Source: Beroe forskalii (lineage: Eukaryota > Ctenophora > Nuda > Beroida > Beroidae). Taken from it: a stretch of 64,000 bases of DNA. Position numbers and translations under genes: made by a program. The notes under the pieces were generated by a model. It did not search any database. It saw nothing but the letters and a program-made list of their open reading frames with translations, and was not told the DNA's origin. Location of the stretch: positions 124,001-188,000 of the forward strand of contig WFMF01000241.1 in assembly GCA_011033025.1 (NCBI GenBank), read 5' to 3'. Shown one piece after another: positions 1-64,000 of the stretch (positions are counted from its first letter, which is position 1; each line of letters opens with the position of its first letter).

Positions 1-2215
1 TATATTGGTATCTTGGCTCAGGAAGGTCGTAGAGGCTTTATCTTGGGCTCAAACGAATCGCAATGACCACGTTTTTATACAATTGTTGACACCAATATGC
101 TGTAGAACCCTCAGGGAAGAAGTTATGGGCCAAAAACCATTTTCGGAGTAGTCCGCAAACCATTATTTGGGCTATATTGGTATCTTGGCTCAGGAAGGTC
201 GTAGAGGCTTTATCTTGGGCGCAAAAGAATCGCAACAGCCGTGTTTTTATACAATTGTTGACTCCAATATGCCGTAGAACTTTCAGGGAAGAAGTTATGG
301 GCCAAAAACCATTTTTGGAGTAGTCTGCGAACCATAATTTGGGCTATATTGGCATCCCGGCTCAGAAAGGTCGTAGAGGCTTTATCTTTGGCGCGAATGA
401 ATCGAAAGGACCATGTTTTTATTCGATTGTCGTCACAAATATACTAGAAAACTCTCAGAAGAGAAGTTATGGGCCAAAAACCACTTTTCAGGGTACTTGC
501 AACCCATTCTTTGGGCTATAGTGGAATCTTGGCGGAGGAAGCTCATAGAACTCAAGAAGCTTCATTTTGAACTGAAGTGAATCACAATTGCAATGTTTTT
601 ATTTGACTGCTGCCACAAATATGCTTGAAAACCCTCAGGAAAGAAGTTATGGATCAAAACCATGATTCTAGCTACCCATGACCCATTGCTCGGGATATAT
701 TGGTATTTCGACTCATGACCTCAGGTGGGCTCAGGTAGTTCCTAGAGACCCAAAACCCATGATTTTATGGAGCTTTTGTAGTTTTGTATGTAGGTAAGTA
801 GGTATTCACTCACTGTCCTACAGCTTTAAGTCTAGGACATTATCCTACAGCTAGGACATTATCCTACAGCATCTGACCAATCATGTTCTTGTTTGACATG
901 GTAGAAATCCAGAACTTAATAATACCATGATATAAGCATCTGCACTCTTTTCCCTTCACTTCAGATTCTGTTCATTCCTCAACAACTAACAAAGTTTTAC
1001 ACAAACATAAATTTTAGCATACTTACTTTAAGCTTTGGAGCTTAAATGGTTGAAATTTGTAGTCACCTTATAATCAAGACATTTGGTGTCTCTATGAAAG
1101 AAAATAGATGCACTTGCCTGTCACTGACAAGCTGACACGTCTTGTTCATCCAGCTGCCGACACCAGCTGCTTCACAGCTGGAGTGAGCAGGCCTAGCAGC
1201 ACTAGGCAAATAAGCACCAACAGAATATATGAATACTTCACATCAAGAATGGGTTGCGAGTACCCTGAAAAATGGTTTGTGGCCGCTATGAAATAAAATC
1301 GCGTTTTTGTCTATAGGAACTGCCTGAGTTCATGAGTCGAAATACCAATTTAAAATCCCGAGCAATGGGTTATGGGTAGCCAAAAACATGGTTTTGATCC
1401 GTACCTTCTTTCTTGAGGGTTTTAAAGCATATCTGTGGCAACAGTCAAATAAAAAATTGCCAAATTTGCGAGCAACTTCATTTTAAGATAAATCTTCCAC
1501 GAGCTTCCCCAGCCAAGATACCACTATAACCCAAAGAATGGGTTGCAAGTACCCTGAAAAGTGGTTTTTGGCCCATAACTTCTTCCCTGAGAGTTCTACG
1601 GCATATTCAAGTCAACAATCGTATAAAAACATGGCTGTTGCGATTCTTTTGGGCCCAAAATAAAGCCTCTACGACCTTCCTGAGCCAAGATACCAATATA
1701 GCCCAAATAATGGTTCGCTGACTACTCCGAAAATGGTTTTTGGCCAATAACTTCTTCCATGAGGGTTCTACAGCATATTGGTGTCAACAATTATTGTATA
1801 AAAACGTGTTCATTGCGATTCGTTTGCGCCCAAGATAAAGCCTCTACGACCTTCCTGAGTCAAGCTACCAATATAGCCCAAATAATGGTTCATGGACTAC
1901 TCCGAAAATGGTTTTTGGCCCATAACTTCTTCCCTGAGGGTTCTACGGCATATTGGTGTCAAAAATTGTATAAAAACACGGCTGTTGCGATTCGTTTGAG
2001 CCCAAAATGAAGTCTCTACGACCTTCCTGAGCCAAGATACCAATATAGCCGTAATAATGGTTTACGGACTACTCCGAAAATGGTTTTTGGCCCATAACTT
2101 CTTCCCTGAGGGTTCTACGGCATATTGGAGTCAACAATTGTATAAAAACACGTTGATTGCGATTCGTTTGAGCCCAAAATGAAGTCTCTACGACTTTCCT
2201 AAGCCGAGTTATGAA
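1..2215. repeat. Foldback-type inverted array of ~180-bp units
   Basis: About 180-bp units run in one direction from base 1 to about 745 and in the opposite direction from about 1310 to 2215. A unit carries the words TTATGGGCCAAAAACCA, GAAGGTCGTAGAGGC and TATTGGTATCTTGGCTCAG. The innermost parts of the two arms also match as inverted copies (around 660-760 and 1310-1400), so the whole can fold back on a loop of roughly 560 bases (745-1310) in which I see no gene. Long inverted repeats made of tandem subunits are the layout of Foldback-type elements; membership of that group is inference. The left arm is cut by the window edge. The array lies on the 3' side of the carbonic anhydrase exons. Confidence 0.75.
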
Positions 2216-2567
2216 AAACGACATAGCGTATAAATATAAAAAAAAGGGCGTGGCCCAAAAACCACCGCCCCCATGGGGTAGGTTGGTAAACTTTTTTTTC
2301 TGGGCTCCTGAGACCCAGTACTAGCCCCTGAAATAGTTTATGAATTGTTATAAAAAATTTCTAGGTCATTGCAAAAATCGGGTGGATTAATATGCATCGT
2401 GCGATAGTGTAAGGCGTTCGAAACAAGCAACAAGTCGGTTTTCCAAGGAAATTACACCGAAGCAATCATTACTACTAAACGGGGGATGGATCTACGGGAT
2501 ATGCAAACAGAGTCCCCGGCACGGGACCTCCCGCTGGGAGGTCCCTGCTGCCAAAGCAACCACAAAC
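2216..2567. other. Noncoding stretch 3' of carbonic anhydrase exon 5
   Basis: No gene is visible. A perfect 9-bp-arm palindrome with a three-base loop (GGGACCTCC/GGAGGTCCC) lies at about 2524-2544, just inside the intron after exon 5. The expected next carbonic anhydrase exon, which should encode the SLTTPP motif, was not found here or in 1-2215. Confidence 0.5.
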
Positions 2568-5488
2568 CTGGGTTCTCGGGGTACAGATCTGACAGATTAA
2601 ACATCTCCAAGTTGCGGTCCTCAGATTCAGGCTCACTGGCTGCTATCATTTGTTCAAGTGCCTCTGAACCTTCCTCCTCGATTTCAAACAATCTGGGGAA
2701 GAGAAGGAATACATTGCAGTATTCTAGAAATCACATTAACAAGCGACTTTTCGAGAAATGGGGGACAATGCTTTCAAAAGTTCAATTAATGATGCCACTA
2801 AACTTTTCATCTGAATCAAGATTCAAGAGAATGCCAAATGACATTTAGTCCTTTTAGTGAACGAGTTTACCGTTACGGTAAACTCGATAGTCGAGCGGCC
2901 ATTGATCATTGTCCAAGGGACCAGTGGGCAAGCTAATACACCGCTAACAATTATATCATCTGGATGAGTGATGTACCTTGCAAAGACCATGTATTTGGTA
3001 GTTTCCCCCTCAGTGTAGGAAGTAACGAGATGTGACTCTGCGGAGAAATGCCTACCATCAACTTTGTGCTCTGACCCTTCCCCAGCAAACGCTCCTGTAG
3101 AGTGTGGAGTTAGAGGGGTTAGAGTGGGGAGTTAGAGGGGTTAGAGTGGGGAGTTAGAGGGGTTAGAGTTGGGGGTTAGAGTGGGGGGTTAGAGTGGGGT
3201 GTTAGAGTGGGGTGTTAGAGTGGGGAATTAGAGGGGTAAGAGTGGGGGTTAGAGTGGGGGTTAGAGTGGGGAGTTAGGGGGGTTAGAGTGGGGAGTTAGA
3301 GGGGTTAGAGTGGGGAGTTAGAGGGGTTAAAGTGGGGAGTTAGAGGGGTTAGAGTGAGGAGTTAGAGGGGTAAGAGTGGGGAGTTAGAGTGGGTTACAGT
3401 GGGGAATTAGAGTGTGGAGTTAGAGGGGCAAGAGTGGGGGTGTTAGAGGGGTTAGAGTGGGGTGTTAGAGGGGCAAGAGTGGGGAGTTACAGGGGTTAGA
3501 GTGGGGAGTTACAGTGGTTAGATTGGGGAGTTAGAGGGGTTAGAGTGGGGAGTTAGGGGGTTAGAGTGGGGTGTTAGATGCGTTAGAGTGGGGAGTTAGA
3601 TGGGTTAGAGTGGGGGTGTTAGAGGGGTTAGAGTGGGGAGTTAGAGGGGTTAGAGTGGGGAGTTAGAGGGGTTAGAGTGGGGAGTTACAGGGGTTAGAGT
3701 GGGGTGTTAGATGGGTTAGAGTGGGGGGTTAGAGTGGGGGGTTAGAGGGTAAGAATGGGGAGTTAGAGGGGTTAGAGTGGGGAGTTAGAGGGGTAGAGTG
3801 GGGAGTTAGAGGAGTTAGAGTGGGGAGTTAGAGTGGTTAGATTGGGGAGTTAGAGGGTTAGAGTGGGGAGTTAGAGGGTAAGAATGGGGAGTTAGAGGGG
3901 TTAGAGTGGGGAGTTAGAGTGGGTTAGAGTGGGGAGTTAGATGGGTTTGAGGGGTTAGAGTGGGGAGTTAGAGGGGTTAAAGTGGGTAGTTAGAGGGGTT
4001 ACAGTATATTGTTAAAGGGGAGCCAGTGGGGAGTAAGAGGAATTAGGGAATAAAACAGAGTGTCTGAGGTTAGATCTGTGTCAGGGATTAAGTTGCATTT
4101 CAGGGGGTTGTGGTGGGAGTAAGATGGATAATAGTGGGTAAGAGGCGTTTGATTGGGGGAAGGGGGACTAGAGAGGGGAGTAAGAGGCGTTCGATTGGGG
4201 GAAGGGGGACTAGAGAGAGGAGTAAGAGGAGTTTGATTGGGGGGAGGGGGCTAGAGAGGGGAGTAAGAGGAGTTTGATTGGGGGGAGGGGGGACTAGAGA
4301 GGGGAGTAAGAGGCGTTTGATTGGGGAGAAGGGGGACGAGAGGGGAGTAAGAGGGGTTCGATTGGGGTGTTAGAGGGGTTAGAGCGGGGAGTTAGAGGGG
4401 TTAGAGCGGGGGTGTTAGAGGGGTTAGAGCGGGGTGTTAGAGGGGTTAGAGTTGTGACTCAGGGATTAGAATGGGGTGTCAGGGGCTGCATTGAGATCAG
4501 GAAAACACCCCGTTTCAGAACCTCAGAAACAACATGCAACTCACCCCAGTGGAGATGTAGCTGAACCAGAGGGGTTAGAGTGGGGGGGTTAGAGTGGGGG
4601 TTAGGGGGGTTAGAGTGGGGAGTTGGAGGGGTTAGAGTGGGGAGTTAGAGGGGTTAGAGTGGGGAGTTAGAGGGGTTAGAGTGGGGAGTTAGAGGGGTTA
4701 GAGTGGGGTGAGTGCAACGCTCCCCAGTGGAGATGCAGCTGAACCAGAGTAACCTCTCGACCCTCAATCCATGGCACAGTAAAGGTGGTGTCAGAAACTT
4801 CGTATTTGATCGTGTTAGCGTTGTTTTCGTTTTCCTGGGGAGAAATCATATCATTTCATTGTTTTCCTGGGAGAGAACTCAGAAGACAGAAATTCCGAGC
4901 TATTTGTTAATTTCGGGTTTTGAAGATTAAACTTGAATATCTACTTACCAGTGAAAGAGCAGTGATATCCTCTACGTATGAGACCATGTCAGCCTCGGCG
5001 GAGACCATTCCACAGCCGGTGATATCGATGGGGGACTGAGCTAGAGAAGATTCGGCTGTACAGATTCCACCCCTGAAAGTGGTGTCAATGAGTGTTGTCA
5101 GTGAGTGGTAACAGTGAGTGGTATCAGTGAGTGGTGTCAATGAGTGTTGTCAGTGAGTGGTGTCAGTGAGAGGCGTCAGATAGTGGTATGAGAGAGTGAT
5201 ATCAGAGAGTGATATCAGAGATTGGTGTCAATTAGTGATGTCAAGGAGTGGTGTCAGTGAGTGGTGTCAATGAGTTGTGTCAGTGAGTGGTGTCAGTGAG
5301 TGGTGTCAGAGAGTATTGTCAGTGAGTGAATAGTGATTTCAGAGAGTGGTGTCACTGTCAGTGAGTGGTGTCAGAGAGTGGTGTCAATCAGGGATATGTG
5401 CAACTCACCACTCTTCCTGAGCGTAGTAGTCAAGTTGAGTAGAACCGAGAGCACCCACCAACCCCAGGACAGTGAACAAAGTCAACAT
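2568..5488 (-). CDS. Secreted alpha-carbonic anhydrase, five 5' exons, 3' end missing
   Basis: Interconverts CO2 and bicarbonate. Exons, in order of transcription: 5488-5409, 5072-4949, 4834-4723, 3094-2977 and 2692-2568; phases agree at every join, giving 186 codons. Residues 1-18 form a hydrophobic signal peptide (start MLTLFTVLGLVGALG), so the enzyme is secreted or anchored outside. QSPIDI follows, then VQLHLHW with two zinc histidines (about H102, H104), then GSEH and AESHLV with the third (H127); the Glu of GSEH (E114) matches the gate residue. The position of the usual proton-shuttle His64 appears to be Asn (N75), so turnover may be modest. FNLSDLYPENP matches the family just before SLTTPP, but the exons encoding that and the C-terminus are not in the window. 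Oddity: exon 3 ends in GGGG-AG instead of a GT donor, while a nearby partial copy (4545-4571) keeps a good donor. The gene may be damaged, or allele or assembly differences may be involved. Confidence 0.85.
2867..2890. repeat. Short perfect palindrome in carbonic anhydrase intron 4
   Basis: CGAGTTTACCG and CGGTAAACTCG are inverted copies separated by two or three bases. It lies between exons 4 and 5 (intron 2693-2976); nothing else is recognisable in that intron. Confidence 0.6.
3100..4717. repeat. GGGGTTAGAGTGGGGAGTTAGA minisatellite in carbonic anhydrase intron 3
   Basis: About 1.6 kb of a 22-bp G-rich unit (GGGGTTAGAGTGGGGAGTTAGA) with many 1-2 base variants fills nearly the whole intron, from just beside the exon 4 acceptor to the exon 3 end. 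From 4080 to 4370 a related unit (TTTGATTGGGGGAAGGGGGACTAGAGAGGGG-like) takes over. The plus strand is rich in G runs of 4-6, so the non-template strand of this minus-strand gene could form G-quadruplexes. Confidence 0.9.
4545..4571 (-). repeat. Duplicated 3' end of carbonic anhydrase exon 3 with intact donor
   Basis: These 27 bases repeat the end of exon 3 (4723-4749) with one difference and continue into GTGAGTTGCA, a good 5' splice site. The full-length exon copy reads GAGCGTTGCA there, differing at two positions, one of which destroys the GT. The fragment sits within the intron 3 minisatellite. Confidence 0.8.
5080..5395. repeat. GTGTCAGTGAGTG minisatellite filling carbonic anhydrase intron 1
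   Basis: Degenerate copies of GTGTCAGTGAGTG / GTGTCAATGAGTG occupy almost all of the 336-bp intron between exon 1 (ends 5409) and exon 2 (starts 5072). The array runs directly into the exon 2 acceptor. Confidence 0.85.
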
Positions 5489-5653
5489 TTTCCTGTGGAG
5501 AATAACTTGTGTAAGTGGGCAGGTATTGCTGATCTGCAGTCAATTTAAGGTCAACATACGGCAAATCGAGGATTCAAGGGTAACATACGGCCGTGCTAAT
5601 TGGCCTGACATTGAGCAATGGGTCCGATTAACGCATCAGGATCAGGATATTAT

Positions 5654-5706
5654 TATAAAGTAGTGTTGTAAAGTTTAAAAATTAAACTTTATAACACTAC
5701 TTTATA
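5654..5706. repeat. 25-bp-arm hairpin palindrome
   Basis: Arms 5654-5678 and 5682-5706 are inverted copies with one mismatch and a three-base loop. The size suits a minimal foldback MITE. It lies 170 bp upstream of the carbonic anhydrase start codon. Confidence 0.75.
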
Positions 5707-8570
5707 CAATCAAATTTGAGAATGTATGACTATTATGAATGATATATTCATTGAAATATCACAAGAACACGACGTTTTAATTGTTACAATTGAAGATGTT
5801 CGTAACCACTCTACTCGTCCTATTTCTGATTAAATTGACGAAGAAATCCCTATTCTACACACCATAGTCCCTATCAGAGCGCACTTCTAGTCTCCAGACA
5901 GGCGCCTGACCAGGTGGAACTAGATCCAAGGAAATAAATAAATAATAAACGACAAGAAAGATTGAGAAGAAAAAGTATCGGAAAAGGCTGTTGAAATGTA
6001 AACATGAATATTAAGCTATTTCCCGTGTAAAAGTGAATATTTGCCTTTGTACTTTAGTGGAAGTGTTATAAAGCCTGGCGCCATGATGGATAAACTCGAG
6101 TAGTGAGAGCGAGTGTTTTCAATATAAAGATTTAGATGGTCTTCAAAGTATTGTATAGACCTAGAAGCACCGTATCAAATAATGAAATAAAACTAACTTG
6201 GTCACTTGCTATATCAAATATTTGATATCTGGGGTAGCCCGAACGTAGTTTTTATAACAAGTACTCTTTTGTAAAAACCACTGCACAGAGTCTCTGATGA
6301 GAGTTTCTAGCTTTCATGACTAATGACTATAATTTGTTGCTATTGTTCCTTGAGGAAGTTTGGAGTTCTTAGAATGTTATCCTGGGGTTTATAATAAAAA
6401 AAAGCTAATTGCAGATAAGATTTACACCTTAACTTTAACTAAAGTCCGTTTTTTACTAATTAAGTCTGTTTTGGAAAGGACCCCCTGGATTAAAGGGGGA
6501 CTCATTGCTTAAAATTTAGTTAATGCTATATACCAGGCAATCAGGAGGTTGTGGGTTCAAGCCCTGCTTAGAATTCACTATGACCATTTCTAATTTATGA
6601 AACAGTCACTATCTAAACACGCAGCCTCTAGCAAGAGTATCTTCTAAACTTCCAATGTGGAATATAGAAATAGAAATAGATTAGAAACTTAAGGGAAAAG
6701 CACACGCTATAGTATTTGTGATTTGGCTAAGTGCAGATATTATTTAGCATTCTAAATAGACGAATTCGATAGACGCATCTATCAACAGGGGACTAAATTA
6801 ACCAGCTTTCCCAAAGGACCACAAAGAGTCTTGCAGCATTTATGGAACATTGACCAATCAGCGCCCGCACAATTTGACCATCAACTCGAGCACTAAGGTG
6901 ATCGGTCAATGAGTCATTACGCCGCAACATGATTGGATTTGGACAATGAGTCACATAATCTCGCAACATGATTAGTTAATGAGTCACTACGCCACAACCT
7001 GATTGGTTAATGAGTCACTACGCTGCAACACTATTCCTGGGTCCCATGGGTAAGCACTAGGCATTGCGGAATACAGACGTAGTACCGTAGTAGAGGGATA
7101 GCTGAGGACGATGGCTTAAAACCTTTGAAATCCTTGATCATGACGGCCCTTAGGACGCTCCAATATCAATAAAGGACGAAATGAGGGGGAAGGGGCTTAA
7201 AATGACAAGAATTTAACGATGGATAGCCCCCAATTACCCCCAATTGCTTAGAATTCACCATGACCATTTTCAATTTATAAAACAGTCACTATCTAAATAG
7301 GGGTTCACCAGGGTGTCAGTTGGGGGTAAGCAGGGGTTCAGTAGGGGTTCACCAGGGTGTCAGTTGGGGGTCAGCCGGGGTTCAGAAGGGGTCAGTTGGG
7401 GTTAGTAAAACAGTCAAATGTCGGATAGCCCTCCTATAATCATGGAATGGTGAAACCGAGCTTGAACACATGACCATTTTCAATTTATAAAACAGTCCGT
7501 ATCTAAGCAGAAGTAAATCCTTCAAAAAATAAAATGTCGGATAGCCCTATAACTCGCTGGAATGGTGAAACCGAGTGAACACGGCTTCTCGAAGGGAGTA
7601 AATTCAATATAAAGCAGCAGTTTGCTGAGGGGTAATTTTCAGGGAACTAAAGCCCGCCTCATGTAAATATGTAAAGTGCATCGTGGTCACGAGGTCAGAG
7701 CGTTTTCCATGCTTAACATGTGGTGCCCATCAGCGGATATCGTCGTTTTAATCCCTCATCGTTCGAGCTCGATGTATTCGGAAAAGCGCTTTATTTCCTG
7801 GTAAAATTCCAAGGGCGTAACCCCCACCCCCTTGGGGCATTACCCCCACCCCTTAGGGCGCCCCCCCCCCTTTGAGCGTTACCCCACCCCCTTGGGGCGC
7901 AACCCCATCCCCCCTTAGGGCGCAACCCCCTACCTTTTTAGTTTTTTGCTCACAATTTACTGGTTATAAGATAAACAGAGTTACCAATCTATTGCGACAT
8001 AAGGAAGTAAGGAACACTGATTTTCTATGGCCAAGCCTAAAATAACTTGACTTCAATTTTAAAATTCAAAGTTTATCATACTTAATAATGATTAATTAAT
8101 AATGATAAAGAATTAAACTTAATTCAAATCATGTATTGATGTTCAATCGTAATGGAAAATAAACTTCAATAAGTGATTTGAAAACTATTGAACTGCTTAA
8201 ATAGTCATGAGTAACCCCCTTGAATCAAAATGATGATTATAGTCATCACATCTCCTTAGCATTGCTCAAAAGATTAAGTTAAAAAGTTTGACTTAAGTTC
8301 GACTTGACAATGACTAAAAAAAGATAATTTTATATACGTGAGGTTTTTAATAATTCAACAAATTCGATGAGAATCTTCCACTTAAATTTAAATTATCCTT
8401 TTGAATTGACAAAGCTCATGACATTAAAGTTGTGAATAAAACAATAATACCTATCACCTGCCCATAAGAGCATAAGATATTTAGAACTTATTATCAAAGT
8501 AAAAGCAATTCAAATTGGACTCAGGGCACAAGATCATACATTCCGCCCGACAGCCCTCCCGCGGAAAAAT
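5707..8570. other. Gene-free region with short degenerate tandem repeats
   Basis: No coding exon recognised. Contents: GATTGG...ATGAGTCACTACGCCGCAACA-type repeats at about 6880-7035, each with a TGAGTCA word and an ATTGG word; GGGGTTCACCAGGGTGTCAGTTGGGGGT repeats at about 7290-7410; a paired repeat around 7430-7580 (GTCGGATAGCCCT...TGGAATGGTGAAACCGAG, two copies); and a C-rich array with unit about GCGTAACCCCCACCCCCTTGGG at 7815-7935. The remainder is AT-rich with nothing recognised. Confidence 0.6.
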
Positions 8571-8577
8571 GAAGCGT

Positions 8578-8835
8578 TATCGACTATCCACTATGTGCCA
8601 TGATAATGACACGTCATCAACTTACCACTATGTGCCATGATAATGACATCATCAACTTACCACTATGTGCCATGATAATGACGTCATCAACCCACCATTG
8701 TGTGCCATGATAATGACGTCATCAACGCACCACTATGTGCCATGATAATGACATCATCAACGCATCACTATGTGCCATGATTATGACGTCATCAACTTAC
8801 CACTATGTGCTCTGATTATGACGTCATCAACTCCC
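8578..8835. repeat. ~37-bp tandem repeat carrying TGACGTCA
   Basis: Seven copies of a unit containing CACTATGTGCCATGATAATG followed by ACGTCATCAAC. Several copies contain the full palindrome TGACGTCA, the binding word of CREB/ATF factors; others have lost it (ACATCA, ACACGTCA). Whether it acts as a regulatory cluster is unknown; no promoter was identified beside it. Confidence 0.85.
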
Positions 8836-9552
8836 GGTAGTTAAGGCTTCCCACCTTATCATCTTTCAGCAGCAGCAGGAAGAACGTGATTTAAGAAAAG
8901 TAAAATCAAATAATATTTCAGAAGTGTTCGTACGTATAAGTGTGTGATCAGCTTTTAAAGGAAGTGTATTTGTATTTTTGTTCGCTTTTTGCAGAAAAAT
9001 CTTCAACTGGTTAAGAGGAACCCATGCCCAAAGTATGCGTTTTGAGGTGTTTTCAGGCGGGTTCGGGTGGTTTCAAATGGGTTCGAATGGTTTCAGGCGG
9101 GTCCGAGGTTAAATCTGGTGGGTTCCTGCTTTTATTATCAACGAATGATTGTTCCCAACATATAAAGCGCACAAGTGCAGCCCACAAGTTTGTAGTTCGG
9201 GAATGGGTTCATGAATTGGTTTTAAAACCCTTTGGTTTAAGGCAAGCCCATTGGGTTCCCATTCTAGACATATGATTTTAGTTTGAGGGGTAGCAATATT
9301 TCAAATTTCTGAGTTCGATTTAAAATTTTGATTATATAATTTTGGTATTTTTTAGAATTTTCCTATTTTAAATCTATTGTTTTTATCTTTCAATAGATGT
9401 TGACAAAACGAAAACGTTCCATCCGAAGATATAATGTGAAAGATTTTGTACTAATTCATGAAGTCTCATTTTCGTCTGTGATTGAAGGGAAATTAAAATC
9501 CTAAAGCGTAAAAACAAAGCCCTGTCCAGTGTCCGCCTGTTATCTGATGATG
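8836..9552. other. Noncoding stretch
   Basis: An open frame at 9024-9275 is made of GGGTTCGGGTGG-like words and is not convincing as a gene. The same word family recurs at about 24.2-24.8 kb. Nothing else recognised. Confidence 0.4.
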
Positions 9553-9596
9553 AAGCTGCATTGGGTAAAGTACAATTAGTTTACCCAATGCAGCTT
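9553..9596. repeat. 17-bp perfect hairpin
   Basis: Arms 9553-9569 and 9580-9596 are exact inverted copies (AAGCTGCATTGGGTAAA) around a 10-base loop. Confidence 0.8.
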
Positions 9597-10024
9597 GTTC
9601 TCCAGTTAAGATAGGGTTTGCTCCAACTACACAGCAGCTGTTCTTACGTTTTGACTATGGGAACATTGAACAATCATTGTATTTGTATCGCGACTCAGCA
9701 ATATTTATCATTTTCATTGCGCGCTGTATGGATTTGCGCCTAGTAAACTAATTATACTTTGATTTACTGGCAATATTGTACAGTACGAATACAGAATAGT
9801 AAAATCATCCTCAGAAGATCCCTCCTTCATTTCGACCAAATCCAAACCCCCGTATTTATAATAACCTCATGTTGACATGTCGTCACGTCGACTCCACGTC
9901 GACTCCACGTCGACTGCAGGGATTTCTGTCGTCCTTTCTCCGCCTCCGCAGTTTTCTACTTTTCATTCTAGGCTACGATAAAGAAAGGTGGTAGCATTGC
10001 AGGCAATGGTGCAATGAAAGTAAA

Positions 10025-10085
10025 GTGAAATGAATTATTGAATTCAAACCAGGCCGGAAGTCTGGTTTGAATTATTCAATCAAAT
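10025..10085. repeat. Imperfect hairpin
   Basis: TTGAATTCAAACCAG and CTGGTTTGAATTATTCAA face each other across a short GC-rich loop. Between 9597 and 10355 nothing else was recognised except GTCGACTCCAC repeated three times at about 9888-9918. Confidence 0.6.
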
Positions 10086-10355
10086 TATAAATATATTTTG
10101 GTCAATGGAATAGGACAAGAAGTGTGGAAATATTATATTTTATTTCTTAAATTGATTAATCAGCAAGTCTTCCAGAGAAAAATAAATACGTTTTTGATAA
10201 AATCTAAATTCAGATTGACTGATTATACCCATACAGTATCATTAAATCCGTTGTAAGTTTGGAGCACGTTTTCGAATATCTGCTCAAAATAAATTTAAAT
10301 CAATACTTATTGATTTCGACCTTATGGAAGTGAAAAAGGAATCAGATAAAATTAA

Positions 10356-10494
10356 ATGAAAAAGTGAGATGGAACTCCAAACAACGCCTAAAAACAAGAA
10401 TTTTTCAAAATGTACCGCAAATGCGTACTTTCTCGGTACATTTAGAAACATTCCTGTTTTCAGACGTTGTTTGAAATTCCACCTCAACTTTTCA
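10356..10494. repeat. Foldback element with ~55-bp imperfect arms
   Basis: The arms (about 10356-10410 and 10440-10494) are inverted copies with scattered mismatches, including ACAACG...AAAACA and TGTTTT...CGTTGT. The region 10495-11033 beyond it has no gene; CACGTG-type words occur at about 10782-10810. Confidence 0.65.
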
Positions 10495-11033
10495 TAAAAA
10501 TGGCATGTTTATCTACGTAAACAGAATGATTTAAAGAATTTCCAGGAACTTTACGTACATCGTGTTCACATTTAAATAGTTTGGATAACCCACAGTGCTC
10601 TGAAGCTTCGGTGGGGAGAGCTCCCAGTGAGGATATTAGCCAATCAGAGCACAGGAATTGTGTGACATTAGGCTCTGATTGGCCGACCAAGGGACAGCAG
10701 TGGGTAAACTATAACATCTGATGTGCCGGCGCCTCCACAACAGGACTCATGACCTCTTTCATATCGACTAAAACAGGTAATCACGTGACATTAAAACAGG
10801 CTAACACGTGACCCTTGAAAAGGCTGCACGGTTTATTTATAGAACTAGAAGCGTGTTTTTATCGATGCGGTGATTAATGGATTAATTAACAGCGAGAGAT
10901 AATTCCGCCGAAGAAGATAAGAAAGAACTAAAAACCAAGTTCAGCAGAAATGGCTATTAATAAACCCTATCAGAACCCTCTGAAAAAATAAAATATGTCA
11001 AATAAATTAAAAAGAATCTGTATGAAAAGCAGA

Positions 11034-14000
11034 TCACCGGAGTTTCGTGCCCTTGGTAAGTCCTGACTTGATACCGCTTTTCTCGCCCTGATAGACCCCA
11101 CCTTGGTCCCGCATGTCAGGGACTTGGGACCTTCTCTTCTTCAGCGCCTTGTCGAACTTGTTCCGATGCTTAACACGCGGGTTTCGCTGCTCTTTCTTCC
11201 GGTGTGGTGTCAATCCCTGCGGAAGAATGGTGTCAATCCCTGCGGGAGAATGGTGTCAATCCCTGCGAAAGAATGGTGTCAAACCCTTCGGGAGAATGGT
11301 GTCAATCCCTGCGGGAGAATGGTGTCAAACCCTGCGGGAGAATGGTGTCAAACCCTGCGGGAGAATGGTGTCAAACCCTGCGGGAGAATGGTGTCAAACC
11401 CTACGGGAGAATGGTGTCAATCCCTGCGGGAGAATGGTGTCAAAAATCCATCCAGTAAAAACCCTGATCCTGTTATCATTAACTCAAAACATTCCCCAAT
11501 TGGAGCTCTAATTTGGGAATTCACCGCGCAGGGTCTGTACCCTCTTGTAAGGATATGTAGTTTACTATGAATTAAAACCTGATTTCACGGTTCGAGTCGT
11601 TGAACAAGAGTCGCATGATTACAATTAATGAGTACTTTATTTATTCTCTTTTGACTCAATGGTAGTCGTACAAATGGAAACGATGAGGTTATTCAATGAC
11701 AATTAGAACCTTCCCACTTGCTAAGCGAGCAATCGAGCATCGCTCTCGCGCTGCTCGGGAGTTAGGTGCACGAATCACAAAGTGAGAAGATATTATTTCC
11801 TAATATTGCAACGTTTTGTTGCGAAGCTGCTGAAAATAAGTGGCTTTCGAAACAAATCTTTTAAAAACATATTCGACACTATAGTGGTTGCAGTATTAGT
11901 ACGTAATACGGTTCGTAATAATGGCTCGCTCCTTCGGGGCTCGACATTATTACTCACCGTATTATTTGTAATCGCACCTTAGCAGTAGTTTCCTGGACAA
12001 CTTTGAATTTGAGCCCTTTTTTCTTTTTTTTCTGAGCTTATCTTTATTTCCTTTAATTCGGCAAAGAATTCAATGAAGAGTTTACTTCCTCTAAGAATTC
12101 AATGAAGAGTTTACTTCCTCTAAGAATTCAATGAAGAGTTTACTTCCTCTAAGAATTCAATGAAGAGTTTACTTCTTCTTAGAATTCAATGAAGAGTTTA
12201 CTCCTTCTTAGAATTCAATGAAGAGTTTACTTTCTCTGAGAATTCAATGAAGATTTTATTTTCTCTAATCGTGACCACATCAAACCTATGTTCCTGTGGT
12301 CATACTGTTGACCAACGACCACAAAATGTGCTATCCACACTAACACTTCGAATAATATGTTCTATTGTTGGAGTAATTTATATTCACTTATAACTTTAAA
12401 AAACCTTATCATGAGTAATATGGCGCGGGTAAAACGCAAACTATTAAGCTGAATGAGACGTTGATCTGAGGCTAATAACCTACTCGACTATTCGACACAG
12501 AGACGCATTGCATATCACGCAGTAAAGTGAGGGATGCACGGCAACTGTCGTTGGGAATTCTTTATTAATAAGCGATAATTATCGCGAAAAAAGCGGTAAC
12601 TTTCGCTTTGCTGGTTGTTACGGGTAATAAAGCGCTTTTTTGGACCCTGAAAAAGCACTTCGTTAGCGGTTTATTGGCGAACTTTTTTCCAACAAAGGGG
12701 TATTAAGCGCTTTTTGCGATAATCATCGCTTATTAATAAAAAGCTCCCGAAGACAGTTGCCGAAAGCACCAGTTGAAGTAAGGTCTTTCTTTTAAAGATG
12801 GCGCAGACCCAACTCAAGATGCTGGAATTTTTATAATCCATCAAAAATTGAAAATGTCTCCAGTTTTCGTGTTTTCTGACAAATCTGATAATCAAGAAAA
12901 AAATGCAGGCAAGGATGCCAGCATCTGCAGCGCCCCCAGAAGAAAAACTACAGTATGGGTTGAATTCAGTCATTGATAAGAGAGTGGGCACAGGACAGTG
13001 GTATTGATGTTAACAGTTGCTGGATTTTAAGCAACCCTCGAGTAATAAAAAGCAAGTTTTTGATCAAAGAATGAATTACTTCTTTAATCATCAGCACATT
13101 AAATAACTTGGCATCCTACATCAACATTTGAGGGAAGCACCACAATGTGGTAAGTATGGTAAGTGTGACAGCAGTGGTAGTTATGTGTCAGTGATATGAG
13201 CTGGTATAATTCACTATTTGGTGGAGATATGGCGACGGAGACTTCATTCAGAACCCGTGCAGTGTAAAAGGGTGCCACATGATATTTCAACAGAAGGCAA
13301 TGGTTAGGGACTAGGGTCTGCGTAAGGACTCAAGAGATTGAAGTTTGAATGATAAATTGGGACGAGAGAATTGTAATCAGAAGCTTCGAAAATCTTTTGA
13401 TTATTGTCGTCTGGGTAAGTGTTATGGTTAAGGCTAGAGAATAAGTTTAGGGTCTGGGTTAGGGTTATGGTTCGGGTTAGGGAAGAGAGATTAAGTGCTG
13501 TGATGTGAAATGTCTGAGTTATAAGTCGGGTTCCCCTTGTACCTTACCTTAGAGTACCTTAGAGTCCGTTTAGCCGGGATCACAGATGGGCGACGTCAAC
13601 ATGCGAGTCTTCCAAGCCTGCCATTCTGGAGCATCTCTGAACATTCCATTCAAGAAGGCTGTTGCTGTTCACAGCAGTGTATCCTGTTGTTGGAGGTGTA
13701 TCGGGAAAGCTTTCAAGAAATCTTCCCAGAGCCACTTTGAATGAATCAAGTGTGGACTGTTCATTAACAGATTTGGGAAGAATTGTTGTAGTGGGTCGCG
13801 ACTGACCTTTGAGCTTTCGGGTGTAGTCCTGGGACAGCAGTTTTCAAACCCAGTCTTGAGTTGTTTTTAAATACCATGCCAATGTCATTTGGGGCATCTC
13901 CGCAGGCGATTTTCCATGTATGGATGATAATGTATCGCTCCCTGCGTCGTTGGAGTGACATGATCCGAAGGTGTTTCAGCCTTTCCCAATAATCAAGGTC

Positions 14001-17000
14001 TTTGCAAGAACTAATTTTCCGTGTGTAGTTTATTTGTCCGCCCTGATTTAAGTTTCAACTGCCCTTAAGGGCGGAGTCGACCGAATCCAGTTTCCTAGGG
14101 CCGCTTAAAAACAACCTTTTGATTTGATTGATTGAAACCCACGGTGGGGCACCACTAAGGGCTTTGAAACAAATATAATGTGTACAATAAAAATCATAAA
14201 TAAAACCACAGAGACATTGAGATGGCTGAAAGCCATGTGTTCGCAGTACAGTGCAGTCTGAAATTGCGACTGTATCATGTCTATTTCCAATCTGACACTC
14301 AAAATCAGCACTCAAAAACATACAACATAGCACACTCAAAACGGTGGAAAAGGACTTGGCGGAGGGTTTCCACCCAGTCCTGTCCTGTGTGAGGGATCAC
14401 GGCCCGTGATTTGAATGTTCGTGGATGATGTAATCCGTGGCGTTGTCTGAGGCGTGATAGGCTGAGGTTGAGACGAACGCGATACATTGAGAGGAGAGGG
14501 TTGCACCTTTTCTCTGCTGCACACTTGTCCATTACTGATGTAATGATAAAGCTGTGGCTGGCTCTGATATTCTCCTTCATCTTGCTCACAAGTCCATTCC
14601 GTTCTGCTCTTTCTTCGCGCGTTCTATCGGGGAGATGAACACTCTGCTGAAACGAGTCTCCCGCAAGTTCTTGGCACTCCGTAACACCGCCGCTGCTCCT
14701 TCGATGCTGCGAAACACGATCTTGACTGGACGCCGGGCTCCTGCTCTTACACTCCCAACACGAACACAGTCACTAACTGCAGGCTTCTCCGTCGGACAGC
14801 TGACACTGAGAACTTCATCGATCTTCTCCCGCACGACTTCGTTGGATGCCTCCTCAAGTCCGAAAACCATCACGGTTCTCCTTCTGTCATCATCCATTAC
14901 AGCCGACTTGACTGCCGCTTTAACTTGCTTTGCTGTTATCTTCTCATCACAGCCCTGCTTCAAGACGTCGCTGAAACTCTTTATCTCCTTCTTCACAGTA
15001 GTCTCTAGAGCTTCAATCTTGTCGCAGTTACTCATTAACAGGCTCTCCTGGAGTTTACCTTTTAGTAGTGCCTTCTGGCACTCAATCTGTTCCTTGTGTA
15101 GCCCTTCCACGTACACAGCCGCTGATCGTAGCATGGTCTTACTCTTCCCCAGAACGCCCACAGCTGACAAAACGAGGGTTGAAAGGGTCGCTTTGTCACA
15201 CTTCATCAATGCTGCCTTCGACAACTCCTGCCACTTGTCACCAAACAATCCACTGAATACTGAGTCCACATCATGTTCCACTGCGTATAGATTTTCCAAT
15301 GAAAACTCCATTTTGTGTACTCCTTGTACACAGTGTTGCACAGAGTAATTGTGTGCGTGTTGCAGATTTGAGATAACTGATAAGCGAGCTGCAGATTTAA
15401 CACACACAAGAAAACTGATAATAGCAATCTGAGATAATAGCAACCGGTTTTATCTGTTGAAATTGAGTTGAAAAAGTAGATAAAAAGTCTATAATTTTAG
15501 TGACGAACATTTCACTTACAAAGGTACAAAAGTGATCGTGAAGGAATTAACCAAGTTTAATTCTTTCTGGACAAATCTTGGTCCGCTGTGTCAGTTCAAA
15601 TGGTCCAAGGATAATGTAATTTTCATTCGGGGGCCGGTTAAAAAGACCGACTAAAAGTGCAGGTAACATAAAGATCATTGCCCGAATTAATAGTCAAAGT
15701 TAATTTGAGTTAAATAATAGATCGTTGGAAAAATTATTGAATATGTAGGGAGAGAAAGTTCAAACTGAACCTGGGTATCACCCGGCCTAACGGAAATCAA
15801 AACGAAACATTTTCTTGATTGATCAATCGAATGATTTAATGAACACTGAACCGGACCGTAGAAGACAAGGGAACGTCCGTGCGCGCGAATTTACTTTATA
15901 CGCGCGCAATTTGCGCGAACATCATCGCTCAAAATGCAAACGTCTACGGCGACTCAAGTCTTGATCGAAATAGCGCGAAATTCTTGTGCTCTCTGAAATT
16001 GCGGCAATATCGAGAGCACTCAGCAAGTTTTGGCACACCCATTCATAATTTGTGGAAATGCAATTCACCGATGAGCTGTGCTATTCGGGATACTTGGTCG
16101 ATTTAAGGATTAAAGGTTAGCGTTTAGGGACAGGCATTCACGGTAATGGTTACTGGTTAAGTTTAGTAATTTTCACGGGCTACAATGACAAGTTTTGACG
16201 CTGTTCAGCTCTGAAGACTTACCTTATTCTTCATAATCTTGTAAGTTATCCCTCTTTTGTCCTCATCATCTTCCATCAGAGCGGGGTCTTCAGATGATAC
16301 CTCAATTCCTGAGAAAAAGCGAGAATTGGAATGGAATACTGACTTCCAAACATTGACTACTTTGAAAGTTTCAGAAGTTTTAAAGAAGAAACGGTGAAAA
16401 GAAGCCCCGGACAAAAGCCCCCCCCCCCTCTTGACCAAAAGCCCCAAAAGCACTTACGTGTAGTGTGTATATGAGCTTGTGTTGGGATTTAAAGGTTAGG
16501 GTTAGGATTGCAGGGGTTAAGGTTATGGTTAGGGACAGGGTAAGGGTTGAGGTTAGTGTTATGTTTAGGGCCATGGTTGCTGTTTGAGTTTGAGTTAGTA
16601 AGGGTTATGGTTAGTGTAAGGGTTATGGTTATGGTTAGAGTTTGTAGGGGGGGGGGGGGGCTTCTGTCATGGGAAGAAATATCATGAAAGCATTAACTCT
16701 TACCGGCTTTCTTCTTTTTCCGTTTCCGTTTCTTTTCCTCTGTTATCTTAGCTTGTTTTGCGTACAGATCCTCAGTCCTGATTTCAACGAATAAATATTC
16801 AGACTATCAAATTATCAACACATACCAAGCACTGCAATTTGCTTTTATCAAATAATTATATCATCAAATCATTTGATATGAACATTACTACTGTAACCAT
16901 GTTTACAGAGGGGGATGAGGGAGTCAGATATGAGGTACGATTGATAACCACGCCCCCGTCTAAGGGAACTTACTCGGGAAGTTCATCTTCAGAAAGTTTC

Positions 17001-20000
17001 CTTTTCTTCTCTTCCGCCTTCTCCTGAGCCCCTTCAGTGGAATTTAACAGGTTCTCGATCTCCTTTTCCAACGCCACATCTGGGAAAGTATTGAATTAAA
17101 TTTTGAATCAAAGCGTCGCCGCACGCTTTAATAATATTCTAAAAAAAGCGACGACTGGGACAATTATCAATGCTTTACAATTCGTAATCAATATAGACGA
17201 AACATTTCCTTGTGTTTGGAGATATTTCTTCGTATTTCACTATATTTCCTCGCGTTTGGAGATAATATTCCCTTGCATTTCCTTGTGTTTGAGAATATTT
17301 CTTCGCACCTGACAACATTTCCTTGTGTTTGAGAATACCTGTTTTGGAGCAGTTGTCCAGGAGTTTCCGCAGGCCCACAATCCGCTCAATTACAGGGTGC
17401 TCTGACACTGATGTCTTCTTGGCAGAGGATTGTAGCATCAGGTAAAACCTGCCCCAGGGATGTAATCAATCATTATCAGTGTGGTTATTGGCTGTTTTCC
17501 ATGCGATAACCAATTCAACGGAGACTTTAAGTTGCCATCTTATACTGGGCGTTTCACAAATACTGTGACTATTTCAATTAAAGTTCCAAATTCAAAAAAG
17601 ACAAAAAAAGGTAGCCAATTTCAATACATGCAATCCCAAATTGCCAACGTTCCCCAATCCCCGCGCCGCCTACTACTCAAGTACTCAACTTTCCTTAATC
17701 CCCCGCCCTCTACTAGTCAATTACCCGATGTTGAGGCAGTAGAGAAGGTTCAGCTGATACTTGGATTCTATGTAGCTGTGCGCACTGTCGCTGAACTTAC
17801 TGGTTTCACGACCTGATGAAAAAGGGTAATGAAATGAGTTGTGCAAAGCTTTTAGGACAGCCTTGAACTATTTCAACATAACCGGCTATTCGGTTGTCCG
17901 GCCGGCTAGCCGGTTGTGTCGCTGTATACAGTGTATACAGCGTATACACTATACAGGATACACTATACTATGTGTATAGTATACACTGTACAGTGTGTAT
18001 ACAGTGTATATACACTGTACAGTGTATACTGTATACACACTTTATACTTTTAAAGTTATACAGTACGCTGTACAACTTTTATAAGCCGGCAGTGTGGCAC
18101 AGTGGGGCGTGACATAAGGTCATCTGTATCTGTATCGGTCCTACACTCGACCAGCCTTTGTATACACTACCCAGTTCTACTTCCGTGTATGGAATTTCTG
18201 TTCAGTGTCGTGTTGTTGCAGTGCTTGGTACCTTGTCCAACCGTGTTACAATTCTCGCTTATTTACTTTCTCTGATTTCTTTGTATTATAATTTTGGTCA
18301 ATTAATTTATGAGCTAATTAGATACTTTATTTATCACCACCAAAACCGTTGGACGGTTGGTCTAGTAACCCCCGCTGGTTTGGATGTGATCAGCCCATTT
18401 TGTCTCTTTTCAGGTTCCGTTGTCACATCCAAACCCGCGGGGGGTTACTAGACCAACCGTCCAACGGTTTTGGTGGTGATATCTTGAAAGATGTATGTAG
18501 TTTGAAACCATGTTACTTTCCCAAAGGCAGTTTGGACCCACGTAACTTGCCCTAACGTAGTCAGAACCGACGTTACTAGCCCACACGCAAGTCTAACCCA
18601 CGTAACTCACCCTGACGAAGTCCAAAATTACGTTATTCTAGCTAGGAATTACTAGAATTGATATATTTCTTAATTTCTACAAATCGTCCACGTGAACTCA
18701 CGTGCTGAAATATAGCAACCAGATCTAATTTCACGTGCATTAGTCGTATTTGAACTCATTTCAACTAACCAAGTCGAAAATCCCGTAAATATCAATTTCT
18801 TCAAATCCCCTAATTTCTACAAAACGTCCGTGTACTCACGTGCTGAAATATAGCAACCAGATCTAATTTCGTGCATTAGTCGTATTCAAACTCATTTCAA
18901 CGTGATCATGTCGAAAATCCCGTGTAAATATCAATTTCTTCAAGTCTCCTAATTTCTACAAAACGTCCGCGTGAACTCACGTGCTTCACAAGTCCATCGT
19001 ATATTTCCCATCCCTATTCACTTCGAGACATGGAGAAACCATTATCAGTTCACCATCGTATCACAGAATAGGACTACAGTAAAAAAAATTTGTCATAAAC
19101 ATTATTTCAATCAATTTGCAGTTCAATTTTTAGAAGCTTCCCACGACAACAATCTTCGACCAATCGCCCTGGAACTCGTTTTACAGCTGAATCTCAAGGT
19201 CTTAAAGCATCATATCAAAGTAAAACATAATCCGATGAAAAATCTTTGAGTCGGAGATGTCCAAAGTAGCGCAAAAGTGCATTCTATCGCAAAATACGCT
19301 ATTTTAGTGGTTTTACGCGATTTTTATGACGTCATTACAGCACCAAAATAGGCTCAAACCAACTTCCCATATAGCCTAAGCCACAATTTCGCCTTAGCAC
19401 AACATACTTTGGCCGCTCTCATCTCAAGATAAGTCGCAGTTCTTGACATCTCACTCGTTTAAGTTTTGTCCAATAATTTGAAATTCAATTTTTCACCGTA
19501 CCTTAGAAAATCGCTTATATCTCGATGAAAAATCGAGATAGCCCAATGATCCATATGATTTTCTGAAAGCTCTTTAAATTTGCTAAAAATCATTCTGAAA
19601 AATCAGACAGCTATCTCCTTTCCTTCTTGCTGAAAAATGCGTTCGAAAATGGCCTATTTCCGCTAAAAAAGAAAGGAAATTTCGCTAAGTTGATGACGTC
19701 ATAATGGCGTCATAATGACGTCACCAGACCTTCTCACATAGCCTAATCCACAATTCCATCTTAGATGAACAAAACGTGACCTCGATCATGGCTCTATCAT
19801 TTCCCGTTCTTGAGATCTCATCGTTTTAAGATGGGCCCCAATTATCATGATATTATATATTATTATTATCACCACCAAAACCGTTGGACGGTTGGTCTAG
19901 TAACCCCCCGCTGGTTTGGATGTGATCAGCCCATTTTGTCTCTTTTCAGGTTCCGTTGTCACATCCAAACCCGCGGGGGGTTACTAGACCAACCGTCCAA

Positions 20001-23000
20001 CGGTTTTGGTGGTGATATCTTGACACATGTATGTAGTTGAACCCATGTTACTTGCCCAAAGGCAGTTTGGACCCACGTAACTTGCCCTCACGTAGTCCGA
20101 ACCCACGTTACTAGCCCACACGCAAGTCTAACCCAGGCAACTTACCCAGACGAAGTCCCAAACTATTTTATTCTAACTTGGAATTACTAGAATTGATATA
20201 TTTCTTAATTTCTACAAATCGTCCACATGAACTCACGTGCTAAAATATAGCAAACAGATCTAATTTCACGTGCATTAGTCGTATTTGAACTCATTTCAAC
20301 ATAACCAAGTCGAAAATCCCGTGTGAATATCAATTTCTTCAAATCCCCTAATTTCTACAAATCGTCCGTGTGTACTCACGTGCTGAAATATAGCAACCAG
20401 ATCTGATTTCACGTGCAATAGTCGTATTTAAACTCATTTCAACGTAATCAAGTCGAAAATCCAGTGTAAACATCAATTTCTTTAAACCCCCTAATTTCTA
20501 CAAAACGTCCGTGTGTACTCACGTGCTGAAGTATAGCACATGCATCTTATTTCATGTGCATTAGTCGTACTTGAACTCATTTCAACGTAATCAAGTCGAA
20601 AATCCTGTGCAAACATCAATTTCTTTCAATCCCCTAATTTCTACAAAACGTCCGCGTGAACTCACGTGCTCCACTAGTTCATCGTATATTTCCCATCCCT
20701 ATTCACTGTGAGACATAGAAAAACCATTATCAGTACACCATCGTATCACAGAATATGATTACAGTACAATTTTTCCTCAAACGTAATTTCAATCAATTTG
20801 CAGTTCAATTTTCAGAAGCCTCCCACGACAACAATCTTCTGTCGATCGCCCTGAAACTCGTTTTATTGCTAAATCTCAACGTCTAAAAGCAGAATATCAA
20901 AAGTAAAACATAATCCGATAAAAACTCTTTGAGTTGGAGATGTTCAAAGTAAGCATAAAATAGCATTCTATCGCAAAATACGCTATTTTAGTGGTTTAAC
21001 GCGATTTTGATGACGTCATCACAGCACCCAAATAGGCTCAAACCAACTTTCGATATAGCCTATAAAACAATTCCGCCTTAGTACAACATACTTTTGACCA
21101 GTCTCATCTCAAGATAAGTCGTAGTTCTTGACATCGCACTCGTTAAAGTTTTGTCCTATAATTTGAAATTGATTCTTCACCGTACCTTAGAAAATCGCGT
21201 ATATCTCGATGAAAAATCGAGGTAGCCTAATAATCCATATGATTTTCTGAAACCTCTTTAAATTCTCTAAAAATCATCCTGAAAAATCAGAGAGCTATCT
21301 CGCTTCCTTCTTGGTGAAAAATGCGCTCGAACATGGCCTATTTTCGCTAAAAAAGCGATAAAATTTCGCTAAGTTGATGACGACATAGTGACGTGAAAAT
21401 GACGTCACCAGAACTTCTCTTATAGCCTATAACATTTTCCCATCTTAAATCAACAAAACCTGACCTCGATCATGGTTCTACCATTTCCCGTTCTTGAGAT
21501 CTCGGCTTTATAAATTTGCTCCCAATTATCATGATCTATCTTATATCTATCTATATTATGCTTATATCACCCTGTGACACTCGTTCGTCAAATTATACCC
21601 TGGCCAGTCTTTTTTATTACCGCGGGGGGTTACCGCCCTGGCCAGGGCGGGAATATATTATATATTATATCACCCTGTGACACTCAAATCTCTAACTTAT
21701 ACCCCTGGCCAGTTTTCTTTTTACCGCGGGGGGTTACCGCCCTGGCCAGGGCGGGAATTATATATTATATCACCCTGTGACACTCAAATCTCTAACTTAT
21801 ACCCCTGGCCAGTTTTTTTTTATTCCGCGGGGGGTTACCTCCCTGGCCAGGGAGGGAATAATCTTATTAGTACAGCATTAAATTATTTCCAGTGTATGAA
21901 GTATTGGCTCGGGTGAGTGGTGCCGGTATAGAAGTACTTTAAGCCCGCCGTTGTTATTGTTCATTGCTACAATACGATGCCCGTCTCAAGGCGTGGAAGC
22001 CAATGTCTGATTCAATAAACTAAAGCCTTTCATTGCGTATAGTGTAAAAAGTACTGATTGGTCAATTAATGTATACACTGTATACAGTCCACCAACCTAG
22101 TTGAAGCAGAGGGTACACTGTACAGTACACACTATACACTGTACAGTGTATACTGTATACTGTATACACAGTATACAGTAAACCAACCTAGTTGCAGCAG
22201 AGGGTACAGAGGATCCTGCGCCTCGCTCATCTTGTCCCTGAATTCATCCAGCATTTCTGGGAGTTCTGGCGACCGCTGGGAGAGAGTGATATTGTTAGAC
22301 TTATTACTCTAAATTACTCTAAATTACTCTAAATTACTCTAAATTACTCTAAATTACTCTAAATTACTCTAAATTACTCTAAATTACTCCAAATTACTCT
22401 AAATTACTCTAAATTACTCTAAATTACTCTAAATTACTCTAAATTACTCTAAATTACTCTAAATTACTCCAAATTACTCTAAATTACTCTAAATTACTCT
22501 AAATTACTCTAAATTACTCTAAATTACTACAAATTACTCTAAATTACTCTAAATTACTCTAAATTACTCTAAATTACTCTAAATTACTCTAAATTACTCT
22601 AGTAGATTACTCTAAATTACTCTAAATTACTCTAGTAGATTACTCTAAATTACTCTAAATTACTCTAAATTACTCTAAATTACTCTAAATTACTCTAAAT
22701 AACTCTAAATTACTCTAAATAACTCTAAATTACTCTAAATTATTAGGTACTAGCTGCTTTTACGGCACATATAATATAGAACTATAGGTCGAAGGAGTAA
22801 CCTAATACCACATATATATAGTGAGCGCGAAGCGCGAACTATATATAGACGCATTATTGGCCGAAGCGAAGCTGAGGTCAATAATGGTTTGTTTTGGACG
22901 AGGCGAAGCCGAGTTCAAAACAATGTGGTATTAGGTACTCCTGAGACCTATGGTGATATTACATGGCGAAATAACATAAATTATGTGGTGGAAACTCATT

Positions 23001-26000
23001 AGAAATAAGAAACATGGCGTCTCATAGTTGTATCAGGCGTCATGGGCAGAAAAAGTTTGAATGATCTCGCCGGTAATTACATTTTTGTCGGGCCTCAAGA
23101 CAAGTACACATATTGTGTCGGTGGAATGCATATTAAGTATTATGCCATGTAGCAATTTACCACAGTGAAGCAAGATAACGGCGTCATTTGAACAGCCTGT
23201 TGTTCATTGGAGTCTCAACTACCACAGAACTCGAATATCTGCGTTCCACCAAAATTATTCAAATTGAATTGGAACTTAAGGAGGCAGGTAACCTTACTCG
23301 TTTTAAGTCTGCGAACAAATGTAGGCAACTCACGTCATAAACTTTCTTATTGAATCCATGACGATGCCATCATTGTAAATACCCTATCAACTCTTGGAAA
23401 ATCCCATAACATGGGGTTATAGGATCCGAACGACGCTAAAAAATATGTAGGCAACTCACGTCATAAACTTTCATATTGAATCTACGTCGGAGTCATCACT
23501 GTAAAAACAGCTTATAGAGTCGAAAACGACCACATAACATGGGGTTATAGGATCCATCCCGACCCTATAATATTGAAATAACCCGATGTATATGGTTGCA
23601 AATAAGGGCTTATGAGCCATGTAATATATAACTATAGGACAGCATTGAGATGCATATTAGTGCATATTGTACGAGGCGAAGCCGAGTTCAATATGCACAA
23701 TATGCATCGAAATGATGTCCTATAGTTATATTATAGGGTGAGCAGAATATAAGCATGCATAAGTATGCATAATATGCATGTGAAAACTGAGGGAACCTTA
23801 TAATAGTGGTAATGTTACTGTAAGTGTAATTGAAGCGAAGGGTCGATACTATACGCTGCGCACGAGAAATAGGCGGGTAGGATGACGTCATTATCTCGTC
23901 ATGATGATGTGAGCTGATGACGTTGAACCGCTTAGGTGGCCTACCGACAAGTGCGCACATAAGAATCTATTTCCCACGGTCTAACAGGGTGCCCTGTCAA
24001 TGATTTGAGCTGAGTGAGCACTTCAGATGCTGAAAACGACAACTGCGCACATTGCAGTTCAGCCAAGTCAGAACCTCATCCAAACTACAACAAACGACAA
24101 GTGCGCCCAATGTTTCTAGTGGAGTCTGTGAGTGAACTTGAAGCGGATTCTGGCGCTACCTCAGAGTACCCCACCATGCGCGCAGCCACAGTGCCCATGA
24201 GAGGTCATTTCTCGCGCGCTGCGTATAAAATACCACCCGAAACCACCCAACCCATCGTATATCAATTTGCCTTAAAGCAACCCGAAACCAGCAGAACCAA
24301 TCCGAGACCACCCTGAGCACAAAGCAAAATCTACACTTTGGGTGGGTTCGGGTGGTTCCACATTTCAGTTAGATTGCAACTCGTTAACTAGCTGGGTTCG
24401 GGCTGATTACGTGATTTTGCAAAAAAAAACTCGAGTACTGTATGGACCGAACCCAACGGAATTCACACTCCAAATACGTGGAACCATCTGAACCCACCCA
24501 TTCTCAAAGCATAATTTTGGGTGGGTTGGGTTTCGGAGTAGGTTAGGTTTAGGCTTAAGCCGTTAAGGTTACAATTGGGGTTGGGTTTAGGTGGTTCTAT
24601 TTTAGTGCCTCGTTTCGGGCTATTTTCATATTTTTTAAGATACAATATATATTGCGAAATCAATATTTTCTGATGGTTCGAAGTTTCGGGTGGCTTCTGG
24701 GGAAAATTATTTACTAAGGTTTAAGTGGTTCAATCGACTCTAATAGGTGTCTAGAGTCACCAAAAAATATTCAAATTTTTGACTTTCGGAAACCTCAGGG
24801 TGGTCACGCCCTTTTTTTGAAATTACTTAAGATTGATTTAAAGCAAATAAGCCAATTAGGCACGAATATGCTCTAAAAACCAAGAAATCGTTACAGCTAT
24901 TCCAAGTGTAACACTGTGACAGCCAGGATTGGAAGGATTCAAGTGTATCTAGCAAGATCAGTAATACATACCGATGTTCTTATCATTATTTCATTATGCT
25001 GCTTTTCATGGAGCTTTTTATGCAGATATAATTATGCTGATTTATCAATATTATCATATGATTATAACAAGTAAAAGGCTATTGATTGAGGTTCACAAAC
25101 TTTAGATTGTGCATTGGCGACTTAAACATGTTTTATGAGCTCAACTATCATCTTCCCTCAATTTTCCTATATAGTGTAAAGATTAAAATAAAGTAACTAC
25201 TGAATAATATCAGATTTAATTGAATTTATTTTTCTTCCTGCTTTTGAACTCTCTTTGATCCCTTCTCTTTTGCCTTCTCTTTTGCCGGGTGAAATTGCAT
25301 ACTGTTTGTTATCGTTTAATAAGTTCCTGCTTATCCTTGAACAGAGTGTTCTTTATGTTTTAAAGGTGAGCGGAGACAGACTCGGGGCAAGGGTCTTAAA
25401 CAAGGCAAGGGTCTGTTAAAGGGACCTAGTATACTATAAAATTGACTTTGTATAAAATTCAATTTATTAGAAAATTATCAATTGTCACATTTCATATTAC
25501 ACAATCGTGAAATCCCCATGCCTGTATCTCATTCAGTTCGCGAGTTATTGCGGTTTATAGAAATCAATGTGATGACGTCACTTGGGCAGGACAGGTTGCT
25601 GCGCAGTGTTAACAATACGTAACGTGTGAAATGGCGCATAATTCACACTTTCATAGGACCAACGATCGAAAATTTTGCAATTATGAAAATAAATCAAATT
25701 TTCTACAGTAATAAGTTATAGTATCCATTACAATTTCATTCTTTAAACTATTTAAGTTTTAGCTAGTAAGGTCACGATATACAGCTCGTTTTGTAATTGT
25801 ACTTATACATATATTTTTGACCACTATAAACTTATCAAGTACCTATACATTTAAATCCGGTAGTATAGTTATTCATTAAGTCATGTCCGAAAAGAACAAA
25901 ATCGAAAAATCGCAAAATTCACAAAATTGTTCACTTTATTAGCATGTAACACTTAATTTTATGGGCACTTAAATACTGCACACTTAATTAGTGCGGTTTT

Positions 26001-29000
26001 TTTCAAACCGCACTAATTAAGTGACGCCGTTCTTAAGTGTACTAAGGTAACCGACATGGTTTGATCAGGGTACAGCAATTCTGTACTGTGGTTATTTTTA
26101 TCTACTAACCACAGTACAGAATTGCTGTACCCTGATCAGTCCATGTCTTTAAGGTAAGTAGGCAAAAAATAACAATAATAATAATAATGAATTGAAAATC
26201 AGGCTCATAACATGCTCATAGATTTATGCAAGCTTCATACTGGAATGAATAAGAAAGGTTCAATGAGGTTAATAATAATTTAAGGCCTAAAAACCAACAA
26301 GTGCTCAGGGCTAACAAGGGGTCATCAGTTGGGCAAGGATGATTATGAGGCACAAAATGTACCGCACACGGTTTTTCGGCTCCCTAGCCCAAGAAACCTA
26401 CACCCCCGGGAGCCATGGACACAGACAGTGAGCACACTGCACTGCATCCATCCCGAACTGAAACCAAACTCAAAATAAGATCACTCAAATATATGAAAAG
26501 CATGTTAAATAATAAGAAACTGACAAACATGCGACTCACAACTGGTTTAAGTTTCATACTCACTTCATGACAGCAATCTCAAGCTGAACAAGGAAAGCAA
26601 ACAACGTAGAACCAAAGGTATAAGGATAAAGGTAAATCACGAGACACCGAGTCTAACAGAATATTACTTTGATCAAAAGGGCAACAAACAAGTTTGATAT
26701 CCGATGGCTTTCAGAACCCCAGCAAGAATATTACTTTACCGCAGTGGTATGTCTATGAGATTGGGCGCCCGCAAAGTAAGATATAAAAATAGAAAAAGTA
26801 AACAAAGGGGGAGGAGAGCACTGAATGAAATCAAATTAACAGGAAAGTAGTAGATAAAAATAATTACTTGATCTGCTTACTTAGTTCTGCCAGACTTCCT
26901 AGCTCTGCAGAACTAGGAAGTTGAGTTTTTCCTTTCGACTGTTTTGTTTGCATTACTGTTGTCTGTTTTCTGAATATCATGCCTACATCACATTTTTCGG
27001 TTTTAAAGCCGCTGATATCAGACATCTTGTAACGTTACACTTATTCCAACGTCAAAAGTGTTACTTCTCTAATTTTCAGAATATGCTAAATATGCATGCC
27101 CGTTATATCGTCAAAGGGACAGGTAGAAATTTGGTACCTACTGACACCCTTTTGGCAGAATATTTCCATCTCATTAAACATAATACGTATTGCTTTTTGA
27201 CCAGCTTGAAATAATAGAAATACTAGCCGGCATACGCTAGAACAGCTATTCTATATATGGAATAGCTGTTCTAGCGTATTTGAGTATTTTGCATTTCTCA
27301 TCAACTTCATTTAAACTTCATTTAAACTTCATTTAAACTTCATTTAAACTTCATTTCAACTACATTTTAAATTAATTTCAACTTCATTTCAACTTCATTT
27401 CAACTTCATTTCAACTTCATTTTAACTTCATTTTAACTTTATTTCAAGTTCATTTTAACTTCATTTCAACTTCATTTTAACTTCATTTCAACTTCATTTC
27501 AACTTCATTTCAACTTCATTTCAACTTCATTTCAACTTCATTTCAACTTCATTTCAACTTCATTTCAACTTCATTTCAACTTCATTTCAACTTCATTTCA
27601 AGAATTTTCTCCCTTATAGTTTGGAGTTCAAGAAGCTGCAGATTTGTCTCACAGAAATTAACATGAAGTTGAAGGTAGGCAGTTGTGGAAAAAGTGCAAT
27701 TCCACACATTTGTACTTTTATACTTTCATTTTCAATCTGCACTCAAAATTTCAGCCCCCGTGGTCCCATGGAGGCTTAAAAATTAGCCACCACTAGCCGC
27801 CAATAGGTCCGACTAAAAATTAGCCACCATCAGCCCCACCAGTTTCATTATAACTTATCATAAATTGCTTTAAGAAAATGATTATGACACGCCCAAATTG
27901 ACCCATATTTTAGTATCTTGTTTCGTCAAAACACGATTTCTGACTAACACATCCCAACAGGTGAGGATATTGTGTCTGACAGTGATCGCAGCTCTAACTT
28001 TCCTCAAGATGACCTACCAGCCTACTCCTATGTTGTATGACTACTTCACCTCTGTCATATCTATTATTGACCCTCCCCAGAAAGCCAACCTATCAGCCTT
28101 ACACCACGAATCTCCAGATGTATTCAACGCCCTCCCTAACTCCTTCCTACCCCAATATAGGAGTTTCTGCTGGAACTCCAGCGAGTCAGAAGCCCTCCCA
28201 AACTCCAGCGAGTCAGAAGCCCTCCCAAACTCCTTGTGGTGCCTGCCTGCAGTTTATCTGGCAGGAATGCCCAAGTGTGGCTCCACTGATTTGTTCACTA
28301 AGATGGTGTGGCACCCTGAGCTGACGTACCCCGAATCAAAGGAATACCACTACTGGGCCAGGAGCAGACTGGGGAGGGATAAAGTTCACATCAAAAACTA
28401 CCATGGTCACAGTATTGCCACCAAGGAATCCTTTACAGAGTTTCGGACGCTCTGGTTAACACCCGAAAGAGTGGAAGAAAACTCCCTCCTGATGGACGGA
28501 ACCCAGAGTTTGCTGTGGGATCAGGGAAATTGGGAGACTAGGTACCCCTGGGCTGACTACCCTCCTTACTACAACTCAGATCTCATTCACCACCTCACGC
28601 CGGCAGCTAAAATACTGGTCATTGTAAGGAATCCTGTAGGGAAACTATACTCAGACTACCTCTACTTTGGTTCTAGAAGGGAGAATCGTAGCGCGGAATC
28701 ATTTGTAGGGGATGTAGAAAAAGGAATAAAGAAATTTCAAGGATGCCTCAAGACCAAAGACCTGCATAGCTGCTGTTACGACTCAGAGAGTTTTAAGGGC
28801 ACTAAGGTAAGGCTTACACTTGGGATTTACATTTGCTACATCAAGAAATGGAAGGAAACGTTTAAAGATAATTTCATGGTTGTTAGATTGGAGGATTATA
28901 CTTTGACGCCCATCTCAGAACTGATGAGAATATTTGAATTTTTGGATGTTTCTCCACCGGACCCTCAAGAATTGAATGACTTTATAGAGTCTGACAAAAC

Positions 29001-32000
29001 ACGAAATAAACGACGTCCAAGAGATGAACTCAAAGGGAATATGTTGGAGCAAACATACGTTTTGCTGAATGACTTCTATAAACCATATAATTTACAACTT
29101 GCAAACTACTTGGGAGACAGTAAATATTCCTATGATCCTAAAAACCAGTAGAAATCAGGGGCTTAGCTAGATTTTTGAAAAGGAGGTGGTGAGTTACATT
29201 CACAACCTGTTGAATGTTTTATTTTGCTTGACTCAAAGCTCTCATCTCAACAAAATTAACAAAATTTTCATATTGTCTGTCCAAAAAGGGGGAGGCAGCT
29301 GCCTGTTTCGCCTCCCCCCTGGCTACGCCCCTGGTAGAAATGGATGCTAATCTATTATTATAATCGAGAGAGGTAGTTCAAGGTAGGAGCCTCCGCTCTC
29401 CCAGAAAATCTGACAAACTAGGAGTTGAAAAACCGCGATTTTTTGCAGGGTGGTAGAAAAAAGGTGTCTTCGTATTGCTACATTCTTCTTTTTTGAGTAA
29501 AGGCTTTTAGTTTTTTGTGGTTAACACTCAAAGTTGGAAAAAGGGTCGCGAAAAACATGACCGAGTTTTTAGATTTGATTCACCAGTTGAGCGCGTTGCT
29601 ATGGATACATGGGCTAGCGCGCGCAAAACTGCATGCATTTTCACGAAGAATCTGCCATTTCGTTGTTGTATATTTTGGAAACGTTTCCACTGTTGAAATT
29701 AATAATTTATACGTTCCCAATAGAATTTTCGAGTTCGGTAAAGTTTTTTGACCGAACTATAATCACCGTCGTAGGAGAAATGGTAAGATTTGTTCCATTA
29801 TGAAAATTAGCGGTAATTCTTTCCAAGAAAACAATTCGATGGTTTGCTGCGAATTCAAACGGAATGAAATTCAATTATTTACTGAAGCTAGAAAGTGGGT
29901 TATGAAAAGATAAAAATACAAACAATTTTGATTTTAATGAGCTCGGTTTCAAATTATATATCTATTCTCCTAATCTGAACTTAAGATTAAAAAACATTAT
30001 TTTGAGTTCTTCTTATTTAAGAGCTGTTTGTTCGAGGTTAATATGCAATCGTAAAATTTGGTCTATATTTTTCATTTATTTTCAAAGCCCTTATGTGAAT
30101 ATTTCGTAATTTCGTTACGTTGCACCCCCACCCCCAGTAACAAAAGATTGCATCAATGACTAACTTAGTGTAAGATATCACATTTGACACTTCCAAACTT
30201 AAAAAAAAACCGCATTTGTTCATTTTATTCCAATTTCATACGTTTCAATTGTTTTTGTCATTAATTTTCATAATTCAAATTCAATATCATTATTTATGAA
30301 ACTTGCATTGTGGCTCATGAATTTTGAAAATACTGCGTACTTCAATGTCCATTTTTCTTTTTTCAAGTCTAAAGAAACCAGGGTCCTATTTAGGGCAATT
30401 ATATGCTGTCATGGTGGTGCCCTGTAGCCAGCATTGAAAGGGTCGGGTGTCCTGTGACCCAGAAGGCCCAACGGGCCTTCTAGTAATACTATATTCGGTA
30501 GCGCATGCGCGCGTACTTTTTCACGCATTTAACAACCCCTATTCAGAATCCGTGTTGTTACTTTCAAGTCACGTATTGTGAGAAAAATACGCGTATTTTT
30601 CTTCAAAGGCTAATACGTCGTACTTTTTGGCGATTTTTTCACGTATTTAACATCCCGGCTACGAAGCAACAAAACCTACGCAAAATTTTAAACAAATAAC
30701 TGAATTCACTGTGGCACGTGCGCCTGACGAATGGTTGCGCACCGCACAGCGTGAACTCTTTAACTTGGGGGACTCTATAACTGCAATAAGCATCACCTTG
30801 ACAGAAAGGGTGAAGTGAACTCTATAACTACAATAAGCATCACCTTGACAGGGTGAAGTGAAGCAATGGAGGAATTGGTTCACGCACCAGCAATGCGTGC
30901 CAGGAGAACTTAGCGTGTTAAATTAATCAAAGGCCTTATTTATTTAAATTATTAGTACTTTAGTAGTACCATTTATTCCTTCCTTGTTCATTAGTAACTA
31001 ATGTTTCTTAAACCATAGCATGAGCTCTTGTTCTTTATTAAATTCTTGTTCCGTATTATGAACTTTATTATACTTTACTAAAGTTATTGACATGGCCCCA
31101 TGGGTGAACAGACTACAGCAATTCTGTACAGTAATTAGATGTAGATGAAAATACATGTTCCGCTACACTTTCTTGAATAGTTGCATGATTGTTACAATGT
31201 ATACCTATACATCTCTTGATAATACTTAATGCTTAATTAACTGATCCATCGGAACCCCCTTTTGTAAAATACAAAGTGCATCTCATGGTTACCGCTGATG
31301 AATCACGGTTTAGTTTCTTCCTTCAGATCTGATCCTTGGATTTTACGTTTGTTTTACCTTTGTCATATACCCACTACACCTATATAGATAAGACTTTAGA
31401 TATCAAAATACCCCTCTCAGCTAGGTACCTTCATAAGTAAATTACTTAACTGTACCTTCATAAGTAAGTTAGTAAACTGTACCTTCATTAGGAACATAAG
31501 CTTTTCCTCCCGGGACATACTTTCGAAGTCAGTTTCTATGACAACCTCTTTATCTTGGTCAGTAGCCGCTTCACCAGTGTACCTGGGGGTTGGAAGATGT
31601 TCAAATGAGGAATGTGAATTTATAATTGGATCTACTTATTGATTGTAGGACTGAAGATATTCTGAAAGTACTTTGCTATTTAACAATCAGCTCGTGTGTC
31701 TCATTGCAGTGTTGTGAAACCTGGCAATTGACAGTGACATAGGATCTATTTGTTCACATTTTCTACTTAAGTACCTCATGAGGGAATGATGGCAGAAGAG
31801 TAATGTGAACTTTTAAATTAGGATCTTTTTATTCACTGGTGTTCCGGTGATCAATGTAAATTTTTATTAGAATCTAATTCTTAAATTATTCTACTTATTC
31901 TAATTCTTCAATTATTCTACTTATTCTACTTCTTCACTTATTTTACTTATTCACTGATGTTCATGACATATTACGTAATCAATTTTTGGCCGATTTCAAC

Positions 32001-35000
32001 CCCCCTCCCCCTCGTAATCAAGTTTACAGTAGTTGTATTTGTTACAATAACATGTAACGTAATCATTCGGAAACCCCCTCCCCCCTCTAGGTGATTACGT
32101 AATATGTGAACAATCCCTATAGGATCTATTTATTCACATTTTCTACTTGTGTACCTCATGAGGGAATGTGGAATGTCAGATGAGTAATGTGAACTTTTAA
32201 ATTAGGATCTTCTTATTATTCACTGGTGTTCCGGTGATCAATGTGAATTTTTATTAGAATATTATTCTTCAATTATTCTACTTGTTTTTCTTTTTCACTT
32301 ATTCTACTTATTCCACTTATTCACTGATGTTCAAGAGGCAACATGAAGGATCAAGCCACCAATCGTCCATCATTTCTCACCGATTAAGGGTAATTTAAAG
32401 ATAAATAGTAAAAAAGATAAATTGTCTAACTATCAGACAGCAACCAACTAAATTACTTGCCAATGGTGTAGATTAGTTGCCCAATTGATTAACAGTAACT
32501 GACTTACAACTAAGTAGGGGGGGGGGGGCAACCCCATAAACCCCCATAAACCCCCAAAAATTTAACCACCATTTGCCTTTTTCGATATCCACTTGGGGGT
32601 TTATGGGGGTTTAATTTTCCAGGTACCATTTCCAAAATGATCAAAATTTCAGACAAAAATGGCTCAATTGTGGTGAAAATGTGTCATTCTTGTGATCCTT
32701 GCTCAATTTTAAAGGCGGTTTTAAACTAAGAAGCGAAGAAAGGAAGAAAAGTTAAGCCAAAAATCTCTAAAAAAAGGGTCGAAAATCATCACCATAAAAT
32801 GGTACCATTCCAGAAAAGGGCCAAAAATGGTACCATTTCAGAAAAGGTTCGAAAATCCGCAACAAAAATGGTACCATTTCAGAAAAGTGCCAACAAAAAA
32901 TGGTACCATTTCAAAGAAGGGCCAAAAATCGTCAACAAAAAATGGTACCAATTTAGAAAAGGGTTTAAAATCTCCAACAAAAAATGGTAACATTTCAGAA
33001 AAGGGCGAGAAATCTTCAACAAACAAGAATTGCGCCTGCAGGCTCCATTCTTGTTTGTCCCGTTGCCTCGTTTTGCAGGCGCTTTATTTCCCTCTCCAAC
33101 GTACTTGAATTAACGCGCGCATGTAATGGCACGTGGGCGAATTCGGTCCGATGCACGTGCCAAATCATTGCGCGCGCTCCCGCCAATTCGTAGAACTCTT
33201 TGTAGATTTGGCCATTTTGTTTGCGCGCCGTTTCATTACGAATATCGCCATTTTTGTTACGCATCACATTTTCTTTGATGTCGATATCGAATGACAAACC
33301 ATTGTACAATTGTTGCACTTTATGCTTTTTTGCTTTTCTGGTTCATGTTGCATCACACCGTCCCTTTACATGATTATATGAAGTCAAGACATAGAAATGA
33401 TTGATGAATTGATAGGTACTTCATTCTGTTAAAGATTGACTATTCTGATATGGTTATCGAGACAAATTTTTCATCGGAAGCCATGGTCATCATTGATTGT
33501 ACTCAAATTGCCCATTGTCAATTGTTCCGAGGCTACAATATCACTTGAAATCCAATAAGCGTATTGATGAGGAATTCCGTGACAGTTGATAGATATTTCA
33601 CCCGACTTATCCACGGGCCTGGGCCACGTCTTATCATTGAAATTAATAAACCAAGTTTTAAATACTTAAAAAGGAATCAAAAATTTCAAGGTCAGGATCA
33701 CCGGAGCATTGAACCCAAATAGTTGTGACCTAGCTGCTGTGAGAACTGCACACGATGCCACTACACCAAACTGAGAAACTACACCGGCGCGAGTGATTTT
33801 ATAAAGGAGCAGTTGGTGAATGCACCTTGTGCCTGTAATGGTACCTTGTTGACGAAATCTCCCTAAAATATGTGGACATCTCCCTCAAATTTGTGGACAT
33901 CTCCCTCAAATTTTGTGGACATATCTCCCTCGGACTTTCCGGGCACTTTTCAGAAATTACAGTAGTTGTATTGCAAATCTGGACCTGCTATGCACATATC
34001 CTATTTCTCACCTTCCCAAACACGATCTCTGCTAACCCTCTCATTTGCCTTTTTGTAAAACAAAAACGCAATTGGAGAGGGAAAAATGGTACCATTTCAG
34101 AAAAGGGTCGAAAATCATCAACAAAAAATGGTACCATTTCGGAAGAGGGCCAAAAATGGTACCATTTCAGAAAAGGGTTAAAAATTGCCAACAAAAAATG
34201 GTACCATTTCAGGAAAGAATCGAAAATCATCAACGAAAAATGGTACCATTTCAGAAAAGGGTCGAAAATCCTCAACAAAGATGGTACCATTCCGTAAAAA
34301 AAGCCAAAAATCGTGCAAAAATCAATCATTAAACAGCAAAAATTTAACTAAATTAAGCCCCCATAAACCCCCGTAAACCCCCAAAAATTTGCCATTTTTC
34401 GATATCCACCGGGGGTTTATGGGGGTTGGCCCCCCCCCCCCCCTAAGTAACTAACTTCCAACTAACTTGCAACTATACTCGGCGTATTAGAAATTTGCTG
34501 ATTGTTCGGATTTTCGACAGCCTATCACGTGATCTCCTTCGTATGTGATACCAAATGGACCAATAAGATGGTTGTACCTGACGCTGGCAATATCAGCTAC
34601 AACCCTATGAATGGTCCATTTGGTATCACACACTTTACGGAGATCACGTGATGGTCTGTGGAAAATCCGAGCAATCCGCCAATTTCTAATACGCCGACTA
34701 TAACTGCAACTAACTTGTCCATGTTGAAGGTTTCTTCGGACATGTGTTCCAGAAGACGTTTCTGGAGAACCATGGCTTCCCTCTCCTCTTCAGCCTCCAT
34801 CTGCAAAATAGTGCTGCTGCTGAGTACTCAGTTTTACTGCTGAGTACTCAGTTTTATTGCTGAGTACTCAGTTTTATTGCTGAGTACTCAGTTTTATTGC
34901 TGAGTACTCAGTTTTATTGCTGAGTACTCAGTTTTATTGCTGAGTACTCAGTTTTATTGCTGAGTACTCAGTTTTATTGCTGAGTACTCAGTTTTATTGC

Positions 35001-38000
35001 TGAGTACTCAGTTTTATTGCTGAGTACTCAGTTTTATTGCTGAGTACTCAGTTTTATTACTGAGTACTCAGTTTTATTGCTGAGTACTCAGTTTTATTGC
35101 AGAGTACTCAGTTTTATTGCTGAGTACTCAGTTTTATTGCTGAGTACTCATTTTTATTGCTGAGTACTCAGTTTTATTACTTAGTACTCAGTACTGAGTT
35201 TTATTGCTGAGTACTCACTTAGTTTTTGCCAGTCCATTCTCGCCGCAGTCAATAAAATTTTACTTCGAAATCACCCCTCGACATGATAATTTACGTAATT
35301 GATTCAATATCACACCAATGAGACCAGCAATCTTTGGTGAATAATTTCATCATTGCATTGAACTGATGGGTCGTTAATTTGACAAAAACCATATTTAAAT
35401 CACAGCACTTATGTTTTGTAGATTAGCGTAGTAATACGGTGAGTAATATTCGAGCCCGTAGGACAGACGAGACACAGTATTAAATAATTACTGCAACCAC
35501 TACAGTGTCGAACATATTCTAATAAGATTTGTTTCGAAAACAACTCGTTTTTAGTAGTTTCGCAACGAAACTAATCCAAATATAAAGCAGTTGCAGTATT
35601 ACACAAGTACTGCAGCATATTTCAGCCTAGGAGCAGAATTATTCAAATACCCAAAATAATTAGAAGTTACAAAATCCTCCATAGTTAGAAAATGATCAGC
35701 TGAGTACAGGACGTTATAAAATGCTACATGTAGATCTGGATTTACCTCTTCTTCAGCCCCACTGGATAAGTCATCTTCCTCCCCCTCCTCCTCATAATAA
35801 ACTGACTTCTTCTTACCCCACGCCTTGTCTTTTACTCTGTAGTAGAGATGCTTAGGATTTTAAACGAATTTTCCTGGAACTTGATAATATCGTGCACGTT
35901 GACGACATGAAGTAAATGACCGAAAAATTCATCAAAAGCTCATTTCATTCCAACTTTATTGGCAGTTCAATTTTCCTCGCCTTACCCAGGCCTTATCTTA
36001 ACCCCGGCGCCGGCAACGAAATCATAATATAATAATATGGTCAATTAGCTAAATGAAAATATCATGAACAGGACCAACATTCTGAACTTCCTTATCCACT
36101 CATCATGGCATTTTGCTAACGTGTATCACGGACATCGCCATCAGTTTAAATTTTAATGTGGTGAAAAAGTGAAAAGTCTGAGATTAGGGAGGTAGTTGTA
36201 CCATATCAGTATATCAGGTTGGAGAGGATCTATTTAACCCTTCCCCCGAAAAACCACCAACAAAATCTTGTGGTTTTGGTCCATCTAAGCGTTTGGGTCA
36301 TGGTTAAATAGTGTCTATCATCCGAATTGAATGCATTAATCGTGTCGATTAACAATTCGGCCTGCGGCCTCATTGTTAATTGCACTGATTATTGCATACA
36401 ATCCGGATGAAAAACCCGGCCTTTATAACTTTATACTTTTATAAAATAGATAGACACGCGCCTATCGGGTCCATTTTGGGATACTGCCCGAGGGCGTAAG
36501 CCCGAGGGTGGTATCCGGTTTGGCCCGAGCCCAGGGCGTCTAAAACCAATATGGACCATCAGGCAATGTCTATATATTATAGACCCGCATGAAAACGTCA
36601 GAGGGTTCTATAACTAGATCCACACAACACAGCCCAGCAACGCAGTCAATTTATAAAACAATGCAATCAAGCCACTTTTTCAATTGAGCCTTGATTTGTC
36701 ATAGCCCACAACCTATTTCAATTTTCATTTACCTGAGTTCGTCTTCGATCTCTTCCAAATCCCTTTCTTTTAGTTCTTCTTCAGAGTCGTCAGCAAGGGA
36801 TGTTTTAATCTTCTGACCACGATAATCTCATGAAGTCATGATTTTTAGAAGTTTCTCGCATCAGTTGAATTTAAACTTGTAGTTTCAATTTAATCTAAAA
36901 CATGTTTGATCGATCATGAAAGCTAGTAGCCGGCCTTATCTCTAGACATCTCATTTTGTAGATAACAGAAAATTATACCTAAATGGTTGTACTTATCATT
37001 GATAATAACGGAAAGAGAAAAATAGAAAATTAATTCTATGTAATTGCCATGAAAGAATTATCCCTATCTGGCCTACTGTTATATGTGCTGCATATTGCAC
37101 AAGCAAGGAAACATTGGATTCCGAGCATACAGCGTATTCGGAATACAGGCATATTTTCTAGCACAGAGCCATTGAAAGATAGAAGTCTAAACAACGCCTG
37201 TACTCCAATATTATAGGACTCAAGCTTCAGGGGACACAGGGTCGAGAGACTCTGGGTCGGGGGACACATGATTTTCGAAAGCTTCGGAAGAAAAATTCTC
37301 TTGTATCAGTATTTTAAATAGTAAACGACCGGTTACCATTTCTCAATAAATGAAGTTCCTCCTCACTTACCAGCCTCCTCCTCCTCCTCCTCCTCCTCCT
37401 CCTCCTCCTCCTTCCCCCTTCACTTACCAGCTGCCTCCTCCTCCTCCTCCTCTTCACTCACCAGCTCCCTCCTCCTCCCATTCACTCCTGCTTCTCCTCC
37501 CACTTACCAGCTTCTTCTTCCTCCCCCCTTCACTTACCAGCTGCCTCCTCCTCCTCCTCCTCTTCACTCACCAGCTCCCTCCTCCTCCCATTCACTCACC
37601 AGCTTCCTCCTCCTCCTCCTCACTTACCAGCTTCTTCTTCCTCCCCCCTTCACTTACCAGCTGCCTCCTCCTCCTCCTCCTCTTCACTCACCAGCTCCCT
37701 CCTCCTCCCATTCACTCACCAGCTTCCTCCTCCTCCCATTCACTCACCAGCTCCCTCCTCCTCCCCTTCACTTACCAGCTGCCTCCCCCTCCCCTTCACT
37801 TACCAGCTTCCCCCTCCTCCCCCTTCACTTACCAGCTTCCTCCTCCTCCCTCTTCACTTACCAGCTTTCTCCTCCTCCTCCTCCTCTTCACTTACCAGCT
37901 TCTTCTTCCTCCTACTCCTCCCCCTCCTCCTCCCCTTCACTTACCAGCTTCTTCTTCCTCCTCCTCTTCTTCCTCCTCCTCCCCCTCCTCCTCCCCCTCC

Positions 38001-41000
38001 TCCTCCTCCTCTTCCTCCTCCTCCTCCACCTCCTCTTCCTCCTCCTCTTCACTTACCAGAGTCGTCCTCCTCCTCTTCCTCCTCCTCTTCTTCAGAGTCA
38101 GGGAGTTGGAGGATCTCCTCAGTTTCCAAATCGTTGTCCTCTTCACTGTCAGGGTCCCCATCAAACCTGCAGCAATATACGTTATTAAATGAATAGTTAA
38201 CTATATATAGAAGTGACTTTTAAGAAAATCAAATTAGTTATGATTTAGTCAGTTCTCACGGTGCATGTTATACTATGTTGAAATCCCTGTGTCTCAATTA
38301 GGTCGCGACTTATTGCGGTAAACCGGGGGGGGCAACGTCCCGCTTTGTCCCGTTTTGTCCCGCTCCAAAAAATGTCCCGTTTGGAAAAATAGGTGAGCAA
38401 CGGGACAAAAATGGGACATAGCGGGACATTTGTCTCTTGCAGACTTCACTGCAACATGAGACTCATTTTAAAACCTTACAACTATTTGATATAGTCAGAT
38501 ACATCACTACATGGGCATTCTATACGTATATCAAACAAAATGGAAGAGATAAGGTCGACTAAACAAGGGAGATTAAGCAGGAGAGAATGGGTCCAAAAAT
38601 TGCTATTTTTCTTATGAAATGCGATTGTTCTTGAGTTTTCGAGCCGGAAATTGCTGTCTGATACAGATTAAAAAACTTTTGAGATGACTAGTGTCCAGTT
38701 ATCCAGTATGCCAGAAGACCAGGTATCCTTGATTCTTCGAACCCCAGGCCTGATATACTGATGTAGGCATTAGAAATAAGAGATACGTCCTGGTTTTACG
38801 TTCTGATTATATGTTTTCAGGATACCTGGTCTGGCATTCATGATCACAATGTTTCAAATAGATGTGGCAATGTTTTTAGTCCGACCTACTGTGGCACGGC
38901 ACTTTCAGCAGTCAATGCCATGTTAACAAGACAGTGTTATTGTCGTGGTGTCAGAAAAGCACGCAATTAGCCTGATAAAGTCAATAACTCAGTCGTACTA
39001 CGAGTCCCTAATTATACAAATACGTCAGACTGCGTGTCTCTTACATCAGGACGTGACACTTCATGTACTATCTGAGTAATTTCAAACCATCACTATCTCT
39101 ATGTAGACTACGTGTATCTACTATCTACGTATCTGAAACCAGTACTTCAGACTACGTGTCAGAGATATTATTTGACACCAGTAGGTAAGTGTTGACGTCT
39201 TTTGGCGTATTACGGCACGGTGCCTGACACCAGTACGTCATACAGAGTGTCCTTACTGCCTACTATCTTTAAACATCGGTCACATAATGTGTCTATGACA
39301 CCACAACAGCTCTGACACCAGTATGATAGTACCAACAATTCTGACACCAGCATTAGTAAAACATCATAGCCTCTTAAACCAGTACGTCATACAAGGTGTC
39401 TCTGTCACCACTGCGCAACCCTCTAACACTAGTAAAACGCCTTATGAAGAGTCCCTGACAACAGTACTGCAGACAACTCTCAAACATCAGTGAGACTACC
39501 CGGGGTGTCTGACACGAGCAGGTGAGACTACGTGTCTCTGTCAACAGCCGGTGAGACTACGTGTCTGACACCAGCAGGTGAGACTTCGTGTCTCTGTCAC
39601 AAGCAGGTGAGACGTGTCTCTGTCACCAGCAGGTGAGACTACGTGTCTGACACCAGCAGGTAAGACTTCGTGTCTCTGTCACAAGCAGGTGAGACTACGT
39701 GTCTCTGACACCAGCAGGTGAGACTACGTGTCTCTGACACCAGCAGGTGAGACTACGTGTCTCTGACACCAGCAGGTGAGACTACGTGTCTCTGTCACCA
39801 GCAGGTGAGACTAACGTGTCTCGACACCAGCAGGTGAGACTACGTGTCTCTGTCACCAGCAGGTGAGACTACGTGTCTCTGTCACAAGCAGGTGAGACTA
39901 CGTGTCTGTGTCACAAGCAGGTGAGACGTGTCTCTGTCACCAACAGGTGAGACTACGTGTCTCTGACACCAGCAGGTGAGACTACGTGTCTCTGTCACCA
40001 GCAGGTGAGACTACGTGTCTCTGACACCAGCAGGTGAGACTACGTGTCTCTGACACCAGCAGGTGAGACATGTCTCTGTCACCAGCAGGTGAGACGTGTC
40101 TCTGACACCAGCAGGTGAGACTACGTGTCTCTGTCACCAGCAGGTGAGACGTGTCTCTGTCACAAGCAGGTGAGACTACGTGTCTGTGTCACCAGCAGGT
40201 GAGACGTGAGACTCCTGTCACCAGCAGGTGAGACTACGTGTCTCTGACACCAGCAGGTGAGACTACGTGTCTCTGACACCAGCAGGTGAGACTACGTGTC
40301 TCTGACACCAGCAGGTGAGACTACGTGTCTCTGACACCAGCAGGTGAGACTACGTGTCTCTGACACCAGCAGGTGAGACGTGTCACAAGCAGGTGAGACG
40401 TGTCTCTGTCACCAACAGGTGAGACTACGTGTCTCTGACACCGCAGGTGAGACGTGTCTCTGTCACCAGCAGGTGAGACTACGTGTCTCTGTCACCAGCA
40501 GGTGAGACTACGTGTCTCTGACACCAGCAGGTGAGACTACGTGCGTGTCTCTGTCACCAGCAGGTTAGACTACGTCTCTGACACCAGCAGGTGAGACTAC
40601 GTGTCTCTGACACCAGCAGGTGAGACGTGTCTCTGTCACCAGCAGGTGAGACTACGTGTCTCTGACACCAGCAGGTGAGACTACGTGTCTCTGACACCAG
40701 CAGGTGAGACGTGTCTCTGTCACCAGCAGGTGGAGACTACCAGCAGGTGACGTGTCTCTGTCACCAGTGCAGGTGAGACTACGTGACAAGACTCGGTGTA
40801 TCTGACACCAGGTGGTGAGACTGCATGTATCTGACAGCCTGACAACAGTAGGTAAGACTTCGTGTCTTTGACACCAGTATACAGTCAGTATGTGAGACTA
40901 GGTGTCTCTGGCGAGTAGGTGATATGACGTGTCTCTGACACCAGTAGGGGGGACTACGTGTCTCTGACACCAGGTGGTGAGACTGCGTGTATCTGACACC

Positions 41001-44000
41001 AGGTGGTGAGACTGCGTGTATGTCAGTATGTGAGACTAGGTGTCTCTGACACGAGTAGGTGATATTATGACGTGTCTCTGACACCAGTAAAGGGGGACTA
41101 CGTGTTCCTGACACCAGTAGGTGAGACACAACGTGACTCTGACACCGGTATGTGAGACTGTGTGTCTACTGTCTCTGAAACCACTGGTGAGACACTAGTG
41201 TCCCTGACATCATTATGTAGAACTGGAGGTAAGACTACGTGTTTATGACACCAGTAGGTGAGACTACGTGTCTCTGACACCAGTAGGTGATACTACGTGT
41301 TTCTGACACCAGCAGATGATACTACGTGTCTCTGACACCAGTAGGCGAGACTACGTGTCTCTGACACCAGTAGGCGAGACTACGTGTCTCTGACACCAGT
41401 AGGCGAGACTACGTGTCTCTGACACCAGGTGGTGAGACTGCATGTATCTGACAGCCTGACACCAGTAGGTAAGACTACGTGTCTCTGACACCAGTATGTG
41501 AGTATGTGAGACTTGGCTGACACGAGTAGGTGATATGTCGTGTCTCTGACACCAGTAGGGGGGACTGCGTGTTGCTGATACCAGTACGTAAGTCGTAAGT
41601 CTACCTCAGTTCATCACTTGTTTTGTCCGGTTTGTCCAGCTTCTACCAGTTTTCTTCACTTTTTTGAGTCAAATTTGTCTCCATTGTCCTTGTCTGTTTT
41701 CATTTTCTGAGTCTCATTTGTCTCTGTCACATTTGTCCAAACTTTCCTTGTCCGTTCTCACTCGTTTGAGTCCAATTGCCTTTGTCCCAATTGTCCTCTC
41801 ATCCCAATTGTCCATGTCCCAATTCCATTTTTGAGCCCTATTAGTTATCCGCCGGTTATGTCATCTTTTTATAGCCTGAGGCACTACTTGGCAAGGTCAC
41901 ATGGCCGGCGGATTTTTTAATACGCGAAGTGTATTCTCTGACCCAACTTTTCATGCCCAAATTCACTTTTTGAGTCCTTCTGCCCCTATCCCAATTTCCT
42001 GATCCGTTTTCACTTTTGACTCCCATTTGTCGCTGTCCAATTTATCTCAATCTTTCTTGTTCATTGTCATTCTCGCCTCACAAATTTGAGTCCACATTCC
42101 TACTCTTCACTCCTCTTCAGACCATGCACAAGCTCTAACCAGTGGCATGCCCAAAGGGCACAAGGTTAAGAGGGTCTCATCACTCTTTTATTTCTTACCA
42201 TAGGGATCAAGGTAGTTAATCTTCGAAGGGGCGCCCCCGACCAATTGTTACTCCTAGAGTATCACAACCTGGTAACAGGTAAGAGGTTGCTAGCAAGGCT
42301 AGTAGTGCAACCAGGTGGGTCCCAGTAGAACTCTCTGCAATTGAGAGTTGCCACCACCCCGGAAGGGATGTGGTGGTACGTTGGATATTCTGATATTGCA
42401 CCAAACAAACAAATTGTCGTTCTCTTGCGTACCATTTGTCAATGTCCCATTTGTCCCAAGTGTCCTAAAGGTATTTCCTTAAATTTCCAAAATCAAATGC
42501 ATTCAAGACCATTGGGCCATTGGGGTGAGCGTTTAACTTTGCATCATATATTTGTGAGCTATGAGGGCAAGAAAAGTAGTCCATGAGACTGAGATCTAAG
42601 GTCAGATTTCCCACCATGAGGTCGAAAATATGCCTGGGGTGAAGTTTCACCCCTTATTCAATGAATTCAATGCCCGGTGAGCCAACAAATAAACTTTTTC
42701 CTTAAATATTGGAAATTTCATATCAGAAATGTCCCGGTTTGTCCACCAATGTCCCTTTGTCCCGGTTTGTCCCGCTCCAAAAAATGTCCCGCTCCAAGAT
42801 TTGGGTGAGCAATGGGACAAAGCGGGACAAACCGGGACAAAGCGGGACGTTGCCCCCCCCGGTAAACCCTGCAGCAATGCGTTGTTTATAAGTTAATAAT
42901 TAATAAGTGTCGTTCAGTGAAAGGGATTCCCCAGTTTAAAGGAATGGTTTTAATGGTGAACCTAAGACCCATATGAGCATATAGGCTACCGAGAACCGTT
43001 CTCAGACCTAGTTCACATTACACTATGCTACACTATGCTTCATTAGGGCACTTGCTATCAGGGGCGATATCAGGGGCGATATCAGACAACCCATAGGATC
43101 CAGCCACCGCCATTTGAAAATTAACACACAACCATTCAATGAAACCTATTATGTGGCAAGAGAATACCTTATTACCCTTTATTAAGCCGTCCTTTTTATT
43201 AACACGCCCTTTTTTAACCGGCCCTATGGACAAAAATCTCGAAGTCATTTTTGTCCTTCATGGCCGATTGAATAAAGGCCAATATGGTAGGTGAATTGTG
43301 GCTGCCCACAGTGTCTAGTGGCCTATGCACATCTATAATACATTTGACGCATTCATCAGTTCTAAACTCCAATTGTATGAAGTACAGCACTTGAAGGATT
43401 AAAAGCTTAACAACACTGCAGTACTTAATACTTTTATACAATAGAATTTGAGGGCTGATGTTGACATCTAATGCACAACACATTAAACATCTTTGTCTTG
43501 CACATTGTCACGAATTAGAGGTCAGCGGTCAGTTTTGAAAATTAACAGTTTAACCTGTGCGCTAAAAGTCAAAGTGACCAGTGGGTCAGCTAATAGGCCT
43601 CCGGTGATAATGTTAAAATGATAAGTTACAAAGAGATTATAAAGAGGTAATTAAATGAATGTTTGAGGACATCCAACGGACGTGAGAGGCAACATGTTGC
43701 ATGTTTTATTTAAAGATTTAAGTACAGATATCCAATTTAACGATTAAAACATGAACTTCATAGTATTTCATTATAGTATTACTGTATTTATTATTACTGT
43801 ATTATGCTGTCAAATCTTATTCAGTTAAGTATACAAGTGGTGTAAACAGCAACCACACGCCTTTGTGGCCAGCACCCAGGAGTCATAAACAATTAGCTAC
43901 CCGTATAATGTTACGAATACACTATTCTCTAAATGTAAGAAAATTGGGTACAATAATACATAGGCATACGTTGGTAAGTTGGTATCAGTAAGAAATGAAC

Positions 44001-47000
44001 GAGTTCAGTATGAACTGAAAACTGTCATACAGACTTGATTTTCTGGAAGCACTAAAAGTTTGCCATGCACACGCACCCCAGCTGCCTAACACAGTCCGAA
44101 GACATTGCATCCGATATTAGCCTGCCCATTATTCCTTATAAGGACTGCACGTGACCGGGTAAGTGTGACTGGGAGCAGTATCTGCAGCAGCAGAGCAGCA
44201 GTAATCGTGTACTCGTGTAATGTAAGACGAAGTCTGGGACTGGGAGTATTGGTAGGGGACAACGACACAGCGGACAGGCTGCGCTTGATAGCAGTGTAAC
44301 AGACGAACCTCACGGCTGATGTATGTGATATCTTCCTAAGTTTCTTTGTACTTTCAAATCTACCGGCATACAAATATCATGGGCAAACTTTCAACATCCA
44401 ACCACTCGTCCACTCGCCCCTTACGATGTTTGTTTTGCCGCAACGGAAAGTCTACCTGAACTAAAGATAATGACAAGATGACTCACAGCAACGTTTACTC
44501 TATTGTCCACAAGTAAACAACGTGACAGTATTTGAGTGGAATCAAGATTTGTACTGCTCTAGAATCATCTTACTATCTTAGTGAGTAGAGACATTCTACA
44601 ACGTGATATTGCTGTAGAATCACATAGAAAGTAGAAATTAAAGCATTTGGATCGCATCAGCCAGTGCTCCAATACATGTGCCGTAAGGAAGACATTGCTA
44701 CAGAAAACAGCTATTATTCCTTATATGGAGGTGGTTATCTACCGGGTAAGTACGAGAAAGGCAGTCAGTGATCCAAGTGTACAGGTTACATGCGAAGGTG
44801 TATTAAGCTGTCCGAAGTAAATGTGTTGAGTCTTTTCCAGAAATGAAGCCAACAGAGATTCATCATTCAGACCGTTTTGAATAATTTTGCGCATTGCTTC
44901 ATGTTAAGAATAGGATGCATAATGGATTGACGATGGGATGTCAACAGGTTCTGAATAGTGATTCATGGCTTCATGGGTCAACTTTTCTTCTGCTCGTAAT
45001 TTTGGTAATGTGAAATTTGATACGATAGAAAACATAATCAAGGTGACGAAGTACCAGTTCTACAAAAGCCGGAGTAGCACGCTGCGGTGTCCAGCTAGCT
45101 CAGTACACAAAGACACGACCACTAGATGCAAAGGATTCAGAGAATCAACGCAGCAGTGAACGAACTATTGGCACATCGCCAGTAAACTGGAGATTTTGAC
45201 AGACTGGCAGGGAACATCAACAAACTCAAGGGATTGAAGTTTAAACGATATATAACTGATACGACAGAGTTGTAATCAGAAGCTCTCGAAAATCTTGTGA
45301 TTATCGTCGTCAGCTGGAGATAATTGACAGGGATTTGCTATTATCCTGGTGAATAGCTGGGTTGCTTGGAAGCTGAAACACGCTGAGGGCACTCAGTCGC
45401 ATGGTCACGGTGCTCAGAGACTATCCGATGTTTGGCCTCAGGTGTTTTCTGTTTGGTTGGGGAATCATTTTTGTCGCAAAAATTAAAGTTTAGAATTTTT
45501 CCTTCCCGCTCATCCATCGTTCAAAATCAATTTTAACAGCAAAGTCGCACTGTCAAATCACTTTCAAAAGGACATGTGACCCATAACTGATGCTTCTACC
45601 GTCCTAGGACGGGTACACATCTAGTAATACTAAATTGTATTGACTTATTGAGACCAAGTCACAAATATTGGCTATCAAACCCAGTAGGATAACAAAATGG
45701 TATTTATCGTGAGCCTTGTTACTTTGTTATCGCGTTTCCCAGAACCCCCACTTGTACCAATTTACCATACGGGATTCTTGGATACTATGTACCTAGACCT
45801 ATAGGTAACTCGGTAATCTGCCGATGCACACCTGGGGCACAACCAAATGTGCCCCAGGTGTGTCTTGTGCCCGAAGTGTGCCCGAGGTGTGCCCGAGATG
45901 TGCCCCAGGTGTGCCCCAGGTTTGCCCAGGTTGTGCCCCAGGTGTGCATCGGCAGATTACCGAGTTACCGACTTGAAATTGTATTGTTATGCATTTGAGT
46001 TAGCATAAATACATTTAAACTGAATTGGAGACAGCAGTAAGACAACTCAATGGAGAATGTCGAATGACTGTGCGTCCTAGATCATTTGCAGCGTGTTCAA
46101 TGAACACTTCATGAACACTGTTCAATGTTCATGAATCCAAGTAACGTGCATCAGAAGTTGGCTCAGAGCCAAAGATGGATGACTCAGCTCAACATAAGGT
46201 AATATACGAGGTTCTTTCTTACCAATACATCACGCCTTTTCTCGTCACTTGTAACAACAACAGTAATTACAACAGTACTACTGATGTCTGATATGGTAAA
46301 GAATAGATGCTGTATTTCAATTCCGTCTACAAATGACTACAGTGTAAGAGTAATAAGAAGATACTAGCATAGAAGTGCTGTTATTTCATCATCCATGTCA
46401 CATTAAAAAGATATGCAGCAGACGAAATGAGGCATTTGTTGAACACATTCAGAGGGTATTTTTATCTACATACTACAGTACGGAAGTGCTAATCATGATC
46501 ATTGATCAGCAATCATCCGTGTCTCAATAGTTAGTAGGAAAAGCAAAAAATAATAATTAGTAAACTGAAAACATATATCATGCTTATAGATTTATGAAAG
46601 AGCCATGCCCGATTTATTTGAAGTATTTCTTGAATACATTCTGTCGTCCACCCATAACACCTGGCTTTGAAACCCAACACCATAAATCCAGAAACAGCAG
46701 ACTGGTAATATACAAATTACAAGGGCAGCGATGAGATGCCTATGAGTGTGTATTGGACGAGTTGCAGGCCTTATTAACAGTAAAAACTTGAAAAGCTTAG
46801 TTGATCTGCTACTTGAGGTAGGCTCATACACGTATCATGGGTCCAACTCTTGCCCTTCCGACAGATTTACCTAAATACAATGTGAAGTGATAAGCACTGT
46901 TCCCCCTCCCCCTCTTTTGCTGTTTTTACCACCAGCAATTGGTATGCCAAATCACGAGTGCATGAACTCTGTACTGAACTCTGTAGATCGTACTGAACTC

Positions 47001-50000
47001 AGCGGTTTGTAGATTAAAAAACACTATCGAAACGACGGCTTATCATAATGTGAGCCGAAGCTTCACACTGCATAACATGTATTTAAAAAGGAAAAAAAGG
47101 AAAAAGGTAGTTCCCTAGAAGTTAAGTAAATTTATGATTTGCTGTTGGTGTCGGCATCAGACAAACGGAATGGTTAATTCTTTGATACCTCAATGGTAGT
47201 CAGACATGCACCAAGTATAAAGCACTTAATAATAAACAATTTATGACTAGCAACTACTCAAATTAAATTGGAAAGCATGCAGATTGCAAGTGTGAAGATC
47301 ACCGAGAATAAGTCTATTCGATCTGTTGAGATGGAAGGCACAGTTTATATCTTGCCTGCTTCCAAAAGACCGACAGGTCTGTCTTTTCTTTTTTCTTTCT
47401 TAAGTGTCATTCTGTTATTGCTCACGGATCTGATAATTTTGTAGCGCTCTCGAACAACAGAACAGCTCAGATACACACATCCATACACATTAGGATCACT
47501 TACTGCATGTTGCTCGACTTACCCGGTAAGCCATCCTCCAAATATGGAATAATTAGCTTTCTGTGATAAGGTCTTCCAACACTACATGTTTATAGTAGGC
47601 GTAACTGGGAGCTAGGCAAGGCATAAGACCTATTCGATCGACTTGGTGATTGATCTGTGGCCGGTGTTCAGTGTACAATAACTCAATAAAGCGATGATAA
47701 TCTCACACCGGATACTGTAAGACTGTGTGTTGCGGGGATTGTCAGACGTCCACAGTTAAATATTATTCTGCCTTTTTCGAACGCAAGGTAAGAAAACCGG
47801 GTAATAAAGGTGCTCTGTAGCAACTAGCATAGGCCCGTTAATAAGCTTTTTGTGCTGGACTGGCACCCTGTTCCACTGTTAATGAACAGGGAGAGTCGCC
47901 GAGGAGCGGCCAGTGGACTGCTACTTTGTACTTTTGTAATGGTATTCTAACATCAACATAAAATACTTTGTACCGGTATTCTACCTTCAACATAGGTTTT
48001 AAGAAATGCAGTGCACACAGCTCTCATACGCTGTGGAACTGCTGCCCTTCGAAGCCCCCCATCAGAGTGTAGCCGGGTTTTAGAAAGGGCTCGGCGGGTT
48101 ACATTCAAACCTGTTGAATGTCTTATTTTGCTCGAATCATACAAAAGTTCACAATCTCTGTTCGAAAGGGGGGGGGGTGCCAATCTATTCAATGCAGTAC
48201 TTTTCTCAACAAACTTAAGTAGATTCTAAGCTCTGCTCTTCCTTGGCATAAAGTTTACCGCGAGTGGCCAGTTCAAATCTCACAGATTTCCAGCGCACGT
48301 TCTATATATTTCTGATTACAATGCCACAGGCTGAGCTCTCTCAGCCAATGCATATCAAATAACAAACACACATACACACTGAAATAGAGAGCACTTACTG
48401 CACATTGGTCCACTTACCCGGTAGGACCGGTCTCCAAATATGGAATAATTAGCCTTCTGTGTCAAGGTCTTCCACTGCGGAGCGCGGAGTACCTTGAGAT
48501 TCATACTTTCACAGTAGGGAATCCATAGAAGCAAACGCCGTAAAGCTAGGTGCTAGAGAAATTTTATGAGACGTTGGCGGCTGGAAAATTCCTTTTAGTT
48601 TTGCCAAGATAGATTGGGCAATGGGCAGTCTTGAACTATCCCGACACCCCTGGCGAGCCGACCGGCCAACTGATGAGCCGGCTGGCCAGATTGATAAAAT
48701 AGGCCGGGACAATTCTCTGTTTGAATTCATAACAAGGTCCAAGGAAGCGTCAGACAGCATAATTTCCCTCGACTTAATCCAGAAGCCATGTACATCACTG
48801 AATACCCACACACAAACACACACAGTTCCTGTTGTGAGTGTACAATTCTGCTTAATGTATCATGACGTGTCCTGCGTATACTCGCACTAAGTCTGTCATA
48901 CCTCGTGAAGCTCGTGAAGCTCACCAAAACAGAGTCTGCAGAACTATCAGTTTTAGGTGCTTCCGACCTACACATGTGCACAGTTTATAGTCCCTCCCGC
49001 CTCTTATTTCAATCCTTGAATTAAAAAATCGGTATGCAGTATTTTGTTATGTTTGTAGTATACCCATACACCTCTATAGATAAGGCATTGGATTAAAGAA
49101 GGAATCTGCCGAATTCAAATAACAGTAAACCACGAACAAGCAGCGTCTTGATGCGCTGAACCATGCTAACATGCCGACTATTTAGTAGAAATACAGTAAT
49201 GTAATGATATCTTTGATCAGAATTCAGATCTGTAGGGTAACGGTCAAGGTTGATATATGTCGATGAGTCGAGGGGAAATAGAAGAAAGAATATATTATAC
49301 TATATTCTGACGTTTTCATGCGGGTCTATAATATTATGTATTTTATAGAGGAGACCGTGTGTAGTACATTTTGTGCTGCATACCCTAGTACCAGAAAAGC
49401 AGAAACATAGGCGACAAGAAATAAGGGTGATTTTGAAAAAATCGCCTTAATTTCTTGTCGCCTAAATAATATCTGGTCGTCATTAATGATTGATTGATTG
49501 AAAACGCCCAGTTGGCGCTGGCATGCGCCTCAATCCGGTGTAAATTCCACTACTGGTGGATTCAGTAGTGGAATGGGCTAGCATAGTGCAATGCTAGGGA
49601 GTCCAAATGTCTGAGAGTCAGGGATAAGACAGTTGAGAGCAGTCTCCAGAGCCACTCTCTAGGAGTAGAGTCGCATCCCGACGCTGGTGATATAATATGA
49701 CAGGTAGACAGGTGGTTTTAAGATTCATCAATCAATCATCATATTAGTTTCTATTGGTAGTTTCTATTGGTACTCATTATTAGTGTAGTAATACCATTAA
49801 AACGTCGTGGTCTTGTCAACACGACGTTTTAATGGCATTAATACACACGTCTACCTGATCCGTCCCTGGCCATAAGGTGCTCCAATATTTCCAATATTTT
49901 CATGGATATCAAGTCTACGTCCGATTTTAAATGTTATCGTATCAATTTTAAACGTTTTAAACTTGCTCCCTAAGTTCCACAATACTGTTAAATCATTAAT

Positions 50001-53000
50001 GTCAGACACATGTTTGTACCTGATCTCGTCTCTGGCCAGAAGGTGCTCCAATATTTCCAATATTTCCATGGATATCAAGTCTACGTCCGATTTTAAATGT
50101 TATCGTATCAATTATAAACGTTTTAAACTTGCTCCCTAAGTTCCACAATACTGTTAAATCATTAATGTCAGACACATGTTTGTACCTGACCCGTCCCTGG
50201 CCAGCAGGTGCTCCAATATTTCCATGGATATCAAGTCTACGTCCGATTTTAAATGTTATCGTATCAATTATATAAAAGTTTTAAACTTGCTCCCTAAGTT
50301 CCACAATACTGTTAAATCATTAATGTCAGACACATGTTTGTACCTGACCGTCCCTGGCCAGCAGGTGCCAACTCCAATATTTCCATGGATATCAAGTCTA
50401 CGTCCGATTTTAAATGTTATCGTATCAATTATAAACGTTTTAAACTTGCTCCTAAGTTCCACAATACTGTTAAATCATTAATGTCAGACACATGTTTGTA
50501 CCTGACCCGTCCCTGGCCAGCAGGTGCTCCAATATTTCCATGGATATCAAGTCTACGTCCGATTTTAAATGTTATCGTATCAATTATATAAACGTTTTTA
50601 ACTTGCTCCCTAAGTTCCACAATACTGTTAAATCATTAATGTCAGACACATGTTTGTACCTGACCCGTCCCTGGCCAGCAGGTGCTCCAATATTTCCATG
50701 GATATCAAGTCTACGTCCGATTTTAAATGTTATCATCAATTATATAAACGTTTTAACTTGCTCCCTAAGTTTACAATACTGTTAAATCATTAATGTCAGA
50801 CACATGTTTGTACCTGATCTCGTCCCTGAAGTTCAATATTTCCATGGATATCAAGTCCGATTTTAAATGTTATCATAAAATGTCAGACACATGTTTGTTA
50901 CAATACTGTTAAATCTCGTCCCATGTTTGACCAGAAGGTGCTCCAATATTTCCATGGATATCAAGTCTACGTCCGATTTTAAATGTTATCGTATCAATTA
51001 TAAACGTTTTAAACTTGCTTCCTAAGTTCCACAATACTGTTAAATCATTAACAGTCAGACACATGTTTGTACTCTCGACCTGTCCCTGGCCAGCAGGTGC
51101 TCCAATATTTCCATGGATATCAAGTCTACGTCCGATTTTAAATGTTATCGTATCAATTATATAAACGTTTTTAACTTGCTCCCTAAGTTCCACAATTGTT
51201 AAATCATTAATGTCAGACATGTTTGTACCTGACCCGTCCCTGGCCAGCAGGTGCTCCAATATTTCCATGGATAGATCAAGTCTACGTCCGATTTTAAATG
51301 TTATCGTATCAATTATATAAACGTTTTAACTTGCTCCCTGGTTCACAATACTGTTAAATCATTAATGTCAGACACATGTTTGTACCTGATCTCGTCCCTG
51401 ACCAGAAGGTGCCCAATATTTCCATGGATATCAAGTCTACGTCCGATTTTAAAATGTTATTTTAATAAACGTTTTAAACTCGTATCAATTTAAACGTTTA
51501 AACTTGCTCCTAAGTTCCACAATACTGTTAAATCATTAATGTCAGACATACGTTTGTACCTGACCGTCCTGGCCAGAGACCAGAGGTGCCCAATATTTCC
51601 AATATTTTCATGGATATCAAGTCTACGTCCGATTTTAAATGTTATCATCAATTATAAACATTTTAAACATTTTGGGGCCAAAACTTGCTCCTGTTAACAA
51701 TACTGTTAAATCATTAATGTCAGACACATGTTTGTACCTGATCTCGTCCTGACCAGAAGGTACCCAATATTTCCATGGATATCAAGTCTACGTCCGATTT
51801 TAAATGTTATCGTATCAATTATAAACGTTTTAAACTTGTGTAGTAATACCATTCGTCCTTAAGTTCCACAATACGTTAAAAATCATTATGGATATGTCAG
51901 ACGTATCATGTTTCCTAAGGCCTGATCTAGACACATGTACCTGACCAGAAGGTGCTCCAATATTTCCATGGATATCAAGTCTACGTCCGATTTTTAAATG
52001 TTATCGTCCGATTTTAAAATTAACTTGCTCTAAGTTCCACAATACTGTTAAATCATTAATGTCAAACGTTTTAACCTTTGCACCCAGGTGCTCAATATTT
52101 CCATGGATATCCACGTCCAATACTGTTTTTTAACTTGCATTAAGTTCCAATAACAATATGTTAAATCATTAATGTCAGACACATGTTTGTACCTGATCTC
52201 GTCCCTTGACCAGGAGACCATGGATATCAAGGATTTTAAATGTTATCGTATCAATTATAAATAATTTCCAAGTTCCACAATTTTAAATCATTAATGGACA
52301 CATGTTTGTACCTGACCCGTCCCTGGCCAGGAGACCAGGAGGTGCTCCAATATTTCCAATATTTTCATGGATATCAAGTCTACGTCCGATTTTAAATGTT
52401 ATCGTATCAATTATAAACATTTTAAACTTGCTCCCTAAGTTCCACAATACTGTTAAATCATTAATGTCAGACACATGTTTGTACCTGATCTCGTCCCTGA
52501 CCAGAAGGTGCTCCAATATTTCCATGGATATCAAGTCTACGTCCGATTTTAAATGTTATCGTATCAATTATAAACGTTTTAAACTTGCTCCCTAAGTTCC
52601 ACAATACTGTTAAAAATCATTAATGTCAGACACATGTTTGTACCTGATCTCTGTCCCTGAAAAGGTGCTCCAATATTTCCATGGATATCAAGTCTACGTC
52701 CGATTTTAAATGTTATCGTATCAATTATAAACGTTTTAAACTTGCTCCCTAAGTTCCACAATACTGTTAAATCATTAATGTCAGACACATGTTTGTACCT
52801 GACCCGTCCCTGGCCAGGAGACCAGGAGGTGCTCCAATATTTCCAATATTTTCATGGATATCAAGTCTACGTCCGATTTTAAATGTTATCGTATCAATTA
52901 TAAAAGTTTTAAACTTGCTCCCTAAGTTCCACAATACTGTTAAAATTAATGTCAGACACATGTTTGTACCTGATCTGTGAAGGGTGCTCCAATATTTCCA

Positions 53001-53753
53001 TGGATATCAAGTCTACGTCCGATTTTAAATGTTATCGTATCAATTATAAACGTTTTAAACTTGCTCCCTAAGTTCCACAATACTGTTAAATCATTAATGT
53101 CAGACACATGTTTGTACCTGATCTCGTCCCTGGCCAGAAGGTGCTCCAATATTTCCAATATTTTCATAGATATCAAGTCTACGTCCGATTTTAAATGTTA
53201 TCGTATCAATTATATAAAAGTTTTAAACTTGCTCCTAAGTTCAATACTGTTAAATCATTAATGTCAGACATGTTTGTACCTGATCTCGTCCCTGGCCAGA
53301 AGGTGCTCCAATATTTCCAATATTTCCATGGATATCAAGTCTACGTCCGATTTTTTAAATGTTATCGCATCAATTTTAAACGTTTTAAACTTGCTCCCTA
53401 AGTTCCACAATACTGTTAAATCATTAATGTCAGACACATGTTTGTACCTGATGTCGTCCCTGGCCAGAAGGTGCTCCAATATTTCCAATATTTTCATGGA
53501 TATCAAGTCTACGTCCGATTTTAAATGTTATCGTATCAATTATAAACGTTTTAAACTTGCTCCCTAAGTTCCACAATACTGTTAAATCATTAATGTCAGA
53601 CACATGTTTCTACCTGATCTCGTCCCTGGCCAGAAGGTGCTCGTCCACCTCATCTCTGAGAAAGTCCTCCTCATTGAGCAGTGCCTGGCTCTCATCCAAA
53701 GCTGCTGGGGCTGCCACCGGGGCTGTACGTCTCTTGGACTTCTTCTTACCCAT
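11034..53753 (-). CDS. UTP3: UTP3/SAS10 small-subunit processome protein, 13 exons
   Basis: Nucleolar component of the U3 snoRNP/SSU processome needed for 18S rRNA maturation. Exons: 53753-53614, 38166-38057, 36826-36733, 35836-35746, 34800-34715, 31582-31483, 22275-22188, 17812-17725, 17448-17339, 17079-16974, 16777-16704, 16308-16223, 11216-11034. Lengths sum to 1,356 nt, 451 codons plus stop, with matching phases throughout; the human protein is of similar size. The N-terminus has an acidic tract (about residues 70-83) and WGKKKSVYY (about 120); the Sas10/Utp3/C1D domain covers about 195-300, including YCLNIGFYLM and HPVIERIVGLRKLL; the C-terminus has RGITYKIMKNKGLTPHRKK and NPRVKHR, the Sas10 signature. 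All sites are GT-AG; the exon 3 acceptor (after ATGAG) is the weakest call. The gene is expanded by repeats and transposons in nearly every intron, and a sulfotransferase gene lies in intron 6. Confidence 0.93.
11211..11455. repeat. 23-bp array of the UTP3 exon 13 acceptor
   Basis: Eleven 23-bp units, on the minus strand reading TTCTCCCGCAG then GGATTGACACCA or GGTTTGACACCA. The copy at the exon edge is the real 3' splice site and first codons (GLTP) of UTP3 exon 13; the others repeat the same AG and exon start upstream in intron 12. Using an upstream copy would reach a TGA after about ten codons. The period is not a multiple of three, so all three plus frames stay open here. Confidence 0.9.
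11795..11988 (+). repeat. Dispersed repeat, copy A (inverted partner at 35.4-35.6 kb)
   Basis: Words such as TTTCGAAACAAATCTT, ACATATTCGACACTATAGTGG and TTACTCACCGTATTA recur in reverse orientation at about 35424-35590. The 3' part also holds a GGCTCGCTCCTTCGGGGCTCG hairpin region. No coding potential; probably a transposon fragment in UTP3 intron 12. Confidence 0.65.
12060..12262. repeat. 29-bp tandem repeat (AGAATTCAATGAAGAGTTTA)
   Basis: Seven head-to-tail copies of a 29-bp unit, AGAATTCAATGAAGAGTTTA followed by CTTCCTCTA, each with an EcoRI word; the last copies are the most diverged. Confidence 0.9.
12539..12762. mobile_element. MITE-like inverted-repeat element
   Basis: About 60-bp terminal inverted repeats start CGGCAACTGTC and end GACAGTTGCCG, with TATTAATAAGCGAT in both arms and several differences between them. 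The middle contains AAGCGCTTTTT-type palindromes. No clear target duplication. It sits in UTP3 intron 12; 12763-13328 shows no gene. Confidence 0.7.
13329..13415 (+). repeat. Dispersed repeat, partner at 45.22-45.32 kb
   Basis: AATTGTAATCAGAAGCTTCGAAAATCTT and the flanking GATTGAAGTTT and GATTATTGTCGTC words recur in the same order at about 45222-45320. Telomere-like GGGTTAGGGTTATGG words follow at 13455-13480. Confidence 0.6.
13531..14041 (-). pseudogene. LINE (CR1/Jockey-like) reverse transcriptase C-terminus and 3' end, broken
   Basis: The minus strand encodes the usual tail of a non-LTR reverse transcriptase: FTRKI-like TRKISSCKDLDYWERLK, then SLQRRRERYIIIHTWKI and NNSRLGLKT, a break near 13765, then STLDSFKVALGRFL, DTPPTTGY and NSLLEWNVQR to a stop near 13570. 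The element ends in a short CTAAGGTA repeat (13535-13565). The rest of ORF2 is missing, so it cannot move by itself. Inserted in UTP3 intron 12 in the same orientation as the gene. Confidence 0.8.
14330..15311 (-). pseudogene. LINE ORF1-like protein with RRM-type domain, frame-broken
   Basis: The open frame from the ATG at 15311 to 14586 (241 codons) has a helical N-terminal half and an RRM-like half with TVMVFGLEE, SDCVRVGSVR, RPVKIVFRS and RSAKNLR, typical of ORF1 nucleic-acid chaperones of CR1/L2-type LINEs. Homology continues past the stop in a neighbouring frame (GLVSKMKENIRASHS), so a one-base change seems to have cut the 3' end near 14590; that frame runs to about 14340. A longer in-frame extension to 15443 exists, but MEFSLENLY is the better start. 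Possibly the 5' part of the same element as the fragment at 13531-14041; the intervening 14042-14330 is not recognisable ORF2. Confidence 0.7.
16485..16640 (+). repeat. Degenerate telomere-like GGTTAGGGT repeats in UTP3 intron 11
   Basis: Runs of GGTTAGGGTTAGG and variants (GGTTATGGTTAGGG) fill most of the 395-bp intron between exons 11 and 12. A similar short patch lies at 13455-13480. Probably a decayed TTAGGG-derived microsatellite. Confidence 0.6.
17205..17338. repeat. Short tandem repeat beside the UTP3 exon 9 donor
   Basis: About five degenerate copies of TTTCCTTGTGTTTGAGAATA(TTTCTTCGC) begin immediately after the exon 9 donor and occupy half of intron 9. The duplicate at 63667-63735 keeps only about two copies. 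Confidence 0.75.
17925..18075. repeat. GTATAC/TGTACA palindromic microsatellite
   Basis: Interleaved GTATACAC, TGTACAGTG and ATACTGTATAC words form overlapping palindromes. Related arrays lie at 22062-22185 and, in the inverted duplicate, at 62985-63115. Confidence 0.85.
18335..18481. repeat. Long palindrome heading unit 1
   Basis: About 60-bp inverted arms begin ATCACCACCAAAACCGTTGG and end in its reverse complement, around a roughly 30-base loop that includes ATCAGCCCATTTTGTCTC. The arms differ by only one or two bases. Confidence 0.9.
19865..20016. repeat. Long palindrome heading unit 2
   Basis: Nearly identical to the palindrome at 18335-18481. It marks the start of the second tandem unit and, here, is preceded by TATTATTATTATC. 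Confidence 0.9.
21560..21860. repeat. Three units with CCNCCCTGGCCAGGGNGG hairpins
   Basis: Each ~100-bp unit starts TATCACCCTGTGACACT, passes CCTGGCCAGT and CCGCGGGGGGTTACC, and ends with a perfect 18-bp palindrome. Units 1 and 2 have CCGCCCTGG/CCAGGGCGG; unit 3 has CCTCCCTGG/CCAGGGAGG, changed on both sides so pairing is kept. Confidence 0.9.
22092..22120 (-). repeat. Duplicate of the UTP3 exon 7 end and donor
   Basis: Repeats 22182-22211: the last ~22 bases of exon 7 plus the GTTGGT donor, with a few changes, 91 bp into intron 7. It is embedded in the GTATAC microsatellite (22062-22185). Confidence 0.8.
22300..22743. repeat. 10-bp satellite (AAATTACTCT) next to UTP3 exon 7 acceptor
   Basis: About 43 nearly perfect copies of AAATTACTCT, with sporadic AAATTACTCC, AAATAACTCT and GTAGATTACTCT variants. 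It begins 25 bp upstream of exon 7 in the sense of transcription. Confidence 0.97.
22781..22952. mobile_element. Three-arm cruciform element with GCGAAGC hairpin tips
   Basis: An outer stem (about 22782-22813 with 22924-22951, including a perfect 12-13 bp ACCTAATACCACA pairing) encloses three hairpins. Arm 1 (stem TATATATAGT), arm 2 (stem CATTATTG) and arm 3 (stem TGTTTTG) each end in GCGAAGC, at 22827-22833, 22866-22872 and 22903-22909. d(GCGAAGC) is a known exceptionally stable DNA mini-hairpin. The single strand could fold as a cloverleaf. No open frame; it lies in UTP3 intron 6. Confidence 0.8.
23310..23580. repeat. ~125-bp direct repeat, two copies
   Basis: TGTAGGCAACTCACGTCATA opens each copy and AACATGGGGTTATAGGATCC closes it; the copies start at about 23321 and 23450. 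The middles differ moderately. Confidence 0.85.
23612..23742. mobile_element. Foldback element, single arm with GCGAAGC tip
   Basis: The outer stem ATAACTATAGGACA/TGTCCTATAGTTAT (perfect 14 bp) encloses a long stem GATGCATATT..TGCATATTG, whose tip is GAGGCGAAGCCGAG (GCGAAGC at 23676-23682). It shares the terminal word AACTATAGG and the tip with the element at 22781-22952, so they look like one family. Confidence 0.8.
24220..24830. repeat. ACCCGAACC / GGGTTCGGGTGG-rich foldback region
   Basis: ACCACCCGAAACCACCCAAC-type words at 24230-24310 face GGGTGGGTTCGGGTGG-type words at 24338-24360, and further diverged copies lie at 24450-24800. Similar words occur at 9040-9110. No gene. From 24830 to 25980 the sequence is AT-rich and unrecognised. 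Confidence 0.5.
25981..26023. repeat. 19-bp perfect hairpin
   Basis: CACTTAATTAGTGCGGTTT and its exact reverse complement surround a five-base loop. It is 27 bp left of the MITE at 26051. Confidence 0.85.
26051..26149. mobile_element. 99-bp palindromic MITE with 8-bp target duplication
   Basis: Arms of about 40 bp (TGATCAGGGTACAGCAATTC and onward) fold on an 11-base loop. TAAGGTAA flanks both sides exactly (26043-26050 and 26150-26157), an 8-bp duplication typical of hAT-type insertion. A partial relative (GACATGGCCCCATGG...CTACAGCAATTCTGTAC) lies at about 31088-31135. 26158-27231 has no convincing gene. Confidence 0.85.
27232..27279. repeat. 20-bp perfect hairpin
   Basis: ATACGCTAGAACAGCTATTC and its exact inverse (27260-27279) surround an eight-base loop. 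Confidence 0.85.
27298..27601. repeat. 11-bp minisatellite (AACTTCATTTC)
   Basis: About 28 tandem copies of AACTTCATTTC with AACTTCATTTA variants at the left end, 360 bp upstream of the sulfotransferase exon. Confidence 0.95.
27961..29151 (+). CDS. CHST15-like carbohydrate sulfotransferase, terminal coding exon
   Basis: Golgi type II membrane enzyme transferring sulfate from PAPS to a sugar, in CHST15 to GalNAc-4-sulfate of chondroitin sulfate; the substrate here is unknown. The exon follows a good acceptor (CACATCCCAACAG) and encodes 396 residues to a TAG. A hydrophobic anchor (ILCLTVIAALTFL) is at residues 3-15. GMPKCGSTDLFTK, the 5'-phosphosulfate loop, is at about 102; ILVIVRNPVGKLYSDY, the 3'-phosphate site, at about 217; and FYKPYNLQLANYLGD near the C-terminus matches the family. 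A short upstream exon with the start codon is expected but not found; the first in-frame ATG (28009) would cut the anchor. SSESEALPN is tandemly duplicated at about 74-94. The gene is antisense within UTP3 intron 6. Confidence 0.85.
   Translation: MRILCLTVIAALTFLKMTYQPTPMLYDYFTSVISIIDPPQKANLSALHHESPDVFNALPNSFLPQYRSFCWNSSESEALPNSSESEALPNSLWCLPAVYLAGMPKCGSTDLFTKMVWHPELTYPESKEYHYWARSRLGRDKVHIKNYHGHSIATKESFTEFRTLWLTPERVEENSLLMDGTQSLLWDQGNWETRYPWADYPPYYNSDLIHHLTPAAKILVIVRNPVGKLYSDYLYFGSRRENRSAESFVGDVEKGIKKFQGCLKTKDLHSCCYDSESFKGTKVRLTLGIYICYIKKWKETFKDNFMVVRLEDYTLTPISELMRIFEFLDVSPPDPQELNDFIESDKTRNKRRPRDELKGNMLEQTYVLLNDFYKPYNLQLANYLGDSKYSYDPKNQ
29152..31422. other. Noncoding intron sequence between sulfotransferase and UTP3 exon 6
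   Basis: No gene recognised. A hairpin AGAAGGCCC-AACGGGCCTTCT lies at about 30460-30481. A 61-bp direct repeat (GTGAACTCTATAACTACAAT AAGCATCACC type) occurs twice at 30746-30860. The rest is AT-rich. Confidence 0.45.
31423..31503 (-). repeat. 27-bp triplication of the UTP3 exon 6 donor
   Basis: The exon 6 end and splice site (minus strand TAATGAAG then GTACAGTT) is repeated at exact 27-bp steps: exon boundary 31483, then 31456 and 31429, reading TTATGAAG-GTAC. The two extra copies lie in intron 6. Confidence 0.85.
31735..32305. repeat. ~170-bp sequence present twice
   Basis: ATAGGATCTATTT...CACATTTTCTACTT, CTCATGAGGGAATG and TTCACTGGTGTTCCGGTGATC occur in the same order at 31738-31870 and 32118-32260; TTATTCTACTTATTC-like microsatellite words follow both. 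Confidence 0.8.
32517..34441. mobile_element. 1.9-kb G-tract-headed inverted-repeat element
   Basis: Begins with 12 G and ends with at least 12 C. Each end is a hairpin of (C)CCCATAAACCCCC facing GGGGGTTTATGGGGG around CGATATCCAC. TAAGTA flanks both sides exactly (32511-32516, 34444-34449), or 8 bp with one mismatch. Two blocks of a ~40-bp tandem repeat (AAAATGGTACCATTTCAGAA AAGGG type) lie inside at about 32790-33015 and 34085-34315, separated by a GC-richer segment (33016-33320) and unrecognised sequence. No transposase. Same architecture as the element at 38325-42860. Located in UTP3 intron 5. Confidence 0.75.
34462..34717. repeat. Foldback overlapping the UTP3 exon 5 donor
   Basis: Arms 34462-34570 and about 34600-34717 are ~80 percent inverted copies (CGGCGTATTAGAAATT, ATCACGTGATCTCC, TACCAAATGGACC). 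The right arm includes the exon 5 splice donor (CAA-GTTAGTTGCAG), so the left arm holds an inverted copy of it. Confidence 0.8.
34813..35218. repeat. 20-bp minisatellite (GCTGAGTACTCAGTTTTATT)
   Basis: About 20 nearly identical copies of GCTGAGTACTCAGTTTTATT begin 12 bp from the UTP3 exon 5 acceptor. TGAGTACTCA is itself a palindrome, so each unit can form a 10-bp dyad. Confidence 0.95.
35424..35592 (-). repeat. Dispersed repeat, copy B
   Basis: Inverted relative of 11795-11988: AATACGGTGAGTAATATTCG, CCACTACAGTGTCGAACATA and AAGATTTGTTTCGAAA occur in reverse orientation and the same order. Confidence 0.65.
36316..36412. repeat. Nested hairpin element, GGCC-TGC-GGCC tip
   Basis: Outer arms CATCCGAATTGAATGCATTA and the inverse at 36390-36412 pair at about 19 of 23 positions; an inner ATTAACAAT/ATTGTTAAT stem ends in GGCCTGCGGCC. 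It lies in UTP3 intron 3. Confidence 0.65.
36470..36560. repeat. Nested hairpin element with GGCGTAAGCC tip
   Basis: GGTCCAT/ATGGACC outer ends enclose GATAC...GTATC with the tip GGCGTAAGCC, a GNRA-type loop. Just right of it (36566-36600) is an inverted copy of a sequence also at about 49305-49340 (GACGTTTTCATGCGGGTCTA). Confidence 0.6.
37358..38056 (-). repeat. Array of UTP3 exon 2 donor copies in a GAG-rich tract
   Basis: On the minus strand, GCTG-GTAAGTGAAG or GCTG-GTGAGTGAA followed by GAGGAGGAGG recurs about 18 times at ~30-bp steps. The first copy is the real exon 2 end (boundary 38057) within its acidic-codon tract. Every copy is a near-consensus donor. Reading through the true donor meets TGA at once (GGT AAG TGA), so only the first site gives a full protein. 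Confidence 0.9.
38325..42860. mobile_element. 4.5-kb inverted-repeat DNA element, 8-bp target duplication
   Basis: Starts GGGGGGGGCAACGTCCCGC and ends with its exact inverse; the terminal repeats match at all but one of about 40 bases. GGTAAACC flanks it exactly on both sides (38317-38324 and 42861-42868). Each end also carries an internal fold of TTTGTCCCG/CGGGACAAA words. Inside are a 2-kb minisatellite (39520-41590) and TTTGTCC-rich sequence, with no transposase. The duplication length fits hAT-like or P-like transposition; the long G tract at the tips is unusual for these. The high similarity of the ends suggests a fairly recent insertion. UTP3 intron 1. Confidence 0.88.
39520..41590. repeat. 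29-bp minisatellite (GTGAGACTACGTGTCTCTGACACCAGCAG)
   Basis: About 65 copies of a 29-bp unit, AGCAGGTGAGACTACGTGTC followed by TCTGACACC, with shortened and diverged copies towards both ends. On the plus strand each copy has CAG-GTGAG, a donor-like word. It is carried inside the 4.5-kb transposon. Confidence 0.95.
42869..49409. other. UTP3 intron 1 interior with dispersed repeats
   Basis: No gene recognised in 6.5 kb. A repeat family with ATTATTCC.TAT..GGA and ACCGGGTAAGT occurs at about 44127-44170 and 44713-44755 (plus) and 47515-47570 and 48412-48462 (minus). Copies elsewhere match 45222-45320 (see 13329) and 49305-49340 (see 36470). Open frames here are short and repetitive. Confidence 0.5.
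45804..45969. mobile_element. 166-bp MITE with 39-bp perfect inverted ends
   Basis: Ends begin GGTAACTCGGTAATCTGCCG and are identical over 39 bases in opposite orientation. The middle is about eight copies of an 11-bp word, GTGCCCCAGGT and variants (GTGCCCGAGGT). No clear target duplication. Confidence 0.88.
49410..49462. repeat. 17-bp hairpin
   Basis: GGCGACAAGAAATAAGG faces CCTTAATTTCTTGTCGCC with a single bulged base and an 18-base loop. Confidence 0.8.
49794..49835. repeat. 16-bp perfect hairpin at the edge of the intron 1 satellite
   Basis: CCATTAAAACGTCGTG and its exact inverse flank a 10-base loop, 15 bp from the distal end of the 49850-53640 satellite. Confidence 0.85.
49850..53640 (-). 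repeat. ~160-bp satellite made from UTP3 exon 1 end plus donor
   Basis: About two dozen units of ~155-170 bp, several truncated or rearranged between 50.8 and 52.3 kb. On the minus strand each holds GAGCACCTTCTGGCCAGGGA followed by CGAGATCAG, which are the last 29 bases of UTP3 exon 1, then GTACAAACATGTGTCTGAC and about 110 bp of intron sequence. The first unit is exon 1 itself (boundary 53614, donor GTAGAA). The array therefore multiplies a coding exon end and a splice site through 3.8 kb of intron 1. Confidence 0.93.
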
Positions 53754-54974
53754 GGCTAGTCTCTAATAATATGTTATTGTAAGGAAATGCAGTGTTTAGT
53801 TAGTTTGTTAACCTGACAAAAATCATCGTTTGTTTGATCTCATGGGAAACGTTTATTCCTTTATTCTTGAAATTGCATTGTTTATTTATTTAATTAGTAC
53901 CATAATTCAAATTGAGAAATAGAGAAAATTACACAGATACATGATCCACAAATTGTCTTTGCAACGTACCAGTATATCAGATTAAAATATTAGAATCTCT
54001 ATAGACTAGCAGAGCTTTATAGACTACGAGCAACTATTGTGTCAAGTGTTGGTATATACAAAGTGTGTTTCTCAACACAACCCCAGATTAATAAGCTCTA
54101 TAGACTTCTAAGATGCCGATGTGATCAAAGCAGTGAAACAAACCATGATATTATTACGATTAAGATAAAAGATTGATCAGTCTATAAATTGTGTAATGGG
54201 TATAAATAAGCATTATCTTGATATAAAAGGTTGCTGACATTGTATTAAAAAGATTACACGAACTCATAGTAAATTCTAATTCTTAATGAGTGCCATAGTA
54301 TCATTGCGGTACTTTAAATTTTCAAACAAATGGCAGAGATAACGTTTTCCCTCAACAAATGCGAATAATAAACAAATATTAAATTAATCGTGCACGGTCG
54401 TGCAGTGACTGAATGACCTTAAATTTTTTGAGATTTCTACATTTCCAAATGAAGTGGATTGAATATCTTCTTAAATTCTTAGATACTAGAATACTGTAGA
54501 TACTGCAATAACGTTATCAGCAGTTATCATTGTCAATGAGTTTAAATTTGTAAATATCACACATGATAAACAGATGGATATCGTAACTGCTTGTAACTTC
54601 CTGTGTCCCTGTGACCACTGTTACTAAAAATAACTTGTATCCAGCTCTAAATCTAAAAGTTAGTAAAAGAATAACTTCTTTACAGTCAATGGTATACATA
54701 ACATTAATCAATTGGTCAATGGAACTTATTGAACCATATAAACTAAGAACTGAGACAGTTGGTTAGGGTTACATTAAACTCTTATTATACTTATTACTTA
54801 GCATGTGCCCTTTGACCTTTGTACGCAATTTTCATCATTTTTATAAAACATTAATTTTAAAAGCAAAATGCATCAATCTAGATGAGCATCAAGTCAGTTC
54901 AGTAAAACATGTATAATATAATACCAATAAAATATTCTCAATAATTTACTTAAATGAGGTAAAAGAATTCGAGG
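53754..54974. other. Intergenic region between the zinc-finger gene and UTP3
   Basis: AT-rich, 1.2 kb, no gene seen. It must hold the 3' UTR of the zinc-finger gene and the promoter and 5' UTR of UTP3, as both genes read leftward; I see no convincing TATA or other promoter motif. Confidence 0.5.
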
Positions 54975-57900
54975 CTAATTGCTTCTTAAGGACCACACTG
55001 TCATGCGCCCATCAAAACTGCTGATAGGTTTTATCTCACTATTTCTATGATTTGGAATGTCTTCTGCATGGCTTCTCAGCAAATGATCGTAAACGTTGGT
55101 GTAGTTTTTGAATATTCTCTGACAGTATGTACATTTGTGGATGCAGCTCTTCACCCCAGGATCAGTTTGGCGAGCGGGCCCATCACTCGGCCAGGGCGCG
55201 TTCCCAGAAGTCCTTCTGTACCTATAATCAGGGTGATCAGGAGAATACTGGAGGGGTGCTTCCTCTGGGTACTGCCTGGGTTGGTAAAACTGCTGCTCAC
55301 TTCTGTACTGCTCGCGATGGTGGTGATCCTGGCGAAGTTGCTGATCATAGAGTCTTCTGGAGGGCATCTGAACTGGATGTTCGAACCTCATCCGCTTGTT
55401 ACTTGTGTAACCGTTGCTTTCAAATTCCTGTGGATCTCTCGGGTATCTTATTTCTTCCATACTGGAACTGTCACTCACGTATCTTTGTCTGTACAAAGGA
55501 ACTTTGCGGAATTGGTGTAAATTAGGCGGAGGAGCCTGGTGACTGTAAGGCACACCTCCTTTCTCCCTGCTATCACTAACTTGGTGTGTCACTGGTCTTC
55601 TAGAACCTTGGACGACAGGTGGCTCGTGGTAAAGTTTTCTGGCAGGATGCTCAAAATGTAGACTTTCGGCATGTTTGGGATAAATCTTGTCAAGCTGATG
55701 GCCATGGTGCTGGACAGTATTGGGAGGAATCTTTTCGGGCTGAGTGCCAGGATGATGGGTATTGTTGGGATGAATCGTGTCAGATTGACTACCATAATGT
55801 TTGATAGGGTTGCGTTGAATCTCTTCAGGGGGACTTTCAGAGCATGTGGCAGCAGGGCGGGGTTGGATCTTTTCAGACTGACTTCCAGGGTTCGCACCAG
55901 GGTTTAGTGGACTCTTTTCAGACTGAACACGTAGTCTTGCTGGGAGAAGTGGAGATTTTCCTTTACTTGAACTAGAAGAAGATGATTCCCCACGAGTTGG
56001 CTGTGCTTTGGAAGAAACGCTTGTCTTTGATGGACTGGGAGTAGGGAGCAGTGGTCCCCGCAGTATTTGGGCAATGAGTCCAGCAGTTTTAGCAGCAGCT
56101 TCTGGGCTGGTCACCTGTGATTCATTGGGTACGATACCCGAGTTTGAAGATTCACTATAGCTCCGGGATCTAAGTTCATTTTTCTGGTGCAGCACTTCGG
56201 GAGGCTTTGAGGGAACTGCATTGCTCTGAATGACTTCAGAGTCATAGTTGTAAGAATGGAACACATATTTTTGCTTTTTAGAAGAAACCAAACTTCCCTG
56301 TTGAAAAATGTTTTCAATTGGTTTTTTCAAAATGTTATCTTTAACATTACTTTGACTACTCTCATGAGATTGTTTCTCATCTTCCATTTGTCTGCCGTCA
56401 GACTCGTTGTCATCAGCTTTGAATGGCTTTCCTTGAGATTTATGGTATGAACGGATATGACTCCAAGCAGATTTGTAGTTGTTGTATTTGATGGAACAAA
56501 AAGGACACCCCCACAACTGAGGTACTTCAGCTTCTCCACTTTCCTTTTCTTCAGAATCATTGATTTTGTTCTTCAAATGTGGGAACTCCCTGCATAGCAT
56601 AAAGTACGCCTCTGCTTTCATGTGGGCTTTTAGCTGCTCAATTATTTTGTAAGGTGCTCCACACATCATGCAAATGTACATGTCATACTTGCCATTTTCT
56701 TTTATTGTGTGGTTTAAAAAGTGCATGTCTATATGGTCACTTATGGACAAAGCTTCGTCGCAAAGAAGGCAGCGAACAAATATCCTGTCAAATGCTTTAT
56801 CATATCCCTCGGTGTTTGGATGGAAGCACTTTTGCAATTTAAAATGAGCTTTCATACTTTTCTTAGAACAAAAGTCATAATGACAACTATAGCACCGGTA
56901 CCAATGTTTTCTCACATGATACTTGAAGCTTTCTTTGTCATTGAATAGTTTGTTACAAGCATGACATTTCCTATTGGTGAATCCAATAATCCTCAACCCA
57001 CTTGGTGTCTTTGGGACTTCATCAGCAGGAATAACGACTGGCTTAGCATTACACTCATGAGCTCTCAAAAGATGTTTTGTTTTATAATCCAGGCCACATT
57101 CCATGCATTTGTAACTTCCAGAACTCTCAAACTCCTCCTCATGGAGCCAACGCTCACTATAAGTCCCAAATGTTTGGCTACATACTAAACATGTGAACTC
57201 ATCTGATGGTTTGCTTTCATTCTTGGAGCTACTGCTATCATTTTCATCACAGGCACTTCCATTGTTTTTACTTTCAAGTGGTTGTTTGTCGATATTTTTA
57301 CAGTGATGTGATTCCAAAAATTCAGTAGAATAGAAACTGTTTCCGCAATCAGGACAAGTGTATCGTTTCTGACTAGACTGTGTATGAGCTGGTGATTCTT
57401 CAGCAACCACACTTTTTTCAATATTATGACAAGCTTTTTCATGCGCATCTCTGGATGTAGTGTGCATGAATTTTGCATCACAAACTGAACAGGGTATTGC
57501 TACAAGGCCTACAGCATGTCCCACTTTCTCAACATGGTACATTAACTCTTCATTTGATTGGAAACAAAGTAAACAACTTCTGAAAGAGCATTTCATCTTA
57601 AAGACGCCATTTCTGTGCTTCTGTTCATGTTTCTTTTTACCCTTTGAAGAAGCAAATGAACAATTGCAATAGAAGCAACAATATTCCTTACTAGTGCTGC
57701 ATGGTTCTGTGCTATCTTCCATATTGTTCACATGAGTAACGTTTAAACCATTGCTTTTACTCGAGGCAGGAAGCAGTTGGCTCTTTTCAAATGAAGATTT
57801 ATGCATTTTGTAGTAATGTTCTATGTACTTCCCTTGATTAGGGAATTCATTGTTGCAAATTTCACAGATATGCTTAATTTCTTGATCATGAATTTGATAA

Positions 57901-60900
57901 TGTCTCCGTTTTGACTTTGGGGTTACTAAACGATGACATATGGCACAAATTTCGTGCAAAGGGTCAGACGCTACTTGAGTTGGATCATCAAATCCAACTT
58001 TTGGTATATGCACTTTAATATGATTGTGAAGAGTCCCAATCTTGTCAAACTGCAACCCACAAATTGAACACGTGATATTCTGAACATTTAATTCTGATGA
58101 AGCATCAATATGACTGATTACAGCATTTGGGCAATGCTCTAGAACATGGAATTTGTAATGCAAATAACAATGAGCAACTGCATGAACTTTTTGCTGACAG
58201 ATAAAACATTCAAAAAGTGGGTTGAACATCGACTTCCAATCTACAGAGACATCATTGAAAGTAGCCTGAGGATGAATTGCCATGTGAGCACAAATGGTGC
58301 TCCATGCCGAAAATTGTTTTTTACATATGTTGCAAGTCTTCAGCTCATCTGATGCTATCTCTGTCTTGTCAGAAAGAGAATTGTTATTTGGAGGGGTTGG
58401 GTCTGGACAGCTCATCACGCCATTCATCACTGAATCCAGTTTGTCATCATCGACATAGAATATTGCATCTTCTGGTATCTTGTCTTGAACATGATTGATA
58501 GGGACTGAGTGTGGAACATCTTGACTGTTATCCATAGGACTTTCAGGATGATGATATGGCAAACTACTATCATGTTTTATTTCAGAAACGTCTGTAGCAC
58601 AGCTCTTGCTCTCCGAATCTGATACAGAAGTTGTATCAATGGGGTCATTAGTGTGAGACTTTATGTGGGTTATGTATTCAGTCCGTTTTGGAAAGGTTTG
58701 TGCACAAATATCACATTCAAAAACTTTCTTAATTATAGTTTTCTTTGCCACTTTTCGACTTTTAGCATGGGGAGAAACAGAAGAGTCATTAGCAGCATCA
58801 TTTGACTCAGTTGAGCAAAGTGGAGATGACTTCATTTCAGTTTCAGGGGGATTGTGATCAGTAAGAACTGAATCTAGAATTTTGGATCCTTTCTTATCAT
58901 GTGAATCACTATGATTCCCCTTTATTTTCCCCTCAGCATGCTGCTGCATGTGAAATGAAAGAATCCGTTTACTTCCGAATCTGATATCACATGTCTTGCA
59001 TTTGAAAAGTTTTGCAGCGGTTTTCCTAGCTCGAATGTGTCCCTGAGCCTCATGTTGGGTGGGAGATTTTATCATATTGTGCCTTTTTAATAAAGAATGA
59101 TTAGCATCCACATCAGAATCAGCCTGATTGTTCTTATTATCATTGCTTACTTCTTTTGATGGTGAAATAATAGAATCAACAGTACTCTGGCTTTCCATGG
59201 ACACTTCTTTAGAAACGTCTTCAGGAAGAGGCTCAGCAACCTTGAGGGGAGATTTGAGAGCTTCATTGAGATTTTCATCTCTTATTGAAGAGCTTATGTT
59301 TGAATGCACTGCTGCATTATGTGCCTTTAGGCCAAGTTCTTGGGCAAACGTTTTATCACATTCACTGCATTTGTACAGTTTGATGGCTGACTTCCTTGCT
59401 TTTCCTAGTTTTAACTGTGGTTTGATGTTCTTCTGATGCTGCTTATTGATATGTGCGGTAAAATGATTCTCAGTTTCGAAGGTTATATCACATTTCATGC
59501 AAGTGAAACTTGGATGAGGTACTTTTTCAATGCTAGGTTCAGCAATATCAAGATCATTATTCAAAGCTCCTTCCTCAGTTTCCTTCTTGCAATGTCTCGA
59601 TTGATGTGTTCTCAAACCTCTAGGACACCCAAATTTTTTACCGCATGTTTCACAAGTGTTTGAATCACTGACATCTGGTGATTTCAATTGATGTGACCTG
59701 TGGGTTGAATCAATATGATTCAAATCCCGACCTTCATCACTTGAGGCGAGGAAAAGAAGATAAGATATTTGAAAGAGATATTTTTATTTTGACTGGTTCA
59801 CATATGGGAGAATCAATTGGTTCATCTTTTACTTTACTGCTGCCACTTTCCATCATGTAGGGAGATGGAATTTCATCATAAACAAAGTGGAAGCCCATGT
59901 GAGAATAAAGCTCTATATCACTTTGGCATGTTTTTGAACATTTGAGGCAGTGGAACTCACTTTCCCTTGCCTTGAGAGTAAATTCCCCAAAATGCTGAGA
60001 ATCAACAGGAACTTTCAGGATTGTTCGAGCTTCTTTGGTAACTGGATGTGCATTGTCAACTAAATGGTTGGAAAACTCAGAAATATTCAAGAACTTTTGT
60101 CCACATATTTCACAACAACATTTTGCTTTTTCTGATAGGATATGAGAGTTACGATGGTCTTGTGCTTCCTTTAAACACTCAAAATGTTTGTTACATTTTT
60201 CACACTGATGCAAAAGTTGATGTTTCATCATTTTAACATCACAAGAAAACCTCAATTTGCAATATTGGCATTTGTGCTCTGACCTTAGCTCAACTTCATC
60301 ATCATTCTCATGTGCAGCAACATGTGCAATGAATACAGACTTTGAATCGAATTCATTAGAGCACATTTTACAGGTGAATATTTCTTCTTTAGGTGCCCTA
60401 TTCATCTTTCTTTTCCTGCTTACTCCCTCAATATCTTCTGTAATCTTCTCATTTTTCTTTTTGAAATGAACAGGTAAATGAGTTTGGAGTGCCTCAATAG
60501 AGTCATATTTGTGACCACAAACTGAACACCACAATTTTTCAGGGTTCAATTGGGCATATGAATGCTCAATAGGGACATAACGAAATTGAGAACCCAACTG
60601 CATCAAACAAGCCATGCTAGGGTGAAAGGTGATAGAATTTGGTCCATTCAAAACAGAGTTTGGCACCATGCCTCTCACTACATTTCCTAGCTCAGCATAA
60701 AAATGATCAATTGGAATGAATCCTACCTTATCACTGTCAGTCTTCAAACCAATCACAGAATCAAGTACATAGTCATCAGGCGGTACATAATCAAGGTTAC
60801 GATGAGGTCTTTCAGCAACCCAAGCACTCACATCAAATCTGTTGTCTGACTGTTCGTTTTTTTCAGTATCTTGATTGTCAGTACTCTTCTTTGAATGAGG

Positions 60901-61227
60901 TCTTTCCTTCATAACCTTGCCTTTCATAACTGCAGTATTCCTGGGGTCAGTTTTAGGATAAACTCTGTGAGCAAGGAGAAGATGAGCAGACAGGTCAGCG
61001 AAATTCGAGTAATTCTTATTGCAAATCAAACACAAAGTGACCTCCGACGATTTTGTATCTGACAATACCAAATTAGAAGGTTGCTTTATGTGATGATTTC
61101 TGCCCTTCAGAGCAGGTATTATTCTCAAACTCTTGCCATGACAAATGAAGCCATCTATTTTCTTGCAGGCAACAGGCACATCACATTCAGATTGATACTC
61201 ACAGAGCCAGTACTGCATGTGTTGACC
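54975..61227 (-). CDS. Large multi-C2H2 zinc-finger protein, two open frames
   Basis: Probable nuclear DNA-binding protein; no specific family recognised. The first part runs from the ATG at 61218 (just after a TTTTTCAG acceptor at 61228) to TGA at 59737, 493 codons with about seven C2H2 fingers, a KRKMNRAPKEE basic patch and VKDEPIDSP, a likely SUMO site. The second frame, open from about 59780 to 54975, has about 22 more fingers, then from about residue 1180 a disordered Ser/Pro/Gln-rich tail with degenerate repeats, and a last finger (CTYCQRIF...HLLRSH) near the end. The frames overlap; they join by a short intron (for example donor near 59843, acceptor after GATGAAG near 59731) or by a one-base difference in the TTTT run near 59750. 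A further 5' exon is likely because the acceptor precedes the ATG. Confidence 0.85.
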
Positions 61228-61700
61228 TGAAAAATGAATTGGCTTAACTACAGTATAAAACTTTCAGGGATTGAAATATCTGGTGAAATCAAAAAAAGTT
61301 TAAAACACTTCAACTATGAATAAAATAAAATAAAATAAATAAATAATACAATTTATTAATGATTACAATATAAATTTTTCATATCGTCCGACCTTCAATG
61401 ATTAATGCATTAATAAAGTTAAATTGCATAATTGCAGATACCCATAACGTCTTAACTGAATAATGTGATGCAATGATAGGCGAATAGAAGGGGACGAAAT
61501 TAAGTGACTGGGGGGAGCAATAGCTCGAGGAGCTAGTAAGCACTCACACCAGTATGTAATTTAACAAAAGGTGTAAAAAAGCCACAATGCGCATCCGAAG
61601 CCAGCTACCCTAAAGCCATTGGACAGAGGCAAAAACACGGCATTTCAGCATCGAGTTTGGACACTTAAGTCAAGTAAATTTGATAGTCATTTAAAGTTTA
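61228..61700. other. Noncoding flank of the zinc-finger gene
   Basis: AT-rich intron or 5' flank with TAAAATAAAATAAATAAATAA simple repeat at about 61320-61348. No exon recognised. Confidence 0.4.
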
Positions 61701-62300
61701 GATCAGTACTTTTCTATTAGGTAAGTTCTTAAATGTTTTGAAAACATGTAGTGATGATGATTGTCTCAATTTTAGCGGCAGAGTTCCAGAGCAGACCCAC
61801 AAAGACTAGGTTTTGTAAGTACCAACTAATTTAGGACATTTATAATAAAGTTCCAGTTCTGCAGATCTGGTGGCCATTGAATAAATTTCTCTTTTTTGGA
61901 AACTTTGCGTTAGTTTAGCTGGAAACTCCTTGTTATAGAAATACTCATAGCATAAAACGGCTATGTTGAACCAGTACAAATCCCTTAATTTTAGAACACC
62001 AAGTTTTTTATACAAGGGTGACATATCAGTGTAAATTTGCTTGCTTTTATCATATTTGGAGGCGAAAATTGCTCTAATAACTTTGTTTTGCGACATCTTA
62101 ACGTTTTAAGGTTGCTAGGCACATTATGATTAAAGAAATCAGTAAGTACATTTTGTTATGAAGAAGCCCATACGACAATCCCATAATTCAAGTGCGACTC
62201 AACCAGGCTGTGATAAATCAGTTTTTGGTTGACATGTCTATATTTGGCATCTTCCAGAACGCATTGACCATTCTGTTTACTTTACAAGAAACTAAAGATG
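61700..62300 (-). pseudogene. LINE reverse transcriptase C-terminal fragment, broken
   Basis: The minus strand encodes LIYHSLVESHLNYGIVVWAS, then after stops and shifts SQNKVIRAIFASKYDKSKQI, LYKKLGVLKLRDLYWFNIAV and, in another frame, SLCGSALWNSAAK. These are the thumb and C-terminal motifs of a non-LTR retrotransposon reverse transcriptase. It differs from the CR1-like copy at 13531-14041. No intact ORF2 nearby. Confidence 0.75.
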
Positions 62301-62504
62301 TATGTTTTTGAACGACAGTGAACTATCAAAGTGTATGCCAAATATTTAATTACTTCATTTTAAATTTTTTTTACAAAGTTTTTAAACGTAAACTAAGTTT
62401 GGTTTCTGTTTTTAAAAAGAAAAGGTATACATTACAGTATATGTACTGTAAGTGTTTTGTTAATTTTGGTTTGGGGGGTTTTTAACTTTTTTTAATAATT
62501 AAAC

Positions 62505-64000
62505 ATTTTTTTACATATACGCAATGAAAGGTTTGTTTAGAATCAGACATTGGTTTCCACGTCTTGACGGGCATCGTAAGCAATAAACAATAACAACGGC
62601 GGGCTTAAAGTACTTCTACACCGGCAACACTCACCCGAGCCAATACTTCATACACTGGAAATAATTTAATGCTGTACTTATAAGATTATAAATAAAGTAT
62701 CTAATTAGCTCATAAATTAATTGACCAAAATTATAATACAAAGAAATCAGAGAAAGTAAATAGTTTAGAATTGTAACATTTGGTTGGACAAGGTACCAAG
62801 CACTGCAACAACACGACACTGAACAGAAATTTCGCTACACGGAAGTAGAACTGGGTAGTGTATACAAAGGCTGAATGAGTGTAGGAATCGATACAGATAC
62901 TGGTGACCTTATGTCACGCCCCACTGTGCCACAATGCCGGCTTATAAAAGTTGGACAGCGTACTGTATAACTTTAAAAGTATAAAGTGTGTATACAGTAT
63001 ACACTGTACAGTGTGTAATGTGTATACACTGTATACACACTGTACAGTGTATACTATACACATAGTATAGTGTATCCTGTATACAGTGTATACGCTGTAT
63101 ACACTGTATACAGCGACACAACCGGCCAGCCGGTCGGACAACCGAATAGCCGGTTATGTCGAAATAGTTTAAGACTGCCTCAATGCTTCGCACAACTCAT
63201 TTCATTACCCTTTTCCGTCAGGTCGTGAAACGAGTAAGTTCAGCGACAGTGCGCACAGCTACATAGAATCCAAGTATCAGCTGAACCTTCTCTACTGCCT
63301 CAACATCGGGTAATTGACTAGTAGAGGGCGGGGAAGGAGGAAATGCGGGATTGCAGGTATTGAAATTGGCTACTTTTTTGCCTTTTTTTGAATTTGGAAC
63401 TTTAATTAAAATAGTCACAGTATTTATGAAACGCCCAGTACAAGATGGCAACTTAAAGTCTCCGTTGAATTGGTTAAAGTCTCCGTTGAATTGGTTATCG
63501 CATTGAAAACAGCCAATAACTCCACTGATAATAACTGATTACATTCCCTGGGGCAGGTTTTACCTGATGCTACAATCCTCTGCCAAGAAGACATCAGTGT
63601 CAGAGCACCCTGTAATTGAGCGGATTGTGGGCCTGCGGAAACTCCTGGACAACTGCTCCAAAACAGGTATTCTCAAACACAAGGAAATGTTGTCAGGTGC
63701 CAAGAAATATCTCCAAACACAAGGAAATTTTTGTCCATATTGATTACGAATAGTAAAGCATTAATAATTGTCCCAGTCGTCGCTTTATTTTTTAGAATAT
63801 TGTTAAAGCGTGCGGCGACGCTTTAATTCAAAATTTAATTCAATGCTTTCCCAGATGTGGCATTGGAAAAGGAGATCGAGCACCTGTTAAATTCCACTGA
63901 AGGAGCTCAGGAGAAGGCGGAGGAAAAGAAAAGGAAACTTTCTGAAGATGAACTGCCCGAGTAAGTCCTCTTTGACATGGCGTGATTATCAATCGTAGTT
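62505..64000. repeat. Inverted segmental duplication, copy 2
   Basis: Inverted match of 16950-22052 without the 3.5-kb insertion; the empty site is at about 62680-62695 (on the copy 1 strand TACTTTATTTATAATCTTAT). The homology stops near 62505, inside what is intron 7 in copy 1, so UTP3 exons 1-7 are not carried here. It continues past the window end. Confidence 0.9.
63222..63960 (+). CDS. UTP3 partial copy, exons 8-10, intact reading frame
   Basis: Exons 63222-63309, 63557-63666 and 63855-63960 correspond to UTP3 exons 8, 9 and 10 with the same boundaries and phases, GT-AG sites and no stops. Across 304 coding bases there are seven differences from copy 1: six synonymous and one Asn-to-His (in the exon 10 ENLLN/EHLLN segment). 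The part encodes the core of the Sas10/Utp3/C1D domain. Exons 1-7 are absent on the left, where LINE and zinc-finger sequence lie, so this is a 5'-truncated paralog, part of a rearranged allele, or an assembly join of two haplotypes. Exons 11-13 would be expected right of the window. Confidence 0.8.

Follow-up and report, generated by a model that had tools for sequence, protein, structure and literature searches.

Gene content of the window

The window analysed here is a stretch of 64,000 nucleotides from the ctenophore Beroe forskalii. It contains an animal UTP3/Sas10 gene and a carbonic anhydrase gene, both on the minus strand. The gene models are listed below with positions numbered along the window.

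53753-11034, minus strand: UTP3/Sas10 gene, 12 coding exons, 419 amino acids plus stop
53753-53614, 38166-38057, 35834-35746, 34800-34715, 31582-31483 and 22275-22188, minus strand: UTP3 exons 1 to 6
17812-17725, 17448-17339, 17079-16974, 16777-16704, 16308-16223 and 11216-11034, minus strand: UTP3 exons 7 to 12
5488-2568, minus strand: carbonic anhydrase gene, model of 5 exons (5488-5409, 5072-4949, 4834-4723, 3094-2977 and 2692-2568)

The reading frame of UTP3 is intact, with all coding exons in phase after splicing, and GT...AG borders are found in 11 of the 11 introns of the gene model. A 416-aa draft of the protein matches the Pfam families PF09368 (Sas10, 3.4e-30) and PF04000 (Sas10_Utp3, 5.6e-12). 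An earlier and rougher draft of 310 aa matches the SAS10 chain of PDB 7mq8 (4.1e-18), which is a human entry. A previous sequence-only reading of this DNA had counted 13 exons in UTP3. The present model has 12 coding exons, and exons 5, 6 and 12 used here are exons 6, 7 and 13 of that reading.

The carbonic anhydrase model is supported by a match of a joined fragment to PF00194 (3.8e-14) and by a spliced frame that is open across the five exons; it is without a 3' end. Three of its four introns have GT...AG borders, the exception being the donor of exon 3, which reads GAGCGT.

Other features were also identified in the window. A sulfotransferase-like open frame (27874-29151, plus strand; PF13469 and PF00685) lies within intron 5 of UTP3, antisense to the gene, and carries a 27-bp (9-codon) duplication at 28174-28233. 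An open frame of 287 aa (14589-15449, minus strand) lies within intron 11. The Pfam search of this frame gave no match at E 0.01; by eye it resembles the product of ORF1 in LINE-type elements. The interval 54978-61263 on the minus strand holds two long open frames of C2H2 zinc fingers, of 1602 and 508 aa. The Rfam search of the window gave nothing that reached the gathering scores.

Junction-copying arrays in UTP3

Five of the 22 splice junctions of UTP3 are copied into the adjoining intron. They comprise four donors (exons 1, 2, 5 and 6) and one acceptor (exon 12), so that both 5' and 3' borders are represented. The copies are listed below.

49816-53643, minus strand: exon 1 donor array, unit of ~160 bp (29 bp of exon end plus ~130 bp of intron), 24 intronic copies
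37357-38087, minus strand: exon 2 donor array, 17 intronic copies detected, mostly at a spacing of ~28-30 bp
31420-31494, minus strand: exon 5 donor array, unit of 27 bp, 3 copies in total of which 2 are intronic
22067-22208, minus strand: exon 6 donor copy, a single intronic copy 91 bp downstream, 51 bp aligned
11205-11444, minus strand: exon 12 acceptor array, unit of 23 bp, 10 copies in all, of which 9 are intronic and one is the true site

The junction-overlapping copies described in the sequence-only reading are real. Its count of 11 for the exon 12 acceptor is reduced to 10.

The donor GT is retained in 22 of the 24 intronic copies of exon 1, and TRF gives an additional period of 330 bp for part of this array. 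All 17 copies detected behind exon 2 read CTGGT(A/G)AGTGA, where the junction is CTG|GT. In the exon 12 unit, TTGAC, which resembles a branch-point consensus, is followed by pyrimidines, by (C/A/T)AG and by 12 bases from the start of the exon. AG|GT is present in the copies at exons 1, 5 and 6. The similarity includes at most 29 exon bases at exon 1, 37 at exon 2 (the figure spans 17-37 in sequence that is of low complexity there), 12 at exon 5, 21 at exon 6 and 12 at exon 12.

The five arrays have five different units (23, 27, ~29, 91 and ~160 bp). They are probably separate events because the units all differ, and they look as independent as the sequence-only reading had proposed.

Copies at carbonic anhydrase exon 3

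The carbonic anhydrase gene exhibits one copied donor end.

4535-4749, minus strand: donor end of carbonic anhydrase exon 3, with one copy 178 bp downstream, at 4545

The copy falls inside a stretch that TRF calls a 22-bp array. The exon-attached copy continues after the junction with GAGCGT (4722-4717, minus strand), whereas the downstream copy continues with GTGAGT (4544-4539, minus strand). Read-through from exon 3 meets stop codons ahead of the downstream donor, and inspection by eye revealed no alternative donor that would simply restore the frame. The GAGCGT donor is possibly a broken allele or a sequence error. A candidate second copy of the exon 3 acceptor matches 17 of 24 bases and is doubtful; a match of 17 is reached by 4.7% of the positions in one Markov-simulated window.

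Intron 1 of this gene (336 bp) is mostly a 13-bp repeat (5078-5386) that ends 6 bp from the acceptor.

Partial UTP3 copy and other repeats

An inverted partial copy of UTP3 lies at 62508-64000 on the plus strand and corresponds to 22050-16936 on the minus strand. It holds exons 7-9 with introns and reaches the end of the window. Identity to UTP3 is 88-91% over its main BLAST pieces. It is without 18335-21857 of UTP3 intron 6 and, within the window, stops short of the junction arrays. It may be a segmental duplication or a misplaced haplotype. The two sequences also differ by a 21-bp tandem duplication in the partial copy, by a gap of ~50 bp after exon 7 and by ~75 bp of repeats immediately inside the donor of exon 8, which UTP3 alone carries. 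Tandem changes therefore arise here both near junctions and away from them.

A 29-bp array of ~2 kb (39508-41586) lies deep in UTP3 intron 1, and its plus-strand unit contains the donor-like CAGGTGAGAC. An inverted pair of arrays with a period of 172 bp is found at 1-725 and 1323-2211, the longest BLAST piece between them being 85.8% identical.

Comparison with known repeats at exon-intron borders

Tandem repeats over exon-intron borders have been named 'mirages' in amphioxus (PMC3087553, PMC3902484). In the sections of these papers available to us, the globin gene BflGb6 has an acceptor covered by units of 150-160 bp (6 in one haplotype and 3 in the other), the globin gene BflGb9 has a donor border that is copied with a length of 157 bp, and Adh3 has units of 10-72 bp, with reported instability of length and even somatic instability (PMC3087553). 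PGBD5 has two mirages of 60 and 108 bp, and TnC is cited as well (PMC3902484). The Adh3 data and the globin RT-PCR suggest regular splicing, and the mechanism is termed unclear (PMC3087553). Two other amphioxus papers (PMC2206037, PMC2632668) mention tandem repeats, with none at splice junctions in the portions of text available.

The UTP3 arrays are similar to the mirages so described. They span exon-intron borders at both 5' and 3' splice sites, their units of 23 to ~160 bp compare with a published range of 10 to 160 bp, and many copies, not all, carry AG/GT, as in the exon 1 array. They differ in number: a single UTP3 array holds 24 intronic copies and the gene has five copied junctions, compared with the 3 and 6 units of BflGb6. 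From their sequence, the UTP3 arrays are assigned to the already described mirage kind, and the kind itself is not new. The sequence-only reading had placed long arrays of this sort outside earlier models; on the published text available, the amphioxus mirages already describe them.

Internal tandem repeats have also been reported to alter gene structure in human segmental duplications, some of them at exon-intron borders (PMC2812944). According to the part of that paper available, those repeats are minisatellite expansions, as here. Unlike here, they modify exons or introns of recent paralogues and can form new introns.

Junction copies compared with chance

Tandem arrays are common in the window, where 47 merged arrays cover 14464 of the 64000 bases. 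Of the 24-mers in UTP3 introns, 32% have a local duplicate, versus 5% inside the exons of UTP3 and carbonic anhydrase. The sequence-only reading had held that the copies are far more than chance placement would give, and had suggested a process that duplicates DNA at splice junctions. Such a process would be linked to transcription or to splicing, through R-loops where introns start, template switching or spliceosome-linked breaks, and would favour duplication at junctions. We regard it as rather unlikely. Nothing in the counts and alignments made here points to R-loops or to the spliceosome.

The junction copies exceed plain sequence chance: only 0.8% of the positions in one Markov-simulated window reach a match of 18/24 within 3 kb. 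Whether they exceed the repeat-rich background of the introns depends on the null.

The base null, with introns matched, gives no excess and so speaks against a junction-targeted process. In UTP3, 5 of 22 junctions were observed versus 6.2 expected (P(>=5) 0.81). At other thresholds the expected numbers are 7.6 (17/24) and 4.8 (20/24, P 0.55), with 5 observed each time. Both genes together give 6 of 30 versus 9.9, and carbonic anhydrase gives 1 of 8 versus 3.7. The total of 30 junctions in this null and in the collapsed null leaves out a 31st, the carbonic anhydrase exon 5 donor, which is not duplicated. The base null masks an excess, since a founder enters it as often as its array has copies and a junction enters it a single time.

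The collapsed null weights every copy by 1/number of copies and was calculated at three thresholds. In UTP3, the 5 of 22 junctions then stand against 1.7-2.4 expected (P 0.01-0.05), which favours junction targeting. Both genes together give 6 of 30 versus 2.4-4.1, with P 0.07-0.18 when introns are matched, which counts against it, and 0.03-0.06 when they are pooled. Carbonic anhydrase gives 1 of 8 versus 1.4-1.8 (P 0.78-0.89).

The founder null takes one founder per TRF array and places it randomly outside exon interiors. Merged arrays outside both genes were left out of the count and the three TRF pieces of the exon 1 array were joined as one. Under this null, which is the fairest for founders and rests on one gene, chosen for looking unusual, and on the unit definition of TRF, 4 of 31 UTP3 arrays span a junction versus 0.39-0.65 expected (P 0.0006-0.0037, an excess of 6-10x). 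The exon 6 copy, for which TRF gives no array that covers the junction, does not enter the count, which is therefore 4 and not 5. The result is 4 of 21 arrays at a score of at least 80 (P 0.00025-0.003) and 3 of 13 at a score of at least 150 (P 0.004-0.01). In carbonic anhydrase, 0 of 2 TRF arrays span a junction versus 0.48 expected.

The claim of an excess thus holds against sequence chance and against the founder null in UTP3, and does not hold against the base null. The carbonic anhydrase gene, which the sequence-only reading had said to show the same, does have the donor-end copy at 4545, and as a gene it has no excess by junctions or by arrays.

Apart from the two favourable UTP3 counts, a junction-targeted process is favoured by the share of donors (4 of the 5 copied UTP3 junctions) and by the mirages published for several amphioxus genes, in the text available (PMC3087553, PMC3902484). 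Against it stand the carbonic anhydrase counts and the choice of the window, which was selected for showing this feature. Moreover, duplicated windows are not concentrated beside the 5' splice sites in UTP3 introns (0.41 within 50 bp and 0.27-0.50 in the bins farther away). Several arrays end short of junctions, by 18 bp at the exon 4 acceptor and 28 bp at the exon 6 acceptor of UTP3, and by 6 bp at the exon 2 acceptor, 4 bp at the exon 4 acceptor and 23 bp at the exon 1 donor of carbonic anhydrase. Arrays that halt near junctions are also expected from random placement. An excess of junction-spanning arrays over the intron background is possible, rather than shown.

Conservation of the copies and splicing at decoy sites

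The arrays could instead function in splicing, as spare donors or acceptors that give isoforms or as regulators of UTP3 dosage through unproductive splicing. This is very improbable. The GT kept in nearly all exon 1 copies and the uniform motif of the exon 2 copies agree with such a function. Against it, homogenisation by itself keeps splice signals.

The conservation of the exon 1 copies also points away from such a function. The mean over the 24 copies is 0.916 for the exon-derived columns versus 0.983 upstream and 0.971 downstream for the intron-derived ones. The exon-derived part is thus the least conserved of the unit, and in many copies gaps in its columns disrupt the reading frame. For these two reasons, preservation of the exon 1 copies as exon was rejected. 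The intron part of 22 of the 24 copies is at 0.90-0.98 against the exon-attached copy; the distal end copy is at 0.77, one inner copy at 0.79 and the exon-adjacent copy at 0.98.

The result of splicing at a decoy instead of the exon-attached site was also computed for 50 decoys. A premature stop is obtained from 48 of them (21 exon 1, 17 exon 2, 1 exon 6 and 9 exon 12 sites), which argues further against a function. The exon 1 decoys tested are 21 of the 24 copies, the remaining three being without the exact motif searched. The two decoys that stay in frame both belong to the exon 5 array and would add 9 or 18 aa; by this computation they are the decoys that could give isoforms.

Intron gain and assembly

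The introns themselves might have been made by tandem duplication of AGGT sites, a reading to which we give hardly any credence. In that model, as set out in the text available, one duplication of an exonic AGGT segment creates a new intron (PMC3443670), and mirages have been proposed as a route to new introns (PMC3087553). The UTP3 duplications likewise carry splice-site letters, with AG|GT in the copies at three exons. Unlike that model, UTP3 has many copies inside introns of 2222-15447 bp, which far exceed the units. A new intron flanked by two copies that serve as its splice sites was not found: judged by eye, the partner splice sites do not reproduce the amplified edges. A draft protein also aligns to SAS10 straight over the exon 5-6 junction.

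An assembly artefact is scarcely probable. In its favour, the inverted and diverged partial UTP3 copy at the window's right end may represent a misplaced haplotype, and the globin study, in its available text, describes a draft genome in which a mirage was mis-assembled (PMC3087553). Against it, the exon 1 copies carry substitutions and indels relative to one another, a pattern that simple mis-assembly does not produce, and the five arrays have unrelated units.

Origin and significance of the arrays

The UTP3 arrays are likely to be mirage-type minisatellites, that is, ordinary tandem duplications that chanced on junctions, were tolerated and were then amplified and homogenised. The founding event would be a short tandem duplication, by slippage, template switch or unequal exchange, that includes the exon edge and some intron. 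The extra copy would end up within the intron and would be tolerated, presumably as neutral, since a full splice site stays with the exon. As happens in minisatellites generally, later slippage or unequal exchange would multiply the unit and homogenise its copies. A decoy donor or acceptor is carried by most copies, and splicing would have to ignore nearly all of them because almost every tested one would bring a stop codon. The bias towards donors is a point against this neutral account; it may reflect selection against additional acceptors, which might do more harm when they precede the true acceptor. The founder-level excess also counts against the account; if the account holds, the excess must be due to the choice of the window or to some further bias.

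The analysis also holds a lesson of method, since base coverage and founder counts answer oppositely. The 17 near-identical donors behind exon 2 and the 9 near-identical acceptors before exon 12 present a natural challenge for splice-site choice. Among the literature matches listed, the titles and the starts of the abstracts contain no genome-wide test of junction preference of such repeats. UTP3, with five junctions copied and an excess at the founder level, makes such a test worthwhile. It is rather unlikely that junctions, donors especially, are true hot spots for founding minisatellites in this lineage and that mirages are their genome-wide trace. If it is true, a process coupled to transcription or splicing would shape the intron DNA of this lineage.
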